Origin: Nitrospirales bacterium | GTDB taxonomy: Bacteria > Nitrospirota > Nitrospiria > Nitrospirales > UBA8639 | DNA length: 64,000 nt | Reading direction: 5' to 3' | Assembly: GCA_022828225.1 (NCBI GenBank) | Contig: JAJEJG010000013.1 | Coordinates: 186,001 to 250,000 of the forward strand | Shown here: positions 1-64,000 of the stretch, one piece after another | How the letters are laid out: each line of letters opens with the position of its first letter | Numbering within the stretch: position 1 is the first letter of the stretch | Program-made: the position numbers and the translations under genes | The notes under the pieces: generated by a model | Told to the model about the DNA's origin: nothing | What the model saw: the letters and a program-made list of their open reading frames with translations, nothing else | The model's database searches: none

Positions 1-1
1 T

Positions 2-199
2 CAAGGACCCATGGGGGCTGCTTTGAATCCACCTCCACGAAACTTCACGTGTGGGGAAACCATGAAGGACATATCCGACGGTCAGATGTTCTGGATCATC
101 AAAAACGGCTCCAAAGGTACCGGCATGATGGCCTTTTCCAATATGCCCGATAATCAGATCTGGCAATTGATTCACTACATCAACGCGTTGGTGAAATAG
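2..199 (+). CDS. C-type cytochrome, C-terminal part (cut by window start)
   Basis: The reading frame is open from the first bases and ends at the TAG at 197-199. The visible 66 residues read like the second half of a class I cytochrome c: a GAALNPPPRNF stretch, typical of the segment after a CxxCH haem site, then GTGMMAFSNMPD, whose methionines could supply the axial ligand, and a closing helix (QIWQLIHYINALVK). The haem-binding CxxCH lies upstream of the window and is not seen. The ATG at 11 is internal to the domain and is probably not the true start. The likely role is periplasmic electron transfer; the partner is unknown. Confidence 0.75.
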   Translation, partial: QGPMGAALNPPPRNFTCGETMKDISDGQMFWIIKNGSKGTGMMAFSNMPDNQIWQLIHYINALVK

Positions 200-206
200 A
201 AAAAAA

Positions 207-241
207 GGGGCGGCGCCAGTCTTCGTTATGGCAGCCGCCCC
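207..241. terminator. GC-rich hairpin after the cytochrome gene
   Basis: GGGGCGGC at 207-214 pairs with GCCGCCCC at 234-241 around an 18-base loop. An A-run precedes it, so a T-run exists only for a minus-strand transcript. It sits 8 bases after the cytochrome stop codon and probably ends that transcript. Confidence 0.6.
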
Positions 242-400
242 TCTCCCACCTGATCAAATTGAAGATTGACGCGTACCGCGTGGCCTTGTTAGCTTAGCGA
301 CCTGACTTCTTTGGTTGCCGCTCAACGGCAGCTCCATTTGCACAAAATTCGGCATCTCGGTTGTGCATAATCATGAACTTATAACGGAGGAGCATTTTCC

Positions 401-949
401 ATGAAAAACAATGAGCACGAATGTCTGTCTGGGGCGGCAGGTATGAGGAAGCATTGGAAGTCGTTGTCGCTCATGATTGGAATCCTTGGCGTCTGCGCCT
501 CGGCATTGGTCGCTGTCCCGTCTGTTGTTCGGGCCGATGCTTCGCAGGACGACATAAAGGAAGCCTTTGCACCCGTGTTGAAGTTGGAAGGCAAGGCCCG
601 CAAGGAGATTAACGCGATTGCGAATATGATCGCTCCGGGTTCGAAGATGGTTCCTATAGATGCCACCAAGGCCAGCGGGGAAATGTGCATGCTGGAGACG
701 GTGACCAAACACAATATGATCCATTTTTCTCAAACCCCCGAACAAACCCAAGAAGATGTCGTGTATTACATCAATCCCGCCACGTTTATCGAAAACGGCT
801 TGGATGTCAAGAAACTTCCTCGGCACCCCAGTGAATTGGGGAAGATGGAGCCGCTCAAATGGTATTACTATGATGGGACCTATGTGGAACCACACCAGGG
901 TACGCAACTGAATAAGGAATTTGTCATTATGAGCGTGAATGTAAAATAG
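401..949 (+). CDS. Secreted protein of unknown function
   Basis: The product is 182 residues. A charged N-terminus is followed by a hydrophobic stretch at about residues 21-40 (LSLMIGILGVCASALVAVPS) and a VVRADA cleavage-like site near residue 46, so export is likely. The mature part is hydrophilic, with a KYYYDGTYVEPHQG-like C-terminal segment. The start at 401 is supported by AGGAG about ten bases upstream; a second ATG at 443 is possible. No family was recognised. It stands alone between the cytochrome end and the secretin gene, so context says little. Confidence 0.75.
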   Translation: MKNNEHECLSGAAGMRKHWKSLSLMIGILGVCASALVAVPSVVRADASQDDIKEAFAPVLKLEGKARKEINAIANMIAPGSKMVPIDATKASGEMCMLETVTKHNMIHFSQTPEQTQEDVVYYINPATFIENGLDVKKLPRHPSELGKMEPLKWYYYDGTYVEPHQGTQLNKEFVIMSVNVK

Positions 950-1522
950 CTCAGAAGTTTCGATACATGAATCACCGCTCTGTCCGGAACGGCGTCATGT
1001 ATGACGTCGACCAGCGCATGTTCCGCTCATACGGTAAGAATTGAAGTGCTTGAGGCGGGATGCCTGGATGCCCCGGGATTTATGGGGCACTCCAGGCATC
1101 CTTCAACGCAGCTTCGGGTGCCATTCAAAACATTTCTTTCCCACTACCCCAGTGCCGATTCCCGAGCCTTAACCGGCCAAGAGTTCATCGCGTCCGGATG
1201 GCAGGGATATCGGTCTCATAATCCTGCCCATCATCACTAACAAAATTTCCCAATCAGTAGAATAGTTGAAGCGAGCCCGCCGGTTGATGGCAGCAATCCT
1301 CTCTGACCGGATCAGGTTGGGCTGATTGCCCAACGCTGCTTCGTGGGCTCTCATCTTCTGCCGGGCGACCTTGTTGAACACCTGTCCAGTGCGATGGAAG
1401 CGAAAATACCTTGACAAAACAGGCGGATTAGGCGTGTATTTGACATATCAGTCCAATACCGGCGGTTTAATGCATCATTCTATTCGGAGTATGCAGTAAC
1501 GAGTCGATAGAAGTTCACGATC
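950..1522. other. Intergenic region with one strong hairpin
   Basis: About 570 bases without a convincing gene. The short frames at 1001-1240 (+) and 1169-1417 (-) have no ribosome binding site and no recognised domain. The clearest structure is the 44-base hairpin at 1058-1101. Two TTGACA-like hexamers occur near 1411 and 1440 upstream of the secretin gene, but neither has a good -10 partner at normal spacing. Confidence 0.5.
1058..1101. terminator. Long inverted repeat, probable terminator or repeat
   Basis: GGATGCCTGGA-TGCCCC (1058-1074) pairs almost perfectly with TGGGGCA-C-TCCAGGCATCC (1083-1101) around a short loop. No T-run follows, so it may be a transcript-stabilising hairpin or REP-like element rather than a classical intrinsic terminator. 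Confidence 0.5.
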
Positions 1523-3091
1523 ATGCAAACTCGATCAATTCGTTTGTCGATAAAATCGTCCTGCGGGCATTGTGACCGGGGAGAAGGTGGATTATGGCAA
1601 CCGTGGATTTTCGTGCTGAGCGTGCTTGTGGCTTCCATGGCCGCGAGTTGTACGTCTGGTCCCGTCCAATCGACAAGGCCACAGCGTGCAGTCCCCGAGC
1701 CGGAGGCTGTCCAGCGTGACGTTCGTTCTGCGGAAGTCGATACTCTCAAACGCGATGAACGAAGCCCAATCCCGTTTTCTCTCGAAGACCGGATGGCGCT
1801 TGGAACCTCTTCAGGCCTGTCCCTCGACGACGGCGAACCTGCCCGGGTGTTCAGCTTTCGCGCACGGGAAATGCCGCTGGTCGACGCCCTACGGCTGTTC
1901 TCACGCGCCAATGCGCTCAATATCGTCGTGGAGCCGGGGATCGAGGGCGTGGTCACGGTCGACTTTCAGGGTCTTGCGCTCGACAACGCCATGTCCGCGC
2001 TGCTGGATATGCAGGGGTACTATTGGGAAAAAGACGGAGAACCGATCGTTGTCCGCCGGTTGAAAACACGCATCTTCACGCTGGATTACATTCGCCTGGA
2101 ACGTTCCGGCGAGGGACGCAACAAGGCGCAGGTCACGTCCGGGTCCGGGAGAAGCGGCGGGCAGGATGCGGGCGAAGTAATCCTGAGCCAACAGGACCAC
2201 ATCAAGTTTTGGGAAGAAATCGAAACGCAGATCGGCGCCCTTCTCTCAGCCGAAGGACGCTTTGTGGTGAACCGGTTGTCCGGCACCATTCAAGTCACGG
2301 ATTTGCACCGGCGGGTCGAAGAAGTGGCGACGTTCCTGGTCAACGTCCGCAACTCTCTCTATCGCCAAGTCGAGATTCAGGCCAGGATTTATGAAGTCGC
2401 GCTCCGGGACGATTACAGCCTAGGCGTGGATTGGAGCCGGATCGATCTCAGAACGCCCAAAGGCAGCTTCAAACTGGCCAACGTCATCACCGCGCCTGCC
2501 GGCGGCTTTGTCGCGCGAGCGGCGACCGCGGCCTTCAGTTTCAACGACGGTGATTTTGAAGGCGTCATTCAGGCCTTACAGGAACAGGGCGACGTGCAGG
2601 TGGTGTCCCAACCGCGCATTCTGACGCTGAACAACCAGCCGGCGCTGATCAAGGTCGGGACGGATCAATCCTTTTTTACCTCGACGACGACGCAAGGGAC
2701 GGCAGGAGCCGGGAATATCATTACGGAACAGGTGCGGACCGTGACCTCGGGGCTCGTCCTCTCGGTGACTCCGCAGATTTCCCGGGACGGCTGGATCATG
2801 ATGGACGTGTCGCCCATTATCACCCGGTTGACCGAAATCATCAAATCGGAGAATGGATCCACCGCGCCTGTTTTGGAGGTGAAGCAGTCCAGCGGGCTGG
2901 TCCGGATCCGTGACGGACAGTTGGTGATCATCGGCGGGCTGATCCAGGAACAACGTACAACGACCGAACGCAAGGTTCCGTTGCTGGGCGATATTCCCGT
3001 GCTGGGGTCGCTCTTCAGCGGCACCTATCAGGCCGAGCGAAACACCGAACTCGTCATCTTCCTCATGCCGCGTATTCTGCGGGTGTCGTGA
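1523..3091 (+). CDS. mshL: Secretin, MshL/PilQ/GspD type
   Basis: The 522-residue product is an outer-membrane secretin. A hydrophobic stretch ending in ASMAASC (near residue 43) looks like a lipoprotein signal with its lipobox cysteine. A secretin N-domain follows (about residues 110-170, FSFRAREMPLVDALRLFSRANALNIVV), then a linker. The secretin homology domain occupies roughly 280-520 and ends with the family signature VPLLGDIPVLGSLF. Such proteins form the pore for a type IV/MSHA pilus or type II secretion. The MshL assignment rests on the AAA ATPase and TPR genes directly downstream; PilQ and GspD remain alternatives. The true start may lie slightly downstream, because the first 20 residues are unusually charged. 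Confidence 0.85.
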   Translation: MQTRSIRLSIKSSCGHCDRGEGGLWQPWIFVLSVLVASMAASCTSGPVQSTRPQRAVPEPEAVQRDVRSAEVDTLKRDERSPIPFSLEDRMALGTSSGLSLDDGEPARVFSFRAREMPLVDALRLFSRANALNIVVEPGIEGVVTVDFQGLALDNAMSALLDMQGYYWEKDGEPIVVRRLKTRIFTLDYIRLERSGEGRNKAQVTSGSGRSGGQDAGEVILSQQDHIKFWEEIETQIGALLSAEGRFVVNRLSGTIQVTDLHRRVEEVATFLVNVRNSLYRQVEIQARIYEVALRDDYSLGVDWSRIDLRTPKGSFKLANVITAPAGGFVARAATAAFSFNDGDFEGVIQALQEQGDVQVVSQPRILTLNNQPALIKVGTDQSFFTSTTTQGTAGAGNIITEQVRTVTSGLVLSVTPQISRDGWIMMDVSPIITRLTEIIKSENGSTAPVLEVKQSSGLVRIRDGQLVIIGGLIQEQRTTTERKVPLLGDIPVLGSLFSGTYQAERNTELVIFLMPRILRVS

Positions 3092-3921
3092 TGGATACGC
3101 TCAACCTGAACGTGTGCTACGAACAACTGGGGTTCATCGAAGCGCCGTTTCGGATCACGCCGGATACCGATTATTTTTTTCGATCGTCGCAACACCTGCG
3201 AGCCCTGGCGCATTTGCGATTCGGGATCGCCAGTGGCGAGTTGACGATGTTGACCGGCGAAGTCGGGGTGGGCAAAACGCTGGTGTGCCGGTACCTGTTG
3301 CGGCATCCTCCGAAAGGCGTGCGCTTTGCCTACCTCTTGAATCCCGATCAATCGTACGCGGAACTGTTGGGCTCAATCTACCAGGACCTCACCGGGCAGA
3401 TTCCCGAAAATCACGGCATCGGCGCCTTGCAACGCAGGTTGTCCTACGTCTTGCTGCAATTAGCCGGGCAGGGTGAGCGCGTGGCTGTCCTGGTTGACGA
3501 AGCGCATCGGTTGCGCGGGAAAGTGTTGGAAGGACTCAGGTTGTTGTCGAACCTGGACACCGAAAAAGAAAAACTCATGTGTTTGTTGTTTGTGGGCCAA
3601 CCCGAACTCGAACGGACGTTGTCCCATCGCGTGCTTCGCCCCCTGTCGCAACGCATCAGCATTCGATTTCGATTGAAGCCGTTCGATTGTCGGGAAACCA
3701 TGGACTATATCCGGCATCGCCTGCGGGTCGCAGGCCCGCGGACCCGGTTCCAGTTTCCTCCCGCAGTCATGATACTCACGCACTACCTGAGCGGAGGCGT
3801 GCCTCGCCGGATCAACCAGCTTTGTCATCGTTCCCTGCTTGCGGCCTATGCCAGTCGCCGGTTCCAAGTCAGTCTTCGCATGGTCCTGCGCGCCAGACGG
3901 GAAATCATCGGTCTGACCTGA
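3091..3921 (+). CDS. mshM: AAA+ ATPase, ExeA/MshM family
   Basis: The product is an ExeA/GspA-like ATPase of about 276 residues. It opens with the family N-terminus (YEQLGFIEAPFRITPDTDYFF), followed by Walker A GEVGVGKT, Walker B VAVLVDEAH and a C-terminal region with GGVPRRINQLCHRSLLAAY. ExeA-type ATPases help place or assemble secretins in the cell envelope, which fits its position after a secretin gene. The secretin TGA and this ATG overlap (TGATG), which indicates translational coupling; a GTG three bases earlier is also possible. Confidence 0.85.
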   Translation: MDTLNLNVCYEQLGFIEAPFRITPDTDYFFRSSQHLRALAHLRFGIASGELTMLTGEVGVGKTLVCRYLLRHPPKGVRFAYLLNPDQSYAELLGSIYQDLTGQIPENHGIGALQRRLSYVLLQLAGQGERVAVLVDEAHRLRGKVLEGLRLLSNLDTEKEKLMCLLFVGQPELERTLSHRVLRPLSQRISIRFRLKPFDCRETMDYIRHRLRVAGPRTRFQFPPAVMILTHYLSGGVPRRINQLCHRSLLAAYASRRFQVSLRMVLRARREIIGLT

Positions 3922-3956
3922 GTCGTCAAGACGATTATCCGAAAAAGGAAACGGCT

Positions 3957-3996
3957 CCCTCTCCCCGACGTGGGAGAGGGTTGGGGTGAGGGGGGG
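3957..3996. repeat. Dispersed CCCTCTCC/GGAGAGGG palindromic repeat
   Basis: CCCTCTCCCC then GGGAGAGGG followed by TTGGGGTGAGGGGGG. A related copy in the opposite orientation lies at 49236-49270. Such REP-like intergenic elements are common in many bacteria. It lies between the ATPase and TPR genes, and the upstream in-frame ATG at 3970 falls inside it, which argues against that start. Confidence 0.65.
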
Positions 3997-4050
3997 AATT
4001 ACCGAACACAGGCAAATGACGACGGGGAAAGCAAAGCCGCGAGTCCAACA

Positions 4051-5094
4051 ATGAGTATCATCACGGATACGTTGAACCGGTTACAGGCTGAACAGACGCC
4101 ACGTTCAGGGCAGTTTCAGGCCTCGGAACCGCTGGAAAGCGCAGAAGCGGCCGATTTTCAAGACCTTAATTATTTCTCTCCGCATCTCCCGGACAGGTCT
4201 CTTCGCAATCGGCTGCTCTCTCTTATGGTCCTGCTGGGCTGTCTTGGGATTGCGGCCTACCTATGGGGTCTGCCCTTTCTTGCGGCTCCTGATGAGGTGA
4301 TGCCGGAGCAGGAAAAGGTGAAGGCGGCTCAATCCACAAAACCCGTTCCGTCCGGGATCGTAGAGTCGATACCAGAACAACGGGAAGAACCTCTTGTTGT
4401 CACCGCGACAGACAAGCGTGAGGATTCCGATTCAACGGAGCCGGCATCAGTGCCCGACCCGCCGCCGACCTCGCCTGATGCCGGGAATGCACTCGTCCGC
4501 AAGCCTGGCCCATCTCCCGGCAGTCAGTTCACGACAAAACCGCCACCAACGCGTCATACCCGTTCGGCTTCATCCGGTCAACGAAAAAACCGGGGTTCCC
4601 CACGGCTTCGGAATGCCACTCCCTTTGAAATCAAACTCGCCCGCGCACAATCTTTTATCAAGCAACTGCAATACGCGCGGGCTATCAACATTCTGGCCCC
4701 CTTGTTTGCGAAGCCTCCTGAACGCTGGGAACCCTGGTTTTGGTTGGGAACGGCGCAGTTGGGGTTAGGTCAATTGGAGAAGGCCCAGGCGTCGTTGGTA
4801 GACGGGCTTGCGCGGGATGCCACGGTGCCGCAATTGTGGGTGCAGCGAGCCTTGGTGAGTCAACAGCAGGGCCGGTTCGGTGAAGCATTGGATGCCCTCA
4901 GGCAAGCGGAGTTATTGGCACCTGAACTTCCCGAAGTACAACTGAATCTGGCGTATACTCTCGAAGTGACGGGAGACAGGCTGGTGGCCGGCAAGCATTA
5001 CCGGATGTTTCTGACCCTGACCGAAGGCAAAAGAGCTTACCACGCAACCCGCAAAAAAGTGTTGGACCGCATCAGTCGCTTGAGCAAAGCCTGA
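4051..5094 (+). CDS. TPR-containing inner-membrane protein, MshN/GspB-like
   Basis: From the ATG at 4051 the product is 347 residues. It has a short cytoplasmic N-terminus (MSIITDTLNRLQAEQ), one membrane segment at about residues 50-75 and a proline/serine-rich linker. The C-terminal half has tetratricopeptide-like repeats (about 190-340: RAINILAPLFAKPPERWEPWFWLGTAQ; LGQLEKAQASLVDGL; GRFGEALDALRQAELLAP). This layout matches MshN-type proteins encoded after mshL and mshM. The longer frame from 3970 starts inside a dispersed repeat and was not used. No clear Shine-Dalgarno precedes 4051. The gene probably belongs to the same transcript as the secretin and ATPase. Confidence 0.7.
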   Translation: MSIITDTLNRLQAEQTPRSGQFQASEPLESAEAADFQDLNYFSPHLPDRSLRNRLLSLMVLLGCLGIAAYLWGLPFLAAPDEVMPEQEKVKAAQSTKPVPSGIVESIPEQREEPLVVTATDKREDSDSTEPASVPDPPPTSPDAGNALVRKPGPSPGSQFTTKPPPTRHTRSASSGQRKNRGSPRLRNATPFEIKLARAQSFIKQLQYARAINILAPLFAKPPERWEPWFWLGTAQLGLGQLEKAQASLVDGLARDATVPQLWVQRALVSQQQGRFGEALDALRQAELLAPELPEVQLNLAYTLEVTGDRLVAGKHYRMFLTLTEGKRAYHATRKKVLDRISRLSKA

Positions 5095-5134
5095 ATCTAT
5101 TCTGCACGCAGCACCGGGAACCCGTGTCGCGTTC

Positions 5135-5509
5135 TTAGCTTCGGCGGAACGCCTGTCTGATGGTCTGTACGAGCCGGGCGAGACATCCCCGGCTCTCGGG
5201 GTCGGGGTGTTCTTCCCAGAGTTCCTGGTTTCCCAAATACGTCTCGCTTCGAAATTGCAGCCGGCTGCGCAGTTGGGTGTAGCCTCGGTCCTGCAATTGG
5301 GTGATGAGCCTGTTGATGGCAGCCGGTTCAGTCACGTCCGGTTCGGTCTCCAGAAGGAAGCGTTCATACCGGAAGACGGCCTGAAACGTTCCGTCCGAGA
5401 TTTTCATTTCGACCTGTCGATTAAACCCCCGGCCCAGGTCATCGAGTCCGGCAATTTGATAGGTATTGGACGGGGAGGCCATGTGATCGACCGGGGTGGG
5501 GTGAACCAT
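5135..5509 (-). CDS. Conserved hypothetical protein
   Basis: A soluble 124-residue protein without signal peptide or membrane segment. It begins 21 bases after the stop codon of the sigma-54 response regulator on the same strand, so it probably belongs to the kinase-regulator operon. Motif-like stretches are VEMKISDGTFQAVFRYERFLLE and a C-terminus rich in arginine. I do not recognise a family. An internal ATG at 5482 is an alternative start. Confidence 0.6.
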   Translation of the reverse strand: MVHPTPVDHMASPSNTYQIAGLDDLGRGFNRQVEMKISDGTFQAVFRYERFLLETEPDVTEPAAINRLITQLQDRGYTQLRSRLQFRSETYLGNQELWEEHPDPESRGCLARLVQTIRQAFRRS

Positions 5510-5530
5510 TGAGTCGTTTGCCGGACAGGG

Positions 5531-6925
5531 CTATTCCAAGTCGTCGGCAATCTTTTTCAGTCGCCGGTCCAGTGCGAACCTGGTGAGCCCCAATTTTTGG
5601 GCGGCTAAACTTTTATTCTGTGCGCAGAGTTTCATCACTTCTTCAATAATTGCGAATTCGGTTTCCGCCAACGTTTGCCGTCCCAGGACCATCTCCATCC
5701 GGAGAATCGATTCGTCGGTTTGGGTGGTGGATGAAACAATTTTCTTGGGTTCTTCACGGAGTTCCCGGGGCAAGTCCCCGGGCGTTAACGTTTTGCCGCG
5801 ACAGAAGATCACGGCTCGTTCGATGATGTTTTCCAGTTCGCGAATGTTCCCTGGGTACGTGTAGCGCTCAAGCAAGGCTCGGGCCTCAGGGTCGATCTCG
5901 CTGATGTCTTTGTTGATCTCCCGGCTATGGTGAACCAGGCAGCGAAGGCTCAGCGGATAAATATCGTCGACGCGTTGTCGCAGGGGCGGGAGTTGCAACG
6001 ACACGACGTTAAGCCGAAAAAACAAATCTTCCCGAAACGCGCCCTGGTCGACTTCCTTTTTCAGATCGCGATTGGTCGCGGCAATCAGCCTGAAATCCAC
6101 GGTAATATCGTCCTGGCCTCCCAGGCGCTTGAAGGAGCGTTCCTGCAGAACGCGAAGCAGCTTGGCTTGCATGGAAGGATTCAAGTCCCCGATTTCATCC
6201 AGGAACAGTGTGCCGCCTTCCGCCTGTTCGCAGAGACCGGGTTTTCGCTGAGCGGCGCCGGTAAAGGCCCCGCGTTCATACCCGAACAGTTCGCTTTCAA
6301 AGAGTTCCTGGGGAATGGCCGTGCAATTCACGCCGACAAAAGGCGCGTCACCTCGGGGGCCGTTGTGATGCAGGACGCGGGCGATGAATTCTTTGCCCGT
6401 GCCGGTTTCACCTTGAAGCAGAACGGTCGTCTTTGCGTTTTCACTCAATTCCCGGACTTGAGCCACCAATTCCCGCATGCCGGGGCTGTTCGCGATGAGA
6501 TCCTTGAGCGCATAACGGCCGGCACTGCCCTGGCTTTCAAAACTGATCCGGCGACGAAGTGTCAGATAGTCGATCGCGCGTTCGACAACCGGACCCACTC
6601 CGGACAAATCCACGCTTTTAATCAAAAAGTCATACGCCCCCAAGCGCATGGCTTCCACGGCGTCTTCAATGGTCCCGTAGGCCGTCAACAGGATGACCAG
6701 TGTTTGCGGGGCTTTAGGCCGGATATGTTTGAGGGTTTCGAGGCCGGTCATGCCCGACATTTTCAGATCGAGGAGGATGATGTCGGGAACGTCGTCGTCC
6801 AAGCCTTCGAGAAGCGCTTCTCCGGAGTCAAAGCTTCGCACCTCGTGCCCGCCGCGAGTGAGCCGGCGGGTAATCGACGAACGAACGACCTCATCATCAT
6901 CCGTGACAAAAATCGATGCGTGCAT
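5531..6925 (-). CDS. Sigma-54-dependent response regulator, NtrC family
   Basis: The 464-residue product has three parts. The receiver domain (about 1-120) has phospho-acceptor Asp53 (LLDLKMSGMTG) and the acidic pocket near residues 9-11. The AAA+ domain has Walker A GETGTGKE (about 172-179) and the sigma-54 contact loop GAFTGA (about 219-224). A Fis-type helix-turn-helix ends the protein (AAQKLGLTRFALDRRLKKI). The usual Lys-Pro of the receiver is Lys-Ser (IKSVD). It starts one base after the sensor kinase stop, so the pair is co-transcribed. Its targets are unknown, but this window contains one good sigma-54 promoter, at 13380-13395. Confidence 0.93.
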   Translation of the reverse strand: MHASIFVTDDDEVVRSSITRRLTRGGHEVRSFDSGEALLEGLDDDVPDIILLDLKMSGMTGLETLKHIRPKAPQTLVILLTAYGTIEDAVEAMRLGAYDFLIKSVDLSGVGPVVERAIDYLTLRRRISFESQGSAGRYALKDLIANSPGMRELVAQVRELSENAKTTVLLQGETGTGKEFIARVLHHNGPRGDAPFVGVNCTAIPQELFESELFGYERGAFTGAAQRKPGLCEQAEGGTLFLDEIGDLNPSMQAKLLRVLQERSFKRLGGQDDITVDFRLIAATNRDLKKEVDQGAFREDLFFRLNVVSLQLPPLRQRVDDIYPLSLRCLVHHSREINKDISEIDPEARALLERYTYPGNIRELENIIERAVIFCRGKTLTPGDLPRELREEPKKIVSSTTQTDESILRMEMVLGRQTLAETEFAIIEEVMKLCAQNKSLAAQKLGLTRFALDRRLKKIADDLE

Positions 6926-6926
6926 A

Positions 6927-8855
6927 TCAGACCAACATTGCGGGTTGAGGTTGAAGGGTTAACGGAAGCCAAATGGAGATCACTGTGCCGACGCCCACTT
7001 CGGAGTCGGCCCGGATGTTGCCCCCATGCGCTTCAATGATGTTCCGGCAAATGGCCAATCCCAGACCGGTGCCGCGTCGCTTGCCCATCGTGAAAAAGGG
7101 ATCAAAGATTTTCGGGAGATCCTCCGGGTTGATGCCTTTGCCATTATCCTCAATGGTCGTGAGCAGTCCCCTGTGTCCGTCACGTAATTCCTCGCGGGCT
7201 TCGATTCGGATATCTCCGTGCTCTCCCAACGCCTCGATGGAATTTTGAATCGCGTTGAGGACGACCTGCTTGATCTGGTCACGGTCGGCTTCGACTGCAG
7301 GCAGCTCCGGGGGAAAGGACACGGTCAGGTTCAAACGTTTCTGGCCGGCTGAGTGACGTACGAGGTCCAGCGTTTCTTCCACCAACGTGGGCATCTCGAA
7401 CGAACCCGGGACAATATCGCGCGGTCGGGCGTATTCAACAATTTGCGTCACGATCCGGTCCAGCCTCCGGGTTTCCTGGAGGATCGTTTTCAGATCCTGC
7501 CGTTTGGCGTCCTCAGGTGGAAAATCCTCCATGAGCAACGACGTCGTGGAGCCGATGCCGACGAGGGGATTCCGGATTTCATGCGCAATGCCGGCAGCCA
7601 CCTGTCCCAAGGTGGCGAGGCGTTCCGTCCGGCTGAGTTTTTCCTTCATCTGTTCAAACGCGGTGATGTCAACGTTAAAGCCTTGATAGAGCGACCCGCC
7701 GCCTTGTCCATCCCGAATGGGGACAGCGCGGCTCAGGACCTTATGCGTGGTGCCGTCAGGATGAACGAAACGAAAGACATTTTCAAAGGGAACCTGTTGC
7801 GTGGTTGCCTTGGAGAATGCGTCAGATACCTGGTTGCGGTCACCGGCGTGAATGGCCTCCCAGATCCGTTCCGGATCCAGGGCATGATCCGGATCGTGGC
7901 CGGCCAGCCGCCAATTCTGGCGATTGCAAAAAATTATGCGTCCGTCTTTGGCCGTAAAAATGCCGAATGGGGCATTGTCCACGATCCCGCGATATTTGGA
8001 TTCCGAATTCGACAGATCGAGATTCAGGTTACGCAACGCGGCTTCCGACGTTTGGATTTGGCCGATGAATTCCCGAATTTGTTGACCCATCTCGTGCATC
8101 ACCCTGGTCAAGTCCCCGATTTCATCGCCCCGGTCCAGGACCTGGACCTCAGGGACCGTCCCGCCCGGTCGGTTTTCAACGGATTTGGCCAGTGAAACCA
8201 GGGGGCCGGCAATCGATTGCGCCAACAGGCGGATCACGAACACCATGGGGATGAGTGCCAACGACCCGCCACCGACGATCACGGTCAACAGAAAGCCCCG
8301 GTCACTGGATGTGCGTTCCAAAGTTTGCCGTAAGACCTCGCCTTCCCGCTTATCGAAACGGGCAATTTCTTCACGGATACTCAACATCAGTCTCCGTCCG
8401 GCCCCGGATTCGATGTACTCGAGCGCTTGCTCCGCATGGCCCAGCTTGGCTTGTTCGATCAACCGGTCCTTATCTTCCAGCAACGTGTAGACCAGAGCCT
8501 GAACGTTCAGGATTTCAGCATGTTGCGCCCGATCATGTTCGACCATCTGGGCGAGGGTCCGCCCGACTTCCAGCACGCGTTGTTTCGCGGCATGATAGGG
8601 ATTCAGAAATTTCGGTTGGAGGGTCAGGACGAATCCGCGGAACCCGGTCTCCAAATCGACAATCAGCCGCAGGTAGTCGGCGGCAGTGGTTTGCACGTGA
8701 TACACTTGGTTAAGGCGATCTTCATCCTGGGAAAAGGTCTGCACGCTGTTAAAGGTGATGATGCTGAGAACGGCAAGCGTGAGGATCGGAATGACCGAGA
8801 CCAGAAGGAGTTTTTTCTCAATCGGGAGATTGTTGAATCGTCGAAAAATTCGCAT
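6927..8855 (-). CDS. Membrane sensor histidine kinase (CHASE3-HAMP-PAS-HisKA-HATPase)
   Basis: The product is 642 residues. A first membrane helix (about 15-37) is followed by a periplasmic CHASE3-like domain (motif DLETGFRGFVLT near 67-78), a second helix (about 188-212) and a HAMP linker. A PAS domain follows (about 285-400, IVDNAPFGIFTAKDGRIIFCN). The dimerisation domain carries the phosphorylated His425 (AHEIRNPL), and the C-terminal ATPase has DNGKGI, FDPFFT and GTGLGLAI. It should phosphorylate the NtrC-type regulator encoded immediately downstream. The signal it senses cannot be read from the sequence. Confidence 0.92.
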   Translation of the reverse strand: MRIFRRFNNLPIEKKLLLVSVIPILTLAVLSIITFNSVQTFSQDEDRLNQVYHVQTTAADYLRLIVDLETGFRGFVLTLQPKFLNPYHAAKQRVLEVGRTLAQMVEHDRAQHAEILNVQALVYTLLEDKDRLIEQAKLGHAEQALEYIESGAGRRLMLSIREEIARFDKREGEVLRQTLERTSSDRGFLLTVIVGGGSLALIPMVFVIRLLAQSIAGPLVSLAKSVENRPGGTVPEVQVLDRGDEIGDLTRVMHEMGQQIREFIGQIQTSEAALRNLNLDLSNSESKYRGIVDNAPFGIFTAKDGRIIFCNRQNWRLAGHDPDHALDPERIWEAIHAGDRNQVSDAFSKATTQQVPFENVFRFVHPDGTTHKVLSRAVPIRDGQGGGSLYQGFNVDITAFEQMKEKLSRTERLATLGQVAAGIAHEIRNPLVGIGSTTSLLMEDFPPEDAKRQDLKTILQETRRLDRIVTQIVEYARPRDIVPGSFEMPTLVEETLDLVRHSAGQKRLNLTVSFPPELPAVEADRDQIKQVVLNAIQNSIEALGEHGDIRIEAREELRDGHRGLLTTIEDNGKGINPEDLPKIFDPFFTMGKRRGTGLGLAICRNIIEAHGGNIRADSEVGVGTVISIWLPLTLQPQPAMLV

Positions 8856-9047
8856 GGCGGAACTCCGTGCGTCATCTTAGGGGTGAGGCGCGGGGGTGTC
8901 AAACCGGAGGTCAAGATTGCCGGACGATGGATGCCCAGAGGCGACGAAGTATCCGTCAAAGCCCTCTGGTGAGTCGAACCCGGTTTCAGGTATGATGCAG
9001 CAGCCATAGCTTGACGAAATCCGGATTCAATCCAGTGACGTGAGAAC

Positions 9048-9623
9048 ATGAAGAAACGAACCTTCGCGTTATACGTCGTGATCTTTGTGCTCGGGCTTGG
9101 AGCAGGATGGACGCTTAACACGGAAGGACCGCCCGTCCGGGGCATTTCCGCCAGAACCGCGGCCGATTACCTCCATGGGGTGATTGAGGCTGACAGGACG
9201 TTTTATACACAGCACGTCGTCGAGCGTATGGAAGCCATGCTCATTGTGAATGCGTCGGAAGAGTGGGCCCATGACAAGACTTTGCCGCTGCCCGCACAGT
9301 TTTTGCGCGAAGCCTCGCGAAGCCTGCGTCTCCGTGATGCGCCGTTTCGCTACCGGTTGGTCAGCCTCTGGCCGTTGAATCCTCAAAATGCGCCGGCCTC
9401 GGATCACGAACGGCGGATGTTGGAGCAAGTCGTTGAGTTCGGCGAGGTCATGGAAGGTGAAGTCGCGTCGAATGACAAACGCTACTTTCAGGCGATCTAT
9501 CCGGACCGGGCCGTGAGTCGGGCCTGCGTGTCCTGTCACAATGCGCACACCGAGTCTCCAAAGCGCGATTTCAAACTCAATGACGTGATGGGCGGGCTGG
9601 TGATCGAAGTGCCGTTGGATTAG
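9048..9623 (+). CDS. DUF3365 (Tll0287-like) haem protein, membrane anchored
   Basis: A 191-residue protein with an N-terminal hydrophobic anchor (about residues 5-22, FALYVVIFVLGLGAGWTL) and a periplasmic DUF3365/Tll0287-like domain. Near the C-terminus ACVSCHNAH provides one CxxCH haem c site, followed by DVMGGLVIEVPL, a typical end of this family. Members are PAS-like haem proteins thought to act in redox or gas sensing or electron transfer; which applies here is unknown. It is divergent from the histidine kinase gene, separated by about 190 bases, so a functional tie to that kinase is possible but unproven. Confidence 0.8.
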   Translation: MKKRTFALYVVIFVLGLGAGWTLNTEGPPVRGISARTAADYLHGVIEADRTFYTQHVVERMEAMLIVNASEEWAHDKTLPLPAQFLREASRSLRLRDAPFRYRLVSLWPLNPQNAPASDHERRMLEQVVEFGEVMEGEVASNDKRYFQAIYPDRAVSRACVSCHNAHTESPKRDFKLNDVMGGLVIEVPLD

Positions 9624-9791
9624 GTTACTTGGATGTAAAAGGTCCGTGTCCGTTCTCGTCCACGCCTCGGCTTTTTCTTTTCTGCTGCCGGGGCTTCAGC
9701 TGATTATCCGGCCATTTTCCTTCAAGATGCATTGAAGACTCATTTTGGCCTTTGCTACATTTCTTCCGTTCGGACAGACAACTAACAGATC

Positions 9792-11228
9792 ATGATCAAA
9801 GCGCGCACAATAACTATGTTGTCCTGCAGCGCCGTGGCATTGGTGCTCGGTTTGCCGGAACTCGGCTGGGGAACGGACGACTCGATCACTCACGTCGATC
9901 TCACCCAGTCAGCCATCGGATATTTCGCGCTGGGCATTTTTGTGCTGGCCTATGCCCTGGTCATGGCCGAGGAATTTACGCACCTCAGGAAATCCAAACC
10001 CGTCATATTGGCGGCGGGCATCATTTGGGCAATGGTGGCGTGGTCGTATCCCGGCGACGATCCGCATGCCGTCGAGCATGCGCTACGTCACAATATTCTC
10101 GAATACGCGGAATTGATGTTATTTCTGCTGGCCGCCATGACGTACATCAACGCCATGGAAGAACGGTTGGTTTTCGAAAGCCTGCGGTCCTGGTTGGTGC
10201 GCAAGGGCTTTACCTACCGTCAGTTGTTCTGGCTCACGGGAATCCTGGCGTTTTTTATTTCTCCGGTGGCGGACAACCTGACTACGGCCTTGCTGATGTG
10301 CGCGGTAGTGTTGGCTGTCGGGGCGGACAATCCCCGGTTCGTCAGTTTGGCGTGTATCAATATCGTGGTGGCGGCCAACGCGGGCGGGGCCTTCAGCCCC
10401 TTTGGCGACATCACCACGTTGATGGTGTGGCAAAAGGGGATCGTGGGCTTCTTCACGTTTTTCCTCCTGTTCGTGCCCTCGGTGGTCAACTACGTGGTGC
10501 CGGCCGCGATCATGCATTTTGCCGTACCGAAGGTTTCGCCGGTGCCGTCAGACGAAATCGTACACATGAAGCGGGGCGCCCACGTGATTATGCTGCTGTT
10601 CTTTCTCACGATCTGCACCGCCGTGAGTTTTCACAATTTCCTCCATCTTCCCCCCATGGTTGGCATGATGACCGGCCTGGCCTACCTGAAATTTTTTGGG
10701 TTTTACCTGCAGAGGACGCACAGTCGATACGCGGCACCGGGAACATGGAGTGAGAAGAAAGCTCAGGAAACGCTTGGCGACATGATCCCATTCGAAATCT
10801 ATCAGCACGTGGCAAGGGCGGAATGGGATACCCTGCTGTTTTTCTATGGTGTCGTCCTGTGTGTGGGAGGGTTGGGCTTTCTCGGCTATCTCGCGGTCGT
10901 GGCCCAAGTGATGTATATTGACTGGGGGCCCACGTTCGCGAATACGATGGTCGGGATTTTGTCCGCAATCGTGGATAACATTCCGGTGATGTTTGCCGTC
11001 CTGACGATGAATCCCGACATGTCTCTGGGCCAATGGCTCTTGGTGACCTTAACGGCCGGGGTCGGTGGGAGCATGCTGTCGATCGGATCGGCCGCCGGCG
11101 TGGCGCTCATGGGACAGGCGCGCGGCAAGTATACGTTTTTCAGTCATCTCAGATGGACCCCGGCCATTGCGCTCGGGTATGCGGCGAGCATCCTGGCCCA
11201 TATGTGGATCAATGGGAGTCAATTTTGA
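9792..11228 (+). CDS. nhaD: Na+/H+ antiporter, NhaD family
   Basis: The 478-residue product is an integral membrane protein with about a dozen hydrophobic segments. It shows NhaD family hallmarks: an N-terminal signal-like helix, PVADNLTTALLMCAV, NIVVAANAGGAFSPFGDITTLM, and IVDNIPVMFAVLTMNP. NhaD proteins export sodium in exchange for protons and work best at alkaline pH. The gene is followed by sulP and lies in the same island as the Dab pump and an NhaR-like regulator, so it may maintain the sodium gradient for bicarbonate uptake; that is inference. No Shine-Dalgarno is obvious before the ATG. Confidence 0.92.
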   Translation: MIKARTITMLSCSAVALVLGLPELGWGTDDSITHVDLTQSAIGYFALGIFVLAYALVMAEEFTHLRKSKPVILAAGIIWAMVAWSYPGDDPHAVEHALRHNILEYAELMLFLLAAMTYINAMEERLVFESLRSWLVRKGFTYRQLFWLTGILAFFISPVADNLTTALLMCAVVLAVGADNPRFVSLACINIVVAANAGGAFSPFGDITTLMVWQKGIVGFFTFFLLFVPSVVNYVVPAAIMHFAVPKVSPVPSDEIVHMKRGAHVIMLLFFLTICTAVSFHNFLHLPPMVGMMTGLAYLKFFGFYLQRTHSRYAAPGTWSEKKAQETLGDMIPFEIYQHVARAEWDTLLFFYGVVLCVGGLGFLGYLAVVAQVMYIDWGPTFANTMVGILSAIVDNIPVMFAVLTMNPDMSLGQWLLVTLTAGVGGSMLSIGSAAGVALMGQARGKYTFFSHLRWTPAIALGYAASILAHMWINGSQF

Positions 11229-11255
11229 CGTAGGCCCTGACAGGCGCAAAACCCA

Positions 11256-11285
11256 TTGCTCTCGGGGATGTATGCGGGCTACAAT
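11256..11285 (+). promoter_or_regulatory. Candidate sigma-70 promoter for sulP
   Basis: TTGCTC (11256-11261), an 18-base spacer and TACAAT (11280-11285). It lies between nhaD and the terminator hairpin in front of sulP, so a transcript starting near 11292 would have a leader of about 230 bases that contains the hairpins at 11343-11382 and 11446-11487. Confidence 0.45.
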
Positions 11286-11445
11286 TTGATAAACACCAAG
11301 GAGAGGAGGCAATTCGGATAATCGAAGAATCCGCGTGGCTATTGAGAACGTTCCGCCTGCACGCAGGCGAATGGTTCTTCTCACTGACGTGTCGGGCATG
11401 TAGGGTAGCTGGCTGTCGGCTGTCTCAGGCTGGCCACAGTGCAAG

Positions 11446-11494
11446 CCGGTTGAGCATTCAGGAACCTGCTCTCTGAATGGCAACCGGTTTTTTT
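11446..11494 (+). terminator. Intrinsic terminator (possible attenuator) in the sulP leader
   Basis: Left arm CCGGTTGAGCATTCAG (11446-11461) and right arm CTGAATGGCAACCGG (11473-11487) pair with two bulged bases, followed by seven T residues (11488-11494). It ends only 29 bases before the sulP ATG, and AGGAG lies in that gap. No separate promoter fits between terminator and gene, so the hairpin must be read through when sulP is expressed. A second hairpin (11343-11382; CGCCTG/CAGGCG core) lies upstream. Confidence 0.75.
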
Positions 11495-11523
11495 GTGTTC
11501 CAAACGGATAAAGAGGAGAAAGC

Positions 11524-13164
11524 ATGAGCGCTGAAAAAGCAGACCTGCCACGAGGAACGCTTACCGGGCTTCGGCAGCACTGGAAAGCCGACCTGCTGTC
11601 CGGATTCCTGGTGTTTCTGATTGCGCTGCCGTTGTGTCTCGGCATTGCCCTGGCCTGTGGGTATCCCGCCATTGCCGGCATCTTCACCGCCATTATCGGC
11701 GGCATCCTGGCCACGTTCTTCAGCAATTCGGAGCTCACGATCAAAGGTCCGGCCGCGGGGCTTATCGTCATCGCCATCGGCTGCGTGACCGAATTCGGGT
11801 TTACCGGCGGGAAGGATCCGGCTGCCGACTATCAAGCCTACCGGCTGGCGCTGGGCGTCGGGGTGGCTGCGGGCATCATCCAAATCCTGTTCGGAGTTTT
11901 CCGCGCCGGCATCCTCGGGGAATTTTTCCCCACGACCGCGATCCATGGGCTATTGGCCTCGATCGGGGTCATCATCATCGCCAAGCAGTTTCCGGTGGTC
12001 ATGGGACTCAGCCCCGAAGGCTCCCCCCTGCACCTGCTCGCCAACGTTCCCACGTTCATCATGAACATGAACCCCAAAATCGGTTTGATCGGGATCGTGA
12101 GCCTCCTCATCGTATTCGGATATCCGCTCATCAAATACCCTGCATTTAAAGTGATCCCGGCTCCGATGATCGTGTTGATCGTCGCGGTGCCGATGGGTCT
12201 GTACCTGAACGTCGGTCAGGAAGGCACTTACACCTTTAACGACCAGACCTATGCCTTGGGAGCAAAGTTTCTGGTGGACGTGCCGGCGAATATGTTCAGC
12301 GCGCTCGCATTTCCGGATTTCTCCGGACTCACGACGTCCATCGGCATCAGGTACGTGATCATGTTTGCCTTGATCGGGAGCGTGGAATCATTACTGAGCG
12401 CGAAGGCCATCGACCAGATCGATCCGTGGCAACGAAAGACGGACTTGGACCGGGACCTGCTGGCCGTCGGGGTCGGCAATACCGTCTCGGCCTTCGTGGG
12501 CGGGCTCCCGATGATCTCAGAAATCGTACGCAGCAAAGCCAACATCGACAACGGGGCTGAAACGCGTTTTGCCAACATGTTTCACGGCCTGTTTCTGCTG
12601 ATCTTCGTCGCCTTGATTCCCATGATGATCAACCAGATCCCTCTGGCGGCCCTGGGTGCGTTGCTGGTGTTTACGGGGTTCCGGTTGGCTTCCCCCCAGG
12701 AATTTGTCCACATGTATCATTTGGGGAAATACCAGTTCATCGTGTTCGTGTCCACGGTCATCGGCGTCCTGGCCACGGACCTCTTGATGGGCATCGGGAT
12801 CGGCATTGGAGTCAAGGTTGTTCTTCACATCATCAATGGCGCTCCGCTCCTCTCGTTTTTCAGACTGAATGCGGAGATCACCCAGGAAGACGATACCTCG
12901 GCGACTATCGTGGTCCGGGAGTCTGCCATCTTCAGCACCTGGATCCCCCTGCGCAAACACCTGAACCGGTTGTTGCAGGAAGGAAAAACCGTCACCCTGA
13001 ATCTGGCCGAGACGCAAATTGTCGATCACAGCGTCATGTCAAAACTCAACGAATGGGTCGGTGAATTCGAAGAAAGGGGATGCGACCTCTTCATCAGGGG
13101 GCTGGCACAGCACCGACCTATGTCCGATTCCGTAGTCGCGGCGCATATCAAGCCGAGGGACTAG
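11524..13164 (+). CDS. SulP family anion transporter with STAS domain, candidate bicarbonate importer
   Basis: The 546-residue product is a SulP/SLC26 transporter. About 440 residues of membrane helices include ALPLCLGIALACGYPAIAGIFTAIIGG and LTIKGPAAGLIVIAIG, followed by a C-terminal STAS domain (about 455-546, VTLNLAETQIVDHSVMSKLNEWV). SulP proteins move sulfate, bicarbonate or other anions. The position next to nhaD and near the Dab operon favours sodium-coupled bicarbonate uptake of the BicA kind, but the substrate cannot be fixed from sequence. Start is supported by AGGAG about seven bases upstream. The long structured leader with a terminator suggests control by transcription attenuation. 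Confidence 0.85.
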   Translation: MSAEKADLPRGTLTGLRQHWKADLLSGFLVFLIALPLCLGIALACGYPAIAGIFTAIIGGILATFFSNSELTIKGPAAGLIVIAIGCVTEFGFTGGKDPAADYQAYRLALGVGVAAGIIQILFGVFRAGILGEFFPTTAIHGLLASIGVIIIAKQFPVVMGLSPEGSPLHLLANVPTFIMNMNPKIGLIGIVSLLIVFGYPLIKYPAFKVIPAPMIVLIVAVPMGLYLNVGQEGTYTFNDQTYALGAKFLVDVPANMFSALAFPDFSGLTTSIGIRYVIMFALIGSVESLLSAKAIDQIDPWQRKTDLDRDLLAVGVGNTVSAFVGGLPMISEIVRSKANIDNGAETRFANMFHGLFLLIFVALIPMMINQIPLAALGALLVFTGFRLASPQEFVHMYHLGKYQFIVFVSTVIGVLATDLLMGIGIGIGVKVVLHIINGAPLLSFFRLNAEITQEDDTSATIVVRESAIFSTWIPLRKHLNRLLQEGKTVTLNLAETQIVDHSVMSKLNEWVGEFEERGCDLFIRGLAQHRPMSDSVVAAHIKPRD

Positions 13165-13379
13165 GTTGCATCGTCTTGCCCCCGCTTGATGAAGCCAATA
13201 GGCGTCGTATTCTTGCCGACATTCCTCTATCAGACGGTTTAGTGGGTTTAGTGCGATTTCGCTCATTTGAGCGCGTGCGTTTTTGCTGATTGCCGCAGCA
13301 CGATTAGACGATCTACCCATTCAACTTTATAACCCATTGATTTTCAAATGGTTTCATGCAACCGGTTTCCAAGGGAAAC

Positions 13380-13395
13380 TGGCATATCCTTTGCT
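13380..13395 (+). promoter_or_regulatory. Sigma-54 (-24/-12) promoter
   Basis: TGGCATATCCTTTGCT matches the consensus TGGCAC-N5-TTGC with the exact ten-base spacing between the invariant GG and GC. Transcription would start near 13406, leaving a 30-base leader with GGAGG before the small ORF at 13436. An imperfect dyad, GGTT-TCATGC-AACC, lies about 20 bases upstream and could be part of an activator site. Confidence 0.7.
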
Positions 13396-13435
13396 TTTAA
13401 AAAGATAGTGTCTGATTAAACCTTTGGAGGAAATC

Positions 13436-13591
13436 ATGAGTGAATTTTCCATCTTGTACAAAAGCCTACATTGTGAGCAGAAACGAACGAAGAAAATCGA
13501 AAAAAACGACGCCTCTTCACAAGTTAAGAGTGGGGCCAAGTCGGGATCAATCTTCAGCCCCTTTCGGGCGTTGATAGCCAAAATTTTCTAA
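13436..13591 (+). CDS. Small basic protein of unknown function behind a sigma-54 promoter
   Basis: A 51-residue ORF from ATG 13436 to TAA 13589-13591. It has a strong Shine-Dalgarno (TTGGAGG, five bases before the ATG), a sigma-54 promoter upstream and a T-tailed hairpin downstream (13702-13727). The product is hydrophilic and lysine-rich in the middle (EQKRTKKIEKND), with an aromatic, more hydrophobic tail (SIFSPFRALIAKIF). There is no signal peptide and no family is recognised. The full set of expression signals makes it likely to be real. The NtrC-type regulator at 5531-6925 could be its activator, but no evidence ties them beyond proximity. Confidence 0.65.
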   Translation: MSEFSILYKSLHCEQKRTKKIEKNDASSQVKSGAKSGSIFSPFRALIAKIF

Positions 13592-13615
13592 TCCGGTCGT
13601 TTCTCTCCCCTTGCT

Positions 13616-13645
13616 GTCATCCCCGACCTGATCGGGGATCCAGCG
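13616..13645. repeat. Short palindromic intergenic repeat
   Basis: ATCCCCGA-CCTGA-TCGGGGAT within GTCAT...CCAGCG. This unit resembles the widespread class of palindromic intergenic repeats of the form ATCCCCG...CGGGGAT-CCAG. Only one copy was noticed in this window. Confidence 0.45.
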
Positions 13646-13701
13646 TCTTTACTTGCCCTTTTCTGTCGGGCTTACCGCTTGTCCTCGCCTTCTTTTATGA
13701 A

Positions 13702-13727
13702 GGACCTGAATCCAGGTCCAGCATTTT
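13702..13727 (+). terminator. Probable intrinsic terminator after the small ORF
   Basis: GGACCTG (13702-13708) pairs with CAGGTCC (13713-13719), followed after four bases by TTTTT. It lies about 110 bases after the small ORF stop, beyond the palindromic repeat. Confidence 0.5.
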
Positions 13728-13938
13728 TCCCTTTTGTAGTTAGTTAAACACCAGAGTTGAAAAGGCTTCTTGGCCAAGAGATCGGAATGGATTCTCCCGC
13801 CTCAACGTGCCGTCCAGTAAAAATCGGCAGGTAGCGGACTCTTCTTGACCTCTCCGGGGATCGCTTATACCATGGCGACTCATTAAGGCCCGCTCTAGAG
13901 TTTGCAGAGTCGTTACCAAGTGGAAAGCTCTATCTTCC

Positions 13939-14310
13939 ATGAAGAACGGACTAACGAAAGGCGAGACTGAGACGGCTATCCGCAATGCCGTCATCAAATT
14001 CGAACAGGAATTCATGGGACGCGGGCCCACGGAGGTCAAGGCGTTCATCCTGCGCGACATGGTCCTGGTACGGCTCAAGGGCGTTCTGACTCCGGCCGAA
14101 CGGCAACTTGCCAAGAACGCCGAAGGCGTGGACATGGTCAAACGCATGAGGCAGAACCTCATCTCCCAAGGACGGGAACGCCTCTGCGGCCAGATTTCCA
14201 CCATCACCGGAGTCGAAGTCACGGGCCTCTTCACCGACATCGAAACGCACAGCGGCGAGCGGATGATCGTCTTCACCCTCGAAAACGACCTCGACAATAT
14301 GGTTCGCTGA
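13939..14310 (+). CDS. DUF2294 family protein
   Basis: A soluble 123-residue protein that fits DUF2294: FMGRGPTEVKAFILRDMVLVRLKGVLTPAERQLA, then a central VKRMRQNLISQGRERL helix and TGVEVTGLFTDIETHSGERMIVFTLE. The family is widespread and its biochemical role is not established. It sits between the sulP and dab regions, so a role in ion or inorganic-carbon handling can be proposed but is not shown. A weak promoter (TTGACC-N17-TACCAT) ends near 13880. No clear ribosome binding site is seen before the ATG. Confidence 0.75.
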   Translation: MKNGLTKGETETAIRNAVIKFEQEFMGRGPTEVKAFILRDMVLVRLKGVLTPAERQLAKNAEGVDMVKRMRQNLISQGRERLCGQISTITGVEVTGLFTDIETHSGERMIVFTLENDLDNMVR

Positions 14311-14447
14311 CGTCGAACGTGACCGTGGTCATTCTGAGCAGGAGGAAGGATTTCGCCAACCTTCCTCCTGCCAGGAATTCCGTATTTAACATGAAACAGA
14401 TTTTGTGGTGTGATACGCTCTGTTCGACATGCTGGGAGAGACCCACC

Positions 14448-14534
14448 ATGAAAAAATGGACCACCACGAAACTCACCACAACGCTTCAACACGGGAAAGC
14501 CCGTACTTTCGGGTTTCGCTCGCCCAGGAGGTAG
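14448..14534 (+). CDS. Possible 28-residue basic peptide
   Basis: ATG at 14448 with GGGAGAG nine bases upstream and TAG at 14532-14534. The peptide is threonine-, lysine- and arginine-rich (MKKWTTTKLTTTLQHGKAR). It ends three bases before the next ATG, and its last codons contain the next gene's Shine-Dalgarno (AGGAGG), so it could be a translationally coupled leader. The evidence is thin. Confidence 0.3.
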   Translation: MKKWTTTKLTTTLQHGKARTFGFRSPRR

Positions 14535-14537
14535 CGT

Positions 14538-14837
14538 ATGGACCATGAACCGGGACCCGCTCGCCCTCGTCAAACGTATAGTCCCAGTGACATTGCCAAA
14601 ATCTGGGAGCGCGGCAAGCCCCTCACAAGCCAATGGTCCAGTAAAAGGGATATCAAGGATCCCGGCGAGTGGCGACGCGATTTCTTTGGCTATCCGATCC
14701 GCTTTGGAGCCTATGGTGATCGTGACTCTTTGCATGGCTGGGAGATTGCGCCGCTGGTCATCCGGTCGCGTGACGGCACGAAGGCCACAACCCTCTTACG
14801 GCCGTTGCATTGGCTGTCGATCCTCAAACTGACCTAA
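14538..14837 (+). CDS. Small HNH-like protein with the catalytic motif missing
   Basis: A 99-residue product starting at the ATG at 14538, with AGGAGG about six bases upstream. The middle (WRRDFFGYPIRFGAYGDRDS, then HGWEI) and the end (LLRPLHWLSILKL) resemble a family of short HNH-endonuclease-like proteins with the plan GWEIDH...NL.PLHW.NN..K. Here the Asp-His pair that should follow GWEI is replaced (GWEIAPLVI), and the closing asparagines are also absent, so nuclease activity is not expected. The similarity is from memory of the pattern and needs a profile search. Confidence 0.5.
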   Translation: MDHEPGPARPRQTYSPSDIAKIWERGKPLTSQWSSKRDIKDPGEWRRDFFGYPIRFGAYGDRDSLHGWEIAPLVIRSRDGTKATTLLRPLHWLSILKLT

Positions 14838-15068
14838 GGAAGAGGGCCCAACGTCACCAGTTGCCTGGATCGCGTCTGCCATTGGGGAAATGATTTGATC
14901 GCTCCTTCGCCACCGCGTGAGCCTTACCGCCTTGATCTCCTATATCCGGATGGTCCACGGCTTGGTGGTTTCGCTCGCGGGTTCTCCCGGCCGAATTGAT
15001 TGTTGTTTCAACTATCTTTCCTCCATGTCTGGCTCAATGCATAAGGCCCCTCCAGCCCAGGGTTAAGA

Positions 15069-16001
15069 CTATCGGCCGGCGCCAAATGCGCCGACAAACC
15101 GGTCATGCTCGAAAATGCCGCCGACTTCTTCATGATTCGGGCCGTAGAACTGGCCTTGAATAGAATCTCCCTCGCTGTCCGTCTCGAAAGTTCCGTTCGT
15201 CACGGCCAAGCCGCCCCACATCATGTCTGCCCGTGATTGCCCTGTGCCCGCGTCACGGATATTGGTAAAGGCCACATCCATCGCCATTTGAGCCATATCA
15301 AGCGTCAACGTCGCATCCCCTCGAACAAGACTCCTATCGGATCCAACGGAACCCCCAACCATGCCGCCCCTCCAGGTGGCATTGCCGGACAGGGCCGGGT
15401 TCGTGCCCGTGGCATTTCCGATTGAGTACGCATACCCCGCCTCTAGGCCGGCCACGTCGCCGCCGTCACTCGTATCGTGCGTGACTCCTTCAAGCTGGAC
15501 AGCAAAAAAATTGTGATCCAACCAGCCGCCCAACAACGTCACGTCCACGGAAATCCCCGGTTCTGTCAGTTCTCCGCCACCTTCGGCAATGGAGACGCCT
15601 TGCTGCACGGCGATCCGTTGCCAGTCAATGTTGGGATCAAGGGCATCCAAATCGGATACGGACACACGTACATGTTCCACCCCGTTATACGACGCCGTAC
15701 ATGAATCTGTCGCACATGACGTGTTAAAGCGAAACGGCATCATTTGTCCGCCAACGGCAACGCTGGTCAAGACGTCACTGGCCAATATTGAATCGGCCGA
15801 CCCGGCAATTTGTGAGATGGTCGCTTGAACGTTATCGACCATGGGAGGAGCGTCCACCACCATAGCGGAACCACTGCCCCCCCCACCGCAACCAGCCAGC
15901 AGACCCGCCATAATGATGCACGCGACAACGTGACGTTTTAAACCATGAGGGGGGCCCACAGAACGCACGACATTTGGAACCACAGAGGTTAAGGTTTTCA
16001 T
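15069..16001 (-). CDS. Lipoprotein with TbpB-like beta-barrel domain and a duplicated leader
   Basis: A 310-residue product from the ATG at 16001, preceded by AGGAGG. The first 18 residues (MKTLTSVVPNVVRSVGPP) match the signal-peptide start of the two small secreted proteins at 16316 and 24304. A second, complete lipoprotein signal follows (LKRHVVACIIMAGLLAGC, then a glycine-rich linker). The C-terminal part has the TbpB/Slam-type barrel pattern, ending IQGQFYGPNHEEVGG and FVGAFGAGR, as in transferrin-binding-like solute-binding lipoproteins. The gene therefore looks like a lipoprotein gene that acquired the promoter, ribosome binding site and first codons of the secreted-protein family. Its ligand is unknown. 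Confidence 0.7.
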   Translation of the reverse strand: MKTLTSVVPNVVRSVGPPHGLKRHVVACIIMAGLLAGCGGGGSGSAMVVDAPPMVDNVQATISQIAGSADSILASDVLTSVAVGGQMMPFRFNTSCATDSCTASYNGVEHVRVSVSDLDALDPNIDWQRIAVQQGVSIAEGGGELTEPGISVDVTLLGGWLDHNFFAVQLEGVTHDTSDGGDVAGLEAGYAYSIGNATGTNPALSGNATWRGGMVGGSVGSDRSLVRGDATLTLDMAQMAMDVAFTNIRDAGTGQSRADMMWGGLAVTNGTFETDSEGDSIQGQFYGPNHEEVGGIFEHDRFVGAFGAGR

Positions 16002-16095
16002 GGCGTCCTCCTTTCTGGTTCTTTGTTTATCAGCTCTTAATTTCATTAACGGCCAGAAAATTGAATTTGACAAATAAATACTTTTCACCTTATCA

Positions 16096-16114
16096 ATCTA
16101 CATTTTGGATGTAT
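16096..16114. promoter_or_regulatory. LysR-type operator/promoter, copy 1
   Basis: ATCTACATTTTGGATGTAT contains the inverted repeat TACAT-N5-ATGTA. It lies in an AT-rich divergent region that also has GACAAATAAATA, shared with copies at 16773-16791 and 24754-24772. It separates the lipoprotein gene (minus) from a regulator remnant (plus), the arrangement typical of a LysR regulator and its target. Confidence 0.55.
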
Positions 16115-16120
16115 AATTGC

Positions 16121-16225
16121 ATGGCCGTAGACCGGCTCAACGACCATCATGTGTTCAATATTCCGGTTGCTGACCGGGAAGGATGCATTAGGCGAGCGCG
16201 TGACGTGCTGCGGATTGTCCCATAA
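16121..16225 (+). pseudogene. Remnant of an NhaR-like LysR regulator gene
   Basis: The 34-codon frame MAVDRLNDHHVFNIPVADRE...ARDVLRIVP aligns with the N-terminus of the intact regulator at 24784 (MDWLNYHHLLYFWVIARE...AREVLSLSQ). Its last bases (GGATTGTCCCATAAA) match a region about 70 codons further on in the intact gene, so an internal deletion joined the two parts. It ends at the same point as the second remnant (23961-24198) and is followed by the same hairpin. Confidence 0.65.
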
Positions 16226-16227
16226 AA

Positions 16228-16266
16228 GGAGAGGGAGACCGGGACGTAGTCCCGGTCTCCCTCTCC
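16228..16266 (-). terminator. Perfect 18-bp hairpin, terminator of the small secreted-protein gene
   Basis: GGAGAGGGAGACCGGGAC (16228-16245), loop GTA, and its exact complement (16249-16266). On the minus strand it is followed by TTTTATG, so it should terminate the gene at 16316-16678. A near-identical copy is at 24204-24240 in the same position relative to the paralogous gene. Confidence 0.75.
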
Positions 16267-16315
16267 TGCCTGCCAGCCGAACGTGTTTCTATGACGTCGG
16301 TTGGTTTTCTGATTG

Positions 16316-16678
16316 TCACTCGCTTTTTTTCAGTTGGGCCATTTGCTCTTCATGCCAGGACACGTGTTCCTGAAGGCCCTGTAACTCTCCTCGCCACTTC
16401 CCAAGGACTCTTGTCCAACTCTGGCGTTTAAATCCTTTGGGATCACGGTAGGAGTTCTTGACCATGTCCAGCCGGTGTTCCAATTGTTGGATTTTTTGTG
16501 CAAGCACGGCCGCTTTGTCCTGGTGTTGCTGAATGGCTGCCTCGTGAAATTCGACGGATTGCATCATGGCCTCTCCTGCGAAGGGTTCGCTGGAAACGGT
16601 TCCTTTCGCAGCAAATCCGGGTAGGGTGAGTCCCACACAGAGTACGATGCTTGGAATCACAGCGGTTAAGGTTTTCAT
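16316..16678 (-). CDS. Small secreted coiled-coil protein, paralogue 1
   Basis: A 120-residue product from the ATG at 16678, preceded by AGGAGG. A signal peptide (MKTLTAVIPSIVLCVGLTLP, cut near GFAAKG) leads to a helical, glutamine- and lysine-rich mature part with heptad-like spacing (AVLAQKIQQLEHRLDMVKNS) and a tryptophan-containing end (RVLGKWRGELQGLQEHVSWHEEQM). The paralogue at 24304 is about as long and clearly similar throughout. Both sit opposite a LysR-type gene or remnant across an AT-rich promoter, which suggests control by that regulator. No known family was recognised. The longer frame up to 16774 runs through the promoter and was rejected. Confidence 0.75.
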   Translation of the reverse strand: MKTLTAVIPSIVLCVGLTLPGFAAKGTVSSEPFAGEAMMQSVEFHEAAIQQHQDKAAVLAQKIQQLEHRLDMVKNSYRDPKGFKRQSWTRVLGKWRGELQGLQEHVSWHEEQMAQLKKSE

Positions 16679-16772
16679 GTCGTCCTCCTTTCTTGTTCTT
16701 TGTTCATCAACTCTTATTTTATTAAATAACCATAAAAGGTCATCTAACAAATAAATAATATTAGGCATAACC

Positions 16773-16791
16773 ATCTATATTTTAGATGAAT
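16773..16791. promoter_or_regulatory. LysR-type operator/promoter, copy 2
   Basis: ATCTATATTTTAGATGAAT contains the inverted repeat ATCTA-N5-TAGAT. The upstream stretch TCTAACAAATAAATAATATT (16743-16762) is also found at 24723-24742. It faces the small secreted-protein gene; no regulator start codon follows on the plus side. Confidence 0.55.
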
Positions 16792-17125
16792 AACTGCGGG
16801 CTGACTGCAAGCAGCCTTAGGGTATTGGAAGTGTTACACGTCGATGTTCAAGGCGAAATTGTTTTGCGGGGAGGGATCAGAGCGAAGAGCCTGAAAGAAG
16901 CTGGTTCTTTCAGTAAGGAGGACAAGAATCGCGTGCCAAGTCAGGTTCCCACGAAACAGGCATCATCGGGCGGGAAGGGCATCTTGGGATAAGGAGCGTT
17001 TCCTGCGACGTTGGATTATTCTTGCACGGAACCAACCGATACGGCGAAAAGGCGTCAGGCGTATCGAAGCAATCGCCTAGCAGTCGGCAGTGCGGGAAAG
17101 TCATACTCGGAAATTTAGCCCGGCC
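16792..17125. other. Region without a supported gene
   Basis: About 330 bases between operator copy 2 and the end of the dab operon. A 68-codon frame (16786-16992) starts inside the operator, has no ribosome binding site and no recognised homologue. In the other modules a regulator gene follows the operator here, so this may be where a copy was replaced when the dab segment arrived or was rearranged. Confidence 0.4.
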
Positions 17126-17461
17126 TTAGGATTCCGCTGATTCAAAATGACCTTTTCTGAGAACACCGACGTCCGATACGAACAGACTGCCGGAATGGCG
17201 TTCCAGGAACGGCTTGAGTCCGGAAAGGATAGGTTCTACCTTGTCTTCGGGAACAACCGTCAGGACCATTTGCAGGCTGCTTTCGTCGTTAAACATGAGG
17301 TGCCCTTCATGAAAGCCGCTGTGACCTTTGCCCGACAGACTGCTGAAGATGGTGTAGCCACTGGCTTTTATCCGATCCAGCACTTCCGTTACGAAGCTCA
17401 GGTGCTCGCCGTTGATGATGATCTTGATTTCTTTCATCGGGTGAAGCGTAATGCCACTCAT
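17126..17461 (-). CDS. PII-like regulator of the Dab operon (CPII-type)
   Basis: A 111-residue protein with the ferredoxin-like PII fold pattern: KEIKIIINGEHLSFVTEVLDRIKASGYTIF, a loop with GKGHSGFHEGHL, then LQMVLTVVPEDKVEPILSGLKPFLERHSGSLFVSDV. PII-like proteins of this kind are encoded beside DabA or carboxysome genes; the characterised CPII protein binds adenine nucleotides and bicarbonate. It is the last gene of the operon, 29 bases after dabA. It probably tunes the Dab pump or reports carbon or energy status; whether it binds nucleotide here is untested. Confidence 0.75.
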   Translation of the reverse strand: MSGITLHPMKEIKIIINGEHLSFVTEVLDRIKASGYTIFSSLSGKGHSGFHEGHLMFNDESSLQMVLTVVPEDKVEPILSGLKPFLERHSGSLFVSDVGVLRKGHFESAES

Positions 17462-17490
17462 GGTCGTCTAGTCCTCCTCAACCTGTTGGA

Positions 17491-20400
17491 TTACTGAATG
17501 CGTTGCCAGTCCTCTAAAGAATGCTGTTGGAAAAATTCCATTGTCACCGGATCCAATGCCACAAGATTGATCCATTGATTGCCGACGAGTCGCTTCAAAA
17601 CGTCATGTCGGGCTATAATCGCGCTGATTCGTTCCATGGGAGCTTCAATAATCACAAAGAGCCGCATGGGTTCGTGATAGGGCGTTTCAACGTCCAGAAC
17701 CGTTTGAACCGGCAGCCCAATACAGAGATCGCTTTGGGTTCCATACATGACTCCCACTCGTCCGACCACGTTGTGATAGACCTTACTCCCGCTGCCGTAT
17801 ACCACGGGGTCCACCGTGGAAAAATAATGTTCCATGTTGATCCAATTCGCGACGATCATGGGGGCGGTCATGATGATTTCCAGATATTTTCCCGTCGGAT
17901 CCTGCCGGTGATCATACGAGTGCAAAAAGGTTCGACCTTCGAGATTGAGGCCGTGTGTCAAGGCACGCCGGCCGACGATAAAAGCCGTGTGCCGCGACAG
18001 TCCCCATTCCGGCCGGACTTGCGACCAATCAACGCTGCGTAGTTTCGTACGCGCTGTGGCATGATTCAGAGATTGCCCATTGTTTCCCTCCGGGAAGCGA
18101 CTTAGCCGTTCAAGGCTGTTGCGCCTGCCGGCTTCTTCGAGGTCATGAATCAGTCTGTTCAAGTCTTTCCGGTGTGTCGCGGGAACGTCTTCCAGGTCAA
18201 ACAGTTGCACCTCGTCCGTCGTGGTATCGTGTTGACCCGGGAGAAAATGCGTATCGGCAGGAATAGTAATCCCTCTTTTGGCCAGTAATTGCCGGACTTG
18301 GCCTTTGTTGGCCATGGCGGCAAAGGCCCGGGCGTTGGAGACCCCGTGGTTTCCCCCGCAGGCCCCACAGTCCAAGGCCGACTCATAGGGATTGTTGTCC
18401 GAGGTGCTGGCATGACCACAAGCGAGCACCAACCGGGAAAAGGTTTTGGTGTTACCTAAAATCCGAAGCGCGGTTTCGACATAATGCGCCTGTTCGGTTG
18501 TCGTAAATCCCCTTTGCGTGATTCGGTGCATCCGATTCGTCACCGCTCGTTTATGGACGCCATACTCCCCCATGAGTTGTTGAAGAAATTTTTCATGGTC
18601 TGCTTCAGTCCAATGTAACAGTCGATGGAGTTCTTGATCTTCTGTGTTGTCTATCGAAACCTCATTCAACGCTTGCTTGCGAAGACGTTCGACCTGGTCG
18701 TGGGAGACCGCGTTGCCCAGACGACCGAACCGTTCGATTAACATGCGATAGATAATGGCCCGATGTTCGGAGGCGACCATTTCCTCGGCCTCATCCTTTG
18801 GCAGCTTTTCAACGGTCAAAGTCGTGCCGATGGAAATGTCAAAATGCTCCTTCACCCAGGACGTCAGCCGTTGATACCACAACGGTGCCAACGTTTGACC
18901 GAATAACCTGAATCCAAAAAACCATCCTATGGCTTCAACCATCACGTATGGCGTGATGACGTTTTCCTTCAAATCATGCAGAAGGGTGTGTCCGGTTTTG
19001 GCAAGTTGTTGTCGTTCCAGAAATTTGTCCGCAGCGTTGGCTTGGTACGCGCGAGGCACTTCTTTGATGATGTGTTTCGGTTTGAGCAGGACCGGGCATT
19101 GGTCGGTTTCATGTTCGCTTCCGAATTTCTCGAAGCACAAGGGAACTCCGAAAAATCCCGCAAACCCGAATGTTTCATTGCCTCCCACTTCTTCAAAATG
19201 CCTTCGAAATCCTTCGGAACGAACATCGATACAGAAGATGGCTTGAGTCAACGGACGTGATTCGGAAGGATGTTCCACCGGCTCATCACTCTGACGAAGT
19301 CGTTGAATGTTTGGGGAGAAGTGCTGGAGGAAGTCCATGATGTAGCTGCGTTCAAGCGCGTGCAGCCATAACGGACCGTGATGGGATTCCGGAAAACGGT
19401 CAACCCAATTGAATAGGATTTCCAAGGTTTCCGAAGGACTCTCGATGAGATCCTGCGCCGAGCAATCAAGGCAACGGGCAAGATGGACAAGGATACAGAC
19501 TTCGCGCTCTTTTGCCTGCCGTTGACGAACGGTTTGCCACGTGTGACTGGTTGCGACCCCCTGACGGTCCAGCTCATCGATAGGGAGCGGTTCCTGTATG
19601 AAGAGAGAAAGATCAAGGTTAGCCACCACTTGCTCGGCCAGTCCCGTCGTGCGCCATTCCTTGTAGAGCCCGTAGCCGTTCGGATGGTCGCGCAAGAAAG
19701 ATTGGATCGAAGTAAACGTGCCAGGGATGCCGAGCTTCGCTTCGCATGTACGAGCGACGAGTTCTCGTTCATAGAAGAGACGAATGGCGATGTACCTCAC
19801 CAAATCGATGGGGAAGGCCTGTTGCCATTGGTGGTTCGATTGTTCGGACCGCCATTTGATGAATCCCGTCCAACCCGGCAACTGAGCCAGATGCAAGGTA
19901 AAATAGTCGATCCACAGATCCTGAGGAATGGCCAATGTCTCTAAGCTCTCCCCAATGGCATCTGACGGGAGGTCCGGAAGGTTTCGGATTTTGGATTTCC
20001 AACCCTGAATACCGAACAACGGGCCGGTCCAGTCCTCTTGGGCCAACATTTTCCACCCATCGTAAAACGTCTTGTTGCGACGAGGCATCGGCCACGGCGC
20101 ATGGCCTTCGTCGAGAAAACCGCCACACCATTTGATGAGTTCCTGGTTGATCTGGTCTTGGATGCCCGTCCCGAGCGTGGCATCGCACCAATGGGCAAGA
20201 GTGTACTCCGACCCAAGCTCGTGTTGTTCACGGTCGGCGTGAAGATTGAGTGAAAATCGTTGTTCCTGCGACCTGGAGAAGACTTGGAGTTTTTCACGCA
20301 GCACGGTCAGGTCGGTCTCGCTCAGCGAACGTTCTAAAACGGCCGAGGCCACGTCAGGCTCGAGGGTTCCAGTCCCATGGATGAAAACGGTTTTCAAAAC

Positions 20401-20736
20401 CTCCAGATGAGTCACCGTTCGATTTCCAATAACCACGTGCTGCTCTTGCGCTCTGGTCTGTAAGGTTTCATGAATGGCACTCGCGGAGATGCGCCCTTGT
20501 TGAAAATACTTCCGGTATTGGCTATTGGGCAGATAGCCGTTCCCGCCGATAAATTTTCTGGCCTCCTCGATGGCTTCTTCGAAGGGTAAATGTTCCAGGC
20601 CATGGAGGGGATTGTGGTGGATAAAAGTTTGCATGGGCCAGTAATGGGAAATGGTCTCGCTCGCCAGTTTGACAAGCGAACGCAATTCCATGCGCTGGGT
20701 ATCTTGCGGTGCTACCGATTGTTTGACGTTTGCCAT
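17491..20736 (-). CDS. dabA: DabA, zinc-binding subunit of the inorganic-carbon pump (DUF2309)
   Basis: A 1081-residue cytosolic protein of the DUF2309/UPF0753 family. DabA resembles a beta-carbonic anhydrase and, with the membrane subunit DabB, converts CO2 to bicarbonate in a one-way, cation-gradient-driven manner. The predicted zinc and catalytic residues are present: Cys502 and Asp504 (FCIDVRSEG), His775 (ACGHAS) and Cys790 (LDCGACGG). The 15-residue gap between the last two equals that between the published residues His524 and Cys539 of Halothiobacillus DabA2. The protein is longer than that enzyme, mainly in the region between the two motif pairs. It lies third in the operon. Confidence 0.95.
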   Translation of the reverse strand: MANVKQSVAPQDTQRMELRSLVKLASETISHYWPMQTFIHHNPLHGLEHLPFEEAIEEARKFIGGNGYLPNSQYRKYFQQGRISASAIHETLQTRAQEQHVVIGNRTVTHLEVLKTVFIHGTGTLEPDVASAVLERSLSETDLTVLREKLQVFSRSQEQRFSLNLHADREQHELGSEYTLAHWCDATLGTGIQDQINQELIKWCGGFLDEGHAPWPMPRRNKTFYDGWKMLAQEDWTGPLFGIQGWKSKIRNLPDLPSDAIGESLETLAIPQDLWIDYFTLHLAQLPGWTGFIKWRSEQSNHQWQQAFPIDLVRYIAIRLFYERELVARTCEAKLGIPGTFTSIQSFLRDHPNGYGLYKEWRTTGLAEQVVANLDLSLFIQEPLPIDELDRQGVATSHTWQTVRQRQAKEREVCILVHLARCLDCSAQDLIESPSETLEILFNWVDRFPESHHGPLWLHALERSYIMDFLQHFSPNIQRLRQSDEPVEHPSESRPLTQAIFCIDVRSEGFRRHFEEVGGNETFGFAGFFGVPLCFEKFGSEHETDQCPVLLKPKHIIKEVPRAYQANAADKFLERQQLAKTGHTLLHDLKENVITPYVMVEAIGWFFGFRLFGQTLAPLWYQRLTSWVKEHFDISIGTTLTVEKLPKDEAEEMVASEHRAIIYRMLIERFGRLGNAVSHDQVERLRKQALNEVSIDNTEDQELHRLLHWTEADHEKFLQQLMGEYGVHKRAVTNRMHRITQRGFTTTEQAHYVETALRILGNTKTFSRLVLACGHASTSDNNPYESALDCGACGGNHGVSNARAFAAMANKGQVRQLLAKRGITIPADTHFLPGQHDTTTDEVQLFDLEDVPATHRKDLNRLIHDLEEAGRRNSLERLSRFPEGNNGQSLNHATARTKLRSVDWSQVRPEWGLSRHTAFIVGRRALTHGLNLEGRTFLHSYDHRQDPTGKYLEIIMTAPMIVANWINMEHYFSTVDPVVYGSGSKVYHNVVGRVGVMYGTQSDLCIGLPVQTVLDVETPYHEPMRLFVIIEAPMERISAIIARHDVLKRLVGNQWINLVALDPVTMEFFQQHSLEDWQRIQ

Positions 20737-20747
20737 GGTCGCTCTTC

Positions 20748-21992
20748 CTAATTGATCAATATACTAAAACTTGCGCCGAAAATGATCAGGACCAGGGAGC
20801 AGATTTCGGCAACCCTCAAATCGGTATAGGGGATGTCCGATCGTGCTTTTCCAAAGAGTGTGTGGTGCAGCACATGTGAGAAATGCCAACTGCCAAACAT
20901 CCAGACACCGACAAACAACAACGAAATGATGACTAAAGAGCCCCCCTGGTTTTCCGTTGCCGGCATGGTCGTAATGCCGCCGAAGATGGGAATGATCGGA
21001 AGCAGGACGGCGATGCTGATCAAAAGACCCACTAACGTCCCGAGACGCGGCATGGGAGACGCCAGCCCGGGGAGATTGCCGATGGTGGGCGACCCATACC
21101 GTTGTTGGACAAAGGCATAGGCGACAAACAGTCCGTTCATCACCAGCCCGACCGTGATCCCGAACGGGATTCCCCATTCCGAAAAAGAGGAGAAGACGGT
21201 GGTCAGTCCCCACAAAAGCGTAACATGGACAATGGTGGCATAGGTGAGCAAAACATGGATCTGGTTTTGCCCCAAACACTTGAGAGACGCGTACAGCCCG
21301 CCCAGTAAGGCCAGGAATGCGATGGCCACGTGTATTTCCGTTACCATGGGAATCACAGTTTGCAGGTTGTGGATTTCAGCCAATCCGAGGGCTAAGAACG
21401 CCACCGTCCATACCCCGGAAAGCATTCCTCGCGCGGAGCCGACCAGGGAGGTGAAGAGAACGTGAAATGGCGGCAGTGGCACGAGCGTAACCGCAAGAAA
21501 AAGGCCGGCTGATCCGTCAAAGGAGTCCCCACCCCAGAAGAAAACGCTGCTGAGAACAATGGCAATAGCCGCCTGCGCAAGGCCAATGGTTTTGCGTGTG
21601 GCGGAAAGTTTCGAGCGGTAGAGAGAAAAGGCGGCAAAAGCGAACAAGCCGATGAGAAAATACCTGTTGACGGGTGCGGGGCCGCACAGTGCGGCAAGAC
21701 ACAGTCCCAACACCACCAGGGGTTCGTCCAGAGGCGTTGAAGAACGTTTGGAATCCCATTGTCCGAGGACGACACAAAACGTCGAAAAGATGACGGCCGC
21801 TGACAGATAAGTCGCGATTCGAGCGGTTTCGAATGCGGCGTACACGTAGAGGATCGTTCCGGCTTCCCACCCGATGCACAGCATGGCCAAAACCTGAAAG
21901 ATCGAATGCGAAATGCGGCCGGTGCGGTTGAGCAACCAGAGAACAAGGGGGATGAGAACGGCCAGCAACGTTATGGAAAATTCTGAAGCCAT
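20748..21992 (-). CDS. Second antiporter-like membrane protein of the dab operon
   Basis: A 414-residue integral membrane protein with about 12 hydrophobic segments, encoded between dabB and dabA. Short stretches (PLPPFHVLFTSLVG; GMLSGVWTVAFLALGLAEIHNL; IHVLLTYATIVHVTLLWGL) recall a worn NuoM/NuoN-type antiporter fold, but the conserved lysine and glutamate of the active families are not evident. The start at 21992 follows GAGGAAGG and avoids overlap with dabB; a frame from 22061 overlaps it. Some characterised dab loci carry an extra, short antiporter-like gene reported as dispensable, so it may be accessory. Its function here is unknown. Confidence 0.75.
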   Translation of the reverse strand: MASEFSITLLAVLIPLVLWLLNRTGRISHSIFQVLAMLCIGWEAGTILYVYAAFETARIATYLSAAVIFSTFCVVLGQWDSKRSSTPLDEPLVVLGLCLAALCGPAPVNRYFLIGLFAFAAFSLYRSKLSATRKTIGLAQAAIAIVLSSVFFWGGDSFDGSAGLFLAVTLVPLPPFHVLFTSLVGSARGMLSGVWTVAFLALGLAEIHNLQTVIPMVTEIHVAIAFLALLGGLYASLKCLGQNQIHVLLTYATIVHVTLLWGLTTVFSSFSEWGIPFGITVGLVMNGLFVAYAFVQQRYGSPTIGNLPGLASPMPRLGTLVGLLISIAVLLPIIPIFGGITTMPATENQGGSLVIISLLFVGVWMFGSWHFSHVLHHTLFGKARSDIPYTDLRVAEICSLVLIIFGASFSILIN

Positions 21993-22009
21993 TGCGGATC
22001 GACCTTCCT

Positions 22010-23710
22010 CTAATACCGGTGTCCGAATTTTTGCGCCAAGTGGAAGAGCGCGTTGCTCCACCTTACGTAGATCAGATCGACGTACAACCGGTTGATCAGA
22101 AGAATATAGAGGCGTTGTTGCAATGCAAGAATCCTATCCGGGTTGATAATCGTGTGTCCTTTCGCATCGGTATAGACGTAGAACCAGCCGAAGAGAATAC
22201 AAATGGTGGCGAGCAGGATGATTGTATCGAACACCGCAGGATTGAAAGCCGCGGCCACGAAGAATTCGTCTGCCACACCCGGTTCGGGATACAGAAAGTG
22301 CGTGAATTGTTCGCCTGCCCAGAGGTACGTGAACCCAATGAGAAACAACGTGCCGACCATGGCACCGGACACCTTCCAGGAAGCTACGTCATGCAGTCGA
22401 GATAAGCTGAAAATGGCTTGGGAGGCGGTGACCCAACTGAAAAAGAGGAAAATGACTGCGCCATGTGCGTCTTGCAGCGGAACTTCCAACAGGCCGTGTG
22501 CGACCATCAAAATAAACAGTGGCATGAGTAAGGTAATGGTCAATCCCGTTACCCAGCTTGCCTGGGTGGGAAGCCTGACGGGTTTGTGAGTTAACGAAGA
22601 AGGGAATTTCGGTTCATGTCTGGCACTGTGAATCACGGTCCCGGCGCTTAAGAAGAGTGAGGCTTTAAACAGGCCGTGCGCAATCAGATGAAAAATGGCC
22701 AGGGCAAAAGCCCCGAGGCCGCATTCCATGATCATATAACCCATTTGTCCCATCGTGGAAAATCCCAGTGTTTTCTTGATGTCGTTTTGGACGAGCATCA
22801 TCGAGGCCCCCAAAAGGACGGTGGCGGCGCCGACAATGAACACGATATGCAGGACGTCGGGTGAGAGCGCATACAACGGTGCGAGTCGATTAAGAAGGAA
22901 TCCTCCCGCGTTGACAATACCAGCATGCATGAGCGCCGAAACCGGGGTTGGAGAGTCCATGGTATCCGGCAACCAGACGTGGAGAGGGAACTGGGCCGAT
23001 TTGGCCATGGCTCCGATGAAAATGAGCAATGCAATGACGGACGGTGCCGTGACGTCGAGCATATGTCCGGGCAGCAGTGAAATCACGTGGACTTGTTCGG
23101 AGGCTCGCCGGAAGAGCTCGGCAAATTCGAGCGTGCCGAAATAGTGATACGTCAGGACAAGGCCGCAGAGGAACGCGACGTCTCCGACCCGGTGCACAAT
23201 GAACGTTTTGAACGCGTTCTGATAGGCCGGCACGTGTGAAAAATTAAACGCAAGAATCAGGTACAGGGCCCAACTCAACAACTGCCAGAAGACAAACAGC
23301 ATCAGGAGGTTCGGACTGGAAACGAGCGCGAGGATGACAAAGGTTATGAAGCCGAGTAACGCGAAGAATCGGGCATAGCCGGAATCACCTCGGAGATAAC
23401 GAACGGAAAACACGTGAATCACGGTGCTGACGCCGGTGATCAGGACCATCATCACGGCCGTGAGCCGGTCAACCAACATGCCGAACGTGAAAAACGAGGA
23501 ACCATCGTCCTGGAGCGGCCAGAGGGTCACCCGAAAAGGCTCGCCCGAGCTGACGGAGTACAACGTGACAATGGAGAGGATGCCGGCTCCCACTGTGGCA
23601 CTGATTCCTATGGTTGCCACGTACGGGGCGAAGCGTTTCCCGAGCACACTGATCAATAAACCGGCGACGAACGGAAGGAGGGGAATAAGGATTGCTGTCG
23701 TCGTCATCAC
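22010..23710 (-). CDS. dabB: DabB, NuoL-like cation channel subunit of the inorganic-carbon pump
   Basis: A 566-residue membrane protein of the proton-conducting (PF00361) family related to NuoL/MrpA. It has the central channel motifs AMAKSAQFPLHVWLPDTMDSPTPVSALMHAGIVNAGG and LVQNDIKKTLGFSTMGQMGYM, plus GLFKASLFLSAGTVIHS. DabB docks DabA to the membrane and supplies the cation flow. It is the first gene of the four-gene operon. GTG at 23710 or ATG at 23707 may be the start; AAGGGAG lies a few bases upstream. Whether H+ or Na+ is used cannot be read from the sequence, but the neighbouring nhaD makes sodium worth testing. Confidence 0.93.
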   Translation of the reverse strand: MMTTTAILIPLLPFVAGLLISVLGKRFAPYVATIGISATVGAGILSIVTLYSVSSGEPFRVTLWPLQDDGSSFFTFGMLVDRLTAVMMVLITGVSTVIHVFSVRYLRGDSGYARFFALLGFITFVILALVSSPNLLMLFVFWQLLSWALYLILAFNFSHVPAYQNAFKTFIVHRVGDVAFLCGLVLTYHYFGTLEFAELFRRASEQVHVISLLPGHMLDVTAPSVIALLIFIGAMAKSAQFPLHVWLPDTMDSPTPVSALMHAGIVNAGGFLLNRLAPLYALSPDVLHIVFIVGAATVLLGASMMLVQNDIKKTLGFSTMGQMGYMIMECGLGAFALAIFHLIAHGLFKASLFLSAGTVIHSARHEPKFPSSLTHKPVRLPTQASWVTGLTITLLMPLFILMVAHGLLEVPLQDAHGAVIFLFFSWVTASQAIFSLSRLHDVASWKVSGAMVGTLFLIGFTYLWAGEQFTHFLYPEPGVADEFFVAAAFNPAVFDTIILLATICILFGWFYVYTDAKGHTIINPDRILALQQRLYILLINRLYVDLIYVRWSNALFHLAQKFGHRY

Positions 23711-23960
23711 GTGCTCCCTTCCAAACGGACGAGGCTGACGCTCATGAAGGTCTCTACCTATGAAAATCGGGCAGTTCGGTCACACGACTCTTCGGACTGC
23801 TGTCCGTGTCAGACAAGGGGGAAGCTGACGTACGGTCATAGGATTCGTCTTCTTTTTTACTCAAGTGGAAGCGTGTTCTTCAAGGGGTACTTGTAATAGC
23901 CTGGATATCTTACATAGCCGAATTAGTGGTTCATTATTGATCCATCCATTAGGCGGGTCT

Positions 23961-24198
23961 GTCAAGTGCCGGCGTCGTCGCAGCCCGCGCAGAATGTCCA
24001 ATTGCGCGTGCCTGAAGACGCGAGGGGTGAGAAATTGTCTGCTTGCGTGAGCCGCAGGCTGATACTGATAGGCGTCGGAAAAGTGGTCTGGCGTTATGCG
24101 AATGAAATCTTTTGTTTGCAGAGAATTATCCGGCACGTTGAAAGGTCATGGGACCCAACGCCCCATGCGTCTGGTCGCCGGTCGCGGAATTGCCCCAT
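23961..24198 (+). pseudogene. Second remnant of the NhaR-like regulator gene
   Basis: About 80 codons align at DNA level with 24860-25100 of the intact regulator: GTCGCAGCCCGCGC; CTTGAAGACGCG versus CCTGAAGACGCG; GTGGTCTGGCGTTATGCG versus GTGGTCTACCGTTACGCG; CACGTTGAAAGGT; CAACGCCCCAT. The first 25 codons are missing, several frameshifts are present, and the copy ends at the same base pair as the other remnant. Traces of the operator (TTGATCCATCCATT, 23937-23950) remain upstream. A 91-codon frame on the other strand is only its shadow. Confidence 0.75.
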
Positions 24199-24203
24199 AA
24201 AGA

Positions 24204-24240
24204 GAGAGGGAGACCGGAACGTAGTCCCGGTCTCCCTCTC
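24204..24240 (-). terminator. Hairpin terminator, copy 2
   Basis: GAGAGGGAGACCGGAAC (24204-24220), loop GTA, and GTCCCGGTCTCCCTCTC (24224-24240); one mismatch in a 17-bp stem. It follows the small secreted-protein gene on the minus strand exactly as copy 1 does at 16228-16266. Confidence 0.75.
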
Positions 24241-24303
24241 ATCCAGCCAGCCGAACATGTTTCTATGACGTCGGTTGGGCTTCTGATCGCCCCCTCGCTT
24301 TTT

Positions 24304-24660
24304 TCACGTTTTCAACTGAGCAAGTTGTTCTTCATGCCAGACAATGCGTTGCTGGATATCCCTTAATTCCCCGCGCCACGTCGCAACCATTCTTTTCCAA
24401 CTGGCGCGTCGAAAGCCTTTGGGATCCCGGTAGGAGTTCTTCAACATGTCCAGCCGGTTTTCCAATTGTTGGATTCTCTGTTCAAGCATGGCCGCTGTGT
24501 CCTGGTGTTGCTGAACGGCTGTCTTGTGAAATTCGACGGATTGCACCGTGGCCTCTTCCGCGAAAGGTCCGCCGGGAACGGGGCCATCCGCAGCAAATGC
24601 GGGTAGAGTCAGTCCCACACACAGCACGAATGTTGGTAGCATAGCGGTTAAGGTTTTCAT
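24304..24660 (-). CDS. Small secreted coiled-coil protein, paralogue 2
   Basis: A 118-residue protein with signal peptide MKTLTAMLPTFVLCVGLTLP (cut near AFAADG) and a helical mature part (TAAMLEQRIQQLENRLDMLK, then NSYRDPKGFRRASWKRMVATW and IVWHEEQLAQL). It is a clear paralogue of the product of 16316-16678, sharing YRDPKGF, the WRGEL block and WHEEQ. AGGAGG precedes the ATG. It is divergently placed from the intact NhaR-like gene with the LysR-type box between them, so it is the best candidate for direct regulation by that protein. No family was recognised; a periplasmic stress or binding role is only a guess. Confidence 0.75.
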   Translation of the reverse strand: MKTLTAMLPTFVLCVGLTLPAFAADGPVPGGPFAEEATVQSVEFHKTAVQQHQDTAAMLEQRIQQLENRLDMLKNSYRDPKGFRRASWKRMVATWRGELRDIQQRIVWHEEQLAQLKT

Positions 24661-24753
24661 GTCGTCCTCCTTTTGGTTTTCTGTTCACTACCTGTTACTC
24701 TATAGAATAACCATAAAAATGAATCTAACAAATAAATAATATTGAATTGATTC

Positions 24754-24772
24754 ATCTATTTATTAAATGTAT
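24754..24772. promoter_or_regulatory. LysR-type operator/promoter, copy 3 (functional context)
   Basis: ATCTATTTATTAAATGTAT lies 12 bases before the start of the intact NhaR-like gene and in front of the divergent small secreted-protein gene. It aligns with copies at 16096 and 16773. This is the only copy still next to an intact regulator, so it is the likeliest working operator. Confidence 0.6.
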
Positions 24773-24783
24773 GCTATGGAGTC

Positions 24784-25683
24784 ATGGACTGGCTCAACTA
24801 CCATCATCTGCTCTATTTCTGGGTGATTGCCCGGGAAGGGTCCATTAAGAATGCCCGGGAAGTGCTGTCGTTGTCGCAGCCCGCGCTGAGTGCTCAATTA
24901 CGCGCGCTTGAAGACGCGATAGGGGAAAAACTATTTTCTCGGGTTGGCCGCAAACTGGTTCTGACGGACGTGGGAAAGGTGGTCTACCGTTACGCGGAAG
25001 AAATTTTTTCGCTGGGCAGAGAATTAACCAGCACGTTGAAAGGTTACGGAACCCAACGCCCCATTCGGCTGGTGGTCGGCATCGCGGAAGCCGTCCCCAA
25101 AATGGTGGCCTATAAACTGCTGAAGGTTGCGTGCAAACAGTTCGAGCACATCCAAATCGTGTGCTGGGAAGGTCGCTTGGAGCGGTTGTTGGGGGAACTC
25201 GCTCTTCATGCACTGGACATTGTCTTGACGAACACTCCCGTCCCGCCCAGCGTCAGTATCGAAGCCCATACCCAGTTGCTTGGGCAATCGGGAGTGACGC
25301 TCTTCGGACCCGAACACCTGGCCCCTCACTATCAACGGAACTTTCCACGGTCATTGGACGGGGCGCCGTTTCTGTTGCCGACGCCCAATTCGACACTCAG
25401 ACGGGGCTTGGATGATTGGTTTCGAAAACACGGCATAGAGCCTTTCGTCGTCGGCGAGTTTGAAGATGGGGCCACGATGCAAGCATTCGCCCAGGAAGGG
25501 CACGGGCTGTTTCCCGGCTCTTCGGTTGTTGAGTCGGAAATAGCTCGGCAAAATCAGGTCCGAAAAGTGGGACTAATTACGGGTCTCAGCGAAAGCTTCT
25601 ATGGTATTACGGTTGAACGCCGTTTAAAGCATCCGGCTGTGTTGGCGATTTCCGAGGCCGCGAAAGAAAGAGTCTTCAGGTAA
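24784..25683 (+). CDS. LysR-family regulator, NhaR-like
   Basis: The 299-residue product has the LysR plan. The N-terminal helix-turn-helix (MDWLNYHHLLYFWVIAREGS; LSLSQPALSAQLRALEDAIG) strongly resembles NhaR, including VVYRYAEEIFSL. A C-terminal effector-binding domain follows (about 90-299). NhaR of enteric bacteria senses sodium and activates an Na+/H+ antiporter gene. Here the gene is divergent from a small secreted-protein gene and lies between the dab operon and a broken second dabA, so it may control carbon-uptake or sodium-related genes. Two decayed partial copies of this gene lie at 16121 and 23961. Confidence 0.88.
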   Translation: MDWLNYHHLLYFWVIAREGSIKNAREVLSLSQPALSAQLRALEDAIGEKLFSRVGRKLVLTDVGKVVYRYAEEIFSLGRELTSTLKGYGTQRPIRLVVGIAEAVPKMVAYKLLKVACKQFEHIQIVCWEGRLERLLGELALHALDIVLTNTPVPPSVSIEAHTQLLGQSGVTLFGPEHLAPHYQRNFPRSLDGAPFLLPTPNSTLRRGLDDWFRKHGIEPFVVGEFEDGATMQAFAQEGHGLFPGSSVVESEIARQNQVRKVGLITGLSESFYGITVERRLKHPAVLAISEAAKERVFR

Positions 25684-25770
25684 TCGTCTCGCCGTCGTAC
25701 GAATTGCAGTTGTTCGGAGCCTCTGGTTGGCTTTTTTTTCTGTTCTCTCCAAGCAGGTTCAAGCCGCGTC

Positions 25771-27335
25771 ATGAGCCCCATCTCGATACAAGCGCTCTCC
25801 CCAGAAGAACGGGAGAAGGTCCGGGAGACGGTCGCCCAAGCCAGCGAACCGACCCCACCGTTTTGGCCCATGCAGGTCATGGTGGCCCAAAATCCCATGC
25901 ACGGTTTGGAATATCTCTCCTTTGACGAAGCCGTTCGCAAAGGCAAACACCTGCTGGGCGGTAACGGGTACCTGGCCAATGAAGAGTACCGGGAGTTCTA
26001 TCGAGCGGGACGCATCACCGCCGGCAATCTCAAGCGGGCCCTGGCGCGCGTGGGTCCGCGATCGGAACAGATCCGGGCGGTCACGGTCGGGGGCCGCGAA
26101 ATCACGGCCGAGGAGGTGTGGCGGTTGCACGTGGTGTATGGGTTCGAGGCATTGGAGCCTGCCCTATTGGAATGGGAACTGAGCGGTGATGGTGCCAAGA
26201 AGCGATTCAGACAGGACCTGCCGGACGAATCCGCACAACGGATCATCGAACGCACGATCCGGGAATGCGAGCATTGCCGGGATCACCCCGAGGAAGCCTA
26301 TCTGACGAATCTGTGGAAAACCGTGTTGGCGGCATTGGGGCTCTCCGGTGCACGGCCAGGCGAGCAGGACGCATCACATGTCCCTAGCGATGTGGCCTTG
26401 CCGGCCCAGCGCACCGTCAGCGATTGGGTGGATGTCCTTGCCGGCACGACGCTTGTCGAGGAGATCAATAACCAGCTCATCAAATGGTTGGCGGCGTTTG
26501 TCGATGAAGGCTTGGCCGGCTGGGAAATGCCGGGTAGATACGGGGGATTCTATGCAGCCTGGCGGGATTTGGCGCAACACGATCAGTCCCACCGGTTTGA
26601 AGGCATTCGACAATTCCAACAAAAAATCAGCGAACTGCCGTCTGAGCCCGAGGATGCGATTGCGTCGAGCCTGCATCGTCTGGGCGTGCCCGAGGCGAGT
26701 TGGAGCGATTACCTCGCCCGCCAGTTGTCCCAATTGCCGGGGTGGCCCCGGTTCATTCGCTGGCTGGAGACGAATCCCGCGTACCATGCGCAACGCAAAC
26801 ATCCGGTCGATGCGGTCCAGTATCTGGCGGTGCGGTTGTTCTACGAAGCCGAATTGGCGCAGGCGACCTGCCGGCGGGAATGGAGGACTCACGGTACCGT
26901 GCCGGCGCTGGTTGCCTATTGGCAAGAGCGTTCGGATGAATACGCAAAAAGGATGAGTGGGGGCGCACATGCCGTGGACCCCCTAAAACGGGCCATTTGC
27001 CGTGATGCCTGGCGGCTGTTTCATCTCGCTCAGGTGTTGGAAATGTCGCCGCTCGAGATGCTCGATCTATCTTCGGACGATGCGCGCACGGTGTTGGGAT
27101 GGCTGGATGCCTTTCCTCCGGACCAACACGGTCCGGTGTGGCTTGAGGCCTACGAAGACTTCTTTCGAGCCGACATTATCAAAAGACTTACGACGCACTG
27201 AGGCATCGTGTTCAAAAGCACGCGATCCTCCAGCAACTCTTCCATAACCAATGGCTCAATCTGGTGGCCATCGATCCTTACACCTTGAAGTTTCATCGCT
27301 ATCTTCCCGACGCCGCCTGGGAACGGGTCGGATAA
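25771..27335 (+). pseudogene. dabA: Second dabA gene, broken by an internal deletion
   Basis: Positions 25771-27201 encode 476 residues matching the N-terminal part of DabA (TPPFWPMQVMVAQNPMHGLE; GGNGYLANEEYREFYRAGRI; NNQLIKWLAAFVDEGLAGWE) up to HGPVWLEAYEDFF, which corresponds to about residue 460 of the intact DabA at 17491. After the stop, another frame (about 27192-27335) encodes the family C-terminus (LFHNQWLNLVAIDPYTLKF, aligning with LVGNQWINLVALDPVTMEF). The central 500 or so residues with all four zinc-site residues are gone. The N-terminal frame is still open, so a truncated protein could be made, but it cannot be a working DabA. No dabB accompanies it. Confidence 0.88.
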
Positions 27336-27395
27336 GACACCTTCTTCGTGACATGGAACTCCCACCCTCCGGGAGAGTCCGGCGTGAGGGAACAT

Positions 27396-27422
27396 TTGTC
27401 AGTGCCGGTCGTATGGTATAAT
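27396..27422 (+). promoter_or_regulatory. Sigma-70-type promoter of the Do protease gene
   Basis: TTGTCA (27396-27401), a 15-base spacer (16 if TTTGTC is used) and a perfect TATAAT (27417-27422) preceded by TGG, an extended -10. Transcription would start near 27429, 44 bases before the ATG. Confidence 0.65.
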
Positions 27423-27472
27423 CTCGTCGTCGGTCCGTACGAAGATTTCCAAGTAACAATGAGGAAGGTAAG

Positions 27473-29017
27473 ATGCGAGAACAATGGTCCTTGAATGTTA
27501 TCTTGAAAAACCCCGTCGTCCTGGCGATCGGGAGTTTTATCTGCGTGTGCCTGGCGTTGGGCGCGAGTGCGACGTTCTTTCAGCCGTCCACGGTCACCCA
27601 GGCTTCGGAAGAGCAGGTCGCGCCCCCTGAGCTGCTTGCGCAAGCCCCCATGGCGCAACCGGCTGCCTATTCCCCTCCCGCCACGAGCGAAGACCTCCTC
27701 CGGTTCAACCGGCACCTTATCGCGATTGCAAAGAAGGTCACGCCCGCGGTCGTCAATATCTCGATCGTAAAGACGACCGCGCCGAGAAGTTCTCCGTTTC
27801 CGCATTCCCCGTTTTTTGACGACCCTTTCTTTCGGAAATTTTTTGGAGAGCGGTTTAGAGAAGAGCGCCGCCAGGCTCCGAGACGCCGGCAACAGGGTAT
27901 GGGGTCCGGGGTGATCGTTAATCCCGACGGCTACATCGTCACGAACAATCACGTGGTGGCCGAGGGCGATGAAATCCATGTGGTCTTGGGCGATCAACGG
28001 AAATTCGAGGCGGAATTGATCGGGACCGATCCCAAGACCGACCTGGCCATATTGAAAATTGAAGCGTCAGGGTTGCCGTTTCTCTCCTGGGGTGATTCCG
28101 GCACGTTGGAGGTGGGAGAGATGGTCGTGGCCGTGGGAAATCCCTTCGGTTTGAACCAAACCGTGACCATGGGAATTATCAGCGCCGTGGGACGGGCTAA
28201 CGTGGGCATTGCCGACTACGAGGATTTTATCCAAACGGATGCGGCCATCAACCCCGGCAACTCCGGCGGGGCCCTGGTGAACGTCCGAGGGGAACTGATC
28301 GGCATCAATACGGCCATCTTCAGCCGAAGCGGCGGGTATATGGGCATCGGCTTTGCCATCCCGAGCAATATGGCCAAAGGGGTGGCGCAGAGTTTGAAGG
28401 TCTACGGCAAAATGGTACGGGGCTGGCTCGGCGTGTCCATCCAAGACCTGACCCCCGACCTGGCGAAGCAATTTGAAACCACGGAGACCAAAGGCGCCCT
28501 GGTGACGGACGTGGTCGAAGAGAGTCCCGCCGAAAATGCCCGGTTTCAACGGGGCGACATCATTCGCGAATACGATGGCCGCGCAGTCGAGAATTCAACC
28601 AAGTTACGCACCTACGTGGCCGAGACGCCTCCCGAAACCAAGGTAGACGTGGAGATCCTGCGAGAAGGCAACAAGAAGCGCCTGACCGTCGTCATCGGAC
28701 TCATGCCCAAGGATATGGCCGGGACCGGCGAAGTGGGTACCCTCGGTGAGCATCATGCCCTCTCCGGCTTGACGGTCGAATCGGTGGAACAATCCGCCGG
28801 TGACAAAGGGGCGCGCGTCATGAAGGTCCAGCCCGATAGCCGTGCGGCCCGGGCCGGGATACGGAAAGACGACGTCATCATGGAAATCAACCGGATCTCC
28901 ATCGCGGATGCGGACGATTTCGATCGTATCACCAGTCAACTCGGCGAAGACGATGCGGTCCTGGTGCTCCTCAGACGAGGACGCTCGACGCTCTTCCTGT
29001 CGATCGGCGGAAACTAA
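27473..29017 (+). CDS. degP: Periplasmic serine endoprotease, Do/DegP family
   Basis: The 514-residue product has an N-terminal membrane or signal segment (about 14-35), a proline-rich linker and a trypsin-like domain. The catalytic triad is His160 (TNNHVV), Asp190 (PKTDLAIL) and Ser264 (PGNSGGAL). Two PDZ domains follow (about 300-395 and 410-510; GWLGVSIQDL, and PDSRAARAGIRKDDVI). These proteases degrade or refold damaged envelope proteins. AGGAAGG precedes the ATG, and an extended -10 promoter lies upstream. An arginine-rich insert (about 125-140) just before the protease core is unusual. It follows the dabA pseudogene but appears independent of it. Confidence 0.92.
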   Translation: MREQWSLNVILKNPVVLAIGSFICVCLALGASATFFQPSTVTQASEEQVAPPELLAQAPMAQPAAYSPPATSEDLLRFNRHLIAIAKKVTPAVVNISIVKTTAPRSSPFPHSPFFDDPFFRKFFGERFREERRQAPRRRQQGMGSGVIVNPDGYIVTNNHVVAEGDEIHVVLGDQRKFEAELIGTDPKTDLAILKIEASGLPFLSWGDSGTLEVGEMVVAVGNPFGLNQTVTMGIISAVGRANVGIADYEDFIQTDAAINPGNSGGALVNVRGELIGINTAIFSRSGGYMGIGFAIPSNMAKGVAQSLKVYGKMVRGWLGVSIQDLTPDLAKQFETTETKGALVTDVVEESPAENARFQRGDIIREYDGRAVENSTKLRTYVAETPPETKVDVEILREGNKKRLTVVIGLMPKDMAGTGEVGTLGEHHALSGLTVESVEQSAGDKGARVMKVQPDSRAARAGIRKDDVIMEINRISIADADDFDRITSQLGEDDAVLVLLRRGRSTLFLSIGGN

Positions 29018-29221
29018 ATACTTTTTTACGTTTGCGGTAGAGCAGCAGTGTTATTGTTCAGACCTTAGGCCGTTTCATTATTCCCGTTCCCCAAATCTTC
29101 GGCCTCTATGTGTTGTTTTTAGACCAATACGGCCCAGGGGGCGGGTTTATCGGCTCGTTCTGTCAAGTGGAAAGTTTCGGCGCTCTTGACTTGTTCCATA
29201 TTGCGGGTTATCAATTTTAGT

Positions 29222-29929
29222 ATGAAGCATTCCCGTCCCTTAACCCATGATGAGAGAAAAGCCGCGGAGGCGGCCTACCGGGGCCGGCCATTCGATGTCT
29301 CGTGGTCGCAGGCCGCCCGGGCCGTGTATGACGGCATTCTAACCGCCCGAGGATACGCGGTGGATGCGTTTGACTCGGGTCGCGTCAACCGGGAAGCCGC
29401 CAAGGAGTTTGAAACCCCTGAAACCGTGTTTACGGAGGCGATGGGGCCGGTGCTTTCGTCCGAGAACCCAGGCGAAGGAGAGCCGGCAACGGCCCGCCAC
29501 GTTCCTTCCCGTCAGGCAGCCATCGAGGCCGGCTTGCTCGTCGACGTGACCAAGAAGGCCAAACGTATCGGCTTTCACGTGGCGGTCGGGATCACGAAAT
29601 CCTTGTGGGACCGGAACATCACGAAGTCTTTGGATCTCGACCCGCATGAATGGGACCTGCGCGTCCGTGATCTGTTGTTGGCGGTGCGTCTGAAAATGGC
29701 TGGTTCGGCAACGTCAGGGCCGTGGGTGGAGGTGCCGGTCGTGTTTCCGTCAACGCAAGCCGAGGAGCCACCCCAGGTGTTTTCCATCTATGCGTTGTTT
29801 CATAAAGATCCGGTTGCCGAAGAGTGTGTGACCTTAATCCATCCCAACGAATTGTCTTCCATCATGCGCCCCGCTTCTTCTCCTTCCGAGACGGAAGACA
29901 ACCCGTCTTTCCCTATCGACTCCCTGTAA
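29222..29929 (+). CDS. Conserved hypothetical protein, DUF6573-like
   Basis: A soluble 235-residue protein. The central part (RQAAIEAGLLVDVTKKAKRI, GFHVAVGITKSLWDRNI, WDLRVRDLLLAVRLKM) follows the pattern of DUF6573, proteins of unknown role often seen near plasmid or phage genes; this match is from memory. The N-terminal region (RKAAEAAYRGRPFDVSWSQAARAVYDGIL) looks like a separate helical domain. The ATG at 29222 is preferred over a TTG at 29186, although no Shine-Dalgarno is evident. Confidence 0.55.
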   Translation: MKHSRPLTHDERKAAEAAYRGRPFDVSWSQAARAVYDGILTARGYAVDAFDSGRVNREAAKEFETPETVFTEAMGPVLSSENPGEGEPATARHVPSRQAAIEAGLLVDVTKKAKRIGFHVAVGITKSLWDRNITKSLDLDPHEWDLRVRDLLLAVRLKMAGSATSGPWVEVPVVFPSTQAEEPPQVFSIYALFHKDPVAEECVTLIHPNELSSIMRPASSPSETEDNPSFPIDSL

Positions 29930-30020
29930 GGCTTCCTGTTCTCCCGTTCTTCCATGATTTTCCATGCCGACGTGCATGGTGTCGTGCGGGCATCCGAACA
30001 AATATGCTAAGGTGACGGCC

Positions 30021-30449
30021 ATGCCGAACGATGCCAAACTGTTAGTCAACGCGGTGCTCGGAGCCATGGCCGTCACGGGTGGGTTCTGGTTTCTTCAGGG
30101 AGGTCTCTCCCTTGCCGTGACGGTCACGGTGGTGGTGGGGCTCATGGTGGTCTTGGCCAAGACCTGCCCCGGCGTGGCTCACGTCTGGATGTGGGCCACC
30201 CTGCTGCTGGGACTGGAAAGCCTCGCGTGGCCGTTTCTGATGCTGGGCGAACTGCAACAATTCGGTCCCGAGCCGCCGCTCGAAGAGATGAGCAAGGTCT
30301 TTACCGCGGTGTTGTTCGGCGTGTTTTCCGGAATTTTTTGGCTGACTTTCGCCTACGGACTGTATCGCCGAACCCAACCTGCACCCGAAGAACCGGCTGC
30401 CCCCTTAACGCCGAACCAAGCCAAGGCCAAGCGGAAGAAGGAACGGTAA
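30021..30449 (+). CDS. Small membrane protein of unknown function
   Basis: A 142-residue protein with about four hydrophobic helices (VNAVLGAMAVTGGFWFLQ, LSLAVTVTVVVGLMVVLA, VWMWATLLLGLESLAWPFLML, VFTAVLFGVFSGIFWLTFAYG). Its hydrophilic tail is rich in proline and then lysine (PLTPNQAKAKRKKER), presumably cytoplasmic. The start at 30021 is supported by AAGGTGACGG; the longer frame from 29964 has a hydrophilic prefix without a ribosome binding site. It is convergent with priA. No family was recognised. Confidence 0.65.
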   Translation: MPNDAKLLVNAVLGAMAVTGGFWFLQGGLSLAVTVTVVVGLMVVLAKTCPGVAHVWMWATLLLGLESLAWPFLMLGELQQFGPEPPLEEMSKVFTAVLFGVFSGIFWLTFAYGLYRRTQPAPEEPAAPLTPNQAKAKRKKER

Positions 30450-30473
30450 CGGCTATTCCTCTCACGACGTTTC

Positions 30474-32705
30474 CTATAACAGTTCCACAGGGTCCACGTT
30501 TACCCCGAATTTGATGCCTCGATTGGTTTGTCCTTGGGGCACCAACTCGAGTGTGCGTCGAACGAGGGTTCGCCCGGCGGTCCCGTCCGCGACTTTGACC
30601 AAGAGTTGATAGCGGGAGAGCCTTCGCGGCTGGGCTCCATACGCGGCTAGGGGACCCAGGATGGCGCTTTGTTCGTCCTGTTGCATTTCGCCTTGCGCGA
30701 TCATGTGGGCAAGTTGTTCCGTGAGATGCCGGCGCCATGTTTTTGCGGCATTTTCAGTTTTCGTTGCGTCCTGACCCGAGACGTGCAATTGGATGAGTTG
30801 CCCGAAGGGCGGATACCCCACCAGCCGGCGAAAGGCCAATTCATGGTCATAGAAGAGGTCGGGCTGTTGTTGGCCGATGGCATGCAGCACCGGGTGCGAG
30901 GGGAGGCGCGTTTGAATGATCGCGGACCCCAAGAGACCGGGTGTCAACAGATCCACGGCTTGCTGGAGATGATGAAACACGCGTTCCGAGGATCGAAAAT
31001 CCGGCACGTGCAGGCCGGCGTCCGCATAGGGGATGCCGACGCATCTCACCGGCGTGAACGGTGCAGCCTGGAAGAGCAGTTCCGTCCCGACGACCATGTG
31101 GACCCGGCCCTGCGAAAATTGTTCGCGGATGCGGCTCGCTTCGGCTTCGCTCCGTATCGTGTTGCCGTCATAGCGGGCAATGGCGGCGTTGGGATACAGC
31201 CGTTGCAATTCTTCTTCAAGACGTTCCGTGCCGAACCCGACCGGTTCCAAACGAATGCCGGAACAGGCCGGGCATGCGGTCGGGAGAGACTCGGCCTGCC
31301 CGCAATAGGGACACCGCAGTTGTGCTTGCCGGAGACCCAACGGGATGCGGCAGCGTGGGCATTGTGGCGCGGTTCCGCAATCCCGACAGGTGATGGACGA
31401 TGAAAACCCTTTGCGATTATGGTAGATCACGACCCCGCCACCTTGGGTTAGGGCCTGCTCCATGCCGTTTTGCAGGGCATCGGAGAACATCATGCCGAAC
31501 GCCATGTCCTGAAGGTTGATTACCCGAACGGGCTTTGATGTGCTCTTGTCGGCGAAAGCCCGTGGAGCCCTGGCATCCTCGGCAAAGCGATGCACGGTCT
31601 CGAGTGTAGGGTAAGGCGCATGCAGCACGAGCACGGCGTCGTCCAACTCGGCTTTTTTTCGTGCGACCTCCCGGGCGTGATAGTGCGGACTCGGATCTTC
31701 CTTGTACGCGTTGTCCGCTTCGCGTTCGATCCACACGCAGCCCAGGGCAGGGAGAGGAAGGAACAAAGCGGATCTGGTCCCCACGACCACGGAATAGTGT
31801 CCCTGTTTGATGGCTTCCCAAAGTTGAAGACGCTGTTTGTCTGAATGGCCGCTGTGAAACTCGCCTATCGGTTGTCCCACCGAATGTCGAAGATAGGAGA
31901 CCAGGCGTGTCGACCGGTTGATATTCGGGGCAATGACCAGGACCGTCCGTCCCTGGGCCATTGTTTCTTGTATGACGTCGCCCAACAGCGGTTGCGGGTC
32001 TTCCGAATCGGTGAGTAGCAACTCACCGATTCGTTTGGCTGCAAGGTGTTGCCGAAAACGGCCCCGCCAAGAGAACAATCCGGGGCTTTCCTCCGGGGCT
32101 TGACAAACGTCTTGTGGAGGAGTTGCCGGTTTGAGGCTGCTTTGAACCGGCAGTTCGGTCCAGTCCTGCCGGGCCTGAATCCACTTGTTTCGCTTGAGCC
32201 TTTGTAAGACCGTGGAAGGGTTATCCAGCAGCCGGTCAATGGTTGATTGCGCCAGGCCTTTGGAACGTTTGGCGAGTGCGGCGAGGAGTGTGTGCGTGGA
32301 TGTGCCGGTCCTGGCGGTTTCCAGGCGTTGTTGCCCTTGCTGGGTGATGGTCCAACGTGTGCTGCTGCGAAAGGGGACGTCCGGTGGTTGGACAAGCGCC
32401 AGGCAGGTTCCCGCCGGAGCCAGGTAATAGTCGGCCATCCATTCAGCCAGAGCGACCAGCTTGGGGTCCGGCTCCCAGTGCGCCGAGGCGATACGAGACA
32501 GTTCGCGAATACGGCCCGGATCAACCGGGGGTTGCTTCGCGTTCCCGGCAAGAGAGACAATAATCCCCGGCTTGACGCGCGGCCCGAACGGGGCCAGGAC
32601 CCATTGCCCTATGTGGGGCCGTGATCGCCACGACTCAGGAATACGATACGTAAATGCTTGAGAGGTTGCGGGGGGAAAGACGACGTCGGCATAAGATGGC
32701 GGCAT
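30474..32705 (-). CDS. priA: PriA (primosomal protein N') homologue lacking helicase motifs
   Basis: The 743-residue product aligns with PriA over its whole length: the 3' DNA-binding domain (YADVVFPPATSQAFTYRIPE), winged-helix region, helicase lobes and the zinc module (CRDC, CPRC, CPYC, CPAC). PriA restarts stalled replication forks. The ATPase motifs are gone. The Walker A region is LTDSEDPQP (about 231-239) where GVTGSGKTE is expected, the DEEH box is IEREA (326-330), the SATPS motif is HAPYPTLE, and the final QVAGRAGR motif is QQAVDLLTPG. Structural motifs such as VGTRSALFLPL and DAGLHVPDFRS remain. It may load the helicase without unwinding DNA itself, as proposed for actinobacterial PriA. 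Confidence 0.9.
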   Translation of the reverse strand: MPPSYADVVFPPATSQAFTYRIPESWRSRPHIGQWVLAPFGPRVKPGIIVSLAGNAKQPPVDPGRIRELSRIASAHWEPDPKLVALAEWMADYYLAPAGTCLALVQPPDVPFRSSTRWTITQQGQQRLETARTGTSTHTLLAALAKRSKGLAQSTIDRLLDNPSTVLQRLKRNKWIQARQDWTELPVQSSLKPATPPQDVCQAPEESPGLFSWRGRFRQHLAAKRIGELLLTDSEDPQPLLGDVIQETMAQGRTVLVIAPNINRSTRLVSYLRHSVGQPIGEFHSGHSDKQRLQLWEAIKQGHYSVVVGTRSALFLPLPALGCVWIEREADNAYKEDPSPHYHAREVARKKAELDDAVLVLHAPYPTLETVHRFAEDARAPRAFADKSTSKPVRVINLQDMAFGMMFSDALQNGMEQALTQGGGVVIYHNRKGFSSSITCRDCGTAPQCPRCRIPLGLRQAQLRCPYCGQAESLPTACPACSGIRLEPVGFGTERLEEELQRLYPNAAIARYDGNTIRSEAEASRIREQFSQGRVHMVVGTELLFQAAPFTPVRCVGIPYADAGLHVPDFRSSERVFHHLQQAVDLLTPGLLGSAIIQTRLPSHPVLHAIGQQQPDLFYDHELAFRRLVGYPPFGQLIQLHVSGQDATKTENAAKTWRRHLTEQLAHMIAQGEMQQDEQSAILGPLAAYGAQPRRLSRYQLLVKVADGTAGRTLVRRTLELVPQGQTNRGIKFGVNVDPVELL

Positions 32706-32803
32706 GCGGGCTATTGTGCCAAAGGAATGGTGACCTCACAACGAAGGGAAATCCGGTTCTCGGCTTTTCCCTTATGGAACCCATAGGGGTTGAGGTACAG
32801 GTC

Positions 32804-33325
32804 ATGATTGCCAAGAGAACGCGGACCGGTATGTTTGTGGGGCTCTGGGCTCTTGTCTTGACCGCGGGGATGCCGGCTGTACCGCTACATGGGCAGGAAG
32901 AGCCCTCGACCTTGCCGCCGAATTCTGCGACTTCCCGGGAAACGCATTTGCGGGATTTCTCGCCAATCCCGGAAGAACCCGAAGAATTCGACGACCGTGA
33001 GGTGAAGGCGTATTACGACTGGCGCAATGACTTGTTTTTCCGGGAATTCGACTTGAACGGCGACGGCGTAGTGAATTATATGACCGCCCGGCGGACCTAC
33101 AAGGTGTGGCTGGATGAATTCGGCACACCGGTGGTCGTGACGGTCGGGGCTCCGTTGTTCTATTGGCTGGACCGCAACGGGAATGGAGAATTCGACACGG
33201 GGAAAGGCGAAATGTGGTCGGACCCGGACGAGGACGGCATCACCGGCAATGAACGGACGTATGATACCAGTCATCTGGAAAAAGAGCCTTCCCGTATTCC
33301 GCGGTGGTCCGCGCCTTCTCCGTAG
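32804..33325 (+). CDS. Secreted protein with EF-hand-like calcium loops
   Basis: From ATG 32804 the product is about 173 residues, with a signal peptide (MIAKRTRTGMFVGLWALVLT, cut near LHGQEE). The mature protein is acidic and has two or three Asp-rich loops of EF-hand or dockerin type: DLNGDGVVNYMTARR, DRNGNGEFDTGKGE and DPDEDGITGNE. Calcium binding outside the cytoplasm is likely; the partner is unknown. It is divergent from priA. Longer in-frame starts back to 32654 overlap the priA promoter side and lack signal character. Confidence 0.65.
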   Translation: MIAKRTRTGMFVGLWALVLTAGMPAVPLHGQEEPSTLPPNSATSRETHLRDFSPIPEEPEEFDDREVKAYYDWRNDLFFREFDLNGDGVVNYMTARRTYKVWLDEFGTPVVVTVGAPLFYWLDRNGNGEFDTGKGEMWSDPDEDGITGNERTYDTSHLEKEPSRIPRWSAPSP

Positions 33326-33431
33326 TGCCGCTTCGGAAAACCCGTGAAGGCTTTCTTGAGATCACCATCGGTGGACTTCCGCATCCGGATTCTTTTAAGA
33401 TGGTGTCCTGGCGATAGAAGGAGAAAGAGCC

Positions 33432-33653
33432 ATGGCAAATTCCACGACACAAATAAAGTCCGTCATTCGAGAAAGCGTTCGGACTACGATCCGCAACACC
33501 CTGTCTTCGGTGATTCAGGAAGTCACGGAAGAAGAATTACGGGTGGCCTTAAAAAAGAAAAATTTTCGTGAGCCGCTGATGGAAATGATTCAATCCGAAT
33601 TGCAACTTGCCATCAAGGACTTGGCGAAAAACGGGAAACGCCCCCGGTCTTGA
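33432..33653 (+). CDS. Small hypothetical protein
   Basis: A 73-residue, mostly helical and soluble protein (SVIRESVRTTIRNTLSSVIQ; ELRVALKKKNFREPLMEMIQ). GAAGGAGAAAGAG lies just upstream of the ATG. No family was recognised. It is followed ten bases later by another small ORF, so both may be on one transcript. Confidence 0.55.
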   Translation: MANSTTQIKSVIRESVRTTIRNTLSSVIQEVTEEELRVALKKKNFREPLMEMIQSELQLAIKDLAKNGKRPRS

Positions 33654-33663
33654 CAGTTTCTCC

Positions 33664-33846
33664 ATGAATCGCGCTCAGCCGGATAAAGAAAGGCCAGCCG
33701 CCGAAACATCGCCGAAACGCATTGAAACGCAGATCCATCGGCGAAAGAAGGCCAAGGCCGTCTCTCCCCTGACGGATGAATGGGAAAATTCACAAGCGGG
33801 GCCTCCCAAAGGTTTGAAACGCCCGCCGCAGGACATGCGAAACTAG
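33664..33846 (+). CDS. Small basic hypothetical protein
   Basis: A 60-residue hydrophilic, probably unstructured product, rich in Lys, Arg, Pro and Glu (KRIETQIHRRKKAKAVS; GLKRPPQDMRN). The ATG at 33664 is ten bases after the preceding small gene. No domain is visible and composition alone would not prove it real. Confidence 0.4.
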   Translation: MNRAQPDKERPAAETSPKRIETQIHRRKKAKAVSPLTDEWENSQAGPPKGLKRPPQDMRN

Positions 33847-33994
33847 TAGCGAATCCGTTTTTCTCTTTCCCTCTTCTGTTGTTCTACAAAATCGACCCTT
33901 TATATTCCCGTTTCACGAGGATGTGCCGATTCCTGACCCAAGGGCATTACGGTATTGGGGCTTTTGCTATCGGGATGGTAGGTCTTTTGTTCTC

Positions 33995-34024
33995 TTGATT
34001 CGTTGGAAAATGGGGTGCTACGAT
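33995..34024 (+). promoter_or_regulatory. Candidate promoter of the nuo operon
   Basis: TTGATT (33995-34000), an 18-base spacer and TACGAT (34019-34024), about 80 bases before nuoA. The resulting leader contains a CCCCCG/CGGGGG hairpin near 34057-34079. This is the only promoter-like pair noticed in the 258 bases before nuoA. Confidence 0.4.
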
Positions 34025-34104
34025 CCCGAATTCTGCGAAAAGATTGAAGTTTTTGACCCCCGCTGCCGGATACCGGGGGCAATTTCCTCAGAGGTCAAAT
34101 CCCT

Positions 34105-34491
34105 ATGGTCGGTGGCCTGGATCTGTTTCTGGACTATCTCGCGAAGTATTCGCCCATAGTCGTGTTTATTATCCTGGCAGCGGGATTTGGCATCGTCACG
34201 CTTGTCCTGAGTTATCTTGTCCAACCGAAATATCCGGAAGATGAAAAATTGAGCGTGTATGAATGCGGCAGCGAGCCGTTTTCCGATTCCCGGATGCCGT
34301 TTCCCGTCCGGTATTACGTCATCGCGATGCTGTTTGTTATCTTCGATATCGAAGTCATTTTTCTCTATCCCTGGGCCGTCACCTTTGACCAACTGGGCGT
34401 GATCGGGCTCATTGAAATGATGATCTTTATTGGCCTGTTTGTCGTGGCTTACGTGTACGCGTGGAGAAAAGGCGCGTTGGAGTGGGACTGA
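34105..34491 (+). CDS. nuoA: NADH-quinone oxidoreductase-type complex I, subunit A
   Basis: A 128-residue membrane protein with three helices. It contains the NuoA hallmarks YECGSEPF and FPVRYYVIAMLFVIFDIEVIFLYPWAV. NuoA sits at the junction between the membrane arm and the quinone site. It is the first gene of a 12-gene run, nuoABCDGIJKLMMN, and is followed 48 bases later by nuoB. The ATG is preceded by a moderate AGAGGTC. Confidence 0.95.
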   Translation: MVGGLDLFLDYLAKYSPIVVFIILAAGFGIVTLVLSYLVQPKYPEDEKLSVYECGSEPFSDSRMPFPVRYYVIAMLFVIFDIEVIFLYPWAVTFDQLGVIGLIEMMIFIGLFVVAYVYAWRKGALEWD

Positions 34492-34539
34492 GGCCCGGAC
34501 GCTGGCTTGTTCCGGCTGTCGCCGTGAAGTGAGGAATCC

Positions 34540-35076
34540 ATGGGGTTGATCCAAATAGGGAAAAAGCACGAAAAAGACGGCGATATCGGTGTCATCACGC
34601 TGTCTTTGGAGAAGGCCGCGAATTGGGCGCGCAAAGGGTCGCTGTGGCCGATGACGTTCGGGTTGGCGTGTTGCGCGATTGAGATGATCGCCGCGGTGTC
34701 CTCCCGGTATGACGTGGATCGGTACGGGGCCGGCGTGTTCCGTGGTTCTCCCCGCCAATCCGATCTGATGATCGTGGCGGGCACGGTGTGCCGGCGGATG
34801 GCTCCGGTCATTCGCAAAATTTACGACCAGATGCCCGAACCCAAGTACGTCATTTCCATGGGGTCTTGCGCCACCTCCGGGAACATTTATGACAGTTACA
34901 GCGTGGTCCAGGGCGTGGACCGCTTCGTGCCGGTCGATATCTACGTGCCCGGCTGCCCGCCGACTCCCGAAGCCTTGTTCGACGGGATTTTGAAGCTGCA
35001 GGATCAGATCATGCAGAAGCGGGTTTTTACCAAACAGCCCGAAGAGGTCAGGCCCCGGGACAAGGCTATCGGATAA
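34540..35076 (+). CDS. nuoB: Complex I subunit B (cluster N2 subunit)
   Basis: A 178-residue peripheral-arm subunit that holds the terminal [4Fe-4S] cluster N2. The ligands are visible: the adjacent Cys44-Cys45 (GLACCAIEM), Cys109 (MGSCATSG) and Cys139 ([11 protein letters not shown]). The usual glycine-rich ANGGG loop after the third cysteine is TSGNIYD here, a modest deviation near the quinone site. It overlaps nuoC by one base (TAATG). Confidence 0.95.
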
Positions 35077-35576
35077 TGCATCCACTTGCCGAAACTATCC
35101 AAGCCCGGTTCCCCGACGGGTTCGTCAGCGCCCAGGAATGGCGGGGTGACCTGGCTGTCACGGTGAAACGCGAAGCCCTGCACGCGATCGGCCGTTTCCT
35201 GAAAGATGATCCGGCCATGGCTTGTGATTACATGGTGCTCGTGAGTTCGGTGGATTGGCCTGATGAAGAGGAGCGCTTCGAAGTCGTGTATGAAGTCTAT
35301 TCCATCCGTCATCGCCATCGCATTCGCGTAAAGACACGGGTTCCGGAATACGACTGCTACGTGGATTCGTTGACGGATATTTGGCCGGGCGCGGATTTCA
35401 TGGAACGGGAAGTGTTCGACATGATGGGCATCCGGTTCAACAACCACCCGGACATGCGGCGGATCTTGATGCCCGACGATTTTCCCGAAGGCTACCCGCT
35501 TCGCAAGGATTTCCCGCTGCAAGGAAAAGGCTGGCGCGATACGTTTGATTTTTTGAATGAGGGTGCGGCCTCTTGA
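35076..35576 (+). CDS. nuoC: Complex I subunit C
   Basis: A 166-residue subunit of the peripheral arm without cofactors. It has the 30-kDa-subunit signature ERFEVVYEVYSIRHRHRIRV, then SLTDIWPGADFMEREVFDMM and a C-terminal RILMPDDFPEGYPLRKDFPL. It is a separate gene and not fused to nuoD as in Escherichia coli. Its start overlaps the nuoB stop by one base, indicating coupled translation. Confidence 0.95.
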   Translation: MHPLAETIQARFPDGFVSAQEWRGDLAVTVKREALHAIGRFLKDDPAMACDYMVLVSSVDWPDEEERFEVVYEVYSIRHRHRIRVKTRVPEYDCYVDSLTDIWPGADFMEREVFDMMGIRFNNHPDMRRILMPDDFPEGYPLRKDFPLQGKGWRDTFDFLNEGAAS

Positions 35577-35602
35577 CGAGCCGTCTCCTTTGAGAAGCAA
35601 CC

Positions 35603-36853
35603 ATGGCGCATTTGGAAGACCAACGCGAAACCGTCTATAAAGTCGACCCGGCCAATCCGGAGACCAAAGATCTTCCGATCCTGCGGACCGAGGAACTGTT
35701 GTTGAACATGGGGCCGCAGCATCCGGCGACGCATGGTGTGCTGAAAGTGATCCTCGACCTCGAAGGCGAGCGGATTACGAAATCCACGGTCGTCATGGGC
35801 TTCCTCCATCGGGGCGTGGAAAAACTCGCCGAATACGGAACCTACCATCAATTCATTCCCCATACGGACCGTCTCGACTACGTGTGCGCGATGTACAACA
35901 ACTTCGCGTATTGCCGGGCCGTGGAGAAACTGCTGAACGTCACCGTGCCCGAGCGGGCGGAATATCTGCGCACCATCGTGGCGGAGGTCCAACGGATTAT
36001 CGGACATCTGTTCTGGTTGGGGACCCAGGCGCTGGATATCGGGGCGATGACCGTGTTTTTCTACACGTTCCGTGACCGCGAGATTCTGCTCGATTGGTTC
36101 GATGAACTCTGCGGGGCGCGGCTCACGACCAGTTGGTATCGCATCGGCGGCGTGGAACGCGACTTTACCGATTCCCTGGAAACCAAGATCCGGGACTTTC
36201 TCGCGTACTTTCCTCCCAAGATCGATGAATACGTGGTGTTCCTGGAAAAAAACCGGATTTGGCTGGCCCGGACCGTCGGTGTGGCGGTGATCTCCGCGGA
36301 GGATGCGTTGGGGTATGGGTTGAGCGGGCCGACGTTGCGGGGGTCGGGCGTGGATTACGACTTGCGCAAATACGAGTCGTACGGCGCCTATCCCAAGTGC
36401 GAGTTCAGCGTGCCGGTGGGCAAGAACGGCGACACGTATGACCGGTATTGGATCCGCATCGAGGAAATGCGCGAGAGCATCAAGATCATTCAACAGTGCA
36501 TGGACCAGATGCCGGAGGAGGGTCCGGTAATGGCCGACGTGCCCAGCGTCACCCTGCCTCCCAAGAACCGGGTGTTCACCAATCTCGAATCCATGATCCA
36601 GCAGTTCAAACTGTTTTCCCAGGGGTTCGATGCCCCGCCCGGGGAGATTTATTGCGGAACCGAAGCGCACAAGGGCGAACTGGGATTCTATATCGTGAGC
36701 ACGGGCGGCGGGAAACCCTATCGCCTGAAGATCCGCTCCCCGTCCTTTATCCACATGGGGGCGTTCGATTATATGGCCAAGGGCTACATGATCGCCGATG
36801 CGGTCACGATTTTCGGGTCGTATGACATCGTGATGGGAGAATGCGATAGGTAA
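35603..36853 (+). CDS. nuoD: Complex I subunit D (quinone-site 49-kDa subunit)
   Basis: A 416-residue subunit that forms most of the quinone pocket with NuoB. Conserved stretches are LLNMGPQHPATHGVLKVILD, GFLHRGVEKLAEYGTY and HTDRLDYVCAM, and it ends with DAVTIFGSYDIVMGECDR. The length is normal. It is 26 bases after nuoC, with GAGAAGC before the ATG. The next gene is nuoG instead of nuoE/F, so the NADH-oxidising module is absent from the cluster. Confidence 0.95.
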   Translation: MAHLEDQRETVYKVDPANPETKDLPILRTEELLLNMGPQHPATHGVLKVILDLEGERITKSTVVMGFLHRGVEKLAEYGTYHQFIPHTDRLDYVCAMYNNFAYCRAVEKLLNVTVPERAEYLRTIVAEVQRIIGHLFWLGTQALDIGAMTVFFYTFRDREILLDWFDELCGARLTTSWYRIGGVERDFTDSLETKIRDFLAYFPPKIDEYVVFLEKNRIWLARTVGVAVISAEDALGYGLSGPTLRGSGVDYDLRKYESYGAYPKCEFSVPVGKNGDTYDRYWIRIEEMRESIKIIQQCMDQMPEEGPVMADVPSVTLPPKNRVFTNLESMIQQFKLFSQGFDAPPGEIYCGTEAHKGELGFYIVSTGGGKPYRLKIRSPSFIHMGAFDYMAKGYMIADAVTIFGSYDIVMGECDR

Positions 36854-36921
36854 CAGACTGTAACGTTGGGGTAATAGATAGAAATCCTGAAGAACTCCTG
36901 AATGCATGGGGGGAACAATAA

Positions 36922-39612
36922 ATGGGACTCAAACCGGTTACGACGCCCGATACTGAAGCCGCGACGATTTCCCTGAATATCGACGGCGAAACCGTCACCG
37001 CGAAAGAAGGGGTTTCGTTGTATGACGTGATTTCCAGCATGGGGAAAATCGTTCCGGCCATGTGTTATCACTATACGTTCGATCCTTTCGGGTCCTGCGG
37101 CATGTGTCTGGTCCTGCAGGAGGGGAAGAAGTCGCCCGTGCGGTCCTGCACCGCCAAGGCGACCGAAGGGATGGAGATCCGGACGGATGGGGAGGATCTG
37201 TTTGCGGCGCGAAAGAAAGCCGTGGAAAAACACCTGTCCGTGCATCCCCTGGATTGTCCGGTCTGCGACGCGGACGGGCATTGCGAACTGCAAGACATGG
37301 CCTTCGAGCACCAAGTCACCGATCTGGCCAACGCCAAACAGAAAAATATTCCGGAAGATACGCGCAGCCTGGTGCTCGACTTCAACATGAACCGCTGCAT
37401 CGCGTGCGGGGAATGCATCAATATCTGCAAGGACGTGCAGCGCATCGACGCGTTGCAGTTCATGAAGAAGGGCGGGTTTACGCAGGTCGTAGCCAAGGGG
37501 GATCACGCCCTGGACTGCGAGTTTTGCGGCGATTGTCTTGCGGTGTGTCCGGTGGGCGCGATTACCAATAAGTTTTCAAAATACGTGTACAAGCCCTGGC
37601 AACTCCGGAAAACCACGACCACCTGCAATTACTGCGGGGACGGTTGTCAGTTGTACGTGGAGACGAAGGACACGGAAGTCGTGCGTGTGACCTCTCCCTT
37701 GTCCTGGAAAAATAAATGGGGCGACCGGGGCGATACGGTCAACGGTCACGGAGGTATCTGCGTGCGGGGGCGCTTCGGCTTCCAGTTCATTGACAGTAAA
37801 GAACGACTCAAGGAGCCGCTCATCAGGAACGAAACGGGTCTGGTCCCGACGCCGTGGATCGAAGCCCTGGACACGACCGCCAAGCGGCTGACGGATATCA
37901 AAACCCGATACGGGTCCGAAGCCATTGCAGGCTTGATCACGGCGCGATGCACGAATGAAGAACTCTACGTGTTCCAACGATTCATGCGGACCGTGCTCGG
38001 GACGAACAACCTCGACAGCAGCGCGCGGTACGGTCATATGAATTTCGTGCGGGCGATGCATCATGCCCTCGGGATCAACCGGACGATGAACACTTCGGCG
38101 GACCTCACGAAAGCCAAGGCGATCCTGGTGGTGGGAGCCAACGTCACGGAAACGAATCCCGTGGCCAGCCTGCGGGTGAAAGCCGCGATCGGCACGTACA
38201 AGGCGTCGGTCATCGTGGTGGATTCCATGCAAACCAATCTGGCCAAGTTGGCGTCGCATCCGGTGATGGTCAAGCCCGGGTCGGAGGGCGCGTTCGTCAA
38301 GGGATTGGTCAAATCGGTCCTGGCGCAGGATCTTATCGATCCTGACGCGACCGCTCAGGCTCCCGAGGCCCTGTCCGCCTTGAAAGCCGCGGCCCAGGCG
38401 GTTTCGCTCGACGTTGTCGCCGCTGAAACGGGAATCCCGGTCGAAACCATTCAGGAGGTCGCCAGGATATTTGCGGAAGCCCCGCGTTCCGTCATCCTGT
38501 GCGGGGAAGGGATCGTGCGCCAGCCCGACGGGTATAACCATACGTTGTCCCTGGTCGACCTGGCGTGGGTCACGGGGAAATTGAATAAACCCGGGTGCGG
38601 GATCAACACGTTCACCGAAGAGGGGAATGAACAAGGCGCCGTGGATATGGGCGTCGCGCCGGAATTCCTCCCGGGGCCGGTGTCCTATGCGCAAGCCGAG
38701 GCGCGGCAAAAGTTTTCCGAAGCATGGGATGCGACGTTGCCGGATGCGCAATCCGGCAAATCCCTCGTCGAAATTTTGGAGGATTGTCGCGCCGGCAAGA
38801 TCAAAGCCCTCTACCTCGTGGGAGAAAATCCGTTGGGCACGCTTCCGAAATCATTCGGCGTGGAGGAAGCCTTGAGCCAATTGGAACTGTTGATCTGTCA
38901 GGACCCCTTCCTGACGGAGACGACGCACTATGCGCACGTGGTCTTCCCCGCGTGTACGTTTGCGGAAAAGGACGGCACCGTCACGAACCAGGAGGGGATG
39001 GTGCAATTCGTCAGGCCAGCCTTGGACCCGCTTGGTGAGAGCGTGTTGGATTGGCATATCATGGTGGGGCTCTCAAACGGCATGGGGCATGCCCTTCCGT
39101 ATGAAACCACGCAGGACATTCAAACGGAAATTCGGAAGATGCTTCCCGGTTACTACAATCTGGGCGAACCCCGGCCCGTTGTCGCCGATGCCGCCGCGTA
39201 TCTTCGGAACGGCTATGCGGATTCGGTCCGCGCCCGGTATGCCGATGGCCGCGTACAAGAATCCAGCCGGCCGTATGGATTGAAATTGATCCAGCTCATT
39301 TATCATTCGGGGAAATTGTCCACGAAGGCGTCCGGGTTGATGGACATTTCGCCGAATACCGGAGCGTTACGGATGTCCCTGGAGGAATGTGAACGGTTGG
39401 GTCTCGCCGAAGGCGGCCGCGTTCGCGTGACCTCGGATCACGGCAGCCTGGAATTGGGCGTGCAAGCCGACGTCAACGTGCTCCCGGGCACCTGTGCGTT
39501 CCCTGAACATTTCAATGAACCTCCGGTCAAGGATTTGGTGCGGGTCGTCGTGGATCCCGTCACGCACGTGCCCTATTTCAAATCGGCTCAGGTAACAATC
39601 GAAAAAATTTAG
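36922..39612 (+). CDS. nuoG: Complex I subunit G, iron-sulfur and molybdopterin-fold subunit
   Basis: The 896-residue product starts with a ferredoxin-like [2Fe-2S] domain (Cys48, 59, 62, 76), then the His-Cys3 cluster (His108, Cys112, 115, 121). Two [4Fe-4S] motifs follow (CIACGECINICK, CEFCGDCLAVCP) and a fourth, N7-type motif (CNYCGDGC with a distal Cys in GGICVRGR). The rest is a molybdopterin-oxidoreductase fold with a closing domain (RVRVTSDHGSLELGVQADV). The usual Mo-ligand Cys/Sec position of formate dehydrogenases reads ARYGH here, so it should not be catalytic. With NuoE/F missing it may receive or give electrons directly to ferredoxin. Confidence 0.93.
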   Translation: MGLKPVTTPDTEAATISLNIDGETVTAKEGVSLYDVISSMGKIVPAMCYHYTFDPFGSCGMCLVLQEGKKSPVRSCTAKATEGMEIRTDGEDLFAARKKAVEKHLSVHPLDCPVCDADGHCELQDMAFEHQVTDLANAKQKNIPEDTRSLVLDFNMNRCIACGECINICKDVQRIDALQFMKKGGFTQVVAKGDHALDCEFCGDCLAVCPVGAITNKFSKYVYKPWQLRKTTTTCNYCGDGCQLYVETKDTEVVRVTSPLSWKNKWGDRGDTVNGHGGICVRGRFGFQFIDSKERLKEPLIRNETGLVPTPWIEALDTTAKRLTDIKTRYGSEAIAGLITARCTNEELYVFQRFMRTVLGTNNLDSSARYGHMNFVRAMHHALGINRTMNTSADLTKAKAILVVGANVTETNPVASLRVKAAIGTYKASVIVVDSMQTNLAKLASHPVMVKPGSEGAFVKGLVKSVLAQDLIDPDATAQAPEALSALKAAAQAVSLDVVAAETGIPVETIQEVARIFAEAPRSVILCGEGIVRQPDGYNHTLSLVDLAWVTGKLNKPGCGINTFTEEGNEQGAVDMGVAPEFLPGPVSYAQAEARQKFSEAWDATLPDAQSGKSLVEILEDCRAGKIKALYLVGENPLGTLPKSFGVEEALSQLELLICQDPFLTETTHYAHVVFPACTFAEKDGTVTNQEGMVQFVRPALDPLGESVLDWHIMVGLSNGMGHALPYETTQDIQTEIRKMLPGYYNLGEPRPVVADAAAYLRNGYADSVRARYADGRVQESSRPYGLKLIQLIYHSGKLSTKASGLMDISPNTGALRMSLEECERLGLAEGGRVRVTSDHGSLELGVQADVNVLPGTCAFPEHFNEPPVKDLVRVVVDPVTHVPYFKSAQVTIEKI

Positions 39613-39621
39613 GAGCGTCCC

Positions 39622-40197
39622 TTGGATACGCAAAAGCAAACGACACGATTGTTGGACGCGGTCTTGTTCCGCGAAATCTGGAAAGCGATGAAGGTCACGT
39701 TCAAGCACATGTTCCACCGCCCGATGACCTTCCAGTATCCGCGTGAAAAGCGGACGATCCCCGACGCGCATCGCGGGGCCTTGGGTCTGTTGCGGTACGA
39801 TAACGGGCAGGAACGGTGCGTCGGATGCGACCTCTGCGAGGCCGCCTGTCCGTCACGGTGCATCAAGGTCATCAGTGAAGAGGACAAGTCCCTGCCGCTG
39901 CAACGGTACGCGACCGAGTTTTACATCGATATTACCAAATGCGTGTTTTGCGGGTATTGCGTGGAAGCCTGTCCGGTCAATGCGTTGGCCATGACGAAGA
40001 TGTACGAGTATTCAACCCATGACAAACGGACTCTCCTGTTCGACAAAGAGCGACTCTACGAAATCGGTGAGCAACATTTGGAAGACGCAAAAAAATATCT
40101 CTATGCCCATAACCAGGAACACGATGATGAGGAGAGTCGCGCCTACCGCTATCATTTCCCGCAGCCCATAGAGAAAACCGAGGCCTCCGACTCGTAG
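39622..40197 (+). CDS. nuoI: Complex I subunit I (two [4Fe-4S] clusters)
   Basis: A 191-residue subunit with the two ferredoxin motifs CVGCDLCEAACPSRC and CVFCGYCVEACPVNA, holding clusters N6a and N6b. The C-terminal tail (about 150-191) is longer and more charged than usual. It probably starts at a TTG (39622) with TAGGAGCG upstream. It follows nuoG by nine bases; nuoH, which normally lies between G and I, is absent. Confidence 0.93.
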   Translation: MDTQKQTTRLLDAVLFREIWKAMKVTFKHMFHRPMTFQYPREKRTIPDAHRGALGLLRYDNGQERCVGCDLCEAACPSRCIKVISEEDKSLPLQRYATEFYIDITKCVFCGYCVEACPVNALAMTKMYEYSTHDKRTLLFDKERLYEIGEQHLEDAKKYLYAHNQEHDDEESRAYRYHFPQPIEKTEASDS

Positions 40198-40203
40198 TCT
40201 TAC

Positions 40204-40740
40204 ATGATGATGTATCTATTGTTCGGGTACTTTGCGACCGTGAGTATCCTGTCGGGGATTTTTACGATCGCTCTGAAAAATCCTGTCCATTGCGGCCTGA
40301 GCCTGCTCTCGTTGCTCCTGCACGTGGCCGGGCTTTTCGTGTTACTCAACGCCGAGTTTCTCTTTGCCGTGCAGATCATCGTCTACGCCGGGGCGATCCT
40401 CGTGCTCTATCTCTTCGTCCTGATGTTGCTGAGTCTGAAAACCGAAGAACAGTACCTGCATAAGAAATATCCTTTTTTCCTGTTCGCCGGCGTCGCGATC
40501 CTCGCGGAATTGCTCATTCTGGTGTTTCAAACCCCCTATGGCGGGGTCAAAGGGACCGCGACCCCGGACGTCGTGTTACAGACCGGGCCGAGCCACGCCG
40601 TGGGCATCACCATGTTCAGCGACTACTTGTTGTTGTTCGAGATTGTGGGAGTCTTTCTTTTGGGCGCCATTATCGGGGCGATCGTCCTGGCCAAAACCCC
40701 GACCGGTCCGGTTCCGGAGCCGACAGGCCAACGCGAGTAA
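40204..40740 (+). CDS. nuoJ: Complex I subunit J
   Basis: A 178-residue membrane subunit with five helices. The conserved third-helix region, AVQIIVYAGAILVLYLFVLMLL, carries the glycine-containing bulge used in coupling. It ends with a short proline-rich tail. It is spaced six bases from both neighbours, nuoI and nuoK. Confidence 0.93.
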   Translation: MMMYLLFGYFATVSILSGIFTIALKNPVHCGLSLLSLLLHVAGLFVLLNAEFLFAVQIIVYAGAILVLYLFVLMLLSLKTEEQYLHKKYPFFLFAGVAILAELLILVFQTPYGGVKGTATPDVVLQTGPSHAVGITMFSDYLLLFEIVGVFLLGAIIGAIVLAKTPTGPVPEPTGQRE

Positions 40741-40746
40741 CTCGTC

Positions 40747-41049
40747 ATGATTCCTCTTTCGGCATACGTGGCGTTGAGTTTCATCCTGTTCATGACGGGC
40801 CTGCTGGGCGTCCTGATCCGGCGGAATTTCATTATCGTGCTGATGTCGGTCGAGATCATGTTGAACGCGGCGAACATCAACCTTGTTGCGTTTTCCCATT
40901 ACCTGTCGTCGATGGCAGGTCAGATGGCAGCCTTGTTCGTGATCGCGATCGCCGCGGGGGAGGCCGCCGTGGGTCTGGCGATCATCATCGTGGTGTTCCG
41001 TGGAAAAATTGCGACGAACGTCGACCAGATTAACCTGTTGAAGTGGTAA
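40747..41049 (+). CDS. nuoK: Complex I subunit K
   Basis: A 100-residue, three-helix membrane subunit. It carries the two buried glutamates essential for proton translocation in this family ([13 protein letters not shown] and [13 protein letters not shown]). The length is standard. It is one base before the GTG start of nuoL, so translation is probably coupled. Confidence 0.95.
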
Positions 41050-41050
41050 C

Positions 41051-43033
41051 GTGTCCGATCTTCTCGTCATTCTCATACCCGTCTTCCCGCTGATTGCGGT
41101 CCTGGTGAACGGCTTGCTCGGCCATCGGTATTCCACCGACCTGGCCGGCCGCATTGCAGTGGGCTCTATCGGCCTCTCTTTTTTATGTGCCGTTGCGGTG
41201 GTCGCCGGCGTACTCTCCGACCCCGCGCCCCGTGAAGTCATTGCCTATTCGTGGATTTTCGGCGGCGACCTGCACGTCAATTTCGGATTTCTGATCGATC
41301 CGCTGACCGCCGTGATGTTGATGGTGGTGACGGGAGTCGGATTTCTGATTCACGTCTATTCCGTCGGATACATGCATGGAGAAGACGGGTTTACCCGCTT
41401 TTTCGTATACATGAACCTGTTCATGGTCTCCATGTTGTTGCTGGTCATGGGGAACAATTTTTTGGTGCTCTTCATCGGGTGGGAAGGGGTCGGCCTCTGC
41501 TCCTATCTCCTGATCGGGTACTACTTCAATAAGGTCTCCGCGGCCAAGGCCGCGACCAAGGCGTTCGTGGTCAACCGGATCGGCGACGCCGGGTTTTTGC
41601 TGGCGATCTTTCTGGTTTTCGTCAATTTCAAGACCCTGGATTACTTGAAGGTCTTCGAAAACGCGAACCGGCTCTCCGTTGAAATGGCCACGGCCATTAC
41701 GCTGTGTCTGTTGGTGGGCGCGATCGGGAAGTCCGCCCAAATCCCCCTGTATACGTGGTTGCCCGATGCCATGGAAGGCCCGACCCCGGTGAGCGCGTTG
41801 ATCCACGCCGCAACGATGGTCACGGCCGGGGTGTACATGGTTGTGCGTAATCACGTGTTATTCGACATGGCTCCCGTGTCCATGGCGACGGTGGGGATCA
41901 TCGGCGGCCTGACCGCGTTGTTTGCCGCCACGATCGGGCTGGTGCAAAACGACATCAAGCGCGTGCTGGCTTATTCGACCGTCAGCCAGTTGGGCTACAT
42001 GTTTCTGGCCTGCGGGGTCGGGGCGTACATTGCCGCCATTTTCCATCTCGTCACCCATGCCTTTTTCAAGGCGCTCCTGTTCCTGTCTGCCGGGGCGGTG
42101 ATCCATTCGCTCGAAGGGGAGCAGGACATCCGAAAGATGGGCGGGCTTTCCAAGAAAATTCCCATCACGCATGCCGTGTTTCTCATCGGGACCCTCGCTA
42201 TTGCCGGCATTCCTCCTTTGGCGGGCTTTTGGAGCAAAGATGAAATCATGGCCCATGCCTTTGTCCATCACCATTACGTGTTGTATGCCTTTGCCGCGGT
42301 CGGCGCGTTCCTGACGTCCTTTTACATGTTCCGTCTCACCTACGTGACGTTCTACGGGCAGTCCCGGGTGGACCCGAAGGTGGAACACCATATTCATGAG
42401 TCGCCTCGGGTCATGACCGTGCCGCTCATGATCCTGGCCGGGCTCTCCGTGCTGGGCGGGTTTCTGGGCGTGCCGCCGGAACATGGCTGGTTCCATGGAT
42501 TTTTGGAATCCGTGGCCACTCCCGTGGGCGCGGTGACGCATGAAGTCGACATGGGGACCCTCATCGGATTGATGGCAGGGGCTATCGGGATCGCGTTGGG
42601 TGGTTGGGGATTGGCGCACTATTTGTACGCGATCAAGCCAGGGACCGCGGATGCCTGGTCGGAACGGTTTGCCGGGGCCTATCGGACGCTGTTGAACAAA
42701 TACTACGTGGATGAACTGTACGACGCCGTGATCGTCGAGCCTTGCAAACGGCTTGGCCGGCTATGGGATTGGATCGATCAGCACGTCATTGATCGCTTCA
42801 TCAGAGGGATCGATCGCGGGGCCGACGTGAGTGCGGCCGGAGTGACCTGGACCGAAAAACACGTGATTTACGCGGGGCTCAACGTGATCGGGTACGCTAA
42901 CCATCTGGCGGCTTGGTCATGGCGAAAATTGCAAACAGGCTTGGTCAACCATTACGCCGCCGTGATCGTGATCGGTTTATTTCTGATCACGCATTTTATC
43001 CTCGTGTGGTTGACCGGAACCTCTCTCTTGTAG
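41051..43033 (+). CDS. nuoL: Complex I subunit L with an elongated lateral helix
   Basis: The 660-residue antiporter-like subunit starts at a GTG. It has the channel motifs IGKSAQIPLYTWLPDAMEGPT and LVQNDIKRVLAYSTVSQLGYM. In the C-terminal lateral helix (HL), the distance from VIDR to LQTG is 44 residues. The ordinary NuoL pattern I recall (VIDGLVNG...RRLQTG) has about 18, giving about 26 extra residues. Such an insertion is the reported structural adaptation of complexes that carry an additional NuoM, because the helix must span one more pump subunit. Two nuoM genes follow directly. Confidence 0.95.
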   Translation: MSDLLVILIPVFPLIAVLVNGLLGHRYSTDLAGRIAVGSIGLSFLCAVAVVAGVLSDPAPREVIAYSWIFGGDLHVNFGFLIDPLTAVMLMVVTGVGFLIHVYSVGYMHGEDGFTRFFVYMNLFMVSMLLLVMGNNFLVLFIGWEGVGLCSYLLIGYYFNKVSAAKAATKAFVVNRIGDAGFLLAIFLVFVNFKTLDYLKVFENANRLSVEMATAITLCLLVGAIGKSAQIPLYTWLPDAMEGPTPVSALIHAATMVTAGVYMVVRNHVLFDMAPVSMATVGIIGGLTALFAATIGLVQNDIKRVLAYSTVSQLGYMFLACGVGAYIAAIFHLVTHAFFKALLFLSAGAVIHSLEGEQDIRKMGGLSKKIPITHAVFLIGTLAIAGIPPLAGFWSKDEIMAHAFVHHHYVLYAFAAVGAFLTSFYMFRLTYVTFYGQSRVDPKVEHHIHESPRVMTVPLMILAGLSVLGGFLGVPPEHGWFHGFLESVATPVGAVTHEVDMGTLIGLMAGAIGIALGGWGLAHYLYAIKPGTADAWSERFAGAYRTLLNKYYVDELYDAVIVEPCKRLGRLWDWIDQHVIDRFIRGIDRGADVSAAGVTWTEKHVIYAGLNVIGYANHLAAWSWRKLQTGLVNHYAAVIVIGLFLITHFILVWLTGTSLL

Positions 43034-43049
43034 GGTTGAGTGATTGGCG

Positions 43050-44621
43050 ATGCTTGAAGAACTGGAATTCGGCTTCCCGATTTTGTCGATGCTGCTCTTT
43101 GTTCCGCTTCTCGGGGCGATCGGGTTGTGGGCATTACGGGATACCGGGCTGATCAAGAAGACGGCGCTGGGCGTCGCGCTCTTTGAGTTGGCGCTGGCCG
43201 CACTCTTATTGCTCCGGTTCATCCCGGAATCCGCGGCCATGCAATTCAGCGAACGGCTGAGCTGGATTCCGGCTCTGGGCATTTCCTATCACCTGGCCGT
43301 GGACGGTATCAGCATCCTGTTCGTCGGCCTTTCGGCCTTCATCACGGTCCTGATCATTCTCTACTCCTGGGATACCGTGCAGGACAGGGCCAAAGCGTAC
43401 TTCATGAGCATCCTGGCGTTGGAAACGACGATCATGGGGATTTTCGTGTCCATCGACCTGATTCTCTTCTTCGTGTTCTGGGAACTGATGCTTGTGCCCA
43501 GCTATTTCCTGATCAAGCTGTGGGGCGTGGGTGAGCACAAACACTACGCCGCACTCAAGTACGTGTTGTACACCCTGTTGGGCAGCGTGTTCATGCTGGT
43601 CGGTTTCGCCCTGCTGAGTTTGAATTACCACGATGTCACGAATACGTATAGTTTCGATTTGCTGGACCTGTTGAAAGTGCCGGTTCCGGTTTCGGATCAG
43701 CTCTTGATCTTCTGGTTCATCTTCATGGGGCTAGCCTTCAAAGCTCCGGTCTTTCCATTCCACACGTGGTTGCCGGACGCGCTCGTACAAGGGCCGATCG
43801 GGATGTCCGTGGTCTTGGCGGGCGTCAAATTGGGTACGTACGGGTTCCTGCGATTCAGCTTCCCGTTGCTGCCGGAAGCTTCGACCAATGCCACGGTGGT
43901 AGTGATCGTCATGAGTCTGGCGCTGGCCGCCATTGTCTGGGGGGCCATTATCGCCATCATGCAAGCGGACTTCCGACGCCTGCTCGTCTTCAGCAGCATC
44001 AGCCACTTGGGGTTCGTCGTGTTGGGCCTGTTCGCCTTGAATTTCCAGGGTCTGCAAGGCAGCTTGCTGCAAATGATCAATTTGGGATTTACCACCGCCG
44101 GGCTCTTTTTCCTGGCCGGGTTTCTCTATGACCGGCTCGGCAATACGCTCCTCGACAATTGCGGAGGAATCGCTTCGAAAATGCCTCTCCTGGCCACCTT
44201 TTTCCTGATCATCGGAATGGCCTCGATCGGATTGCCCGGGACGAATGGATTCATTGGGGAATTTTTGATCCTGCTCGGCGCCTTTCAAGCGCATTGGGTA
44301 TACGGGGCCGTGGCTGTCTCGGGCGTGATCTTCGCCGCGGCCTATTTTTTGTGGTATTACGAGCGGGCGATTTTCGGCCCCATCGGCGAGCACGTCCCGC
44401 AAGTGCTCAAGGACCTGACCCAACGCGAAACGATCATCGCCGTGTCCCTGTGTGTCATGATTTTCTGGATCGGGCTCTACCCCTCACCATTTTTGCGAAT
44501 GGTCAACGGCTCGGTGCAAGCCGTGGTGGACCGGTTGGACCGCGGGTCGGTCGCGAGCATTGAACAGGATGGAACACTGTTGTCCCATGCCGTGGTTTCC
44601 GAATCCGGAGGGAAGGACTAA
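43050..44621 (+). CDS. nuoM: Complex I subunit M, first copy (more canonical)
   Basis: A 523-residue antiporter-like proton pump subunit. Typical motifs are MGLAFKAPVFPFHTWLPDAL, IAIMQADFRRLLVFSSISHL and GLPGTNGFIGEFLILLG, and the HTWLPDA and FIGEF patterns make it the more conventional of the two copies. ATG 43050 was chosen; a TTG two codons upstream is possible. The next nuoM starts only three bases after its stop, so the two are co-translated. Confidence 0.95.
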   Translation: MLEELEFGFPILSMLLFVPLLGAIGLWALRDTGLIKKTALGVALFELALAALLLLRFIPESAAMQFSERLSWIPALGISYHLAVDGISILFVGLSAFITVLIILYSWDTVQDRAKAYFMSILALETTIMGIFVSIDLILFFVFWELMLVPSYFLIKLWGVGEHKHYAALKYVLYTLLGSVFMLVGFALLSLNYHDVTNTYSFDLLDLLKVPVPVSDQLLIFWFIFMGLAFKAPVFPFHTWLPDALVQGPIGMSVVLAGVKLGTYGFLRFSFPLLPEASTNATVVVIVMSLALAAIVWGAIIAIMQADFRRLLVFSSISHLGFVVLGLFALNFQGLQGSLLQMINLGFTTAGLFFLAGFLYDRLGNTLLDNCGGIASKMPLLATFFLIIGMASIGLPGTNGFIGEFLILLGAFQAHWVYGAVAVSGVIFAAAYFLWYYERAIFGPIGEHVPQVLKDLTQRETIIAVSLCVMIFWIGLYPSPFLRMVNGSVQAVVDRLDRGSVASIEQDGTLLSHAVVSESGGKD

Positions 44622-44624
44622 ACG

Positions 44625-46220
44625 ATGGGACAGTTGGCCTTACTGGCAACCCTGTTTGCCCCGTTCCTGGGGTCGATCGTATTGCTGTTCATTCCCAATC
44701 GTCAGCCGTTCCTGGTGCGTGTCGTCGCCGCGGCCTCCGCCGGGGTGTCGCTACTTGCCTCGCTCTACGTGTTTCTGGCCTATGACCCCGACAAGGGAGG
44801 TTTCCAGTTCATCACCAATTGGGCGTGGTCCGAAGAATTGGGAATAGGTTTTCACATCGGAGTGGATGGAATCGGGGCACCCCTGGTTTTTGCATCGGCC
44901 ATTCTGCTGTTCGCGGGCATCTTCATTTCGTGGCACATCAAGGATCGCACCAAGGAATTTTATATCTTCCTGTTGATCCTGGCGGCGGCGACCATCGGGG
45001 TGTTCATGTCGTTGGACCTGTTCTTCCTCTACTTCTTCTATGAAATGTCGGTGTTGCCCATGTACGTGCTGTTGGGCGTGTGGGGGAGTCATACCAAGGG
45101 CTATTTGAGCATGACCGATGAGGAGGGTCGCAAGCTCAGGGATTCGGTCGGGTTCATCCTGAACTTCGGGTCGAACAGCAAGGAATACGCCGCGATGAAG
45201 CTTACGCTGTTTCTCTCGGCGGGAGCGGTGTTCGCATTGATGGGCATCCTGCTGATTTACCATTTCTCGCCCGTCCAGACGTTCGATATTCTGGTGTTGC
45301 GGGAAGTAGCCCATTTCGACGGCACGCTGGCGACGATCATCTGGGTGTTGGTCTTCTTCGGTTTTGCGTCCATCGCACCCATTTGGCCGTTGCATTCCTG
45401 GTCGCCCGTCGGTCACGCCGCGGCGCCGGCCGCGACCAGTATGCTGCATGCCGGCGTGCTGATGAAGCTCGGGCATTTCTCCATTATTCGCGTGGCCTAT
45501 GAAATCCTTCCCGATGCCACGCGGGAACTTATGCCCATCGCCGCGGTGTTGTGCGTGTTCAGCATTATCTACGGCGGGTTCGTGGCGTATTTCGCCAAGG
45601 ACACGAAGTACGTCATCGGCTATTCCAGTTCCAGTCACATGGGCTACGTGTTCCTGGGCATGGCCGCCCTGGATTACATCAGCCTGACCGGCGCGGTGAT
45701 TTACATGTTCGCGCACGCGTTGGCCACGGGCATGCTCTTCGCCATGGCAGGGTGGGTCTACGACCAAACCCATACCCGGGATATTCCATCCCTGGGCGGG
45801 CTGGTCAAGAACATGCCGTTCCTGGCCGGGGCCTTTATTATCGCCTGCATGGCGTCGGTCGGGATGCCGGGCACCGTGAACTTTATCGCCGAAATCATGA
45901 TTATCGTCGGCTCGTGGGAGAAATATCCGTTCCAGGTGGTGGTGGCCGTGTTGGGGATCGTCTTGACGATGGCCTATCTGTTCAAAATGATGCGCGGCCT
46001 GTTCTACGGACAAATGTCGCCTGAATACGCGCATGCCCGTGACACGTCGCACTGGGTGGACCGCCTTCCGCTGCTCCTGATGATCGGCTGCAGCATCTTC
46101 TTCGGCATCTTCCCCATGCATTTTTATAACGTCGTGCGCTCCACGGTCGTGCCGATGTTGGATCGAATCAATCAAGTGGCTCCGCTGGTTACGCAAAATA
46201 CCACGGGACTCTTGCCGTAA
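44625..46220 (+). CDS. nuoM: Complex I subunit M, second divergent copy
   Basis: A 531-residue NuoM paralogue, clearly different from the first copy and so not a recent duplicate. The central motif reads WPLHSWSPVGHAAAPAATSM where HTWLPDAH.EAPT is usual, but the channel lysine (GVLMKLG) and the later FAKDTKYVIGYSSSSHMGYV block are kept. It has a hydrophilic insertion around residues 160-185 (TDEEGRKLRDSV). It should form the fourth proton pump of a 2M-type complex I together with the lengthened NuoL helix. Confidence 0.93.
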   Translation: MGQLALLATLFAPFLGSIVLLFIPNRQPFLVRVVAAASAGVSLLASLYVFLAYDPDKGGFQFITNWAWSEELGIGFHIGVDGIGAPLVFASAILLFAGIFISWHIKDRTKEFYIFLLILAAATIGVFMSLDLFFLYFFYEMSVLPMYVLLGVWGSHTKGYLSMTDEEGRKLRDSVGFILNFGSNSKEYAAMKLTLFLSAGAVFALMGILLIYHFSPVQTFDILVLREVAHFDGTLATIIWVLVFFGFASIAPIWPLHSWSPVGHAAAPAATSMLHAGVLMKLGHFSIIRVAYEILPDATRELMPIAAVLCVFSIIYGGFVAYFAKDTKYVIGYSSSSHMGYVFLGMAALDYISLTGAVIYMFAHALATGMLFAMAGWVYDQTHTRDIPSLGGLVKNMPFLAGAFIIACMASVGMPGTVNFIAEIMIIVGSWEKYPFQVVVAVLGIVLTMAYLFKMMRGLFYGQMSPEYAHARDTSHWVDRLPLLLMIGCSIFFGIFPMHFYNVVRSTVVPMLDRINQVAPLVTQNTTGLLP

Positions 46221-46229
46221 ACGTCAGTT

Positions 46230-46265
46230 CCCCTCCTTTGTAAGGAGGGGCGGAGGGGAGGTAGA
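46230..46265. repeat. CCTCCTTTGTAAGGAGG repeat, copy 1
   Basis: CCTCCTTTGTAAGGAGG followed by GGCGGAGGGGAGGTAGA. It forms an inverted pair with 46321-46356 across about 55 bases between nuoM and nuoN; a third copy is at 56447-56479. Confidence 0.7.
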
Positions 46266-46320
46266 CTCCGGCCTCCGAAAGGGATGCGACCTCATGCAAA
46301 CTGTTCGCCGTTATTCGGAC

Positions 46321-46356
46321 TCTACCCCGCCTATCCTCCCCTTACAAAGGGGAGGG
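46321..46356. repeat. CCTCCTTTGTAAGGAGG repeat, copy 2 (inverted)
   Basis: TCTACCCCGCCTATCCTCCC then CTTACAAAGGGGAGGG, the reverse orientation of 46230-46265. Transcribed nuo mRNA could fold this pair into a long hairpin just before nuoN. Confidence 0.7.
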
Positions 46357-46375
46357 ATTATGATGCTCAACGAAG

Positions 46376-47875
46376 ATGACATTTGACCTTACCCTATCGG
46401 GCTCAGACCTCCTTCTTCTGGCGCCGGAGATTTTCCTCACCATCTGGTTGTGCGTGGTGTTGGCCGTCGACTTTACTTTTAAACGGATCGACCACGAAAA
46501 TCTGGCCTACCTGAGTGTGGGTGGCGTGATTGCCACGCTCATCAACCTGATCTGGTTCGATTACACCGGGGTCCAGGGTGCCTTGTTCAAGGACATGTTT
46601 GTCCTGGATGGAATGGCGATCTTCATCAAGATTCTGGTGTTGATCTCAACGGCGCTGGTCCTGTTGGCTTCGATCGATTACGTCAAATCGTTCAAGTTTT
46701 TCCGGGGTGAATACTACTTCCTGGTCATGATGTCGGCCTTGGGCATGATGTTCATGGCCTCGGCGCAGGATCTCCTTTCCGTCTTCGTCACGTTGGAATT
46801 TTCCACCTTCGGCTTTTACGTGCTGGTGGCGTATCTGCGGGAAGACCAGAAGTCCAGCGAGGCCGGGCTGAAGTTCTTCATCCTGGGCGTGTTCGCCGCG
46901 GGGTTGCTGGCGTATGGGATCAGTCTCGTCTATGGCGAAACGGGAACGCTGGTGTTTTCCGAAATGGCGTCGACGCCCGGCAGCATCGGGCTGGCCATCG
47001 GTTTCGTCATGATCTTCGCCGCCCTGGGCTTCAAAATCGGGGCCGTGCCCTTTCATTCCTGGATTCCCGATACCTATCAGGGAGCCCCCACGCCCGTCAC
47101 CGCCTTTCTGTCGATTGCGCCGAAAGTTGCGGCGTTAGCCATTCTCATCAGGATGTTCTATATCGCGCTGGCGACCTTCAAACCCATGTGGGCTCTCCTG
47201 TTCGTCGTGGCCTCCATCGTGTCCATGACCTACGGCAATATCGTGGCCATCGCCCAGAAAAACATCAAACGGCTACTCGCGTATTCCGGCATTGCGCAAA
47301 TCGGCAACGTCATGATCGGCATGGCTGCCGGCACCAAACGGGGGAGTGACGCGATCCTCTTTTACTTGCTCACCTACCTGTTCGCCAACCTGGGCGCGTT
47401 TGCCGTAGTCATCGGCGTGAGCAACCTGATCAAGAGCGATGAGATTGAAGATTACAACGGGTTGAATCGCCGGTCGCCGTTTCTCGCGGCCGCCATGCTG
47501 CTCTTTCTGTTGTCGCTCGCCGGCGTGCCGCCGCTCGCCGGCTTCATCGGCAAACTCTATATCTTCGTCGCGGCCATCGAACAGGAACTCTATACGCTGT
47601 TGATCGTCGGGCTGATCAACATCGTGATTTCCATGTACTACTACCTGGTCGTGGTCAAAAAGATGTACATCAACGAACCCCACGACCCCACGCCGCTCTC
47701 GGTATCGACCCCGTTGAAAACCGTCATCTTCGTCGGCATCGCCGGCACCCTGCTTCTCGGCATTTACCCCAAACCCTTCATCGACTGGGCCGTCGCCACC
47801 ACCCTGATGTTCTCCAATATAGCTGCGCCCACGGCGTCGGATCCCGCCGTGTTGATCTCCCTGGCAGGCGGATAA
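46376..47875 (+). CDS. nuoN: Complex I subunit N
   Basis: A 499-residue antiporter-like subunit with the motifs LGFKIGAVPFHSWIPDTYQGAPTPV, IAQKNIKRLLAYSGIAQIGN and GVPPLAGFIGKLYIF. It closes the operon, 155 bases after the second nuoM, with an inverted repeat in the gap. The ATG at 46376 was chosen; the two ATGs at 46360 and 46363 are not in this frame or lack support. Long-hairpin formation upstream could lower its expression relative to the other subunits. Confidence 0.95.
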   Translation: MTFDLTLSGSDLLLLAPEIFLTIWLCVVLAVDFTFKRIDHENLAYLSVGGVIATLINLIWFDYTGVQGALFKDMFVLDGMAIFIKILVLISTALVLLASIDYVKSFKFFRGEYYFLVMMSALGMMFMASAQDLLSVFVTLEFSTFGFYVLVAYLREDQKSSEAGLKFFILGVFAAGLLAYGISLVYGETGTLVFSEMASTPGSIGLAIGFVMIFAALGFKIGAVPFHSWIPDTYQGAPTPVTAFLSIAPKVAALAILIRMFYIALATFKPMWALLFVVASIVSMTYGNIVAIAQKNIKRLLAYSGIAQIGNVMIGMAAGTKRGSDAILFYLLTYLFANLGAFAVVIGVSNLIKSDEIEDYNGLNRRSPFLAAAMLLFLLSLAGVPPLAGFIGKLYIFVAAIEQELYTLLIVGLINIVISMYYYLVVVKKMYINEPHDPTPLSVSTPLKTVIFVGIAGTLLLGIYPKPFIDWAVATTLMFSNIAAPTASDPAVLISLAGG

Positions 47876-47983
47876 CGCTAACCTCTGTTCTTCGTTTTCA
47901 AGGCGGAAAAGTGTCCGTAGCTTCTCGGTGCGTTGTCACGTGTGTTTAGGTGTGTTAAAGCAGAAGAAGAGCGAGACAGAAAG

Positions 47984-48232
47984 ATGGGTCGGGACTTTTC
48001 CAAACTGAAGCGACCGCGATACGCTATGCCGGATTTTGTCAGGCAGGCGCTGGATGAGAGTGGCTTGATGGAAGCCTATCAAAAGCGTCCGGCGTATCAG
48101 CAGAATGATTACGTCGGTTGGATAAATCGTGCCAAGCGCCGGGAGACACAAGAAAAACGGCTGCGCCAGATGCTTGAAGAACTCGAAAAAGGCGGCGTCT
48201 ACATGAAGATGAAACACGCGCCCTCTGCATAG
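47984..48232 (+). CDS. YdeI/OmpD-associated family protein
   Basis: An 82-residue soluble protein from ATG 47984. The core FVRQALDESGLMEAYQKRPA, YQQNDYVGWINRAKRRETQ and EKRLRQMLEELEKGGVYMKM matches the C-terminal helical part of the YdeI/OmpD-associated family, whose function is poorly defined. Basic residues dominate the second half. The N-terminal extension available from 47933 has no ribosome binding site. Confidence 0.7.
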   Translation: MGRDFSKLKRPRYAMPDFVRQALDESGLMEAYQKRPAYQQNDYVGWINRAKRRETQEKRLRQMLEELEKGGVYMKMKHAPSA

Positions 48233-48268
48233 AAGAACTAATAAGACCCAGTAACAAGAATAACGCCT

Positions 48269-48907
48269 ATGAAACAGTTACAGGAAGATTTGTGGCAAAG
48301 CACGATCCATAGCATGGGCTCGTTAAACACTCATGCGTACTTCCTCCGGCGACTGGCGGGGAACGTGCTTTTTTACAATACCGGCAACGAGGGCGATCTC
48401 GAGAAAATAGCTGAGTTGGGAGGTATCCGGTTCCAACTTCTCAGCCACCGGGATGAATCGGGTCTGTCGTTGAACCGTATCAAAGGCCTGTTCGGTTCCA
48501 GGTTGTGTTGTAGTGCCCTGGAAGCTCCGATTATCGGTAACGATGCGTCGGTGGATATAATCTTTCAGGCAGAAGATCATCACCTGGGCGATATTGACAT
48601 CATCCATACCCCCGGTCATACCGAAGGCAGCATTTGCTTTTTCTACAAGTCGCCTTTTGGGAAGTCCTACCTTTTTACCGGCGATACGATCTTTCAGTCG
48701 GGTGGGAAGTGGGCGACCCTGGCATTCCCGCAGGCAGGTGGCAGCAAGGCGTCGCTTGCCGAAAGCCTGTTACGGCTGCGAGACCTCAATCCCGACATTG
48801 TCATGAGCAGTGCTTTCGTCGGGAACGTGTCAGTCGTGGAAGTCACCGGCGACGAATGGGCTCAAGCCATTGATGACAACGTCAGCCGCTTGAGGAAAGA
48901 GTCGTGA
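48269..48907 (+). CDS. Metallo-beta-lactamase-fold protein with altered metal motif
   Basis: A 212-residue protein of the metallo-beta-lactamase fold. IHTPGHTEGSICFF and YLFTGDTIFQSGG supply the third metal-binding His and the bridging Asp. The first motif, normally THxHxDH, is LLSHRDESG: the first and last histidines are replaced by Leu and Glu, while the central His and Asp remain. It starts with MKQLQEDLWQSTIH and has no signal peptide. It may bind one metal or be a non-hydrolytic member. It precedes convergent TusA/DsrE2 genes; glyoxalase II-like relatives exist, but the substrate is unknown. Confidence 0.75.
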   Translation: MKQLQEDLWQSTIHSMGSLNTHAYFLRRLAGNVLFYNTGNEGDLEKIAELGGIRFQLLSHRDESGLSLNRIKGLFGSRLCCSALEAPIIGNDASVDIIFQAEDHHLGDIDIIHTPGHTEGSICFFYKSPFGKSYLFTGDTIFQSGGKWATLAFPQAGGSKASLAESLLRLRDLNPDIVMSSAFVGNVSVVEVTGDEWAQAIDDNVSRLRKES

Positions 48908-48968
48908 CTTTCTCTAACAGTTTATTTACACCGGATTCCCCTCAAGGGGGGAGTGATTCGGGAAGACC

Positions 48969-49214
48969 CTACTTGGTCTTTTTGACGTAGACTTTGTACA
49001 CGGTTTTGGGGTTCGTCTCTTCTTCTTCGAGGCCGACCCATTCGTGGCCGGTGGTTTGGCACCAGGCGGGCATGTCTTTCTTGATGCCTTCGTCATCGGA
49101 GAGGACTTCGAGGACCTGACCCGTGGTGAGTTCCTTGATTTTCTTGGAAGTGAGAATAATGGGCATGGGGCAGAAGTATCCCAGCGTGTCGAGCGTGATA
49201 TCGGATTCGATCAT
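48969..49214 (-). CDS. tusA: TusA-family sulfur carrier protein
   Basis: An 81-residue protein with the TusA signature LDTLGYFCPMPIILTSKKI; the CPxP cysteine carries persulfide sulfur in this family. A C-terminal acidic and lysine-rich extension (GLEEEETNPKTVYKVYVKKTK) follows. It is downstream of dsrE2 on the same strand, 87 bases apart with a palindromic repeat between. TusA and DsrE2 often act together in persulfide transfer in sulfur-metabolising or tRNA-thiolation pathways; which one applies here is open. Confidence 0.85.
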   Translation of the reverse strand: MIESDITLDTLGYFCPMPIILTSKKIKELTTGQVLEVLSDDEGIKKDMPAWCQTTGHEWVGLEEEETNPKTVYKVYVKKTK

Positions 49215-49235
49215 GTGAAAACTCTCCGGCTTTTT

Positions 49236-49270
49236 CCCCTCACCCTTCCCTCTCCCTCAAGGGGAGAGGG
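49236..49270. repeat. Dispersed CCCTCTCC/GGAGAGGG palindromic repeat, inverted copy
   Basis: CCCCTCACCCTTCCCTCTCC then CTCAAGGGGAGAGGG. It is the same family as 3957-3996, in the opposite orientation, between dsrE2 and tusA. Confidence 0.65.
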
Positions 49271-49301
49271 TAAGACTTTTCGAGAGGAGAGGAATTATTG
49301 A

Positions 49302-49832
49302 TCAAATAAACAAATTCACCGAGCCGTCTTTGGCTTCCGCGAGGTAGGTTGAGACTCCGGCGAGCTGATCCACGCCGTCGATCAAGGTTTCCTTTGAAAT
49401 GCCCAGCAAGCCCAACGTGGTGGTGCACGCGATCATTTTGACGTCCAGGTCTTGCGCGGTTTCGATCAGTTCGGGGACCCCGGGCATGTGATTCTCACGC
49501 ATGACCTTCTTCATCATCGTGGTGCCCAGTCCGCCGTAGTTGAACTTTGAAAGGGGCAGGCTTGCGGCGCCTCCTTTGTTGAGCCAGCCGAAGGCCTTGC
49601 GCAGCAGGTCTTTGGCGGCACTGGTCGCGCCGGGTTTCCGAATGACGTTCAACCCCCAGAAGGTGAAGAACATGGTCACCTGCATGCCCATGGCGGCGGC
49701 GCCCGTGGCGATGATGAAGGCGGCCATGGCTTTATCCATGTCTCCGCTCAGGAGCACGATGGTCACCCGTTCCGGTTTGGATTCCTGAAGCTCGGCAAGG
49801 GCCGCGGTTGGTTCGACTTGGGTCATGGTCAT
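49302..49832 (-). CDS. DsrE2-like protein (DsrE/DsrF/DrsH-like family)
   Basis: A 176-residue protein with the DsrE-fold start RVTIVLLSGDMDKAMAAFII, a hydrophobic MGMQVTMFFTFWGLN segment, and the conserved cysteine in MIACTTTLGLLGI. DsrE2-type proteins are persulfide carriers that exchange sulfur with TusA and rhodaneses; no rhodanese gene is next to it here. The N-terminal 20 residues are variable and glutamate-rich. It probably heads a two-gene unit with tusA. Confidence 0.85.
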   Translation of the reverse strand: MTMTQVEPTAALAELQESKPERVTIVLLSGDMDKAMAAFIIATGAAAMGMQVTMFFTFWGLNVIRKPGATSAAKDLLRKAFGWLNKGGAASLPLSKFNYGGLGTTMMKKVMRENHMPGVPELIETAQDLDVKMIACTTTLGLLGISKETLIDGVDQLAGVSTYLAEAKDGSVNLFI

Positions 49833-49941
49833 GGGATCACCTGTTTTGATCGGCTAGAGGGTCGATGCTCGCAAGCATGAAAACCTATCAGGAGTTGTAT
49901 ATCACCTTTTTGAGGTTGTCAACAAAGCACGATTGCAGTAA

Positions 49942-50085
49942 AGGAACCTCTGATTTATTGTGATAGCGGGATGCAGGGCAAGGCGTCCCGGAGCGAAACC
50001 CGAGGCTTATCAGAGAGATAGGGGAGGGTTGAGCGAGGACACAACGCCGCCATGCGCCCGATAGTGCACTAAATCAGAGGTTCCT
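49942..50085. mobile_element. MITE-like element with 19-bp terminal inverted repeats
   Basis: A 144-bp segment bounded by AGGAACCTCTGATTTATTG (49942-49960) and, inverted, CACTAAATCAGAGGTTCCT (50067-50085): 18 of 19 positions match. It has no coding capacity. The interior is GC-rich with GAGCGAGGACACAACGCCGC. No clean target-site duplication was found. It lies directly upstream of the formiminotransferase gene and could affect its transcription. Confidence 0.7.
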
Positions 50086-50095
50086 AAACAGGGAT

Positions 50096-51022
50096 ATGGC
50101 CGGCATGGTCGAGAGCATTCCCAATTTCAGCGAAGGCCGCGATTCCGGCGTCATCGAAAAGCTCAAGGACGCCCTCGTTTTGGTCCCAGGCGTTGCCCTG
50201 CTGGACGAGCACCGGGACGGGGACCACCATCGATGCGTCCTGACCGTGGCCGGGTCCGTCGAGTCGATGAAGGAGGCCGCTTTTTCGGTGGTTGCCAAGG
50301 CTTCGGAATTGATCGATCTTCGGCAGCACGCGGGCCAGCACCCTCGTCTCGGGGCCTGTGACGTGTTGCCGTTCGTCCCGCTGTCGGGCGCGACGATGGA
50401 GGAATGCGTCCGGCTCGCGCATCGGGTCGGGGAGCGAATCGGGCGGGAGTTACGCATGCCGGTATTTCTGTATGAGGAAGCCTGCGAACGACCCTTTCGG
50501 AAACGCTTGGAACAGATCCGGAAAGGCGGCCTGGAAGCCTTGAGGCAGCGGATGGCCATTGACCGGGACTGGGCTCCGGATTTCGGTCCGGTCGATCCGC
50601 ACCCGGCGGCCGGCGTGATCGTGGTTGGAGCCAGAAATCCGCTCGTCGCCTTCAACGTGTGGTTGGAGAGTCATGATGTGTCCCTGGCGCGGGAGATCGC
50701 CCGGAGCATTCGAGCATCGAGAGGCGGGCTGCCCGCGGTCAAGGCCATCGGGCTGGAACTGAAAAGCCGGGGTTGCGTACAGGTGTCGATGAATCTCACC
50801 GACTATCGTCAAACACCCGTTCACGCGGCATTCGAAGCCGTGAAACGGGCAGCGGCTCTCAAAGGCGTCGCCGTGGCGAAAAGCGAACTGGTAGGGCTGA
50901 TCCCGCAGGAAGCCCTTGCGCAGACGGAGGGACACGATCTTCAGATTGATGCTTTGACGCAGGAGCAAACCCTGGAGCATCGACTCGGGCAATGTGGGTT
51001 GGGGCTAGGGGCTGGTTTGTAG
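50096..51022 (+). CDS. ftcD: Glutamate formiminotransferase (FTCD N-terminal type)
   Basis: A 308-residue protein that matches the formiminotransferase domain: ESIPNFSEGRDSGVIEKL, LLDEHRDGDHHRCVLTVAG, IDLRQHAGQHPRLGACDVLP and VSMNLTDYRQTPVHAAFEAV. The enzyme transfers a formimino group between glutamate and tetrahydrofolate. The cyclodeaminase half is missing, as in stand-alone bacterial versions. No other histidine-degradation gene is adjacent, so a general folate one-carbon role is possible. It starts 11 bases after a MITE-like element, with no good Shine-Dalgarno visible. Confidence 0.9.
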   Translation: MAGMVESIPNFSEGRDSGVIEKLKDALVLVPGVALLDEHRDGDHHRCVLTVAGSVESMKEAAFSVVAKASELIDLRQHAGQHPRLGACDVLPFVPLSGATMEECVRLAHRVGERIGRELRMPVFLYEEACERPFRKRLEQIRKGGLEALRQRMAIDRDWAPDFGPVDPHPAAGVIVVGARNPLVAFNVWLESHDVSLAREIARSIRASRGGLPAVKAIGLELKSRGCVQVSMNLTDYRQTPVHAAFEAVKRAAALKGVAVAKSELVGLIPQEALAQTEGHDLQIDALTQEQTLEHRLGQCGLGLGAGL

Positions 51023-51085
51023 GGACCGGCGATCGCTGGTCCCTACGGCTTTTCATTACACAAAGACAGGTAAAGGTCACGGACA

Positions 51086-51892
51086 ATGAAACGGTTTGCG
51101 CAACGACTGGTCAGTGCTCCCGCGTTTGAATACGTGATTATCGGGCTCATAGTCGGGAACGGGGCGTTGTTGGGCATGGAGACGTCTCCCGACTTGGTCA
51201 GCCAATACGGAGAATGGATGCACCTGGGAAACCAACTCGTGTTGGGGGTGTTCATTCTCGAAGCCCTGGTGAAGATGATCGCTGTAGCCCCGCAGGTTGA
51301 CCGGTATTTTCGGGACGGGTGGAACGTCTTCGATTTTTCGGTGATCGTGTTCTCGCTGGTTCCCGCGACCGGCGAGTATGCCATGATCGCCCGGCTCGCC
51401 CGGTTATTGCGGGTCTTGCGGTTGATTTCCACGATTCAGGAACTGCGCCTGATCGTCTCGACGCTCGTGCGCTCCATCCCGAGTATGGGCCACGTCATGC
51501 TCCTGATGAGCATCATCTTTTACATTTATGCGATTACGGGCTACCAACTGTTTCACGAACATGATCCCGTCCATTGGCGAAACCTGGGTATCTCCCTGTT
51601 GTCGTTGTTCCGGGTCGTGACGCTGGAGGATTGGACGGACATTATGTATACCGCCATGGAATTGCACCCGATGGCCTGGCTGTATTTCGTCAGTTTCGTG
51701 GTGGTCGGCACGTTCGTCGTGATCAATCTCTTCATCGCGGTGGTGCTCAACAATCTGGAAGAAGCCAAGGCCGAGCGCCTGCGGGAACTGGAACAACCCG
51801 TCTCGCGGGAAGAAATCCTGCGCGACCTTCGTTCAACCCGGAAGGCCTTACGCCGCTTGGAGGAACGACTGGATCGCCAGGGTGAATCCTGA
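51086..51892 (+). CDS. Voltage-gated-like cation channel with an acidic TLEDWTD filter
   Basis: The 268-residue product is a single-domain, six-helix channel. The S4 helix has four arginines at three-residue spacing (Arg103, 106, 109, 112; ARLARLLRVLRLI). The pore filter is TLEDWTD (179-185), then S6 (FVVVGTFVVINLFIAVVLNN) and a C-terminal charged coiled coil (about 225-265). Sodium channels of this family read TLESW. The extra acids at filter positions 4 and 7 match the engineered calcium-selective NavAb variants, so calcium permeation is predicted. The ATG follows AAAGACAGGTAAAGG. It is not clearly linked to neighbouring genes. Confidence 0.88.
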   Translation: MKRFAQRLVSAPAFEYVIIGLIVGNGALLGMETSPDLVSQYGEWMHLGNQLVLGVFILEALVKMIAVAPQVDRYFRDGWNVFDFSVIVFSLVPATGEYAMIARLARLLRVLRLISTIQELRLIVSTLVRSIPSMGHVMLLMSIIFYIYAITGYQLFHEHDPVHWRNLGISLLSLFRVVTLEDWTDIMYTAMELHPMAWLYFVSFVVVGTFVVINLFIAVVLNNLEEAKAERLRELEQPVSREEILRDLRSTRKALRRLEERLDRQGES

Positions 51893-51907
51893 CGGCGTGC
51901 CTCGTGC

Positions 51908-52996
51908 TTATGACTCGATCCGCCGCGCAATCGTCATGACGCCCTTCTGAAAATCTCCTGTCGCCATGGTTGAAGACCAGGACAGCCGTATGGCAGGTGC
52001 GTCTTCTTCCGGATAGTCCACAAAGGGTTTCACGACGATTCTCGATTCGGATGCCAGCCGCTTGACGAATGCGCCATGATCCAGCGAGTCCGGGCCTTTG
52101 AACGTGAAGATGCCGGGAGCATGGGGTCCCTGCCATTCCAGGAAACGACAATTCCGGCGCCCGCCCAGCAGTTCCTTGGCCGTTTCCCGGAAGGTCCGTT
52201 GTGGTTCCGTGTCAATGCCTTGGTGACACCGTTGTTCGCAGGCCTTGGCGAGTCCCGCAATGAGCCCGATGTTGTGCGTCCCGATTTCAAATGAGCCGGC
52301 CGGCGACCCACCGGGTTGTTCTGCTTCGATCCCGCGGTAGCGGGGATGGGCAAAAAAGCTCTCACGCATCACCATCGCTCCCGTGCCGAGAGGCCCTTCG
52401 CACCACTTGTGTCCGGCAAAAAAGTAGGCGTCGAAATCCAGCGCATTCAGATCGACGGGGATGTGCCCGACGGCTTGCGCACCGTCGATAATGACCAGAC
52501 AGCGCCGTGCCCTGGCCATTGAAGCCACTTCATGGACGGGGAAGACACGCCCGTCAACGTGCGACACGTGGCTCAGCACGATAGCCTTGACGCCGGGTTC
52601 GTCGAATCGTTCTTCCAGCGTCTGCAGGAACGTGTGAATGGACGTTGGCCTGACCGGACGAACGTGGACGCCGTCGCGTTCCAGCGCACGAAGCTGTTTT
52701 GTAATCGAAGGGTTTTCATGTGTCGTGGTGAGAACGGTATCGCCCGGTTCCCACTTCAAAGAAGAAAGCAAGAGATAATGTGCCGTGGATGCGTTGGTGG
52801 CAAACGCGATGCTCGAAGAATCGTTGACGTGTAACAATGCGCCGACTTTTTGCCGGCAATCACTGACCTTCTTGAGGTACCACTCGATGCCCGCTTCCGA
52901 ATACAAATAGCGTTTGAACTCGGCCAGCGTCCGTTCGACCTCCTCTTCAGCTTCTGGAAGAGCCGGACACAGGGCCGCGTAGTTCAGGTAGATCAT
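51908..52996 (-). CDS. PLP-dependent class V aminotransferase, EgtE-like
   Basis: A 362-residue fold-type I PLP enzyme. The cofactor lysine is in YFFAGHKWCEGPLG, the Asp contacting the pyridine nitrogen in LVIIDGAQAVGHIPVDL, and an N-terminal class V pattern in IAFATNASTAHYLLLSSL. The start at 52996 comes five bases after the egtD stop, so the genes are coupled; an upstream in-frame GTG overlaps egtD. Beside egtD and near egtB, it is best read as EgtE, the C-S lyase that cleaves hercynyl-cysteine sulfoxide to ergothioneine. The assignment rests on context. Confidence 0.75.
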   Translation of the reverse strand: MIYLNYAALCPALPEAEEEVERTLAEFKRYLYSEAGIEWYLKKVSDCRQKVGALLHVNDSSSIAFATNASTAHYLLLSSLKWEPGDTVLTTTHENPSITKQLRALERDGVHVRPVRPTSIHTFLQTLEERFDEPGVKAIVLSHVSHVDGRVFPVHEVASMARARRCLVIIDGAQAVGHIPVDLNALDFDAYFFAGHKWCEGPLGTGAMVMRESFFAHPRYRGIEAEQPGGSPAGSFEIGTHNIGLIAGLAKACEQRCHQGIDTEPQRTFRETAKELLGGRRNCRFLEWQGPHAPGIFTFKGPDSLDHGAFVKRLASESRIVVKPFVDYPEEDAPAIRLSWSSTMATGDFQKGVMTIARRIES

Positions 52997-53001
52997 GGGT
53001 G

Positions 53002-53985
53002 TCAGCCGGACGGCTTTTGGGCCAGGGCAAGTCCGTGAAGTTCGGCCGGATCGGTATACCAAGCCGTGGGGGTAAATCCCGCGCCGGTCAACAGGGCTTC
53101 CACGTGGCGATGCGTATATTTCCTGCTGATTTCCGTGAGGATTTCTTCTCCCTCTTCAAGGCGAAGGGTCAACTCCAATTCGGGAATGGGGATCACTTGA
53201 TCGCGAACCGACCGAAGGTGCATTTCAATTTGCTGTTCGTCATGATTGAACCGGGCCACGTGGTCGAAGTTGTCAGGATCGAATTCCGCTCCAATCACGA
53301 CCTTCAACACGGACAAGATGTTCTTGTTGAACGCGGCCGAGAGCCCGGCCGAATCATTATACGCGGCTTCCAGGTGCTCCACGTCCGTGATGAGTTGAAC
53401 GCCAAGGAGAAAAAAATCATCCGGATCCATTTCCTGAGCGACCGACGACAGAAAGGCCGGGGCCGCTTCAGGTCCCAAGTTGCCGATGGTCCCGCCCAAG
53501 AACACGACCAGGCGTCGTCCGCCCTGCGGAATGTGTTCCAAATGGGCCAGGAAATCCCCAACCACCCCATGCACGTGTAACCCTTCGTATTCCTCAACCA
53601 GTTCTTGCGCCACTCGTCGCACGATGCCCTCGCTGAAATCAAAGGGCACGTAAAACCGGAGCCGGTTCGTCCGGGCCATAGCATCCAACAGGACCCGGGT
53701 TTTGGTGGCTGCTCCGGAGCCCAATTCGACCAATTCCTCGGCACCGGTTCGCGCGATCACGTCATCGGCCACGGTTTTGAGCAATTGGTGTTCCGTGCGA
53801 GTCGGGTAATATTCGGGCACGGCGCAGATCCGTTCAAAGAGCGCGGAGCCGTGATCATCGTAAAAATACTTCGTCGGCAATCGCTTCGGTTTCGACAGCA
53901 GCCCCGAGCGAAGTTCGTCCTTGACGGCATCGGGGTCCTGGTTGGCCAGGTGCACGTCGATCGTGATGTTGGATTGCTTAAGCAT
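53002..53985 (-). CDS. egtD: L-histidine N-alpha-methyltransferase, EgtD
   Basis: A 327-residue methyltransferase with the EgtD features LPTKYFYDDHGSALFERICA, PEYYPTRTEHQLL, ELGSGAATKTRVLLDAM, FLGGTIGNLGPEAA and a C-terminal EEILTEISRKYTHRHVEALL. EgtD uses S-adenosylmethionine to trimethylate histidine to hercynine, the betaine that EgtB converts to the ergothioneine precursor. It is followed on the same strand by the EgtE-like gene. ATG at 53985. Confidence 0.93.
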   Translation of the reverse strand: MLKQSNITIDVHLANQDPDAVKDELRSGLLSKPKRLPTKYFYDDHGSALFERICAVPEYYPTRTEHQLLKTVADDVIARTGAEELVELGSGAATKTRVLLDAMARTNRLRFYVPFDFSEGIVRRVAQELVEEYEGLHVHGVVGDFLAHLEHIPQGGRRLVVFLGGTIGNLGPEAAPAFLSSVAQEMDPDDFFLLGVQLITDVEHLEAAYNDSAGLSAAFNKNILSVLKVVIGAEFDPDNFDHVARFNHDEQQIEMHLRSVRDQVIPIPELELTLRLEEGEEILTEISRKYTHRHVEALLTGAGFTPTAWYTDPAELHGLALAQKPSG

Positions 53986-54083
53986 GAACGCGCATCATGA
54001 TGAAAGGGTGAGGGATAGCGTCGTTGGGAGGAGTGAAATCGTGGAACTGTACTGTAACGGGTCGCTCGCTTTTTGTGCAAGGT

Positions 54084-55646
54084 TCAGGGTTGGACGCCGT
54101 GCGGTCTGACCCACGTTTCCACCCGGCTGAGAAACCCGTCGATCACTAATGCCAGGGCGGCCGCGGGTAAGGCTCCTGAAAGGATCACGGTCGTGTTGGC
54201 CATTTGCAGGCCCGCGACAATCGGCACGCCCAGGCCGCCCGCGCCGATGAACGCGGCCAGCGTGGTCGTGCCCACGGTGATGACCCCTGCCGTGCGGACG
54301 CCGGCCATGATCACGGGCGCGGCCAACGGGAGCCGTACCCAATGGAGGATTTGCCACTCCGTCATGCCGAGGGCGCGAGCCGCGTCCACGGCCTGGGGTG
54401 CGGCATCGCGAAGGCCCGAATAGGTATTTCTGACGATCGGGAACAGGGAATAAATCCATAAGGCGATCACGGCCGGCAGCATACCGATGCCGAACACCGG
54501 GATCATGAAGGCGAGTAACGCGATAGACGGGATCGTTTGAGTCAGTCCGATGCCTCGAATGACGGGTTCGGCAATGGCTTGATGACGTTCGAGCAGCAAG
54601 CCCAAAGGCACGGCCAACAGAATTCCCAAGCCCAAAGCCAGTCCGGCCAATGTCAGATGTTCGATTATTCGCCCCCCAAGATCCGTTCGCTTCGACCACA
54701 TATAAGCAAAGAGCCCTTCCTGATGAGAAACCGGCTGTGTCCCGGTGTCTTCTGTCGTAAAAAGATGAAGGGCCGACAGGGCATCGCGGGCCACCACCTC
54801 CAGCGGTTCCCCTCCTTCCTGCAATCGATAATTCAGTTGCCTCATGGTCTTGTCGTCGAACGCGTTGGTCAGCAAACCCAGGACCCCTCCCAACTCGGGG
54901 TGTTGCGCAAGGGTGGAGCCTCGAATCAATCCCGACGCTTCATAGGGCGGGAAAAAGTGGAGATCGTCTTCGAGCACCACGAAGTCATACTCGGCGAGCC
55001 GCCCGTCGGTCGTATACACGTCCAGCACGTCGATCTCGCCGGCAGCGGCCGCCTGGTACTTGAGCGACTGTTGCATGGCCTGCACGCGTTGAAAGGAAAG
55101 GCCATATCGGGTTTCCAGGCCGGGCAATCCATCGGGCCGGTTGATGAATTCATATCCGAGTCCGGCGGTCAGGGAAGGCGCAATCTCGGCGAGATCCGAA
55201 ATGGTTCGCAAGGGAGTGCCGGCCGTGAGAGAGCGGGGGACGGCAAGCGCATAGGAATTGTCAAACCCCAGCGGATTCAGCCACCACACGTCCCAACGTT
55301 TGAGAAATTCCGCGCGCACGGCGTTGAGCGCCGTTCGTGGGTCTCCGGTCGGCGGTTGCCGGAGAATGCTGACCAGCCCGGTGCCCGTGTATTCGGGATA
55401 GAGGTCGATGGCGCCGGTACGAAGCGCTTCAAAGCAAACTTGGGTGCCCGCCAGTCCCAATCGCCGTTCCACGGAAAGGTCCGTGCGGGCTTCGATGAGT
55501 TGAGCGAAGATTTCGGCCAGGAGTTTGTTCTCCATAAAATTTTTCGAGCCGACGACAATGCGGTCACCCTGGGGAAAGGCCGGCATGGGCGGCAAGACGA
55601 AGAAGACCAGCGCCGCGCAACACAGAGAACGAAGCAGTCCGGTCAT
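54084..55646 (-). CDS. ABC transporter: substrate-binding domain fused to permease (betaine/ergothioneine type)
   Basis: The 520-residue product begins with a signal segment (about 1-25). A periplasmic OpuAC/OsmX-like binding domain follows (about 28-290; VGSKNFMENKLLAEIFAQLI, DLYPEYTGTGLVSIL, YGLSFQRVQAMQQS). The C-terminal half is a permease (about 325-515) with the EAA-like loop DAARALGMTEWQILHWVRLP. The family imports quaternary amines; EgtU-type members carry ergothioneine, though known ones have permease first and binding domain last. Flanked by egtD/E and egtB, the likely substrate is ergothioneine, hercynine or a related betaine. It overlaps its ATPase gene by four bases (ATGA). Confidence 0.8.
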   Translation of the reverse strand: MTGLLRSLCCAALVFFVLPPMPAFPQGDRIVVGSKNFMENKLLAEIFAQLIEARTDLSVERRLGLAGTQVCFEALRTGAIDLYPEYTGTGLVSILRQPPTGDPRTALNAVRAEFLKRWDVWWLNPLGFDNSYALAVPRSLTAGTPLRTISDLAEIAPSLTAGLGYEFINRPDGLPGLETRYGLSFQRVQAMQQSLKYQAAAAGEIDVLDVYTTDGRLAEYDFVVLEDDLHFFPPYEASGLIRGSTLAQHPELGGVLGLLTNAFDDKTMRQLNYRLQEGGEPLEVVARDALSALHLFTTEDTGTQPVSHQEGLFAYMWSKRTDLGGRIIEHLTLAGLALGLGILLAVPLGLLLERHQAIAEPVIRGIGLTQTIPSIALLAFMIPVFGIGMLPAVIALWIYSLFPIVRNTYSGLRDAAPQAVDAARALGMTEWQILHWVRLPLAAPVIMAGVRTAGVITVGTTTLAAFIGAGGLGVPIVAGLQMANTTVILSGALPAAALALVIDGFLSRVETWVRPHGVQP

Positions 55647-56395
55647 GCGTGCGCTCCGTGGGATTGATGGCGGAGCAATTGCACCACGTAGTCGTGGGCC
55701 GGAGCATTGAGCAGGTCGACCGGGGTTCCGATCTGCAAGAGACGACCTTCCTTCAGCACCGCGATGCGGTCGCCGAGTTGCAAGGCTTCGTCCACGTCAT
55801 GGGTGACCATGATCATGGTTTTGTTGAGGCGTTGTTTCAGACTCAGAAATTGACGCTGGAGTTCGTGACGGGTAATCGCGTCGAGGGCGCCGAAGGGTTC
55901 GTCGAGGAGGACGATCCCGGGATCGGCCGCCAAGGCGCGCGCAAAGGCCACGCGTTGTCGTTGCCCGCCGGACAATTCAATGGGATAACGCGTTCGAAAC
56001 TGTTGCGGCTCAAGCTGAACAAGGTTCAGGAGTTCATGCACCCGGCTTGTTCGTCGTTCGGGTTCCCATCCGAGTAAACGCGGCACTAGGCCGACGTTCT
56101 CTTCGACGGTCCAATGCGGCAGCAATCCGGCGTCCTGCTGCACGTACCCGACGCGGCGACGGAGATCGATGGGGTCTTTGACTCGTACCGGTTCGTCATG
56201 GATGCACACCTCTCCCGAGCTGGGATGGGTCAACCCGTTGAACAACCGGAGCAGGGTGGTTTTACCGGACCCGCTTTCCCCGATCAGGACGAGGGTTTCT
56301 CCTTCAGCCACTTCGAGATCAATGTGTTCGAGGACACGAACGTCAGGGCCGAACTCCTTGCTCACGTCGCGGATACTCAGGACAGGTGGGTTCAT
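55643..56395 (-). CDS. ABC transporter ATPase, betaine/EgtV-like
   Basis: A 250-residue ATPase with Walker A GESGSGKT, the signature ELSGGQRQRVAFARAL, Walker B GIVLLDEPFGALD and switch MIMVTHDVDEAL. It drives the fused permease encoded immediately downstream. ATG 56395 is chosen because GGAGGGAACG is just upstream; a frame from 56407 is possible. The regulatory CBS tail found on OpuA-type ATPases is missing. Confidence 0.9.
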   Translation of the reverse strand: MNPPVLSIRDVSKEFGPDVRVLEHIDLEVAEGETLVLIGESGSGKTTLLRLFNGLTHPSSGEVCIHDEPVRVKDPIDLRRRVGYVQQDAGLLPHWTVEENVGLVPRLLGWEPERRTSRVHELLNLVQLEPQQFRTRYPIELSGGQRQRVAFARALAADPGIVLLDEPFGALDAITRHELQRQFLSLKQRLNKTMIMVTHDVDEALQLGDRIAVLKEGRLLQIGTPVDLLNAPAHDYVVQLLRHQSHGAHA

Positions 56396-56446
56396 CGTTC
56401 CCTCCAACTCCCTCTCCCTTGGAGGAAGAGGGGGCTTCTTGATTTT

Positions 56447-56479
56447 CCTCCTTTGTAAGGAGGGGATAGGGGAGGTAGA
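56447..56479. repeat. CCTCCTTTGTAAGGAGG repeat, copy 3
   Basis: CCTCCTTTGTAAGGAGGGG then ATAGGGGAGGTAGA, close to copies at 46230-46265 and 46321-46356. It lies in the divergent gap between the ABC ATPase and egtB genes. Confidence 0.7.
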
Positions 56480-56583
56480 AGGTTTGTATTTTTTCTTGAC
56501 AAGACCGGTGACGGATATATTACAAAGCGAAAGAGCTTATCGGCTCCCCCGCGACGCAGTCAGCGTAGCCTCGCAGATGTACA

Positions 56584-57813
56584 ATGTCTGATCCCCCGGG
56601 AATTATGCCCCGTTTGGTTGAAATACGGAAGGAATTATCCGCGGCGCGGGCGTGCACCGATCACATCTTTTCCCTGTTCCGACCGGAGACGCTCTATCAG
56701 CGCCCGATTCCGGAACGCCATCGCCTCGTGTTTTACCTCGGCCATCTGGAGGCGTTCGATTGGAACCAGATCTGTCGCTGGACGTTGGGGCAGTCTTCTT
56801 TTCATGACACGTTCGATTCACTGTTCGAGGCGGGGATTGATCCCGAGGTCGGCTCGGCACAGGCAGACGTGCCTTCGGACTGGCCTTCGCTCGAAGAAAT
56901 CCGGCGTTACAACGTCAAAGCGCGGGAATCGGTCGATCGAGCGCTGGAAGACGCTCCGGAAACAGTCCTGCGCATGGCGGTCGAGCACCGGTGGATGCAC
57001 GCGGAAACCACGGCCTACCTGTTGCATCACGTGACGCACGACGGCAAAACTGCTCCGTCATTGTCGCCACCTCCTGCAAGTCCGTCTCCCGGTCACGTTA
57101 TGATCGACGTTCCGCAGGGCGCGGCGACGCTCGGCCGTTCCGACGGGTTCGGCTGGGATAATGAATTCAATGAACATCGGCAAGACGTACCGGCCTTTGC
57201 GATCAGCAAGTACAAGATCACCAACGAACAATATCGGGCATTCGTCGAACAAGGCGGTCCCGTCCCCCCGTTTTGGGTCAAGTGGGGCGAGCGCTGGTTC
57301 CTGTCGACAATGTTCGAAGACGTTCCGCTTCCCCCGCATTGGCCCGTCTACGTGTCCCTGCGAGACGCGCAGGTCTATGCGCAATGGGCCGGGCTCTCAC
57401 TGCCGACCGAAGCGCAATATCATCGCGCGGCGTACGGGACGCCGGGCGGCGAAGAGCGCGCCTATCCCTGGGGTGACGAGATCACCAACGGCGTGCACGG
57501 TAATTTTCATTTTCGGTTTTGGAACCCGGTCCCCGTCACGGCCAATCCGCAAGGTGACAGTGCCTTCAGGGTGTCCCAGTTGGTCGGAAACGGATGGGAA
57601 TGGACATCGACGCGGTTTCATCCCTTTGAAGGCTTCGAGCCCTATCCCACCTATCCCGGATACTCCGCGCGCTTCTTCGACGACGACCATTTCATCGTCA
57701 AAGGCGGCGGCCCCACCACGGCTTCGTGCCTGTTACGTCGCTCATTCCGGAATTGGTTTCGCCAGGACTATCCCTACGCCCACGCCGGCTTCCGGTGTGT
57801 GCAAAACACCTGA
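56584..57813 (+). CDS. egtB: EgtB-like sulfoxide synthase (DinB + SUMF domains)
   Basis: A 409-residue protein. Its N-terminal DinB-like four-helix domain (about 10-150) has the candidate iron-binding histidines in FYLGHLEAFDWNQI and HRWMHAETTAYLLHH. A C-terminal formylglycine-generating-enzyme fold follows (about 170-408), with NEFNEHRQDVPAFAISKYKI, WAGLSLPTEAQYHRAAYGTP, LVGNGWEWTST and RNWFRQDYPYAHAGFRC. EgtB couples hercynine to cysteine (or glutamylcysteine) with oxygen. No egtA/egtC is nearby, so cysteine may be used directly. SenA-type selenoneine enzymes are similar, but no senB/senC partner is seen. Confidence 0.85.
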   Translation: MSDPPGIMPRLVEIRKELSAARACTDHIFSLFRPETLYQRPIPERHRLVFYLGHLEAFDWNQICRWTLGQSSFHDTFDSLFEAGIDPEVGSAQADVPSDWPSLEEIRRYNVKARESVDRALEDAPETVLRMAVEHRWMHAETTAYLLHHVTHDGKTAPSLSPPPASPSPGHVMIDVPQGAATLGRSDGFGWDNEFNEHRQDVPAFAISKYKITNEQYRAFVEQGGPVPPFWVKWGERWFLSTMFEDVPLPPHWPVYVSLRDAQVYAQWAGLSLPTEAQYHRAAYGTPGGEERAYPWGDEITNGVHGNFHFRFWNPVPVTANPQGDSAFRVSQLVGNGWEWTSTRFHPFEGFEPYPTYPGYSARFFDDDHFIVKGGGPTTASCLLRRSFRNWFRQDYPYAHAGFRCVQNT

Positions 57814-57862
57814 CCGCTTTTTGCCTTAGACGGAACCAAAAGAGAACGTCTCTTTGATGAGT

Positions 57863-58249
57863 TTACCAGATTCGGCGAACGCCGTATTGATCGAAGAGTG
57901 TCTCAATGGAGATGAGAACGAGGTTGCGCCCCAGGGCCTGGGCTATCAGCAATCGGTCGAATGGATCGCGAAGGGGACCCTGCAACGCGCCGGCGCGGGC
58001 CGCGTCCTCCACGGTGACGGGCAACTCGCCGAAGCCCTGGTCGGCAATGGCTCCGGGTATATCGGGCGCGACCGCGTCGGCGCTGGGAAGTTTGCCGATA
58101 CGGTGCTTCGTGGCAATCTCCCAAGCGGACGCCGCGCTGACGAGGATGTTGTTGTCCTCGTTTTCGATGACCTGCCGAGAGGATTGCGGAAGGCGTGTGT
58201 CGTCCGTAAGCCACCAGAGAAACGTGTGGGTGTCCAGCAGCGCCAGCAC
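57863..58249 (-). CDS. vapC: PIN-domain toxin, VapC family
   Basis: A 128-residue PIN-domain ribonuclease. The acidic metal-binding residues are Asp6 (LLDTHTFLWW), Glu44 (SAWEIATKHRIGKL) and Asp95/Asp98 (RDPFDRLLIAQAL). It starts six bases after the antitoxin gene, as usual for type II toxin-antitoxin operons. Such toxins cut specific RNAs, often tRNA, when the antitoxin is lost. Confidence 0.9.
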   Translation of the reverse strand: MLALLDTHTFLWWLTDDTRLPQSSRQVIENEDNNILVSAASAWEIATKHRIGKLPSADAVAPDIPGAIADQGFGELPVTVEDAARAGALQGPLRDPFDRLLIAQALGRNLVLISIETLFDQYGVRRIW

Positions 58250-58255
58250 TGCGAC

Positions 58256-58507
58256 TCACCGTTCCCTGGTCTTATATTCACCCTCCCATGCCCTTAACTC
58301 ATCTTCCGGCAACGGGTCGAAGAAACTGTCGGGGACAGCGATCTTTCCCTTGAGCGTTCCGGGTCGGCGCTTGCTACGGCGCTGGCAGGCCACGAGTTGG
58401 GCAACCGGCTTTCCGTTGCGCGCAATGACCACTTCCTCGCCACCCTCGACTTGCGCAAGCAGACGTGACAGGTTGGTTTTCGCTTCATGAACGTTCACTG
58501 TGACCAT
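58256..58507 (-). CDS. Antitoxin, Phd/YefM family
   Basis: An 83-residue protein. Its N-terminal Phd/YefM DNA-binding fold (MVTVNVHEAKTNLSRLLAQV; GEEVVIARNGKPVAQLV) is followed by a toxin-binding tail (KGKIAVPDSFFDPLPEDELR). It neutralises the PIN toxin encoded downstream and should repress its own operon. AAGGAGGCAGCG lies before the ATG, and a palindromic operator is at 58528-58547. Confidence 0.9.
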   Translation of the reverse strand: MVTVNVHEAKTNLSRLLAQVEGGEEVVIARNGKPVAQLVACQRRSKRRPGTLKGKIAVPDSFFDPLPEDELRAWEGEYKTRER

Positions 58508-58527
58508 CGCTGCCTCCTTGATAGTTA

Positions 58528-58547
58528 TTAGCTAATGCTATAGCTAA
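58528..58547. promoter_or_regulatory. Palindromic operator of the toxin-antitoxin operon
   Basis: TTAGCTA-N6-TAGCTAA, a perfect inverted repeat 20 bases upstream of the antitoxin start, in an AT-rich patch (TAGTTATTAGCTAATGC). Position and symmetry fit binding of a Phd/YefM dimer for autorepression. Confidence 0.7.
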
Positions 58548-58586
58548 CAAGATGGTCTGTCAAGCGGATGTACGGGGCCGCCATTT

Positions 58587-60389
58587 TTACTCCGGCAGAC
58601 GAATGCGTTCGACTAATGCCCTGATCTTGGCAGGCGGGGGCGGGGTGCATTGCGAGATTGTCAGTGCGACGTACAGGTTCAGGATCATGCCGACCGTGCC
58701 GATGCCTTCCGGCGAAATGCCGAGAAACCAGTTGGCCGGGACGTTCTCCGCCATGGGCGCGATGAACACGCCTTTGAAATACAGGATGTAGCCCATGGTA
58801 AAGATGAGCCCCGTCAGCATCCCGGCAATGGCGCCCCATTTGTTCATACGGGTACTGAAGATGCCCAGCAGGATGACCGGGAACAGGGACGAGGCGGCCA
58901 GTCCGAAGGCGAACGCCACCACCTGGGCCACGAAGGCCGGGGGATTGGACCCGAGATACCCCGCGATGGCAATGGACACGGCCGCGGCGATACGGCCAGC
59001 GGTCAATTCCTTTTTTTCCGGCAGGTTTTTCGCGAAGGTGCTTTTCAGGATGTCGTGCGACACGGCCACGGAAATGACCAATAACAGGCCCGCGGCGGTG
59101 GACAGGGCCGCGGCAATGCCACCGGCGGCAATCAAGGCAATCACCCAATCGGGCAGGCCGGCAATTTCCGGGTTGGCCAACACCATGATGTCCCGGTCCA
59201 CGTAGACTTCATTGGCAAAGGGCGCGCCCTCGGCCACGTCGCCGGAACCCGGATTCGTGACCAGGCGTTGCCCCGATTCGCCGCTGGCATCGCCGGCGAA
59301 GACGGGTTTGCCGCCGGCGAAGGCTTGGCCGGCCGCGTGCTGGACGTGGCCGTCGCGGTTGTGATCGTACCAGGCGATCAGGCCCGAGTTTTCCCACGTA
59401 CGAAACCAGCCCGGCATGGTCTCATACGCGGTGCCCGTACCGTCGGGGCCGTTGACGGTCGTAATGAGATTCAACCGCGCCAGGCCGCCGACGGCCGGGG
59501 CCACGGTATAGAGCAGGGCGATAAAGACCAGAGCCCAGGCCGCGGACCGTCGTGCATCAGCCACGTGAGGCACGGTAAAAAACCGCACGATCACGTGGGG
59601 CAGGCCCGCAGTGCCCGCCATCAGCGCAAACGTAATCGCCAGCACGTTGATCATGGAACTATCGTTGAAGGGGTGCGTATACGCGGTGAACCCCAGGTCC
59701 ATGAGGACCCGGTCCAGCTTCAGCAGCAGAGCGCCGGACCCATCCGCCATGTCGGACCCCAGGGCCAACTGCGGAACCGGGTTGCCGGTCAATTGCATGG
59801 AGATGAACACGGCCGGAACCGTATAGGCGAAGATCAACACGCAGTATTGCGCCACTTGGGTGTAGGTAATACCTTTCATCCCGCCGAGTACGGCGTAGAC
59901 GAACACGATACCCATCCCGACGGCCAGGCCCACGTCGATGTCCACCTCGAGAAAGCGGGAAAACACGATGCCGACCCCACGCATTTGTCCGGCCACGTAG
60001 GTAAAGGAGATGAAGATGAGACACAGCGCGGCCACGAAGCGGGCCAAGTCCGAATCATACCGTTCACCGATAAACTCCGGCACGGTAAATTTGCCGAATT
60101 TTCGCAAATAGGGCGCAAGCAGCATGGCCAGCAACACGTACCCGCCGGTCCAGCCCATGAGGTACATGCTGCCTTCATACCCGAGAAAGGCGATCAGGCC
60201 CGCCATGCTGATGAAGGACGCCGCCGACATCCAGTCGGCCGCGGTGGCCATGCCGTTGGCCACGGGCGGGACGTGCTTGCCGGCGATGTAAAACTCACTG
60301 GTGCTGTGGGCCCGGGCCCAAAACGCAATCCCGATGTACACCACAAACGTGAACCCCACGACGACTGTCGTCAAAACCTGCAAACTCAT
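58587..60389 (-). CDS. Sodium:solute symporter (SSS family, ActP/VC_2705 type)
   Basis: A 600-residue symporter with about 13 helices. It has the SSS signature regions STSEFYIAGKHVPPVANGMA, ATAADWMSAASFISMAGLI and AAALSTAAGLLLVISVAVSHD. A roughly 110-residue hydrophilic insert (about 310-420) includes DHNRDGHVQ, an EF-hand-like loop; inserts of this kind occur in the VC_2705 subgroup. These proteins take up small carboxylates such as acetate with sodium. It overlaps the DUF4212 gene by four bases (ATGA), so the two form one transporter. Confidence 0.85.
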   Translation of the reverse strand: MSLQVLTTVVVGFTFVVYIGIAFWARAHSTSEFYIAGKHVPPVANGMATAADWMSAASFISMAGLIAFLGYEGSMYLMGWTGGYVLLAMLLAPYLRKFGKFTVPEFIGERYDSDLARFVAALCLIFISFTYVAGQMRGVGIVFSRFLEVDIDVGLAVGMGIVFVYAVLGGMKGITYTQVAQYCVLIFAYTVPAVFISMQLTGNPVPQLALGSDMADGSGALLLKLDRVLMDLGFTAYTHPFNDSSMINVLAITFALMAGTAGLPHVIVRFFTVPHVADARRSAAWALVFIALLYTVAPAVGGLARLNLITTVNGPDGTGTAYETMPGWFRTWENSGLIAWYDHNRDGHVQHAAGQAFAGGKPVFAGDASGESGQRLVTNPGSGDVAEGAPFANEVYVDRDIMVLANPEIAGLPDWVIALIAAGGIAAALSTAAGLLLVISVAVSHDILKSTFAKNLPEKKELTAGRIAAAVSIAIAGYLGSNPPAFVAQVVAFAFGLAASSLFPVILLGIFSTRMNKWGAIAGMLTGLIFTMGYILYFKGVFIAPMAENVPANWFLGISPEGIGTVGMILNLYVALTISQCTPPPPAKIRALVERIRLPE

Positions 60390-60655
60390 GCGTCGTTCCC
60401 TGTGTCACGTTCGGCCCGGTAGCGTTGATCCAGTTTGGTGACTCGCCAATTGTAAAAGAAGATCAGGGCGACAAAGACATACATGGCCCCCTGTTGCGCA
60501 AACCAGAAGCCCAGCTTGTACCCACCCAGAGAAAAGCGATTCAGTTGTTCGACAAAGAGAATGCCGCAGCCATAAGACACCGCACCCCACAGCGTGAGGC
60601 ACAAGGCAATCAGCCGCAGGTTGGCCTTCCAATAGTCGCTGGAACGAATGCTCAT
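60386..60655 (-). CDS. DUF4212 small subunit of the sodium:solute symporter
   Basis: An 89-residue protein with two membrane helices (LRLIALCLTLWGAVSYGCGI; GFWFAQQGAMYVFVALIFFY), the family pattern YWKANLRLI near the start, and a charged tail (RVTKLDQRYRAERD). DUF4212 genes typically precede VC_2705-type SSS symporters. Start at 60655. Confidence 0.88.
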   Translation of the reverse strand: MSIRSSDYWKANLRLIALCLTLWGAVSYGCGILFVEQLNRFSLGGYKLGFWFAQQGAMYVFVALIFFYNWRVTKLDQRYRAERDTGNDA

Positions 60656-60718
60656 GGTGTCCCGGTTTCCCGTTGTGTGATGGCCGCCCAAATAGCCCTC
60701 GCCTCTTTCGCCGAATCA

Positions 60719-60747
60719 TGGAACAAGGATTCAATCTGCCGTATAAT
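60719..60747 (+). promoter_or_regulatory. Candidate promoter of the ECF transporter operon
   Basis: TGGAAC (60719-60724), a 17-base spacer and a perfect TATAAT (60742-60747), about 120 bases before the fused ECF gene. The -35 is weak. Confidence 0.4.
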
Positions 60748-60866
60748 GCCAAATTCATCGACAATTTTACACAAAAAGAAAGTCAGAATTGGTCGGTTTT
60801 GCGTAGCGTAACGTCCCCGACAATTCACTGGCCGCTTAAGTCTCCGCTCACTTCTTAAAGCCCCCA

Positions 60867-63254
60867 ATGGACAAATCTCTTCCACGCTGGAATCCGCGGC
60901 GGTGGTACGGGGAACTCCGGCACGTCTGGCAGGATACCCGGCTGTTGGTTTTATCCGCGCAGATTGCGGCGATTTATGCGGCCGTGCTCATTCCGTTTAA
61001 GGTGGGGATTCCGATCATCCCGGGCTTTGTGGAGTTGAGACCGGCCAATGTGATTCCCATCGTCAGTTCGCTGCTCTTTGGTCCGGCCGCGGCGTGGGGG
61101 GCGGGGATCGGCAACGTGATCGGGGATTGCTTCGGGACGCTGGGACCGGCGAGTCTCTTCGGGTTTCTGGGCAATTTTCTCTATGGGTACGTGCCCTACC
61201 TGTTGTGGGGTAATCTGGGGTGGTTGTCGTCGGGGCGGGAACCCATGGTGCGTTCCTGGTGGCAAGGCGCAGAATTTGTGTTCGTTTGCGCCTGTGCGTC
61301 CATGGTGTGTGCCGCCACGATCGGGTGGGGCGTGGAACTGTTGGGCCTCCTTCCGTTTTGGCTCTTGTTTCCGGCTATTTTCTTGAACAACCTGGTGATG
61401 GCGACGTTACTCGGCCCGCCGCTGCTGTTGTTTCTCTATCCGCGGGTCAAGCAATGGAACTTGTATTACCGTGACTTGGCTCTCGTGGGAGTGCCCGGAA
61501 AGAGGCAAGACCGCTCCGGCGATGATCTCGTCTCCGCGCCTTCATCACAGTCGGCTATCGCCGAGTCCGTGGCCGTCTCCATTCAGGACGTGACGTTTCG
61601 CCCGATTCATGCGGAGCAGCCCGTGCTCAAACACGTGTCCCTCGTCGTCCCGCGTGGAGAATTGGTCGTGCTGATGGGACGGAGCGGATCAGGGAAATCG
61701 TCACTGTGTTATGCCTTGAACGGACTGGTGCCGCAGTTTATTCAAGGCGACTGGGCCGGTACGGTGACGGTACACGGACAATCCACGACTCAATCCCCGG
61801 TGTGGCAACAGGCGAACCGCGTCGGCATGGTGTTTCAGGATTTCGAAACGCAACTGGTCTCGACCAACGTGGAGGCGGAGCTTCGATGCGCCCTGGAGGC
61901 GCAGGGAGGCACGCACGATTTCGCCGGCGAAGAGTCCTTCCGCGAGCACGTGCGACGCCTCCTCGATATGGTCGGATTATCGGGTCTGGAACGGCGTGAT
62001 CCCTTTTCCTTGTCGGGCGGGCAACGACAGCGCCTGGTCATGGCATCGGTCCTGGTCCGGGAACCGCAGGTGATCGTCATGGACCAACCACTGACCGATC
62101 TCGATCCCGCGGGCAGGCGGCAGTTTCGCCGGCTCCTGGAAGAACTGAAAGCCAAAGGGATCACCATCATGATCGCCGGGCACGGGATCGAAGACCTGAT
62201 GAACGCGGACCGGGTGTGCGTGCTGGATGCAGGAGAGATGGTGTGGCAGGGCACCCCTCGCGAACTGCTCGGTCAGCCCGAGCTGGCCGAACGATACGGC
62301 GTGGCCCCATATCCGTTGGCCACATGTTTTCAGGGACAAGGGGTTCGGGCCTTACCAACGACGGTTGAAGAAGCCTGGCAATTGGCCGATACGCTCAACC
62401 TGAACATCGTCGCGCCGCAGTTTGACGGGCCGGGTCTGGGCTTTGCCCGTTCCGAGCCTCCGGCAACCGTGTTGGAACTCAGCAACGTGTCGGCTCAGTA
62501 CCAGCCGGGCGTTCCGGCACTCTCCCGGGTTTCCGTGTCGTTTCAGGCCGGGGAATTCGTGGCGATTCTCGGACAGAATGGCTCGGGAAAAAGCACGCTT
62601 GCGAAATTATGTAACGGTCTCCTGTTGCCGTCGGAAGGCCGCGTTCTGGTCCTCGGGAACGATACCCAACAAACCGGGGTTTTATCGTCCCTCGTCGGAT
62701 ACGTCTTTCAAAATCCCGACCATCAGATTTTTGCGGAAACCGTGCGCAAAGAGATCGCCTTCGGCGCGGAGAATGCGGGATGTTCACCTGGCGATTGTGA
62801 AATCCGGGTCGCCGAAGCGCTTTCAGCGGTCGGGTTGACCGGGGCCGAAGAGCGCGACCCGTTTTCTCTGACGAAAGGCGAACGGCAGCGCGTGGCGGTC
62901 GCGTCGATCCTGGCTGCCCAGCCTCGCATCCTGATCGTGGATGAGCCCACCACCGGGCTTGATGCCGAAGAATCCTCTCGCATGATGAACATGATGCGCA
63001 GCCTGAACCAACAGGGCCATACCGTCATCGTGATTACCCACGACATGGGGATCGTCGCGAACTACGCGACGCGATGCGTGCTGATGCGGGACGGCGCCAT
63101 ATTGGCGGATGGGACGACCCGGGAAATTTTCTCGGACCCCGAACTCATCCGGTCGGCGGCGTTGGAGTTGCCGACCCTGACCCGGTTCGCTCAGCGGTGG
63201 GGCGTGACGCTACTGACAATCGAGGAAGTGCGGAAGGCTTGGCGCGCGTCATGA
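60867..63254 (+). CDS. ECF transporter: S component fused to two ATPase domains
   Basis: The 795-residue product has an N-terminal six-helix S component (about 25-195; VELRPANVIPIVSSLLFGPA and AAWGAGIGNVIGDCFGTLG), followed by two ABC ATPases. ATPase 1 has Walker A GRSGSGKSS (271-279), signature LSGGQ (382-386) and Walker B VIVMDQ, where Gln407 replaces the catalytic Glu. ATPase 2 has GQNGSGKST (569-577), signature LTKGE (668-672) and VDEP with Glu693. The substrate, presumably a vitamin or a metal, is not evident. EcfT follows with an ATGA overlap. No Shine-Dalgarno is seen. Confidence 0.88.
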   Translation: MDKSLPRWNPRRWYGELRHVWQDTRLLVLSAQIAAIYAAVLIPFKVGIPIIPGFVELRPANVIPIVSSLLFGPAAAWGAGIGNVIGDCFGTLGPASLFGFLGNFLYGYVPYLLWGNLGWLSSGREPMVRSWWQGAEFVFVCACASMVCAATIGWGVELLGLLPFWLLFPAIFLNNLVMATLLGPPLLLFLYPRVKQWNLYYRDLALVGVPGKRQDRSGDDLVSAPSSQSAIAESVAVSIQDVTFRPIHAEQPVLKHVSLVVPRGELVVLMGRSGSGKSSLCYALNGLVPQFIQGDWAGTVTVHGQSTTQSPVWQQANRVGMVFQDFETQLVSTNVEAELRCALEAQGGTHDFAGEESFREHVRRLLDMVGLSGLERRDPFSLSGGQRQRLVMASVLVREPQVIVMDQPLTDLDPAGRRQFRRLLEELKAKGITIMIAGHGIEDLMNADRVCVLDAGEMVWQGTPRELLGQPELAERYGVAPYPLATCFQGQGVRALPTTVEEAWQLADTLNLNIVAPQFDGPGLGFARSEPPATVLELSNVSAQYQPGVPALSRVSVSFQAGEFVAILGQNGSGKSTLAKLCNGLLLPSEGRVLVLGNDTQQTGVLSSLVGYVFQNPDHQIFAETVRKEIAFGAENAGCSPGDCEIRVAEALSAVGLTGAEERDPFSLTKGERQRVAVASILAAQPRILIVDEPTTGLDAEESSRMMNMMRSLNQQGHTVIVITHDMGIVANYATRCVLMRDGAILADGTTREIFSDPELIRSAALELPTLTRFAQRWGVTLLTIEEVRKAWRAS

Positions 63255-64000
63255 ACCTGTCATTGTACGTGGATGCGCGGACGTGGGTGCACCGGCTGGA
63301 CGGCCGGACAAAAATCCTTTGCCTGCTCGGGCTCTTTTCCCTGAGCCTGATCTTTTCAGATCCGGTGTATCTGTTGGGGCTGTGCGCCGGCGTTCTGGCC
63401 CTGGTCCTCTGGGCGCAAAGTCTTCACAATCTCAGGAAGATATGGATCCTGCTGGTGTTGCTGTTTGTGTATAGCGTCGTGCTCTGGCCCTTCTTCGTGG
63501 AGGGGACCACCCCGCTGTTCACGATGGGCGGGCTGACCGTCATGCAGGAAGGCGTGCTGTACGGCATGGGCATGGGCCTGCGGCTTAATGCCATGCTCAT
63601 CAGCGGAATGGTGCTCCTGTCGACCACGGCCATTGAAGAGCTTGGCGAGTCCTCGAATCGATTGGGCGTGCCTCGCCCCCTGGGCTTTTCGTTGTCACTC
63701 GCTTTCCGATGGGTGCCCACGCTGCTCGGCTCGATCGGGGCCGTGATTCAGGCCCAGCGGTCGAGAGGGTTGGACGTGCACTCAAAGGGCGTGTTCGGAA
63801 AGATCCGCCGGTACCCGCCGTTGATCGTGCCGTTAATCGGTCATACCCTGCGCCAGACCAATCTGCTGGCCATGGCCCTGGAATCCAAGGGCTTCGGGGC
63901 CGGACAGGTTCAACGTCCCTTGTTTGTTTCGAGAATGCACGGGGCCGATTTCGCAGCGCTCGCGGTGATTGCCGTCCTGGTGCTGGGAAGTGTCTGGATG
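63251..64000 (+). CDS. ecfT: ECF transporter transmembrane subunit T (runs off the window)
   Basis: At least 250 residues are visible, starting at the ATG that overlaps the previous stop. It is a CbiQ/EcfT-type membrane protein (VHRLDGRTKILCLLGLFSLS), with two Arg/Lys-Gly coupling motifs, QAQRSRGLDV and ALESKGFGA, that contact the ATPases. It completes the energising module with the fused S-ATPase protein. The C-terminus lies beyond 64000. Confidence 0.88.
   Translation, partial: MNLSLYVDARTWVHRLDGRTKILCLLGLFSLSLIFSDPVYLLGLCAGVLALVLWAQSLHNLRKIWILLVLLFVYSVVLWPFFVEGTTPLFTMGGLTVMQEGVLYGMGMGLRLNAMLISGMVLLSTTAIEELGESSNRLGVPRPLGFSLSLAFRWVPTLLGSIGAVIQAQRSRGLDVHSKGVFGKIRRYPPLIVPLIGHTLRQTNLLAMALESKGFGAGQVQRPLFVSRMHGADFAALAVIAVLVLGSVWM

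Follow-up and report, generated by a model that had tools for sequence, protein, structure and literature searches.

Probable exchange of inorganic-carbon machines at an NhaD-SulP locus of Nitrospirales

Related systems

DAB2 of Halothiobacillus neapolitanus (PDB 9rd0) is characterised as proton-driven in the available part of PMC13144422. Published work disagrees over whether DAB-type pumps are driven by protons or by sodium, DAB2 being set against MpsAB. MpsABC of Staphylococcus aureus likewise combines homologues of DabA and DabB with an MpsC-family gene, according to PMC13144422; in the genomes considered here, MpsC is a separate gene, often divergent, beside the dabA type that we call dabA-S. 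The YbcC (COG3002) operons, sorted into classes A, B and C with COGNAT (PMC5700660), include a divergent LysR gene, a 3′ PII gene and dabA upstream of nuoL with SulP and NuoM, while small Mrp subunits, an Asp class of the finger and replacement of one class by another go unmentioned in the text covered. In the available text of PMC7784846, the Mrp/NuoM/NuoL/BicA/NhaB locus of Ca. Nitrospira alkalitolerans has NuoL- and NuoM-like genes after its Mrp set, with SulP and NhaB close by. It resembles loci of the relatives G020 and G021, whose families c20 and c33 were judged NhaB- and MotB-like by eye; DabA is unnamed in the text covered, but heads the operon in G020 and G021. For N. alkalitolerans and N. 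marina, loci that group Na+/H+ antiporters and HCO3- carriers of the SulP type are already published (PMC7784846 and PMC8115632, in the parts available).

The locus described here lies in the window, the whole 64,000-nucleotide stretch of Nitrospirales DNA that was analysed, which comes from a relative of Nitrospira, a nitrite oxidiser. Here a newer inorganic-carbon machine has probably taken over from an older one, broken pieces of which are left beside it. By profile matches, the genes named in the initial annotation (nhaD, SulP, DUF2294, a dab operon, a PII-like gene, LysR and a broken dabA) are all present and in place. That list omitted a LysR fragment, a duplicated flank of ~0.55 kb and an mrpB fossil.

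The intact dab-L operon

The window carries an intact DAB operon, dab-L, at 16.8-23.7 kb on the minus strand, which encodes DabA, two NuoL/M-like subunits and a PII-like protein. The operon had been called complete with its PII-like gene, and this stands with the correction that there are two antiporter-like membrane subunits. DabA is of a long type (17491-20736; PF10070, 892 bits; 9rd0 alignment). DabB (22010-23710) is NuoL-like, and the third subunit (20748-22061) is a degenerate NuoM-like protein that scores 23.5 bits against PF00361 (cut-off 21.5). Its loose alignment places no Glu or Lys at the TM5 and TM7 sites, and its predicted structure is of poor confidence (mean pLDDT 42.6). The PII-like protein (17126-17461; PF00543; E 3.5e-31 to 5d4n) has 5d4n and 5d4l as its only solved relatives.

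The DabA zinc ligands Cys351, His524 and Cys539 and the Asp353-Arg355 pair are all retained in the 35 non-remnant DabA sequences aligned, the window included. The finger Glu of the window DabA-L lies 99 residues past the Cys (93 in DabA2; Glu444 in DAB2), an equivalence inferred from spacing, with the printed 9rd0 alignments skipping the finger. This residue is Glu in 19/19 L-side sequences and Asp in all 16 S sequences. In the window DabB, K, D and R are kept and Gln replaces Glu, in line with DAB2, which keeps Lys229 and Asp178 and has lost Glu144; the TM5 Gln is found in each of the 13 L-type NuoL sequences read. The window system shares with DAB2 (9rd0; PMC13144422, part available) the Cys/Asp-Arg/His/Cys site, the finger Glu and a NuoL-like DabB in which the Lys/Asp pair is kept and the TM5 Glu is gone. 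It differs in its third, NuoM-like subunit and its PII-like gene, in ~94 extra DabA residues between finger and His, and in having Gln instead of Ile in TM5 of DabB. Plasmid records hold 123 entries with DabA homologues, all below 60% identity.

Sodium coupling of the intact DAB finds no support, since these are the hallmarks of the proton-driven DAB2. The window DAB most likely works like DAB2, to judge from these residues. Proton flow through DabB would activate zinc-dependent CO2 hydration in DabA, and the HCO3- so trapped would pass to carbon fixation, for which Nitrospira uses the reductive TCA cycle. Gating of the pump is a probable role of the PII-like protein.

Remnants of the dabA-S/Mrp operon

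The broken second dabA noted earlier is real, and it is the remnant of another dabA type, dabA-S. The N-terminal part (25771-27201, plus strand) covers positions 1-275 of the 747 of PF10070 and ends at a TGA common to the remnants of G003 and G006. A 3′ scrap left by an internal deletion (27211-27337, plus strand; 92% over 127 bp to G005) follows and also occurs in G012 (locus L077). Next comes an HtrA-like protease identified by Pfam (27473-29017, plus strand), which G002 and G005 have between dabA-S and mrpE, and then 109 bp of mrpB (29046-29154, plus strand; PF04039, 24.5 bits, cut-off 22.5), 87% identical over 109 bp to mrpB of G010 (E 2e-34). The junction of this fossil is identical in G000, G001 and G003, and G006 has a separate Mrp deletion. 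As a matter of sequence, the fossil shows that this genome once carried the dabA-S/Mrp operon.

In relatives, dabA-S heads a whole Mrp antiporter operon, with a complete Mrp set after it. Subunits B, C, D, E, F and G are present by Pfam and NCBIfam in G009, MrpC and MrpD being assigned by best NCBIfam matches that fall below their cut-offs. The order in G009 is E-F-G-B′-B-C-D-L-M rather than the canonical A to G, and in place of a canonical MrpA there are a NuoL-like A subunit (TIGR01974, 474 bits) and a separate DUF4040 gene. Family f7 (G167), unlike the dabA-S operon, has the order A-B-C-D-E-G. The NuoL partner of dabA-S keeps the TM5 Glu and loses the Arg, and the finger is of the Asp class. 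Outside Nitrospirales, MrpE was found near dabA in 0/22 loci from other groups (flanks of ~1.5 kb, shorter where a contig ended; 43 loci submitted, 42 genomes searched, 23 with a match), and literature searches found no paper that describes DabA and Mrp as one unit. We tentatively propose that DabA-S and the entire Mrp-type antiporter could assemble into a single membrane complex. This complex would act as a vectorial carbonic anhydrase, with Na+/H+ exchange taking away the proton that CO2 hydration yields and powering the accumulation of HCO3-. It would be a distinct coupling class, marked by the finger Asp and by a NuoL that keeps the TM5 Glu and loses the Arg, and in the window lineage a proton-driven DAB may have displaced it on more than one occasion.

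The truncated dabA-S may not be dead, because its open frame is kept with dN/dS below 1. Three species have the same stop, and the frames left open run to 449-513 codons. The second half of the remnant gives a dN/dS of 0.29-0.40 (P 0.005-0.012 for the neutral expectation, Nei-Gojobori sites; intact genes 0.15-0.23 in the same half), values that rest on 22-33 substitutions per pair with transition bias unmodelled. By the same halves, the first half diverged earlier or through recombination. That the fragment is maintained as a stand-alone DabA N-terminal domain which modulates LysR or the other DAB is nevertheless improbable: an extra base near the start shortens the frame in G006, the N-terminal part is gone in G001, G011, G012 and G013, and recombination between species confounds the dates.

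Insertion of dab-L and exclusion of the two types

Relative to G005 and G010, dab-L is a 7.4-kb insertion flanked by direct repeats of ~0.55 kb. The left copy (16209-16759; repeats D1, D8 and D9) holds a small secreted-protein gene (16316-16774, minus strand), and the right copy (24189-24743; direct repeats) holds a second one (24304-24660, minus strand). A single G005 segment matches both copies, on either side of the window dab-L. An extra copy of the LysR promoter and leader with the first ~27 LysR codons lies at 15955-16210 (direct repeats D2 and D4-D6). Divergent from DabB is a LysR remnant (23945-24181, plus strand; repeats D3 and D7), 77% identical to LysR of G005 and collinear with that of G001. 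The intact LysR gene follows the right repeat (24784-25683, plus strand).

Among the 14 genomes of the genus, dab-L is present in eight and dabA-S with Mrp genes in the other six, the two being mutually exclusive. Full-length MnhB is found in 6/6 dabA-S genomes and in none of the eight with dab-L; MNHE was not found in the dabA-S genome G007, although MnhB was. All these genomes except G009 and G010 are in many contigs, dab-L of G003 is split over contig ends, and nuoL of G008 reads in two frames.

Six genomes of other genera (G014, G016, G020, G021, G023 and G024) have both types. These amount to 6/11 family members outside the genus, with G022 unmapped, and in G014, G016 and G024 dab-L is nested between dabA-S and mrpE. 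They would fit a genus ancestor with both DAB systems side by side, of which each species kept one. Such differential loss seems to us a minority possibility, perhaps one in four. At the present locus dab-L has a different position, between the secreted-protein gene and LysR, and a segment whose order is uninterrupted in G005 and G010 is, in the window, both split and repeated. The dab-L block is moreover of low divergence in G006, where it is 91-99% identical to G000 and G001 (windows 11501-17500), as against 79-93% in the other windows of that genome apart from the dabA-S remnant (96-98% to G000). DabA-L of G006 groups with that of G001 (100/100) and its rpoB does not, in an rpoB tree that leaves G004, G005, G006 and G010 unresolved. 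The DabA tree is used for this grouping alone, which the window-by-window identities support independently; the tree took in row G026, a wrong reading frame (probably antisense) with a very long branch that was dropped from the later alignment.

Replacement would then have run as follows. The genes of the ancestor would have been those for NhaD, SulP, MpsC and a LysR regulator, together with an operon of dabA-S, Mrp (E, F, G, B′, B, C, D), nuoL and nuoM. The 7.4-kb unit (DabA-L, NuoM-like subunit, NuoL-like DabB, PII-like protein and its own divergent LysR) would have entered by recombination between the small secreted-protein gene and LysR, leaving the direct repeats behind. Subsequently a stop codon would have arisen in dabA-S, and deletions would have shortened this gene and removed the Mrp genes.

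NhaD, SulP and the regulator

The NhaD Na+/H+ antiporter (9792-11228, plus strand) scores 642 bits against NF038006 (cut-off 80) and 444.6 against TIGR00775, below its cut-off of 577.1. It is followed by the SulP anion transporter (11524-13164, plus strand; PF00916) and MpsC, Pfam's present name for DUF2294 (13939-14310, plus strand; PF10057, 1e-37). NhaD adjoins SulP in all 13 testable genomes of the genus, and also in G014; G007 is untestable at contig ends. A dabA is present within 6 kb of SulP in 12/13, with G008 untestable for the same reason; the exception is G010, in which a long distance separates NhaD-SulP from both dabA and the LysR-Mrp operon. The clustering of NhaD, SulP and dabA is not chance. 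Apart from G010, close relatives thus keep the gene order, and the scattered positions that would have counted against an island are not seen.

The annotation had read this island as one that links a sodium cycle to carbon supply. The conserved order and the place of NhaD-SulP beside DAB hold; the SulP site, the context of LysR and the proton-type DAB point the other way, and the more sodium-like machine has been deleted. The TM8-site Asp and Thr of BicA are presumably involved in Na+ binding. The window SulP, which resembles BicA in family membership, has Glu and Ser aligned to this pair (PDB 6ki1, alignment of 72 bits), as do 15 orthologues. It scores 121.8 bits against the NCBIfam BicA model, below the cut-off of 880. 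Because Glu/Ser stands where BicA has Asp/Thr, Na+ symport by this SulP is not indicated. The LysR is NhaR-like by sequence, its score of 214.3 bits falling just short of the NhaR cut-off of 219, and DAB-associated by context: DAB/Mrp genes accompany 12 of 15 loci of its relatives at 66% identity or more, and NhaD, the antiporter gene searched for, is found in 2/80 LysR loci, both within the genus. A block upstream of LysR can be aligned within the genus, but no clean operator in common with the DabB promoter was found.

Clustering alone was rejected as proof of sodium coupling, since neither the SulP site nor the DAB residues point to it and the parts lie asunder in G019 and G010. A single unit of NhaD, SulP, MpsC, DAB and LysR, in which a sodium gradient made by NhaD would power SulP, DAB or both and an NhaR-like switch would be in control, is unlikely. 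It would accord with the order in the genus and the MpsC neighbours, with the second SulP clade c11 of other genera, which lies near NhaD in G017 and G019 and has the BicA-like Asp/Thr in 5/6 sequences (the sixth not read), and with the published antiporter-SulP clusters of N. alkalitolerans and N. marina (PMC7784846 and PMC8115632) and the sodium link argued for MpsAB, as far as the available texts go. Against it are the missing Asp/Thr pair, the DAB2-type residues, the arrangement in G010 and the NhaR score. A loose neighbourhood, with NhaD in a group with kinase, NtrC and haem-protein genes, SulP-MpsC with DAB, and the groups functionally unlinked, is a minority possibility. G019, in which NhaD shares a contig with kinase/NtrC and the window-type SulP is with DAB on another, and G010 agree with it, but the constant adjacency of NhaD and SulP does not. 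Direct sodium coupling in the window is weakly supported by the residues and contexts read, because SulP is without the Asp/Thr pair, LysR is DAB-associated and the characterised DAB2 is proton-driven. NhaD would pay for Na+ balance, and SulP would act as an anion carrier of putative ion coupling.

Implications

Sodium coupling fits the lost DabA-Mrp machine better than the genes now in the window, and a 'sodium island' can partly be the leftover of a replaced system. The comparison suggests that the Mrp-linked operon serves this family as a carbon pump and not as a salt pump alone. Two DAB classes that differ in their coupling residues, one of them Mrp-linked, exchange at one locus in close nitrifier relatives and form a natural paired comparison; the ion question is therefore directly testable.

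Gene content of the window

The window (C1:186001-250000) belongs to a 2.36-Mb genome, 99.97% complete, and was compared with its genus (n = 14; G000, the source genome, to G013), the rest of the family (n = 11; G014-G024) and other members of the order. By LysR protein, the closest named records are MAGs labelled Nitrospira sp. or Nitrospirales (88-91% identity), whose sample names suggest a marine sponge origin. All genes listed in the initial annotation are confirmed by profile matches, DUF2294 being MpsC in Pfam. The DAB operon is intact as annotated, but has two antiporter-like subunits instead of one. The sole solved relatives of its PII-like protein are 5d4n and 5d4l (E 3.5e-31), presumably the bicarbonate-responsive CPII protein of Thiomonas.

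A second complex I-like cluster (36922-47875) contains a NuoG-like gene, NuoL and three genes of NuoM/N-like type, and is similar to a Nuo form of Nitrospira, with NuoM duplicated, that PMC7784846 mentions. A bacterial voltage-gated cation channel (PF00520; 51086-51892) with the filter-like motif TLEDWTD matches solved Na and Ca channels strongly; it would be an ion entry route. At 51908-57813, a histidine-specific methyltransferase gene stands with genes for a class V aminotransferase, an FGE-sulfatase protein and a fused OpuAC/permease transporter, a group that from Pfam looks like ergothioneine-type synthesis and uptake.

Two types of dabA

Operon maps of 34 regions from G000-G024 (except G022) reveal two types of dabA, long (dab-L) and short (dabA-S). 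The dab-L operon has the order DabB (NuoL-like), NuoM-like, DabA, with the PII-like gene at its 3' end, and a divergent LysR gene directly adjoins it in G001, G013 and G023. Between DabB and LysR, genes judged by eye to be HlyD-like, TolC-like and ABC-membrane-like occur at loci L044 (G008), L050 (G011) and L051 (G012).

In relatives, the dabA-S gene heads an Mrp operon. In G009 it is followed by nine genes: MrpE, F, G, a DUF4040/MbhD-E protein, MrpB, C, D, NuoL-like and NuoM-like. It lies on the same strand as mrpE, about 0.7 kb away or less, in 17 genomes (G009, G015, G017, G018, G019, G020, G021, G023, G030, G185, G262, G271, G333, G376, G402, G403 and G404). The two are separated by an HtrA gene in G002 and G005. 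In G014 (L054), G016 (L058) and G024 (L068-L069), a dab-L operon in antisense orientation separates dabA-S from mrpE, so that one DAB operon splits another. In single-contig G010, dabA-S with HtrA (L048, 8396-13200) lies about 260 kb from its Mrp operon. Mrp operons free of DabA occur in the same class, at all four loci fetched from family f7.

Earlier papers already describe DabA with NuoL, a divergent LysR, a 3' PII, or SulP plus NuoM (PMC5700660); a single region of Ca. N. alkalitolerans that holds Mrp, NuoL/M, BicA and NhaB and for which a model of HCO3- supply driven by sodium is given (PMC7784846); SulP paired with NhaB in N. marina (PMC8115632); and a DUF2309-NuoL operon in Leptospirillum (PMC9080137). 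In the literature searched, of which subscription papers formed little, no description was found of an Mrp operon that includes DabA, of the two residue classes set out below, or of exchange between them.

Catalytic and coupling residues

The residues were compared with the published DAB2 analysis (PMC13144422). All 35 non-remnant DabA rows have the zinc ligands and the Asp-Arg dyad. The finger carboxylate is Glu in 19/19 L-side rows and Asp in 16/16 S rows, as well as in the additional S loci for which the finger could be read. The L-class NuoL partner has Gln at the TM5 Glu site and retains the Arg (13/13), whereas the S-class partner retains the TM5 Glu and has Ala or Ser at the Arg site (13/13); thus the Arg175/Glu144 pair is broken in both classes, from opposite sides. 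The neighbouring Asp is retained in 11/13 S-class rows and is Ser in G017 and G018. At locus L208 (G027), NuoL and NuoM-like genes come immediately after a DabA with finger Asp, with no small Mrp subunits, so that the S class takes a reduced form here. In DAB2, according to PMC13144422, changing the finger Glu to Ala or Gln abolishes activity, sodium is not required and, unlike MpsAB, the system does not rescue a sodium-transporter mutant.

Distribution of the two types in the genus

Eight of the 14 genus members carry dab-L (G000, G001, G003, G006, G008, G011, G012 and G013) and the other six a stop-free dabA-S (G002, G004, G005, G007, G009 and G010), the two being mutually exclusive within the genus. 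Full-length MnhB (PF04039) is found in all six dabA-S genomes and in none of the eight dab-L genomes, G000 and G003 having a 35-residue scrap. A search for MNHE (PF01899) gave no match in G000, G001, G003, G007, G008, G011, G012 or G013 and a partial one in G006; G007, whose contigs are short, is the dabA-S exception to the pattern. In the rpoB tree, seven dab-L genomes form one clade (99/93), and G006 is placed with G004, G005 and G010 in a part of the tree that lacks resolution. The pattern therefore represents a few separate exchanges, at least one and probably two, rather than fourteen independent points.

Traces of a probable replacement

What fits the window best is that a DAB2-like DAB replaced an Mrp-linked DAB. 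In G005, the genes for a SlamLp-like protein, a small secreted protein, LysR and dabA-S form one uninterrupted run. Window 15049-16759 matches G005 9443-11149 at 83%, and window 24192-25713 matches G005 10600-12122 at 87%. Since these segments overlap on G005, about 0.55 kb is doubled in the window with dab-L in between, as the repeats support. A LysR fragment (23945-24181) takes the position of the intact G001 LysR, divergent from DabB. The exported-protein genes at 15069-16088, 16316-16774 and 24304-24660 resemble one another in leader and promoter, where the triplicate repeat D4/D5 is 74-83% identical, and the first weakly resembles Slam-dependent lipoproteins.

The same TGA terminates dabA-S in G000, G003 and G006, but the deletion beyond it takes one form in G000 and another in G003 and G006. 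Beyond HtrA, window 29046-29154 shares 87% identity with G010 mrpB (E 2e-34) and passes within 3 bp into sequence found after nuoM in G005 and G010. This junction is identical in G001 and G003, with G003 diverging again about 20 bp further. In G006 the Mrp genes are interrupted by another deletion. Identity to G000/G001 is 91-99% in the G006 dab-L block and 79-93% in the other segments compared, save the dabA-S remnant (96-98% to G000). These high-identity blocks and the separate Mrp deletion suggest that the dab-L and remnant blocks arrived in G006 laterally, the Mrp genes being lost independently afterwards. A putative DabA-Mrp complex pertains to the relatives; only fossils are left in the window.

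SulP, LysR and the proposed sodium-carbon island

At the Asp/Thr site of BicA (6ki1), the aligned window SulP has Glu/Ser (SxESLLS). The motif search shows the same in each of the 15 orthologue rows it displayed, a set without G004 and G010. A second SulP clade, c11, has Asp/Thr in the five rows read out of six, and would be a better BicA candidate than the window type. For LysR, DAB or Mrp genes lie alongside in 12/15 loci with at least 66% identity, a share that drops to 1/65 at 50-58%, so its DAB role looks restricted to the lineage of the window and the name NhaR-like is no evidence of sodium sensing.

NhaD and SulP are adjacent in 13/13 genus genomes where both are clear of contig ends (G007 outside the count; its locus L043 has a tandem duplication of NhaD at 430-3430). 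SulP lies less than 6 kb from a dabA in 12/13 (G008 outside the count), the exception being single-contig G010, where NhaD-SulP, dabA and the LysR-Mrp operon occupy three separate places. MpsC was detected in 9/14. A c11 SulP is also close to NhaD in G017 and G019, both of other genera, which favours some NhaD-SulP link. The proposal that these genes form one sodium-carbon island is partly supported, in the sense of a conserved neighbourhood, but the window is best described by the replacement of an Mrp-linked system by a DAB2-like one.

Follow-up and report, generated by a model that had tools for sequence, protein, structure and literature searches.

A predicted DAB1-type pump operon of a Nitrospirales bacterium with a NuoM-like third subunit devoid of proton-path residues

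The window analysed here is a stretch of 64,000 nucleotides from a Nitrospirales bacterium (contig JAJEJG010000013.1). In its ORF list, dabB, a third gene, dabA, and a PII-like gene follow one another as four open reading frames, all on the minus strand (Table 1); this is the order, with a 414-residue membrane protein in second place, that the initial annotation had read from the DNA. The length of the third protein is counted from an ATG, the listed frame beginning at a GTG further upstream. The intergenic gaps, taken in the order of the genes, are only about 18, 11, and 29 bp, which indicates a single tight operon. Purifying selection acts on each of the four genes, with dN/dS values of 0.31–0.37 for the third gene, 0.09–0.17 for DabB, 0.15–0.17 for DabA, and 0.02–0.05 for the PII-like gene; constraint is weakest on the third gene, and the PII-like gene has the lowest ratio. 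A divergent LysR-family protein is the probable regulator of the dab locus. Its nearest NCBIfam family is NhaR, with NF008284 scoring just below the cut-off, and its gene adjoins the equivalent operon in several relatives of the same genus. The LysR gene is also found beside a type II dabA in another genome (G005, locus L214). As for carbon metabolism, the host genome contains ATP-citrate lyase, and RuBisCO was not found in it.

Table 1. Genes and features of the dab locus and its surroundings (window coordinates).
Feature	Position	Strand	Length	Description
dabB	22010..23710	-	566 aa	NuoL-like proton-conducting subunit; PF00361 + PF00662
Third subunit, DAB1 interstitial gene	20748..21992	-	414 aa	antiporter-like membrane protein of the NuoM lineage, lacking the proton-path residues
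dabA, long (DAB1) type	17491..20736	-	1081 aa	PF10070; cytoplasmic zinc carbonic-anhydrase-like subunit
DabA helical insert, residues ~640–742	18511..18819	-		between membrane finger and zinc-site strand
CPII-type PII-like gene	17126..17461	-	111 aa	PF00543
LysR-family regulator, divergent	24784..25683	+		PF00126/PF03466

The DabB and DabA subunits of the putative pump are readily recognized. DabB matches PF00361 at 8.8e-58, in addition to PF00662, and DabB2 of the DAB2 pump (PDB 9rd0_B) at 6.2e-47. Residues R182, D185, K235, S256, and H260 of DabB2 correspond to R174, D177, K237, S258, and H262 in the window protein, and K310, S316, H339, H343, and K347 to K312, S318, H341, H345, and K349; judged by this alignment, the DAB2 proton-path residues are retained. 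The position of NuoL Glu144 is occupied by Gln143. DabA matches PF10070 with an E value of 4.5e-268 and DabA2 (PDB 9rd0_A) at 5.5e-107, and its zinc ligands (C502, H775, and C790), the dyad D504–R506, and the finger residue E601 are invariant across 55 sequences. The functions of the proton-path and zinc-site residues of both proteins are taken from the literature (PMC13144422). The DabA model resembles the carbonic anhydrase CsoSCA (Z 10.1); the same fold search did not list DAB2, perhaps because the structure set ends in April 2026. Directly past the membrane finger, the DabA of DAB1 loci carries an insert of about 70–90 residues, which is much shorter in two-gene and type II DabA; in the window protein its helices (residues 647–740) are predicted with a pLDDT of about 80–90. 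The finger-to-DCGAC spacing is accordingly 187 in the window and 179–189 in other DAB1 loci, against 97–112 in two-gene and type II DabA. A two-gene pump of the DAB2 type, for which the spacing is 97–110, is ruled out by the 187 of the window protein, by the 1081 residues of DabA, and by the gene lying between dabB and dabA. In the phylogeny, the DAB1 DabA proteins form a clade (support 99/96) which includes Nitrobacter hamburgensis on a long branch.

The PII-like protein matches PF00543 (1.8e-22), and its closest solved relative is the CPII of Thiomonas (PDB 5d4n; 3.5e-31 over residues 1–103), a member of the same family with which it aligns over the full length. It belongs to the carboxysome-associated CPII kind and would probably respond to adenylate and bicarbonate. 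A PII gene at the 3′ end of nuoL–dabA operons is the arrangement described as COGNAT clade B (PMC5700660). The initial annotation had proposed a three-part membrane assembly with its own PII-type regulator: the gene does accompany the operon, but it is not specific to the inserted protein, since it is kept in the Nitrospira loci which lack the third gene. This rules out a regulator dedicated to the third protein, and PII tracks the DAB1 clade rather than the third gene. In E. coli, dabAB1 with its PF00361-type interstitial gene is functional without PII, and DAB1 deprived of its seven other operon genes complements, so PII is dispensable there (PMC7714395).

The third protein has been an unnamed interstitial product of DAB1 pumps. 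Its AlphaFold2 model (pLDDT 87.6, pTM 0.91) has the antiporter fold of 14 TM helices, of which TM7 and TM12 are broken, and the comparison with known folds returns a complete NuoM/ND4/NdhD type (best Z 36), more than the traces of a NuoM/N fold noticed at the outset. NuoM is also the nearest relative in sequence, the family profile scoring the NuoM1 encoded in the window at 56 bits. In the search against PF00361 that had been suggested as a check, the match is weak, at 23.9 bits, yet exceeds the gathering threshold of 21.5 bits, and 59 of 79 homologues match the family at E ≤ 1e-3. The clear proton-path residues, which the initial annotation had reported missing from this one protein, are missing family-wide: the TM5 Glu, TM7 Lys, TM8 Lys, and TM12 Glu of proton-pumping NuoM are each found in 0 of the 79 homologues. 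Among polar residues, the His of the PFH motif and a Gln in TM9–10 are still conserved (73/79 each), and 13 columns of the alignment are invariant. In some relatives the N-terminal helices are absent, and the Nitrobacter protein is without most of its N-terminal half; such losses fit a precise channel poorly and fit a scaffold. Altogether, the evidence supports an antiporter-like subunit of the NuoM lineage that has lost its proton-path residues.

The third protein was detected in 36 of 60 searched relatives, the weakest matches of which may be ordinary NuoM, and a scan of genome contigs returned mainly Nitrospira. The order dabB, third gene, dabA, PII is the same in the loci read and in almost all of another 80. 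With about 95 loci, mostly of Nitrospirota, having this order, the proposed stable placement of the gene between dabB and dabA holds well. One interrupted copy of the gene was noticed (L053). In many Nitrospira loci, dabB is present as a tandem pair alongside the third gene, and in these bacteria a three-subunit machine may be built from two DabB and the silent subunit. One Nitrospira clade has dabB, the long dabA, and PII without the third gene, a single loss according to the tree; the existence of this clade marks the third gene as accessory and offers a natural experiment on the role of the extra subunit. Outside the phylum, Nitrosomonas nitrosa has the same four-gene order near sbtA, cbbO, and cbbQ. 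Around Nitrosomonas, sampling 369 genomes of the class and 399 of the order gave no clear further third protein, and a tblastn of plasmids with the Nitrosomonas protein gave no match; a DabA search of plasmids led to the N. hamburgensis plasmid. A limited literature search found no paper tying dab genes to Nitrospira, an absence which is no proof.

The reading we favour, with somewhat better than even confidence, is that of a DAB1 vectorial carbonic anhydrase together with a CPII-type regulator and a scaffold subunit that descends from NuoM and is proton-silent. By analogy with DAB2, the driving ions would be protons, which would pass inward via the half-channel of DabB and Glu601 of the DabA membrane finger, and their influx would drive a one-way CO2 hydration at the zinc site, so that bicarbonate would accumulate in the cytoplasm of an autotroph in which ATP-citrate lyase is present and RuBisCO absent. 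For the third protein, the most likely docking site is the lateral face of DabB at TM5/6, the counterpart of the NuoM-binding face of NuoL, and its most likely role is that of a proton-silent scaffold or stabiliser, not of a second pump. The CPII-type protein probably tunes the activity to adenylate and bicarbonate. Concerning the docking site, all 72 DabB proteins linked to a third gene have Gln143 and Arg174, whereas those of DAB1 loci without it (n = 3) have His143 and Ser or Gly174. This contrast is expected if the lateral face contacts the third protein; in the latter set, however, 13 of 141 near-invariant columns are changed, and the contrast may reflect clade history. When coevolution was tested by mutual information over 97 locus pairs (Neff ~42), a signal between DabB TM5/6 and TM12 of the third protein, positive at first, was gone once hub columns were corrected, and nothing was left at the predicted interface.

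Other roles have been considered for the third protein. A second ion-translocating subunit, by which more ions would be moved per CO2, would agree with the complete fold with its broken helices, with the conserved His and Gln, with the tandem dabB loci, and with the COGNAT suggestion of a relation between membrane-subunit number and ion number (PMC5700660), but the loss of the four key Glu/Lys positions in 79 of 79 homologues and the family's tolerance of missing N-terminal helices or an entirely missing gene make it improbable. It is also quite unlikely that the protein is not a partner of DabB but a CO2 conduit or a membrane adaptor feeding or positioning DabA, for example via the DAB1 insert. 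The invariable location of the gene between dabB and dabA and the position of the insert directly past the membrane finger speak for this, but DAB1 loci without the third gene (L207, L208, L210, and L211) carry the insert too (spacing 184–187), which rules out that the insert belongs specifically to the third protein. Least probable is a decaying relic that does little and persists as a passenger of the operon. The highest dN/dS of the four genes, the progressive shortening in some lineages, and the clade-wide loss could be read in this way, yet the ratio is clearly below 1, the 13 columns are invariant across all 79 sequences, and the gene is kept in about 95 loci, with a single interrupted copy noticed.

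Regarding known systems, the additional subunit and PII-type protein had been taken as a departure from the minimal DabAB pump; this is not new, since the order nuoL, membrane protein, DUF2309, PII was described in Halothiobacillus (PMC4633670) and such carboxysome-linked loci are named three-subunit DAB1 (PMC13144422). By their sequences, DabB, the long DabA and its clade, the interstitial PF00361 gene, and PII all place the window operon among the DAB1-type pumps. The gene order beside bacterial carboxysomes is known already, and the window adds a further instance in a carbon-fixing relative of Nitrospira without RuBisCO. What is gained is a concrete identity for the interstitial gene (NuoM lineage, proton-silent), a full-length and confidently folding version of its product, and a wide distribution of this carboxysome-associated set in RuBisCO-independent relatives of Nitrospira. 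In H. neapolitanus, the published order is identical (hneap_0909 dabB1, hneap_0908, hneap_0907 dabA1, and a PII/SbtB homologue), with a long DabA (1046 aa), a PF00361-type interstitial protein, and PII after dabA as in the window (PMC4633670; PMC7714395; PMC13144422). The H. neapolitanus genes, however, sit within the carboxysome locus, and their interstitial protein is described as small, while that of the window is full-length. N. hamburgensis X14 carries on plasmid 1 two tandem dab copies (L155) with dabB, a membrane protein, a dabA of 1037 aa, PII, and a LysR gene nearby; these adjoin RuBisCO and csoS2/carboxysome genes, unlike those of the window. The third protein there (253 aa) covers only profile positions 162–407, and it scores 29–31 bits against the family profile, compared with at most -0.1 for 300 shuffles. 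DAB2 has homologous DabB and DabA (PDB 9rd0) with the zinc site, the finger Glu, and the proton-path residues in common, but it consists of two genes, with neither third subunit nor PII, and its DabA is about 200 residues shorter. The cyanobacterial NDH-1MS (NdhF3, NdhD3, and CupA) has a like plan, combining NuoL-type, NuoM-type, and carbonic-anhydrase-like cytoplasmic subunits, and the third protein fits the NdhD of 6tjv with Z 35.6. NDH-1MS is nevertheless a redox-driven complex I, whereas the window operon has no redox subunits and its NuoM-type subunit is without proton-path residues. A bolder and rather doubtful possibility is that DAB1 would be a three-subunit membrane machine, a redox-free counterpart of NdhF3–NdhD3–CupA. 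In it, a proton-silent NuoM-derived subunit would replace NuoM beside a NuoL-type pump, the two would jointly drive a carbonic anhydrase, and the role of the silent subunit would be that of an indispensable stator or a brake on coupling.

The four-gene dab operon of the initial annotation lies exactly at the positions proposed, on the minus strand, and all four assignments are backed by Pfam (see table); gaps of 11-29 bp separate the genes. On either side of the operon lie genes for small secreted proteins that are paralogues of each other and have nearly identical signal peptides (MKTLTA...), and a further gene shares only its start with them. The interval from dabB to the intact LysR gene holds a second, fragmentary LysR-like frame (50 bits, 113 aa).

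Features of the dab region and of the complex I operon in the window
Feature	Position	Strand	Basis or remark
MpsC family gene (PF10057)	13939-14310	+	~3 kb from dab operon
Gene sharing start with small secreted proteins	15069-16088	-	
Small secreted protein	16316-16774	-	
PII-like gene	17126-17461	-	Pfam
dabA	17491-20736	-	Pfam
Third gene, 414-aa membrane protein	20748-21992	-	Pfam
dabB	22010-23710	-	Pfam
Fragmentary LysR-like frame	23927-24265	+	
Small secreted protein	24304-24660	-	
Remnant of second dabA, type II	25771-27332	+	residues 1-528 fused out of frame to last ~40 codons
nuoM, first of tandem pair	43044-44618	+	
nuoM, second of tandem pair	44622-46217	+	

The PF00361 search suggested for the third protein gave 23.9 bits (cut-off 21.5), and 59 of 79 homologues match this family at E<=1e-3. 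The AlphaFold2 model, built on an alignment of the 79 homologues (mean pLDDT 87.6, pTM 0.91), matches complex I ND4/NuoM, NdhD and Mrp subunits in the PDB over its whole length (Foldseek E 8e-10), with Z 36.2 to 7ar9_M and 35.6 to 6tjv_D, the NdhD of the CO2-uptake complex NDH-1MS. Since the family profile scores the window's two NuoM proteins (56 and 40 bits) above NuoN (22), the third protein is of NuoM lineage; a later run without filters also scored NuoL at ~33 bits. Two nuoM genes stand in tandem within the window's complex I operon. The inserted protein had rightly been said to lack proton-path residues: the NuoM positions TM5 Glu, TM7 Lys, TM8 Lys and TM12 Glu are all absent in 79/79 third proteins, replaced by hydrophobic or small residues.

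Judged from sequence, the DabB and DabA partners are intact. The residues whose substitution impairs activity in the two-gene DAB2 pump (PMC13144422) correspond in the window DabB to R174, D177, K237, S258, H262, K312, S318, H341, H345 and K349; among DabBs of loci carrying the third gene (Third-linked), position 258 is S, H or T and the others are fixed (72/72). In DabA, with correspondences taken from alignments, the zinc ligands C502, H775 and C790, the dyad D504-R506 and the finger Glu601 are invariant (n=55 sequences), and the DabA model is similar to CsoSCA, the carbonic anhydrase of carboxysomes (Z 10.1). The closest solved relative of the PII-like protein is 5d4n, the carboxysome-associated CPII of Thiomonas.

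In the favoured mechanism, DabB and DabA would form a PMF-driven vectorial carbonic anhydrase; the third protein would sit against DabB's lateral face as a proton-silent scaffold, and CPII would act as a modulator. In complex I, NuoM TM12 stands opposite NuoL TM5. Here NuoL Glu144 is replaced by Gln143 in DabB and the third-protein TM12 Glu by Phe, Leu or Ile; because the charged partners are gone on both sides, the lateral relay seems deliberately broken. The bicarbonate would feed reverse TCA autotrophy rather than a carboxysome, since the host genome encodes ATP-citrate lyase and lacks RuBisCO.

Whether the third protein is needed can be approached through DAB1 loci without it (Third-less). 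The second locus of Nitrospira defluvii contains dabB, a long dabA and PII, and two related genomes are alike (L207, L208, L210; L-numbers are loci from other genomes). As these DabAs branch, in a tree of DabA sequences, inside the DAB1 clade, between Nitrobacter hamburgensis (a long branch) and the remainder, one loss of the third gene is the simplest history. In both kinds of locus the DabA finger is followed by a helical insert (spacing 187 residues vs 97-112 elsewhere), so the insert is a mark of DAB1, not of the third protein. Third-less DabBs have His143 and Ser/Gly174, whereas Third-linked ones have Gln143 and Arg174, at the face where NuoM and NuoL meet in complex I; this contrast is suggestive of a third-protein contact face, but the two sets differ at 13/141 near-invariant columns and the Third-less set is a single clade. 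A mutual-information test of DabB against the third protein (97 paired loci) was negative once corrected.

The third protein was found in 36/60 relatives, the weakest matches being possibly NuoM. The order dabB-third-dabA-PII holds in the loci read in relatives. Nearly all of 80 further loci, drawn from named genomes, have it too; most belong to Nitrospira, and Nitrosomonas nitrosa Nm90, Nitrosomonas sp. Nm51 and one deltaproteobacterial bin are also represented. Many Nitrospira loci (L057, L058, L081, L086, L099-L124) have a tandem dabB pair, dabB-dabB-third-dabA-PII. In N. nitrosa the set adjoins sbtA, a PII gene and cbbO-like and cbbQ genes; in Nm90, sbtA and a PII-like gene (L135 6519-7866) directly precede dabB-third-dabA, placing two carbon-uptake systems at one locus. 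Plasmid 1 of N. hamburgensis carries dabB, a hypothetical gene, dabA and PII in two tandem copies, followed by LysR, RuBisCO and csoS2. Against the third-protein profile the 253-aa hypothetical protein scores 29.5 bits over positions 162-407, and the composition bias of this match is large; 300 shuffles of the protein reached at most -0.1 bits, and non-antiporter membrane proteins stayed <9 bits.

The window's truncated second dabA (25771-27201), of type II, is a remnant, since its N-terminal half runs out of frame into the final codons; the catalytic half is deleted, and the intact LysR gene lies directly upstream. Two same-genus genomes also have a truncated copy (L033, L219). In relatives, type II dabA stands without adjacent dabB, after a SulP-type gene and before Mrp and NuoL/NuoM genes (SulP - dabA - MrpE... 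MrpB, MrpC, MrpD - NuoL-like - NuoM-like), an order kept in many genomes of the family (L212, L195-L199, L214-L216, L223, others); its finger residue is Asp, not Glu. Genomes of the genus hold an intact type I dabA, the kind in the window operon, or an intact type II, but not both, which suggests that the two can substitute for each other. The window MpsC gene is probably a leftover of the type II locus, because in relatives this gene directly adjoins type II dabA (L212 7412-7780; L190 12077-12460).

The relatives' type II loci share their arrangement with COGNAT clade C, the second arrangement, with sulfate permease and NuoM; in clade B, nuoL-dabA operons have PII at their 3' end (PMC5700660). 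In Halothiobacillus neapolitanus nuoL is followed by a putative transmembrane protein, then by DUF2309 and last by a PII/SbtB homologue (PMC4633670), and DAB1 has been named a three-subunit complex including hneap_0908 (PMC13144422). Its interstitial gene belongs to PF00361, and dabAB1 with this gene alone complements carbonic-anhydrase-free E. coli (PMC7714395). Given these published arrangements, the window operon is therefore a DAB1 member.
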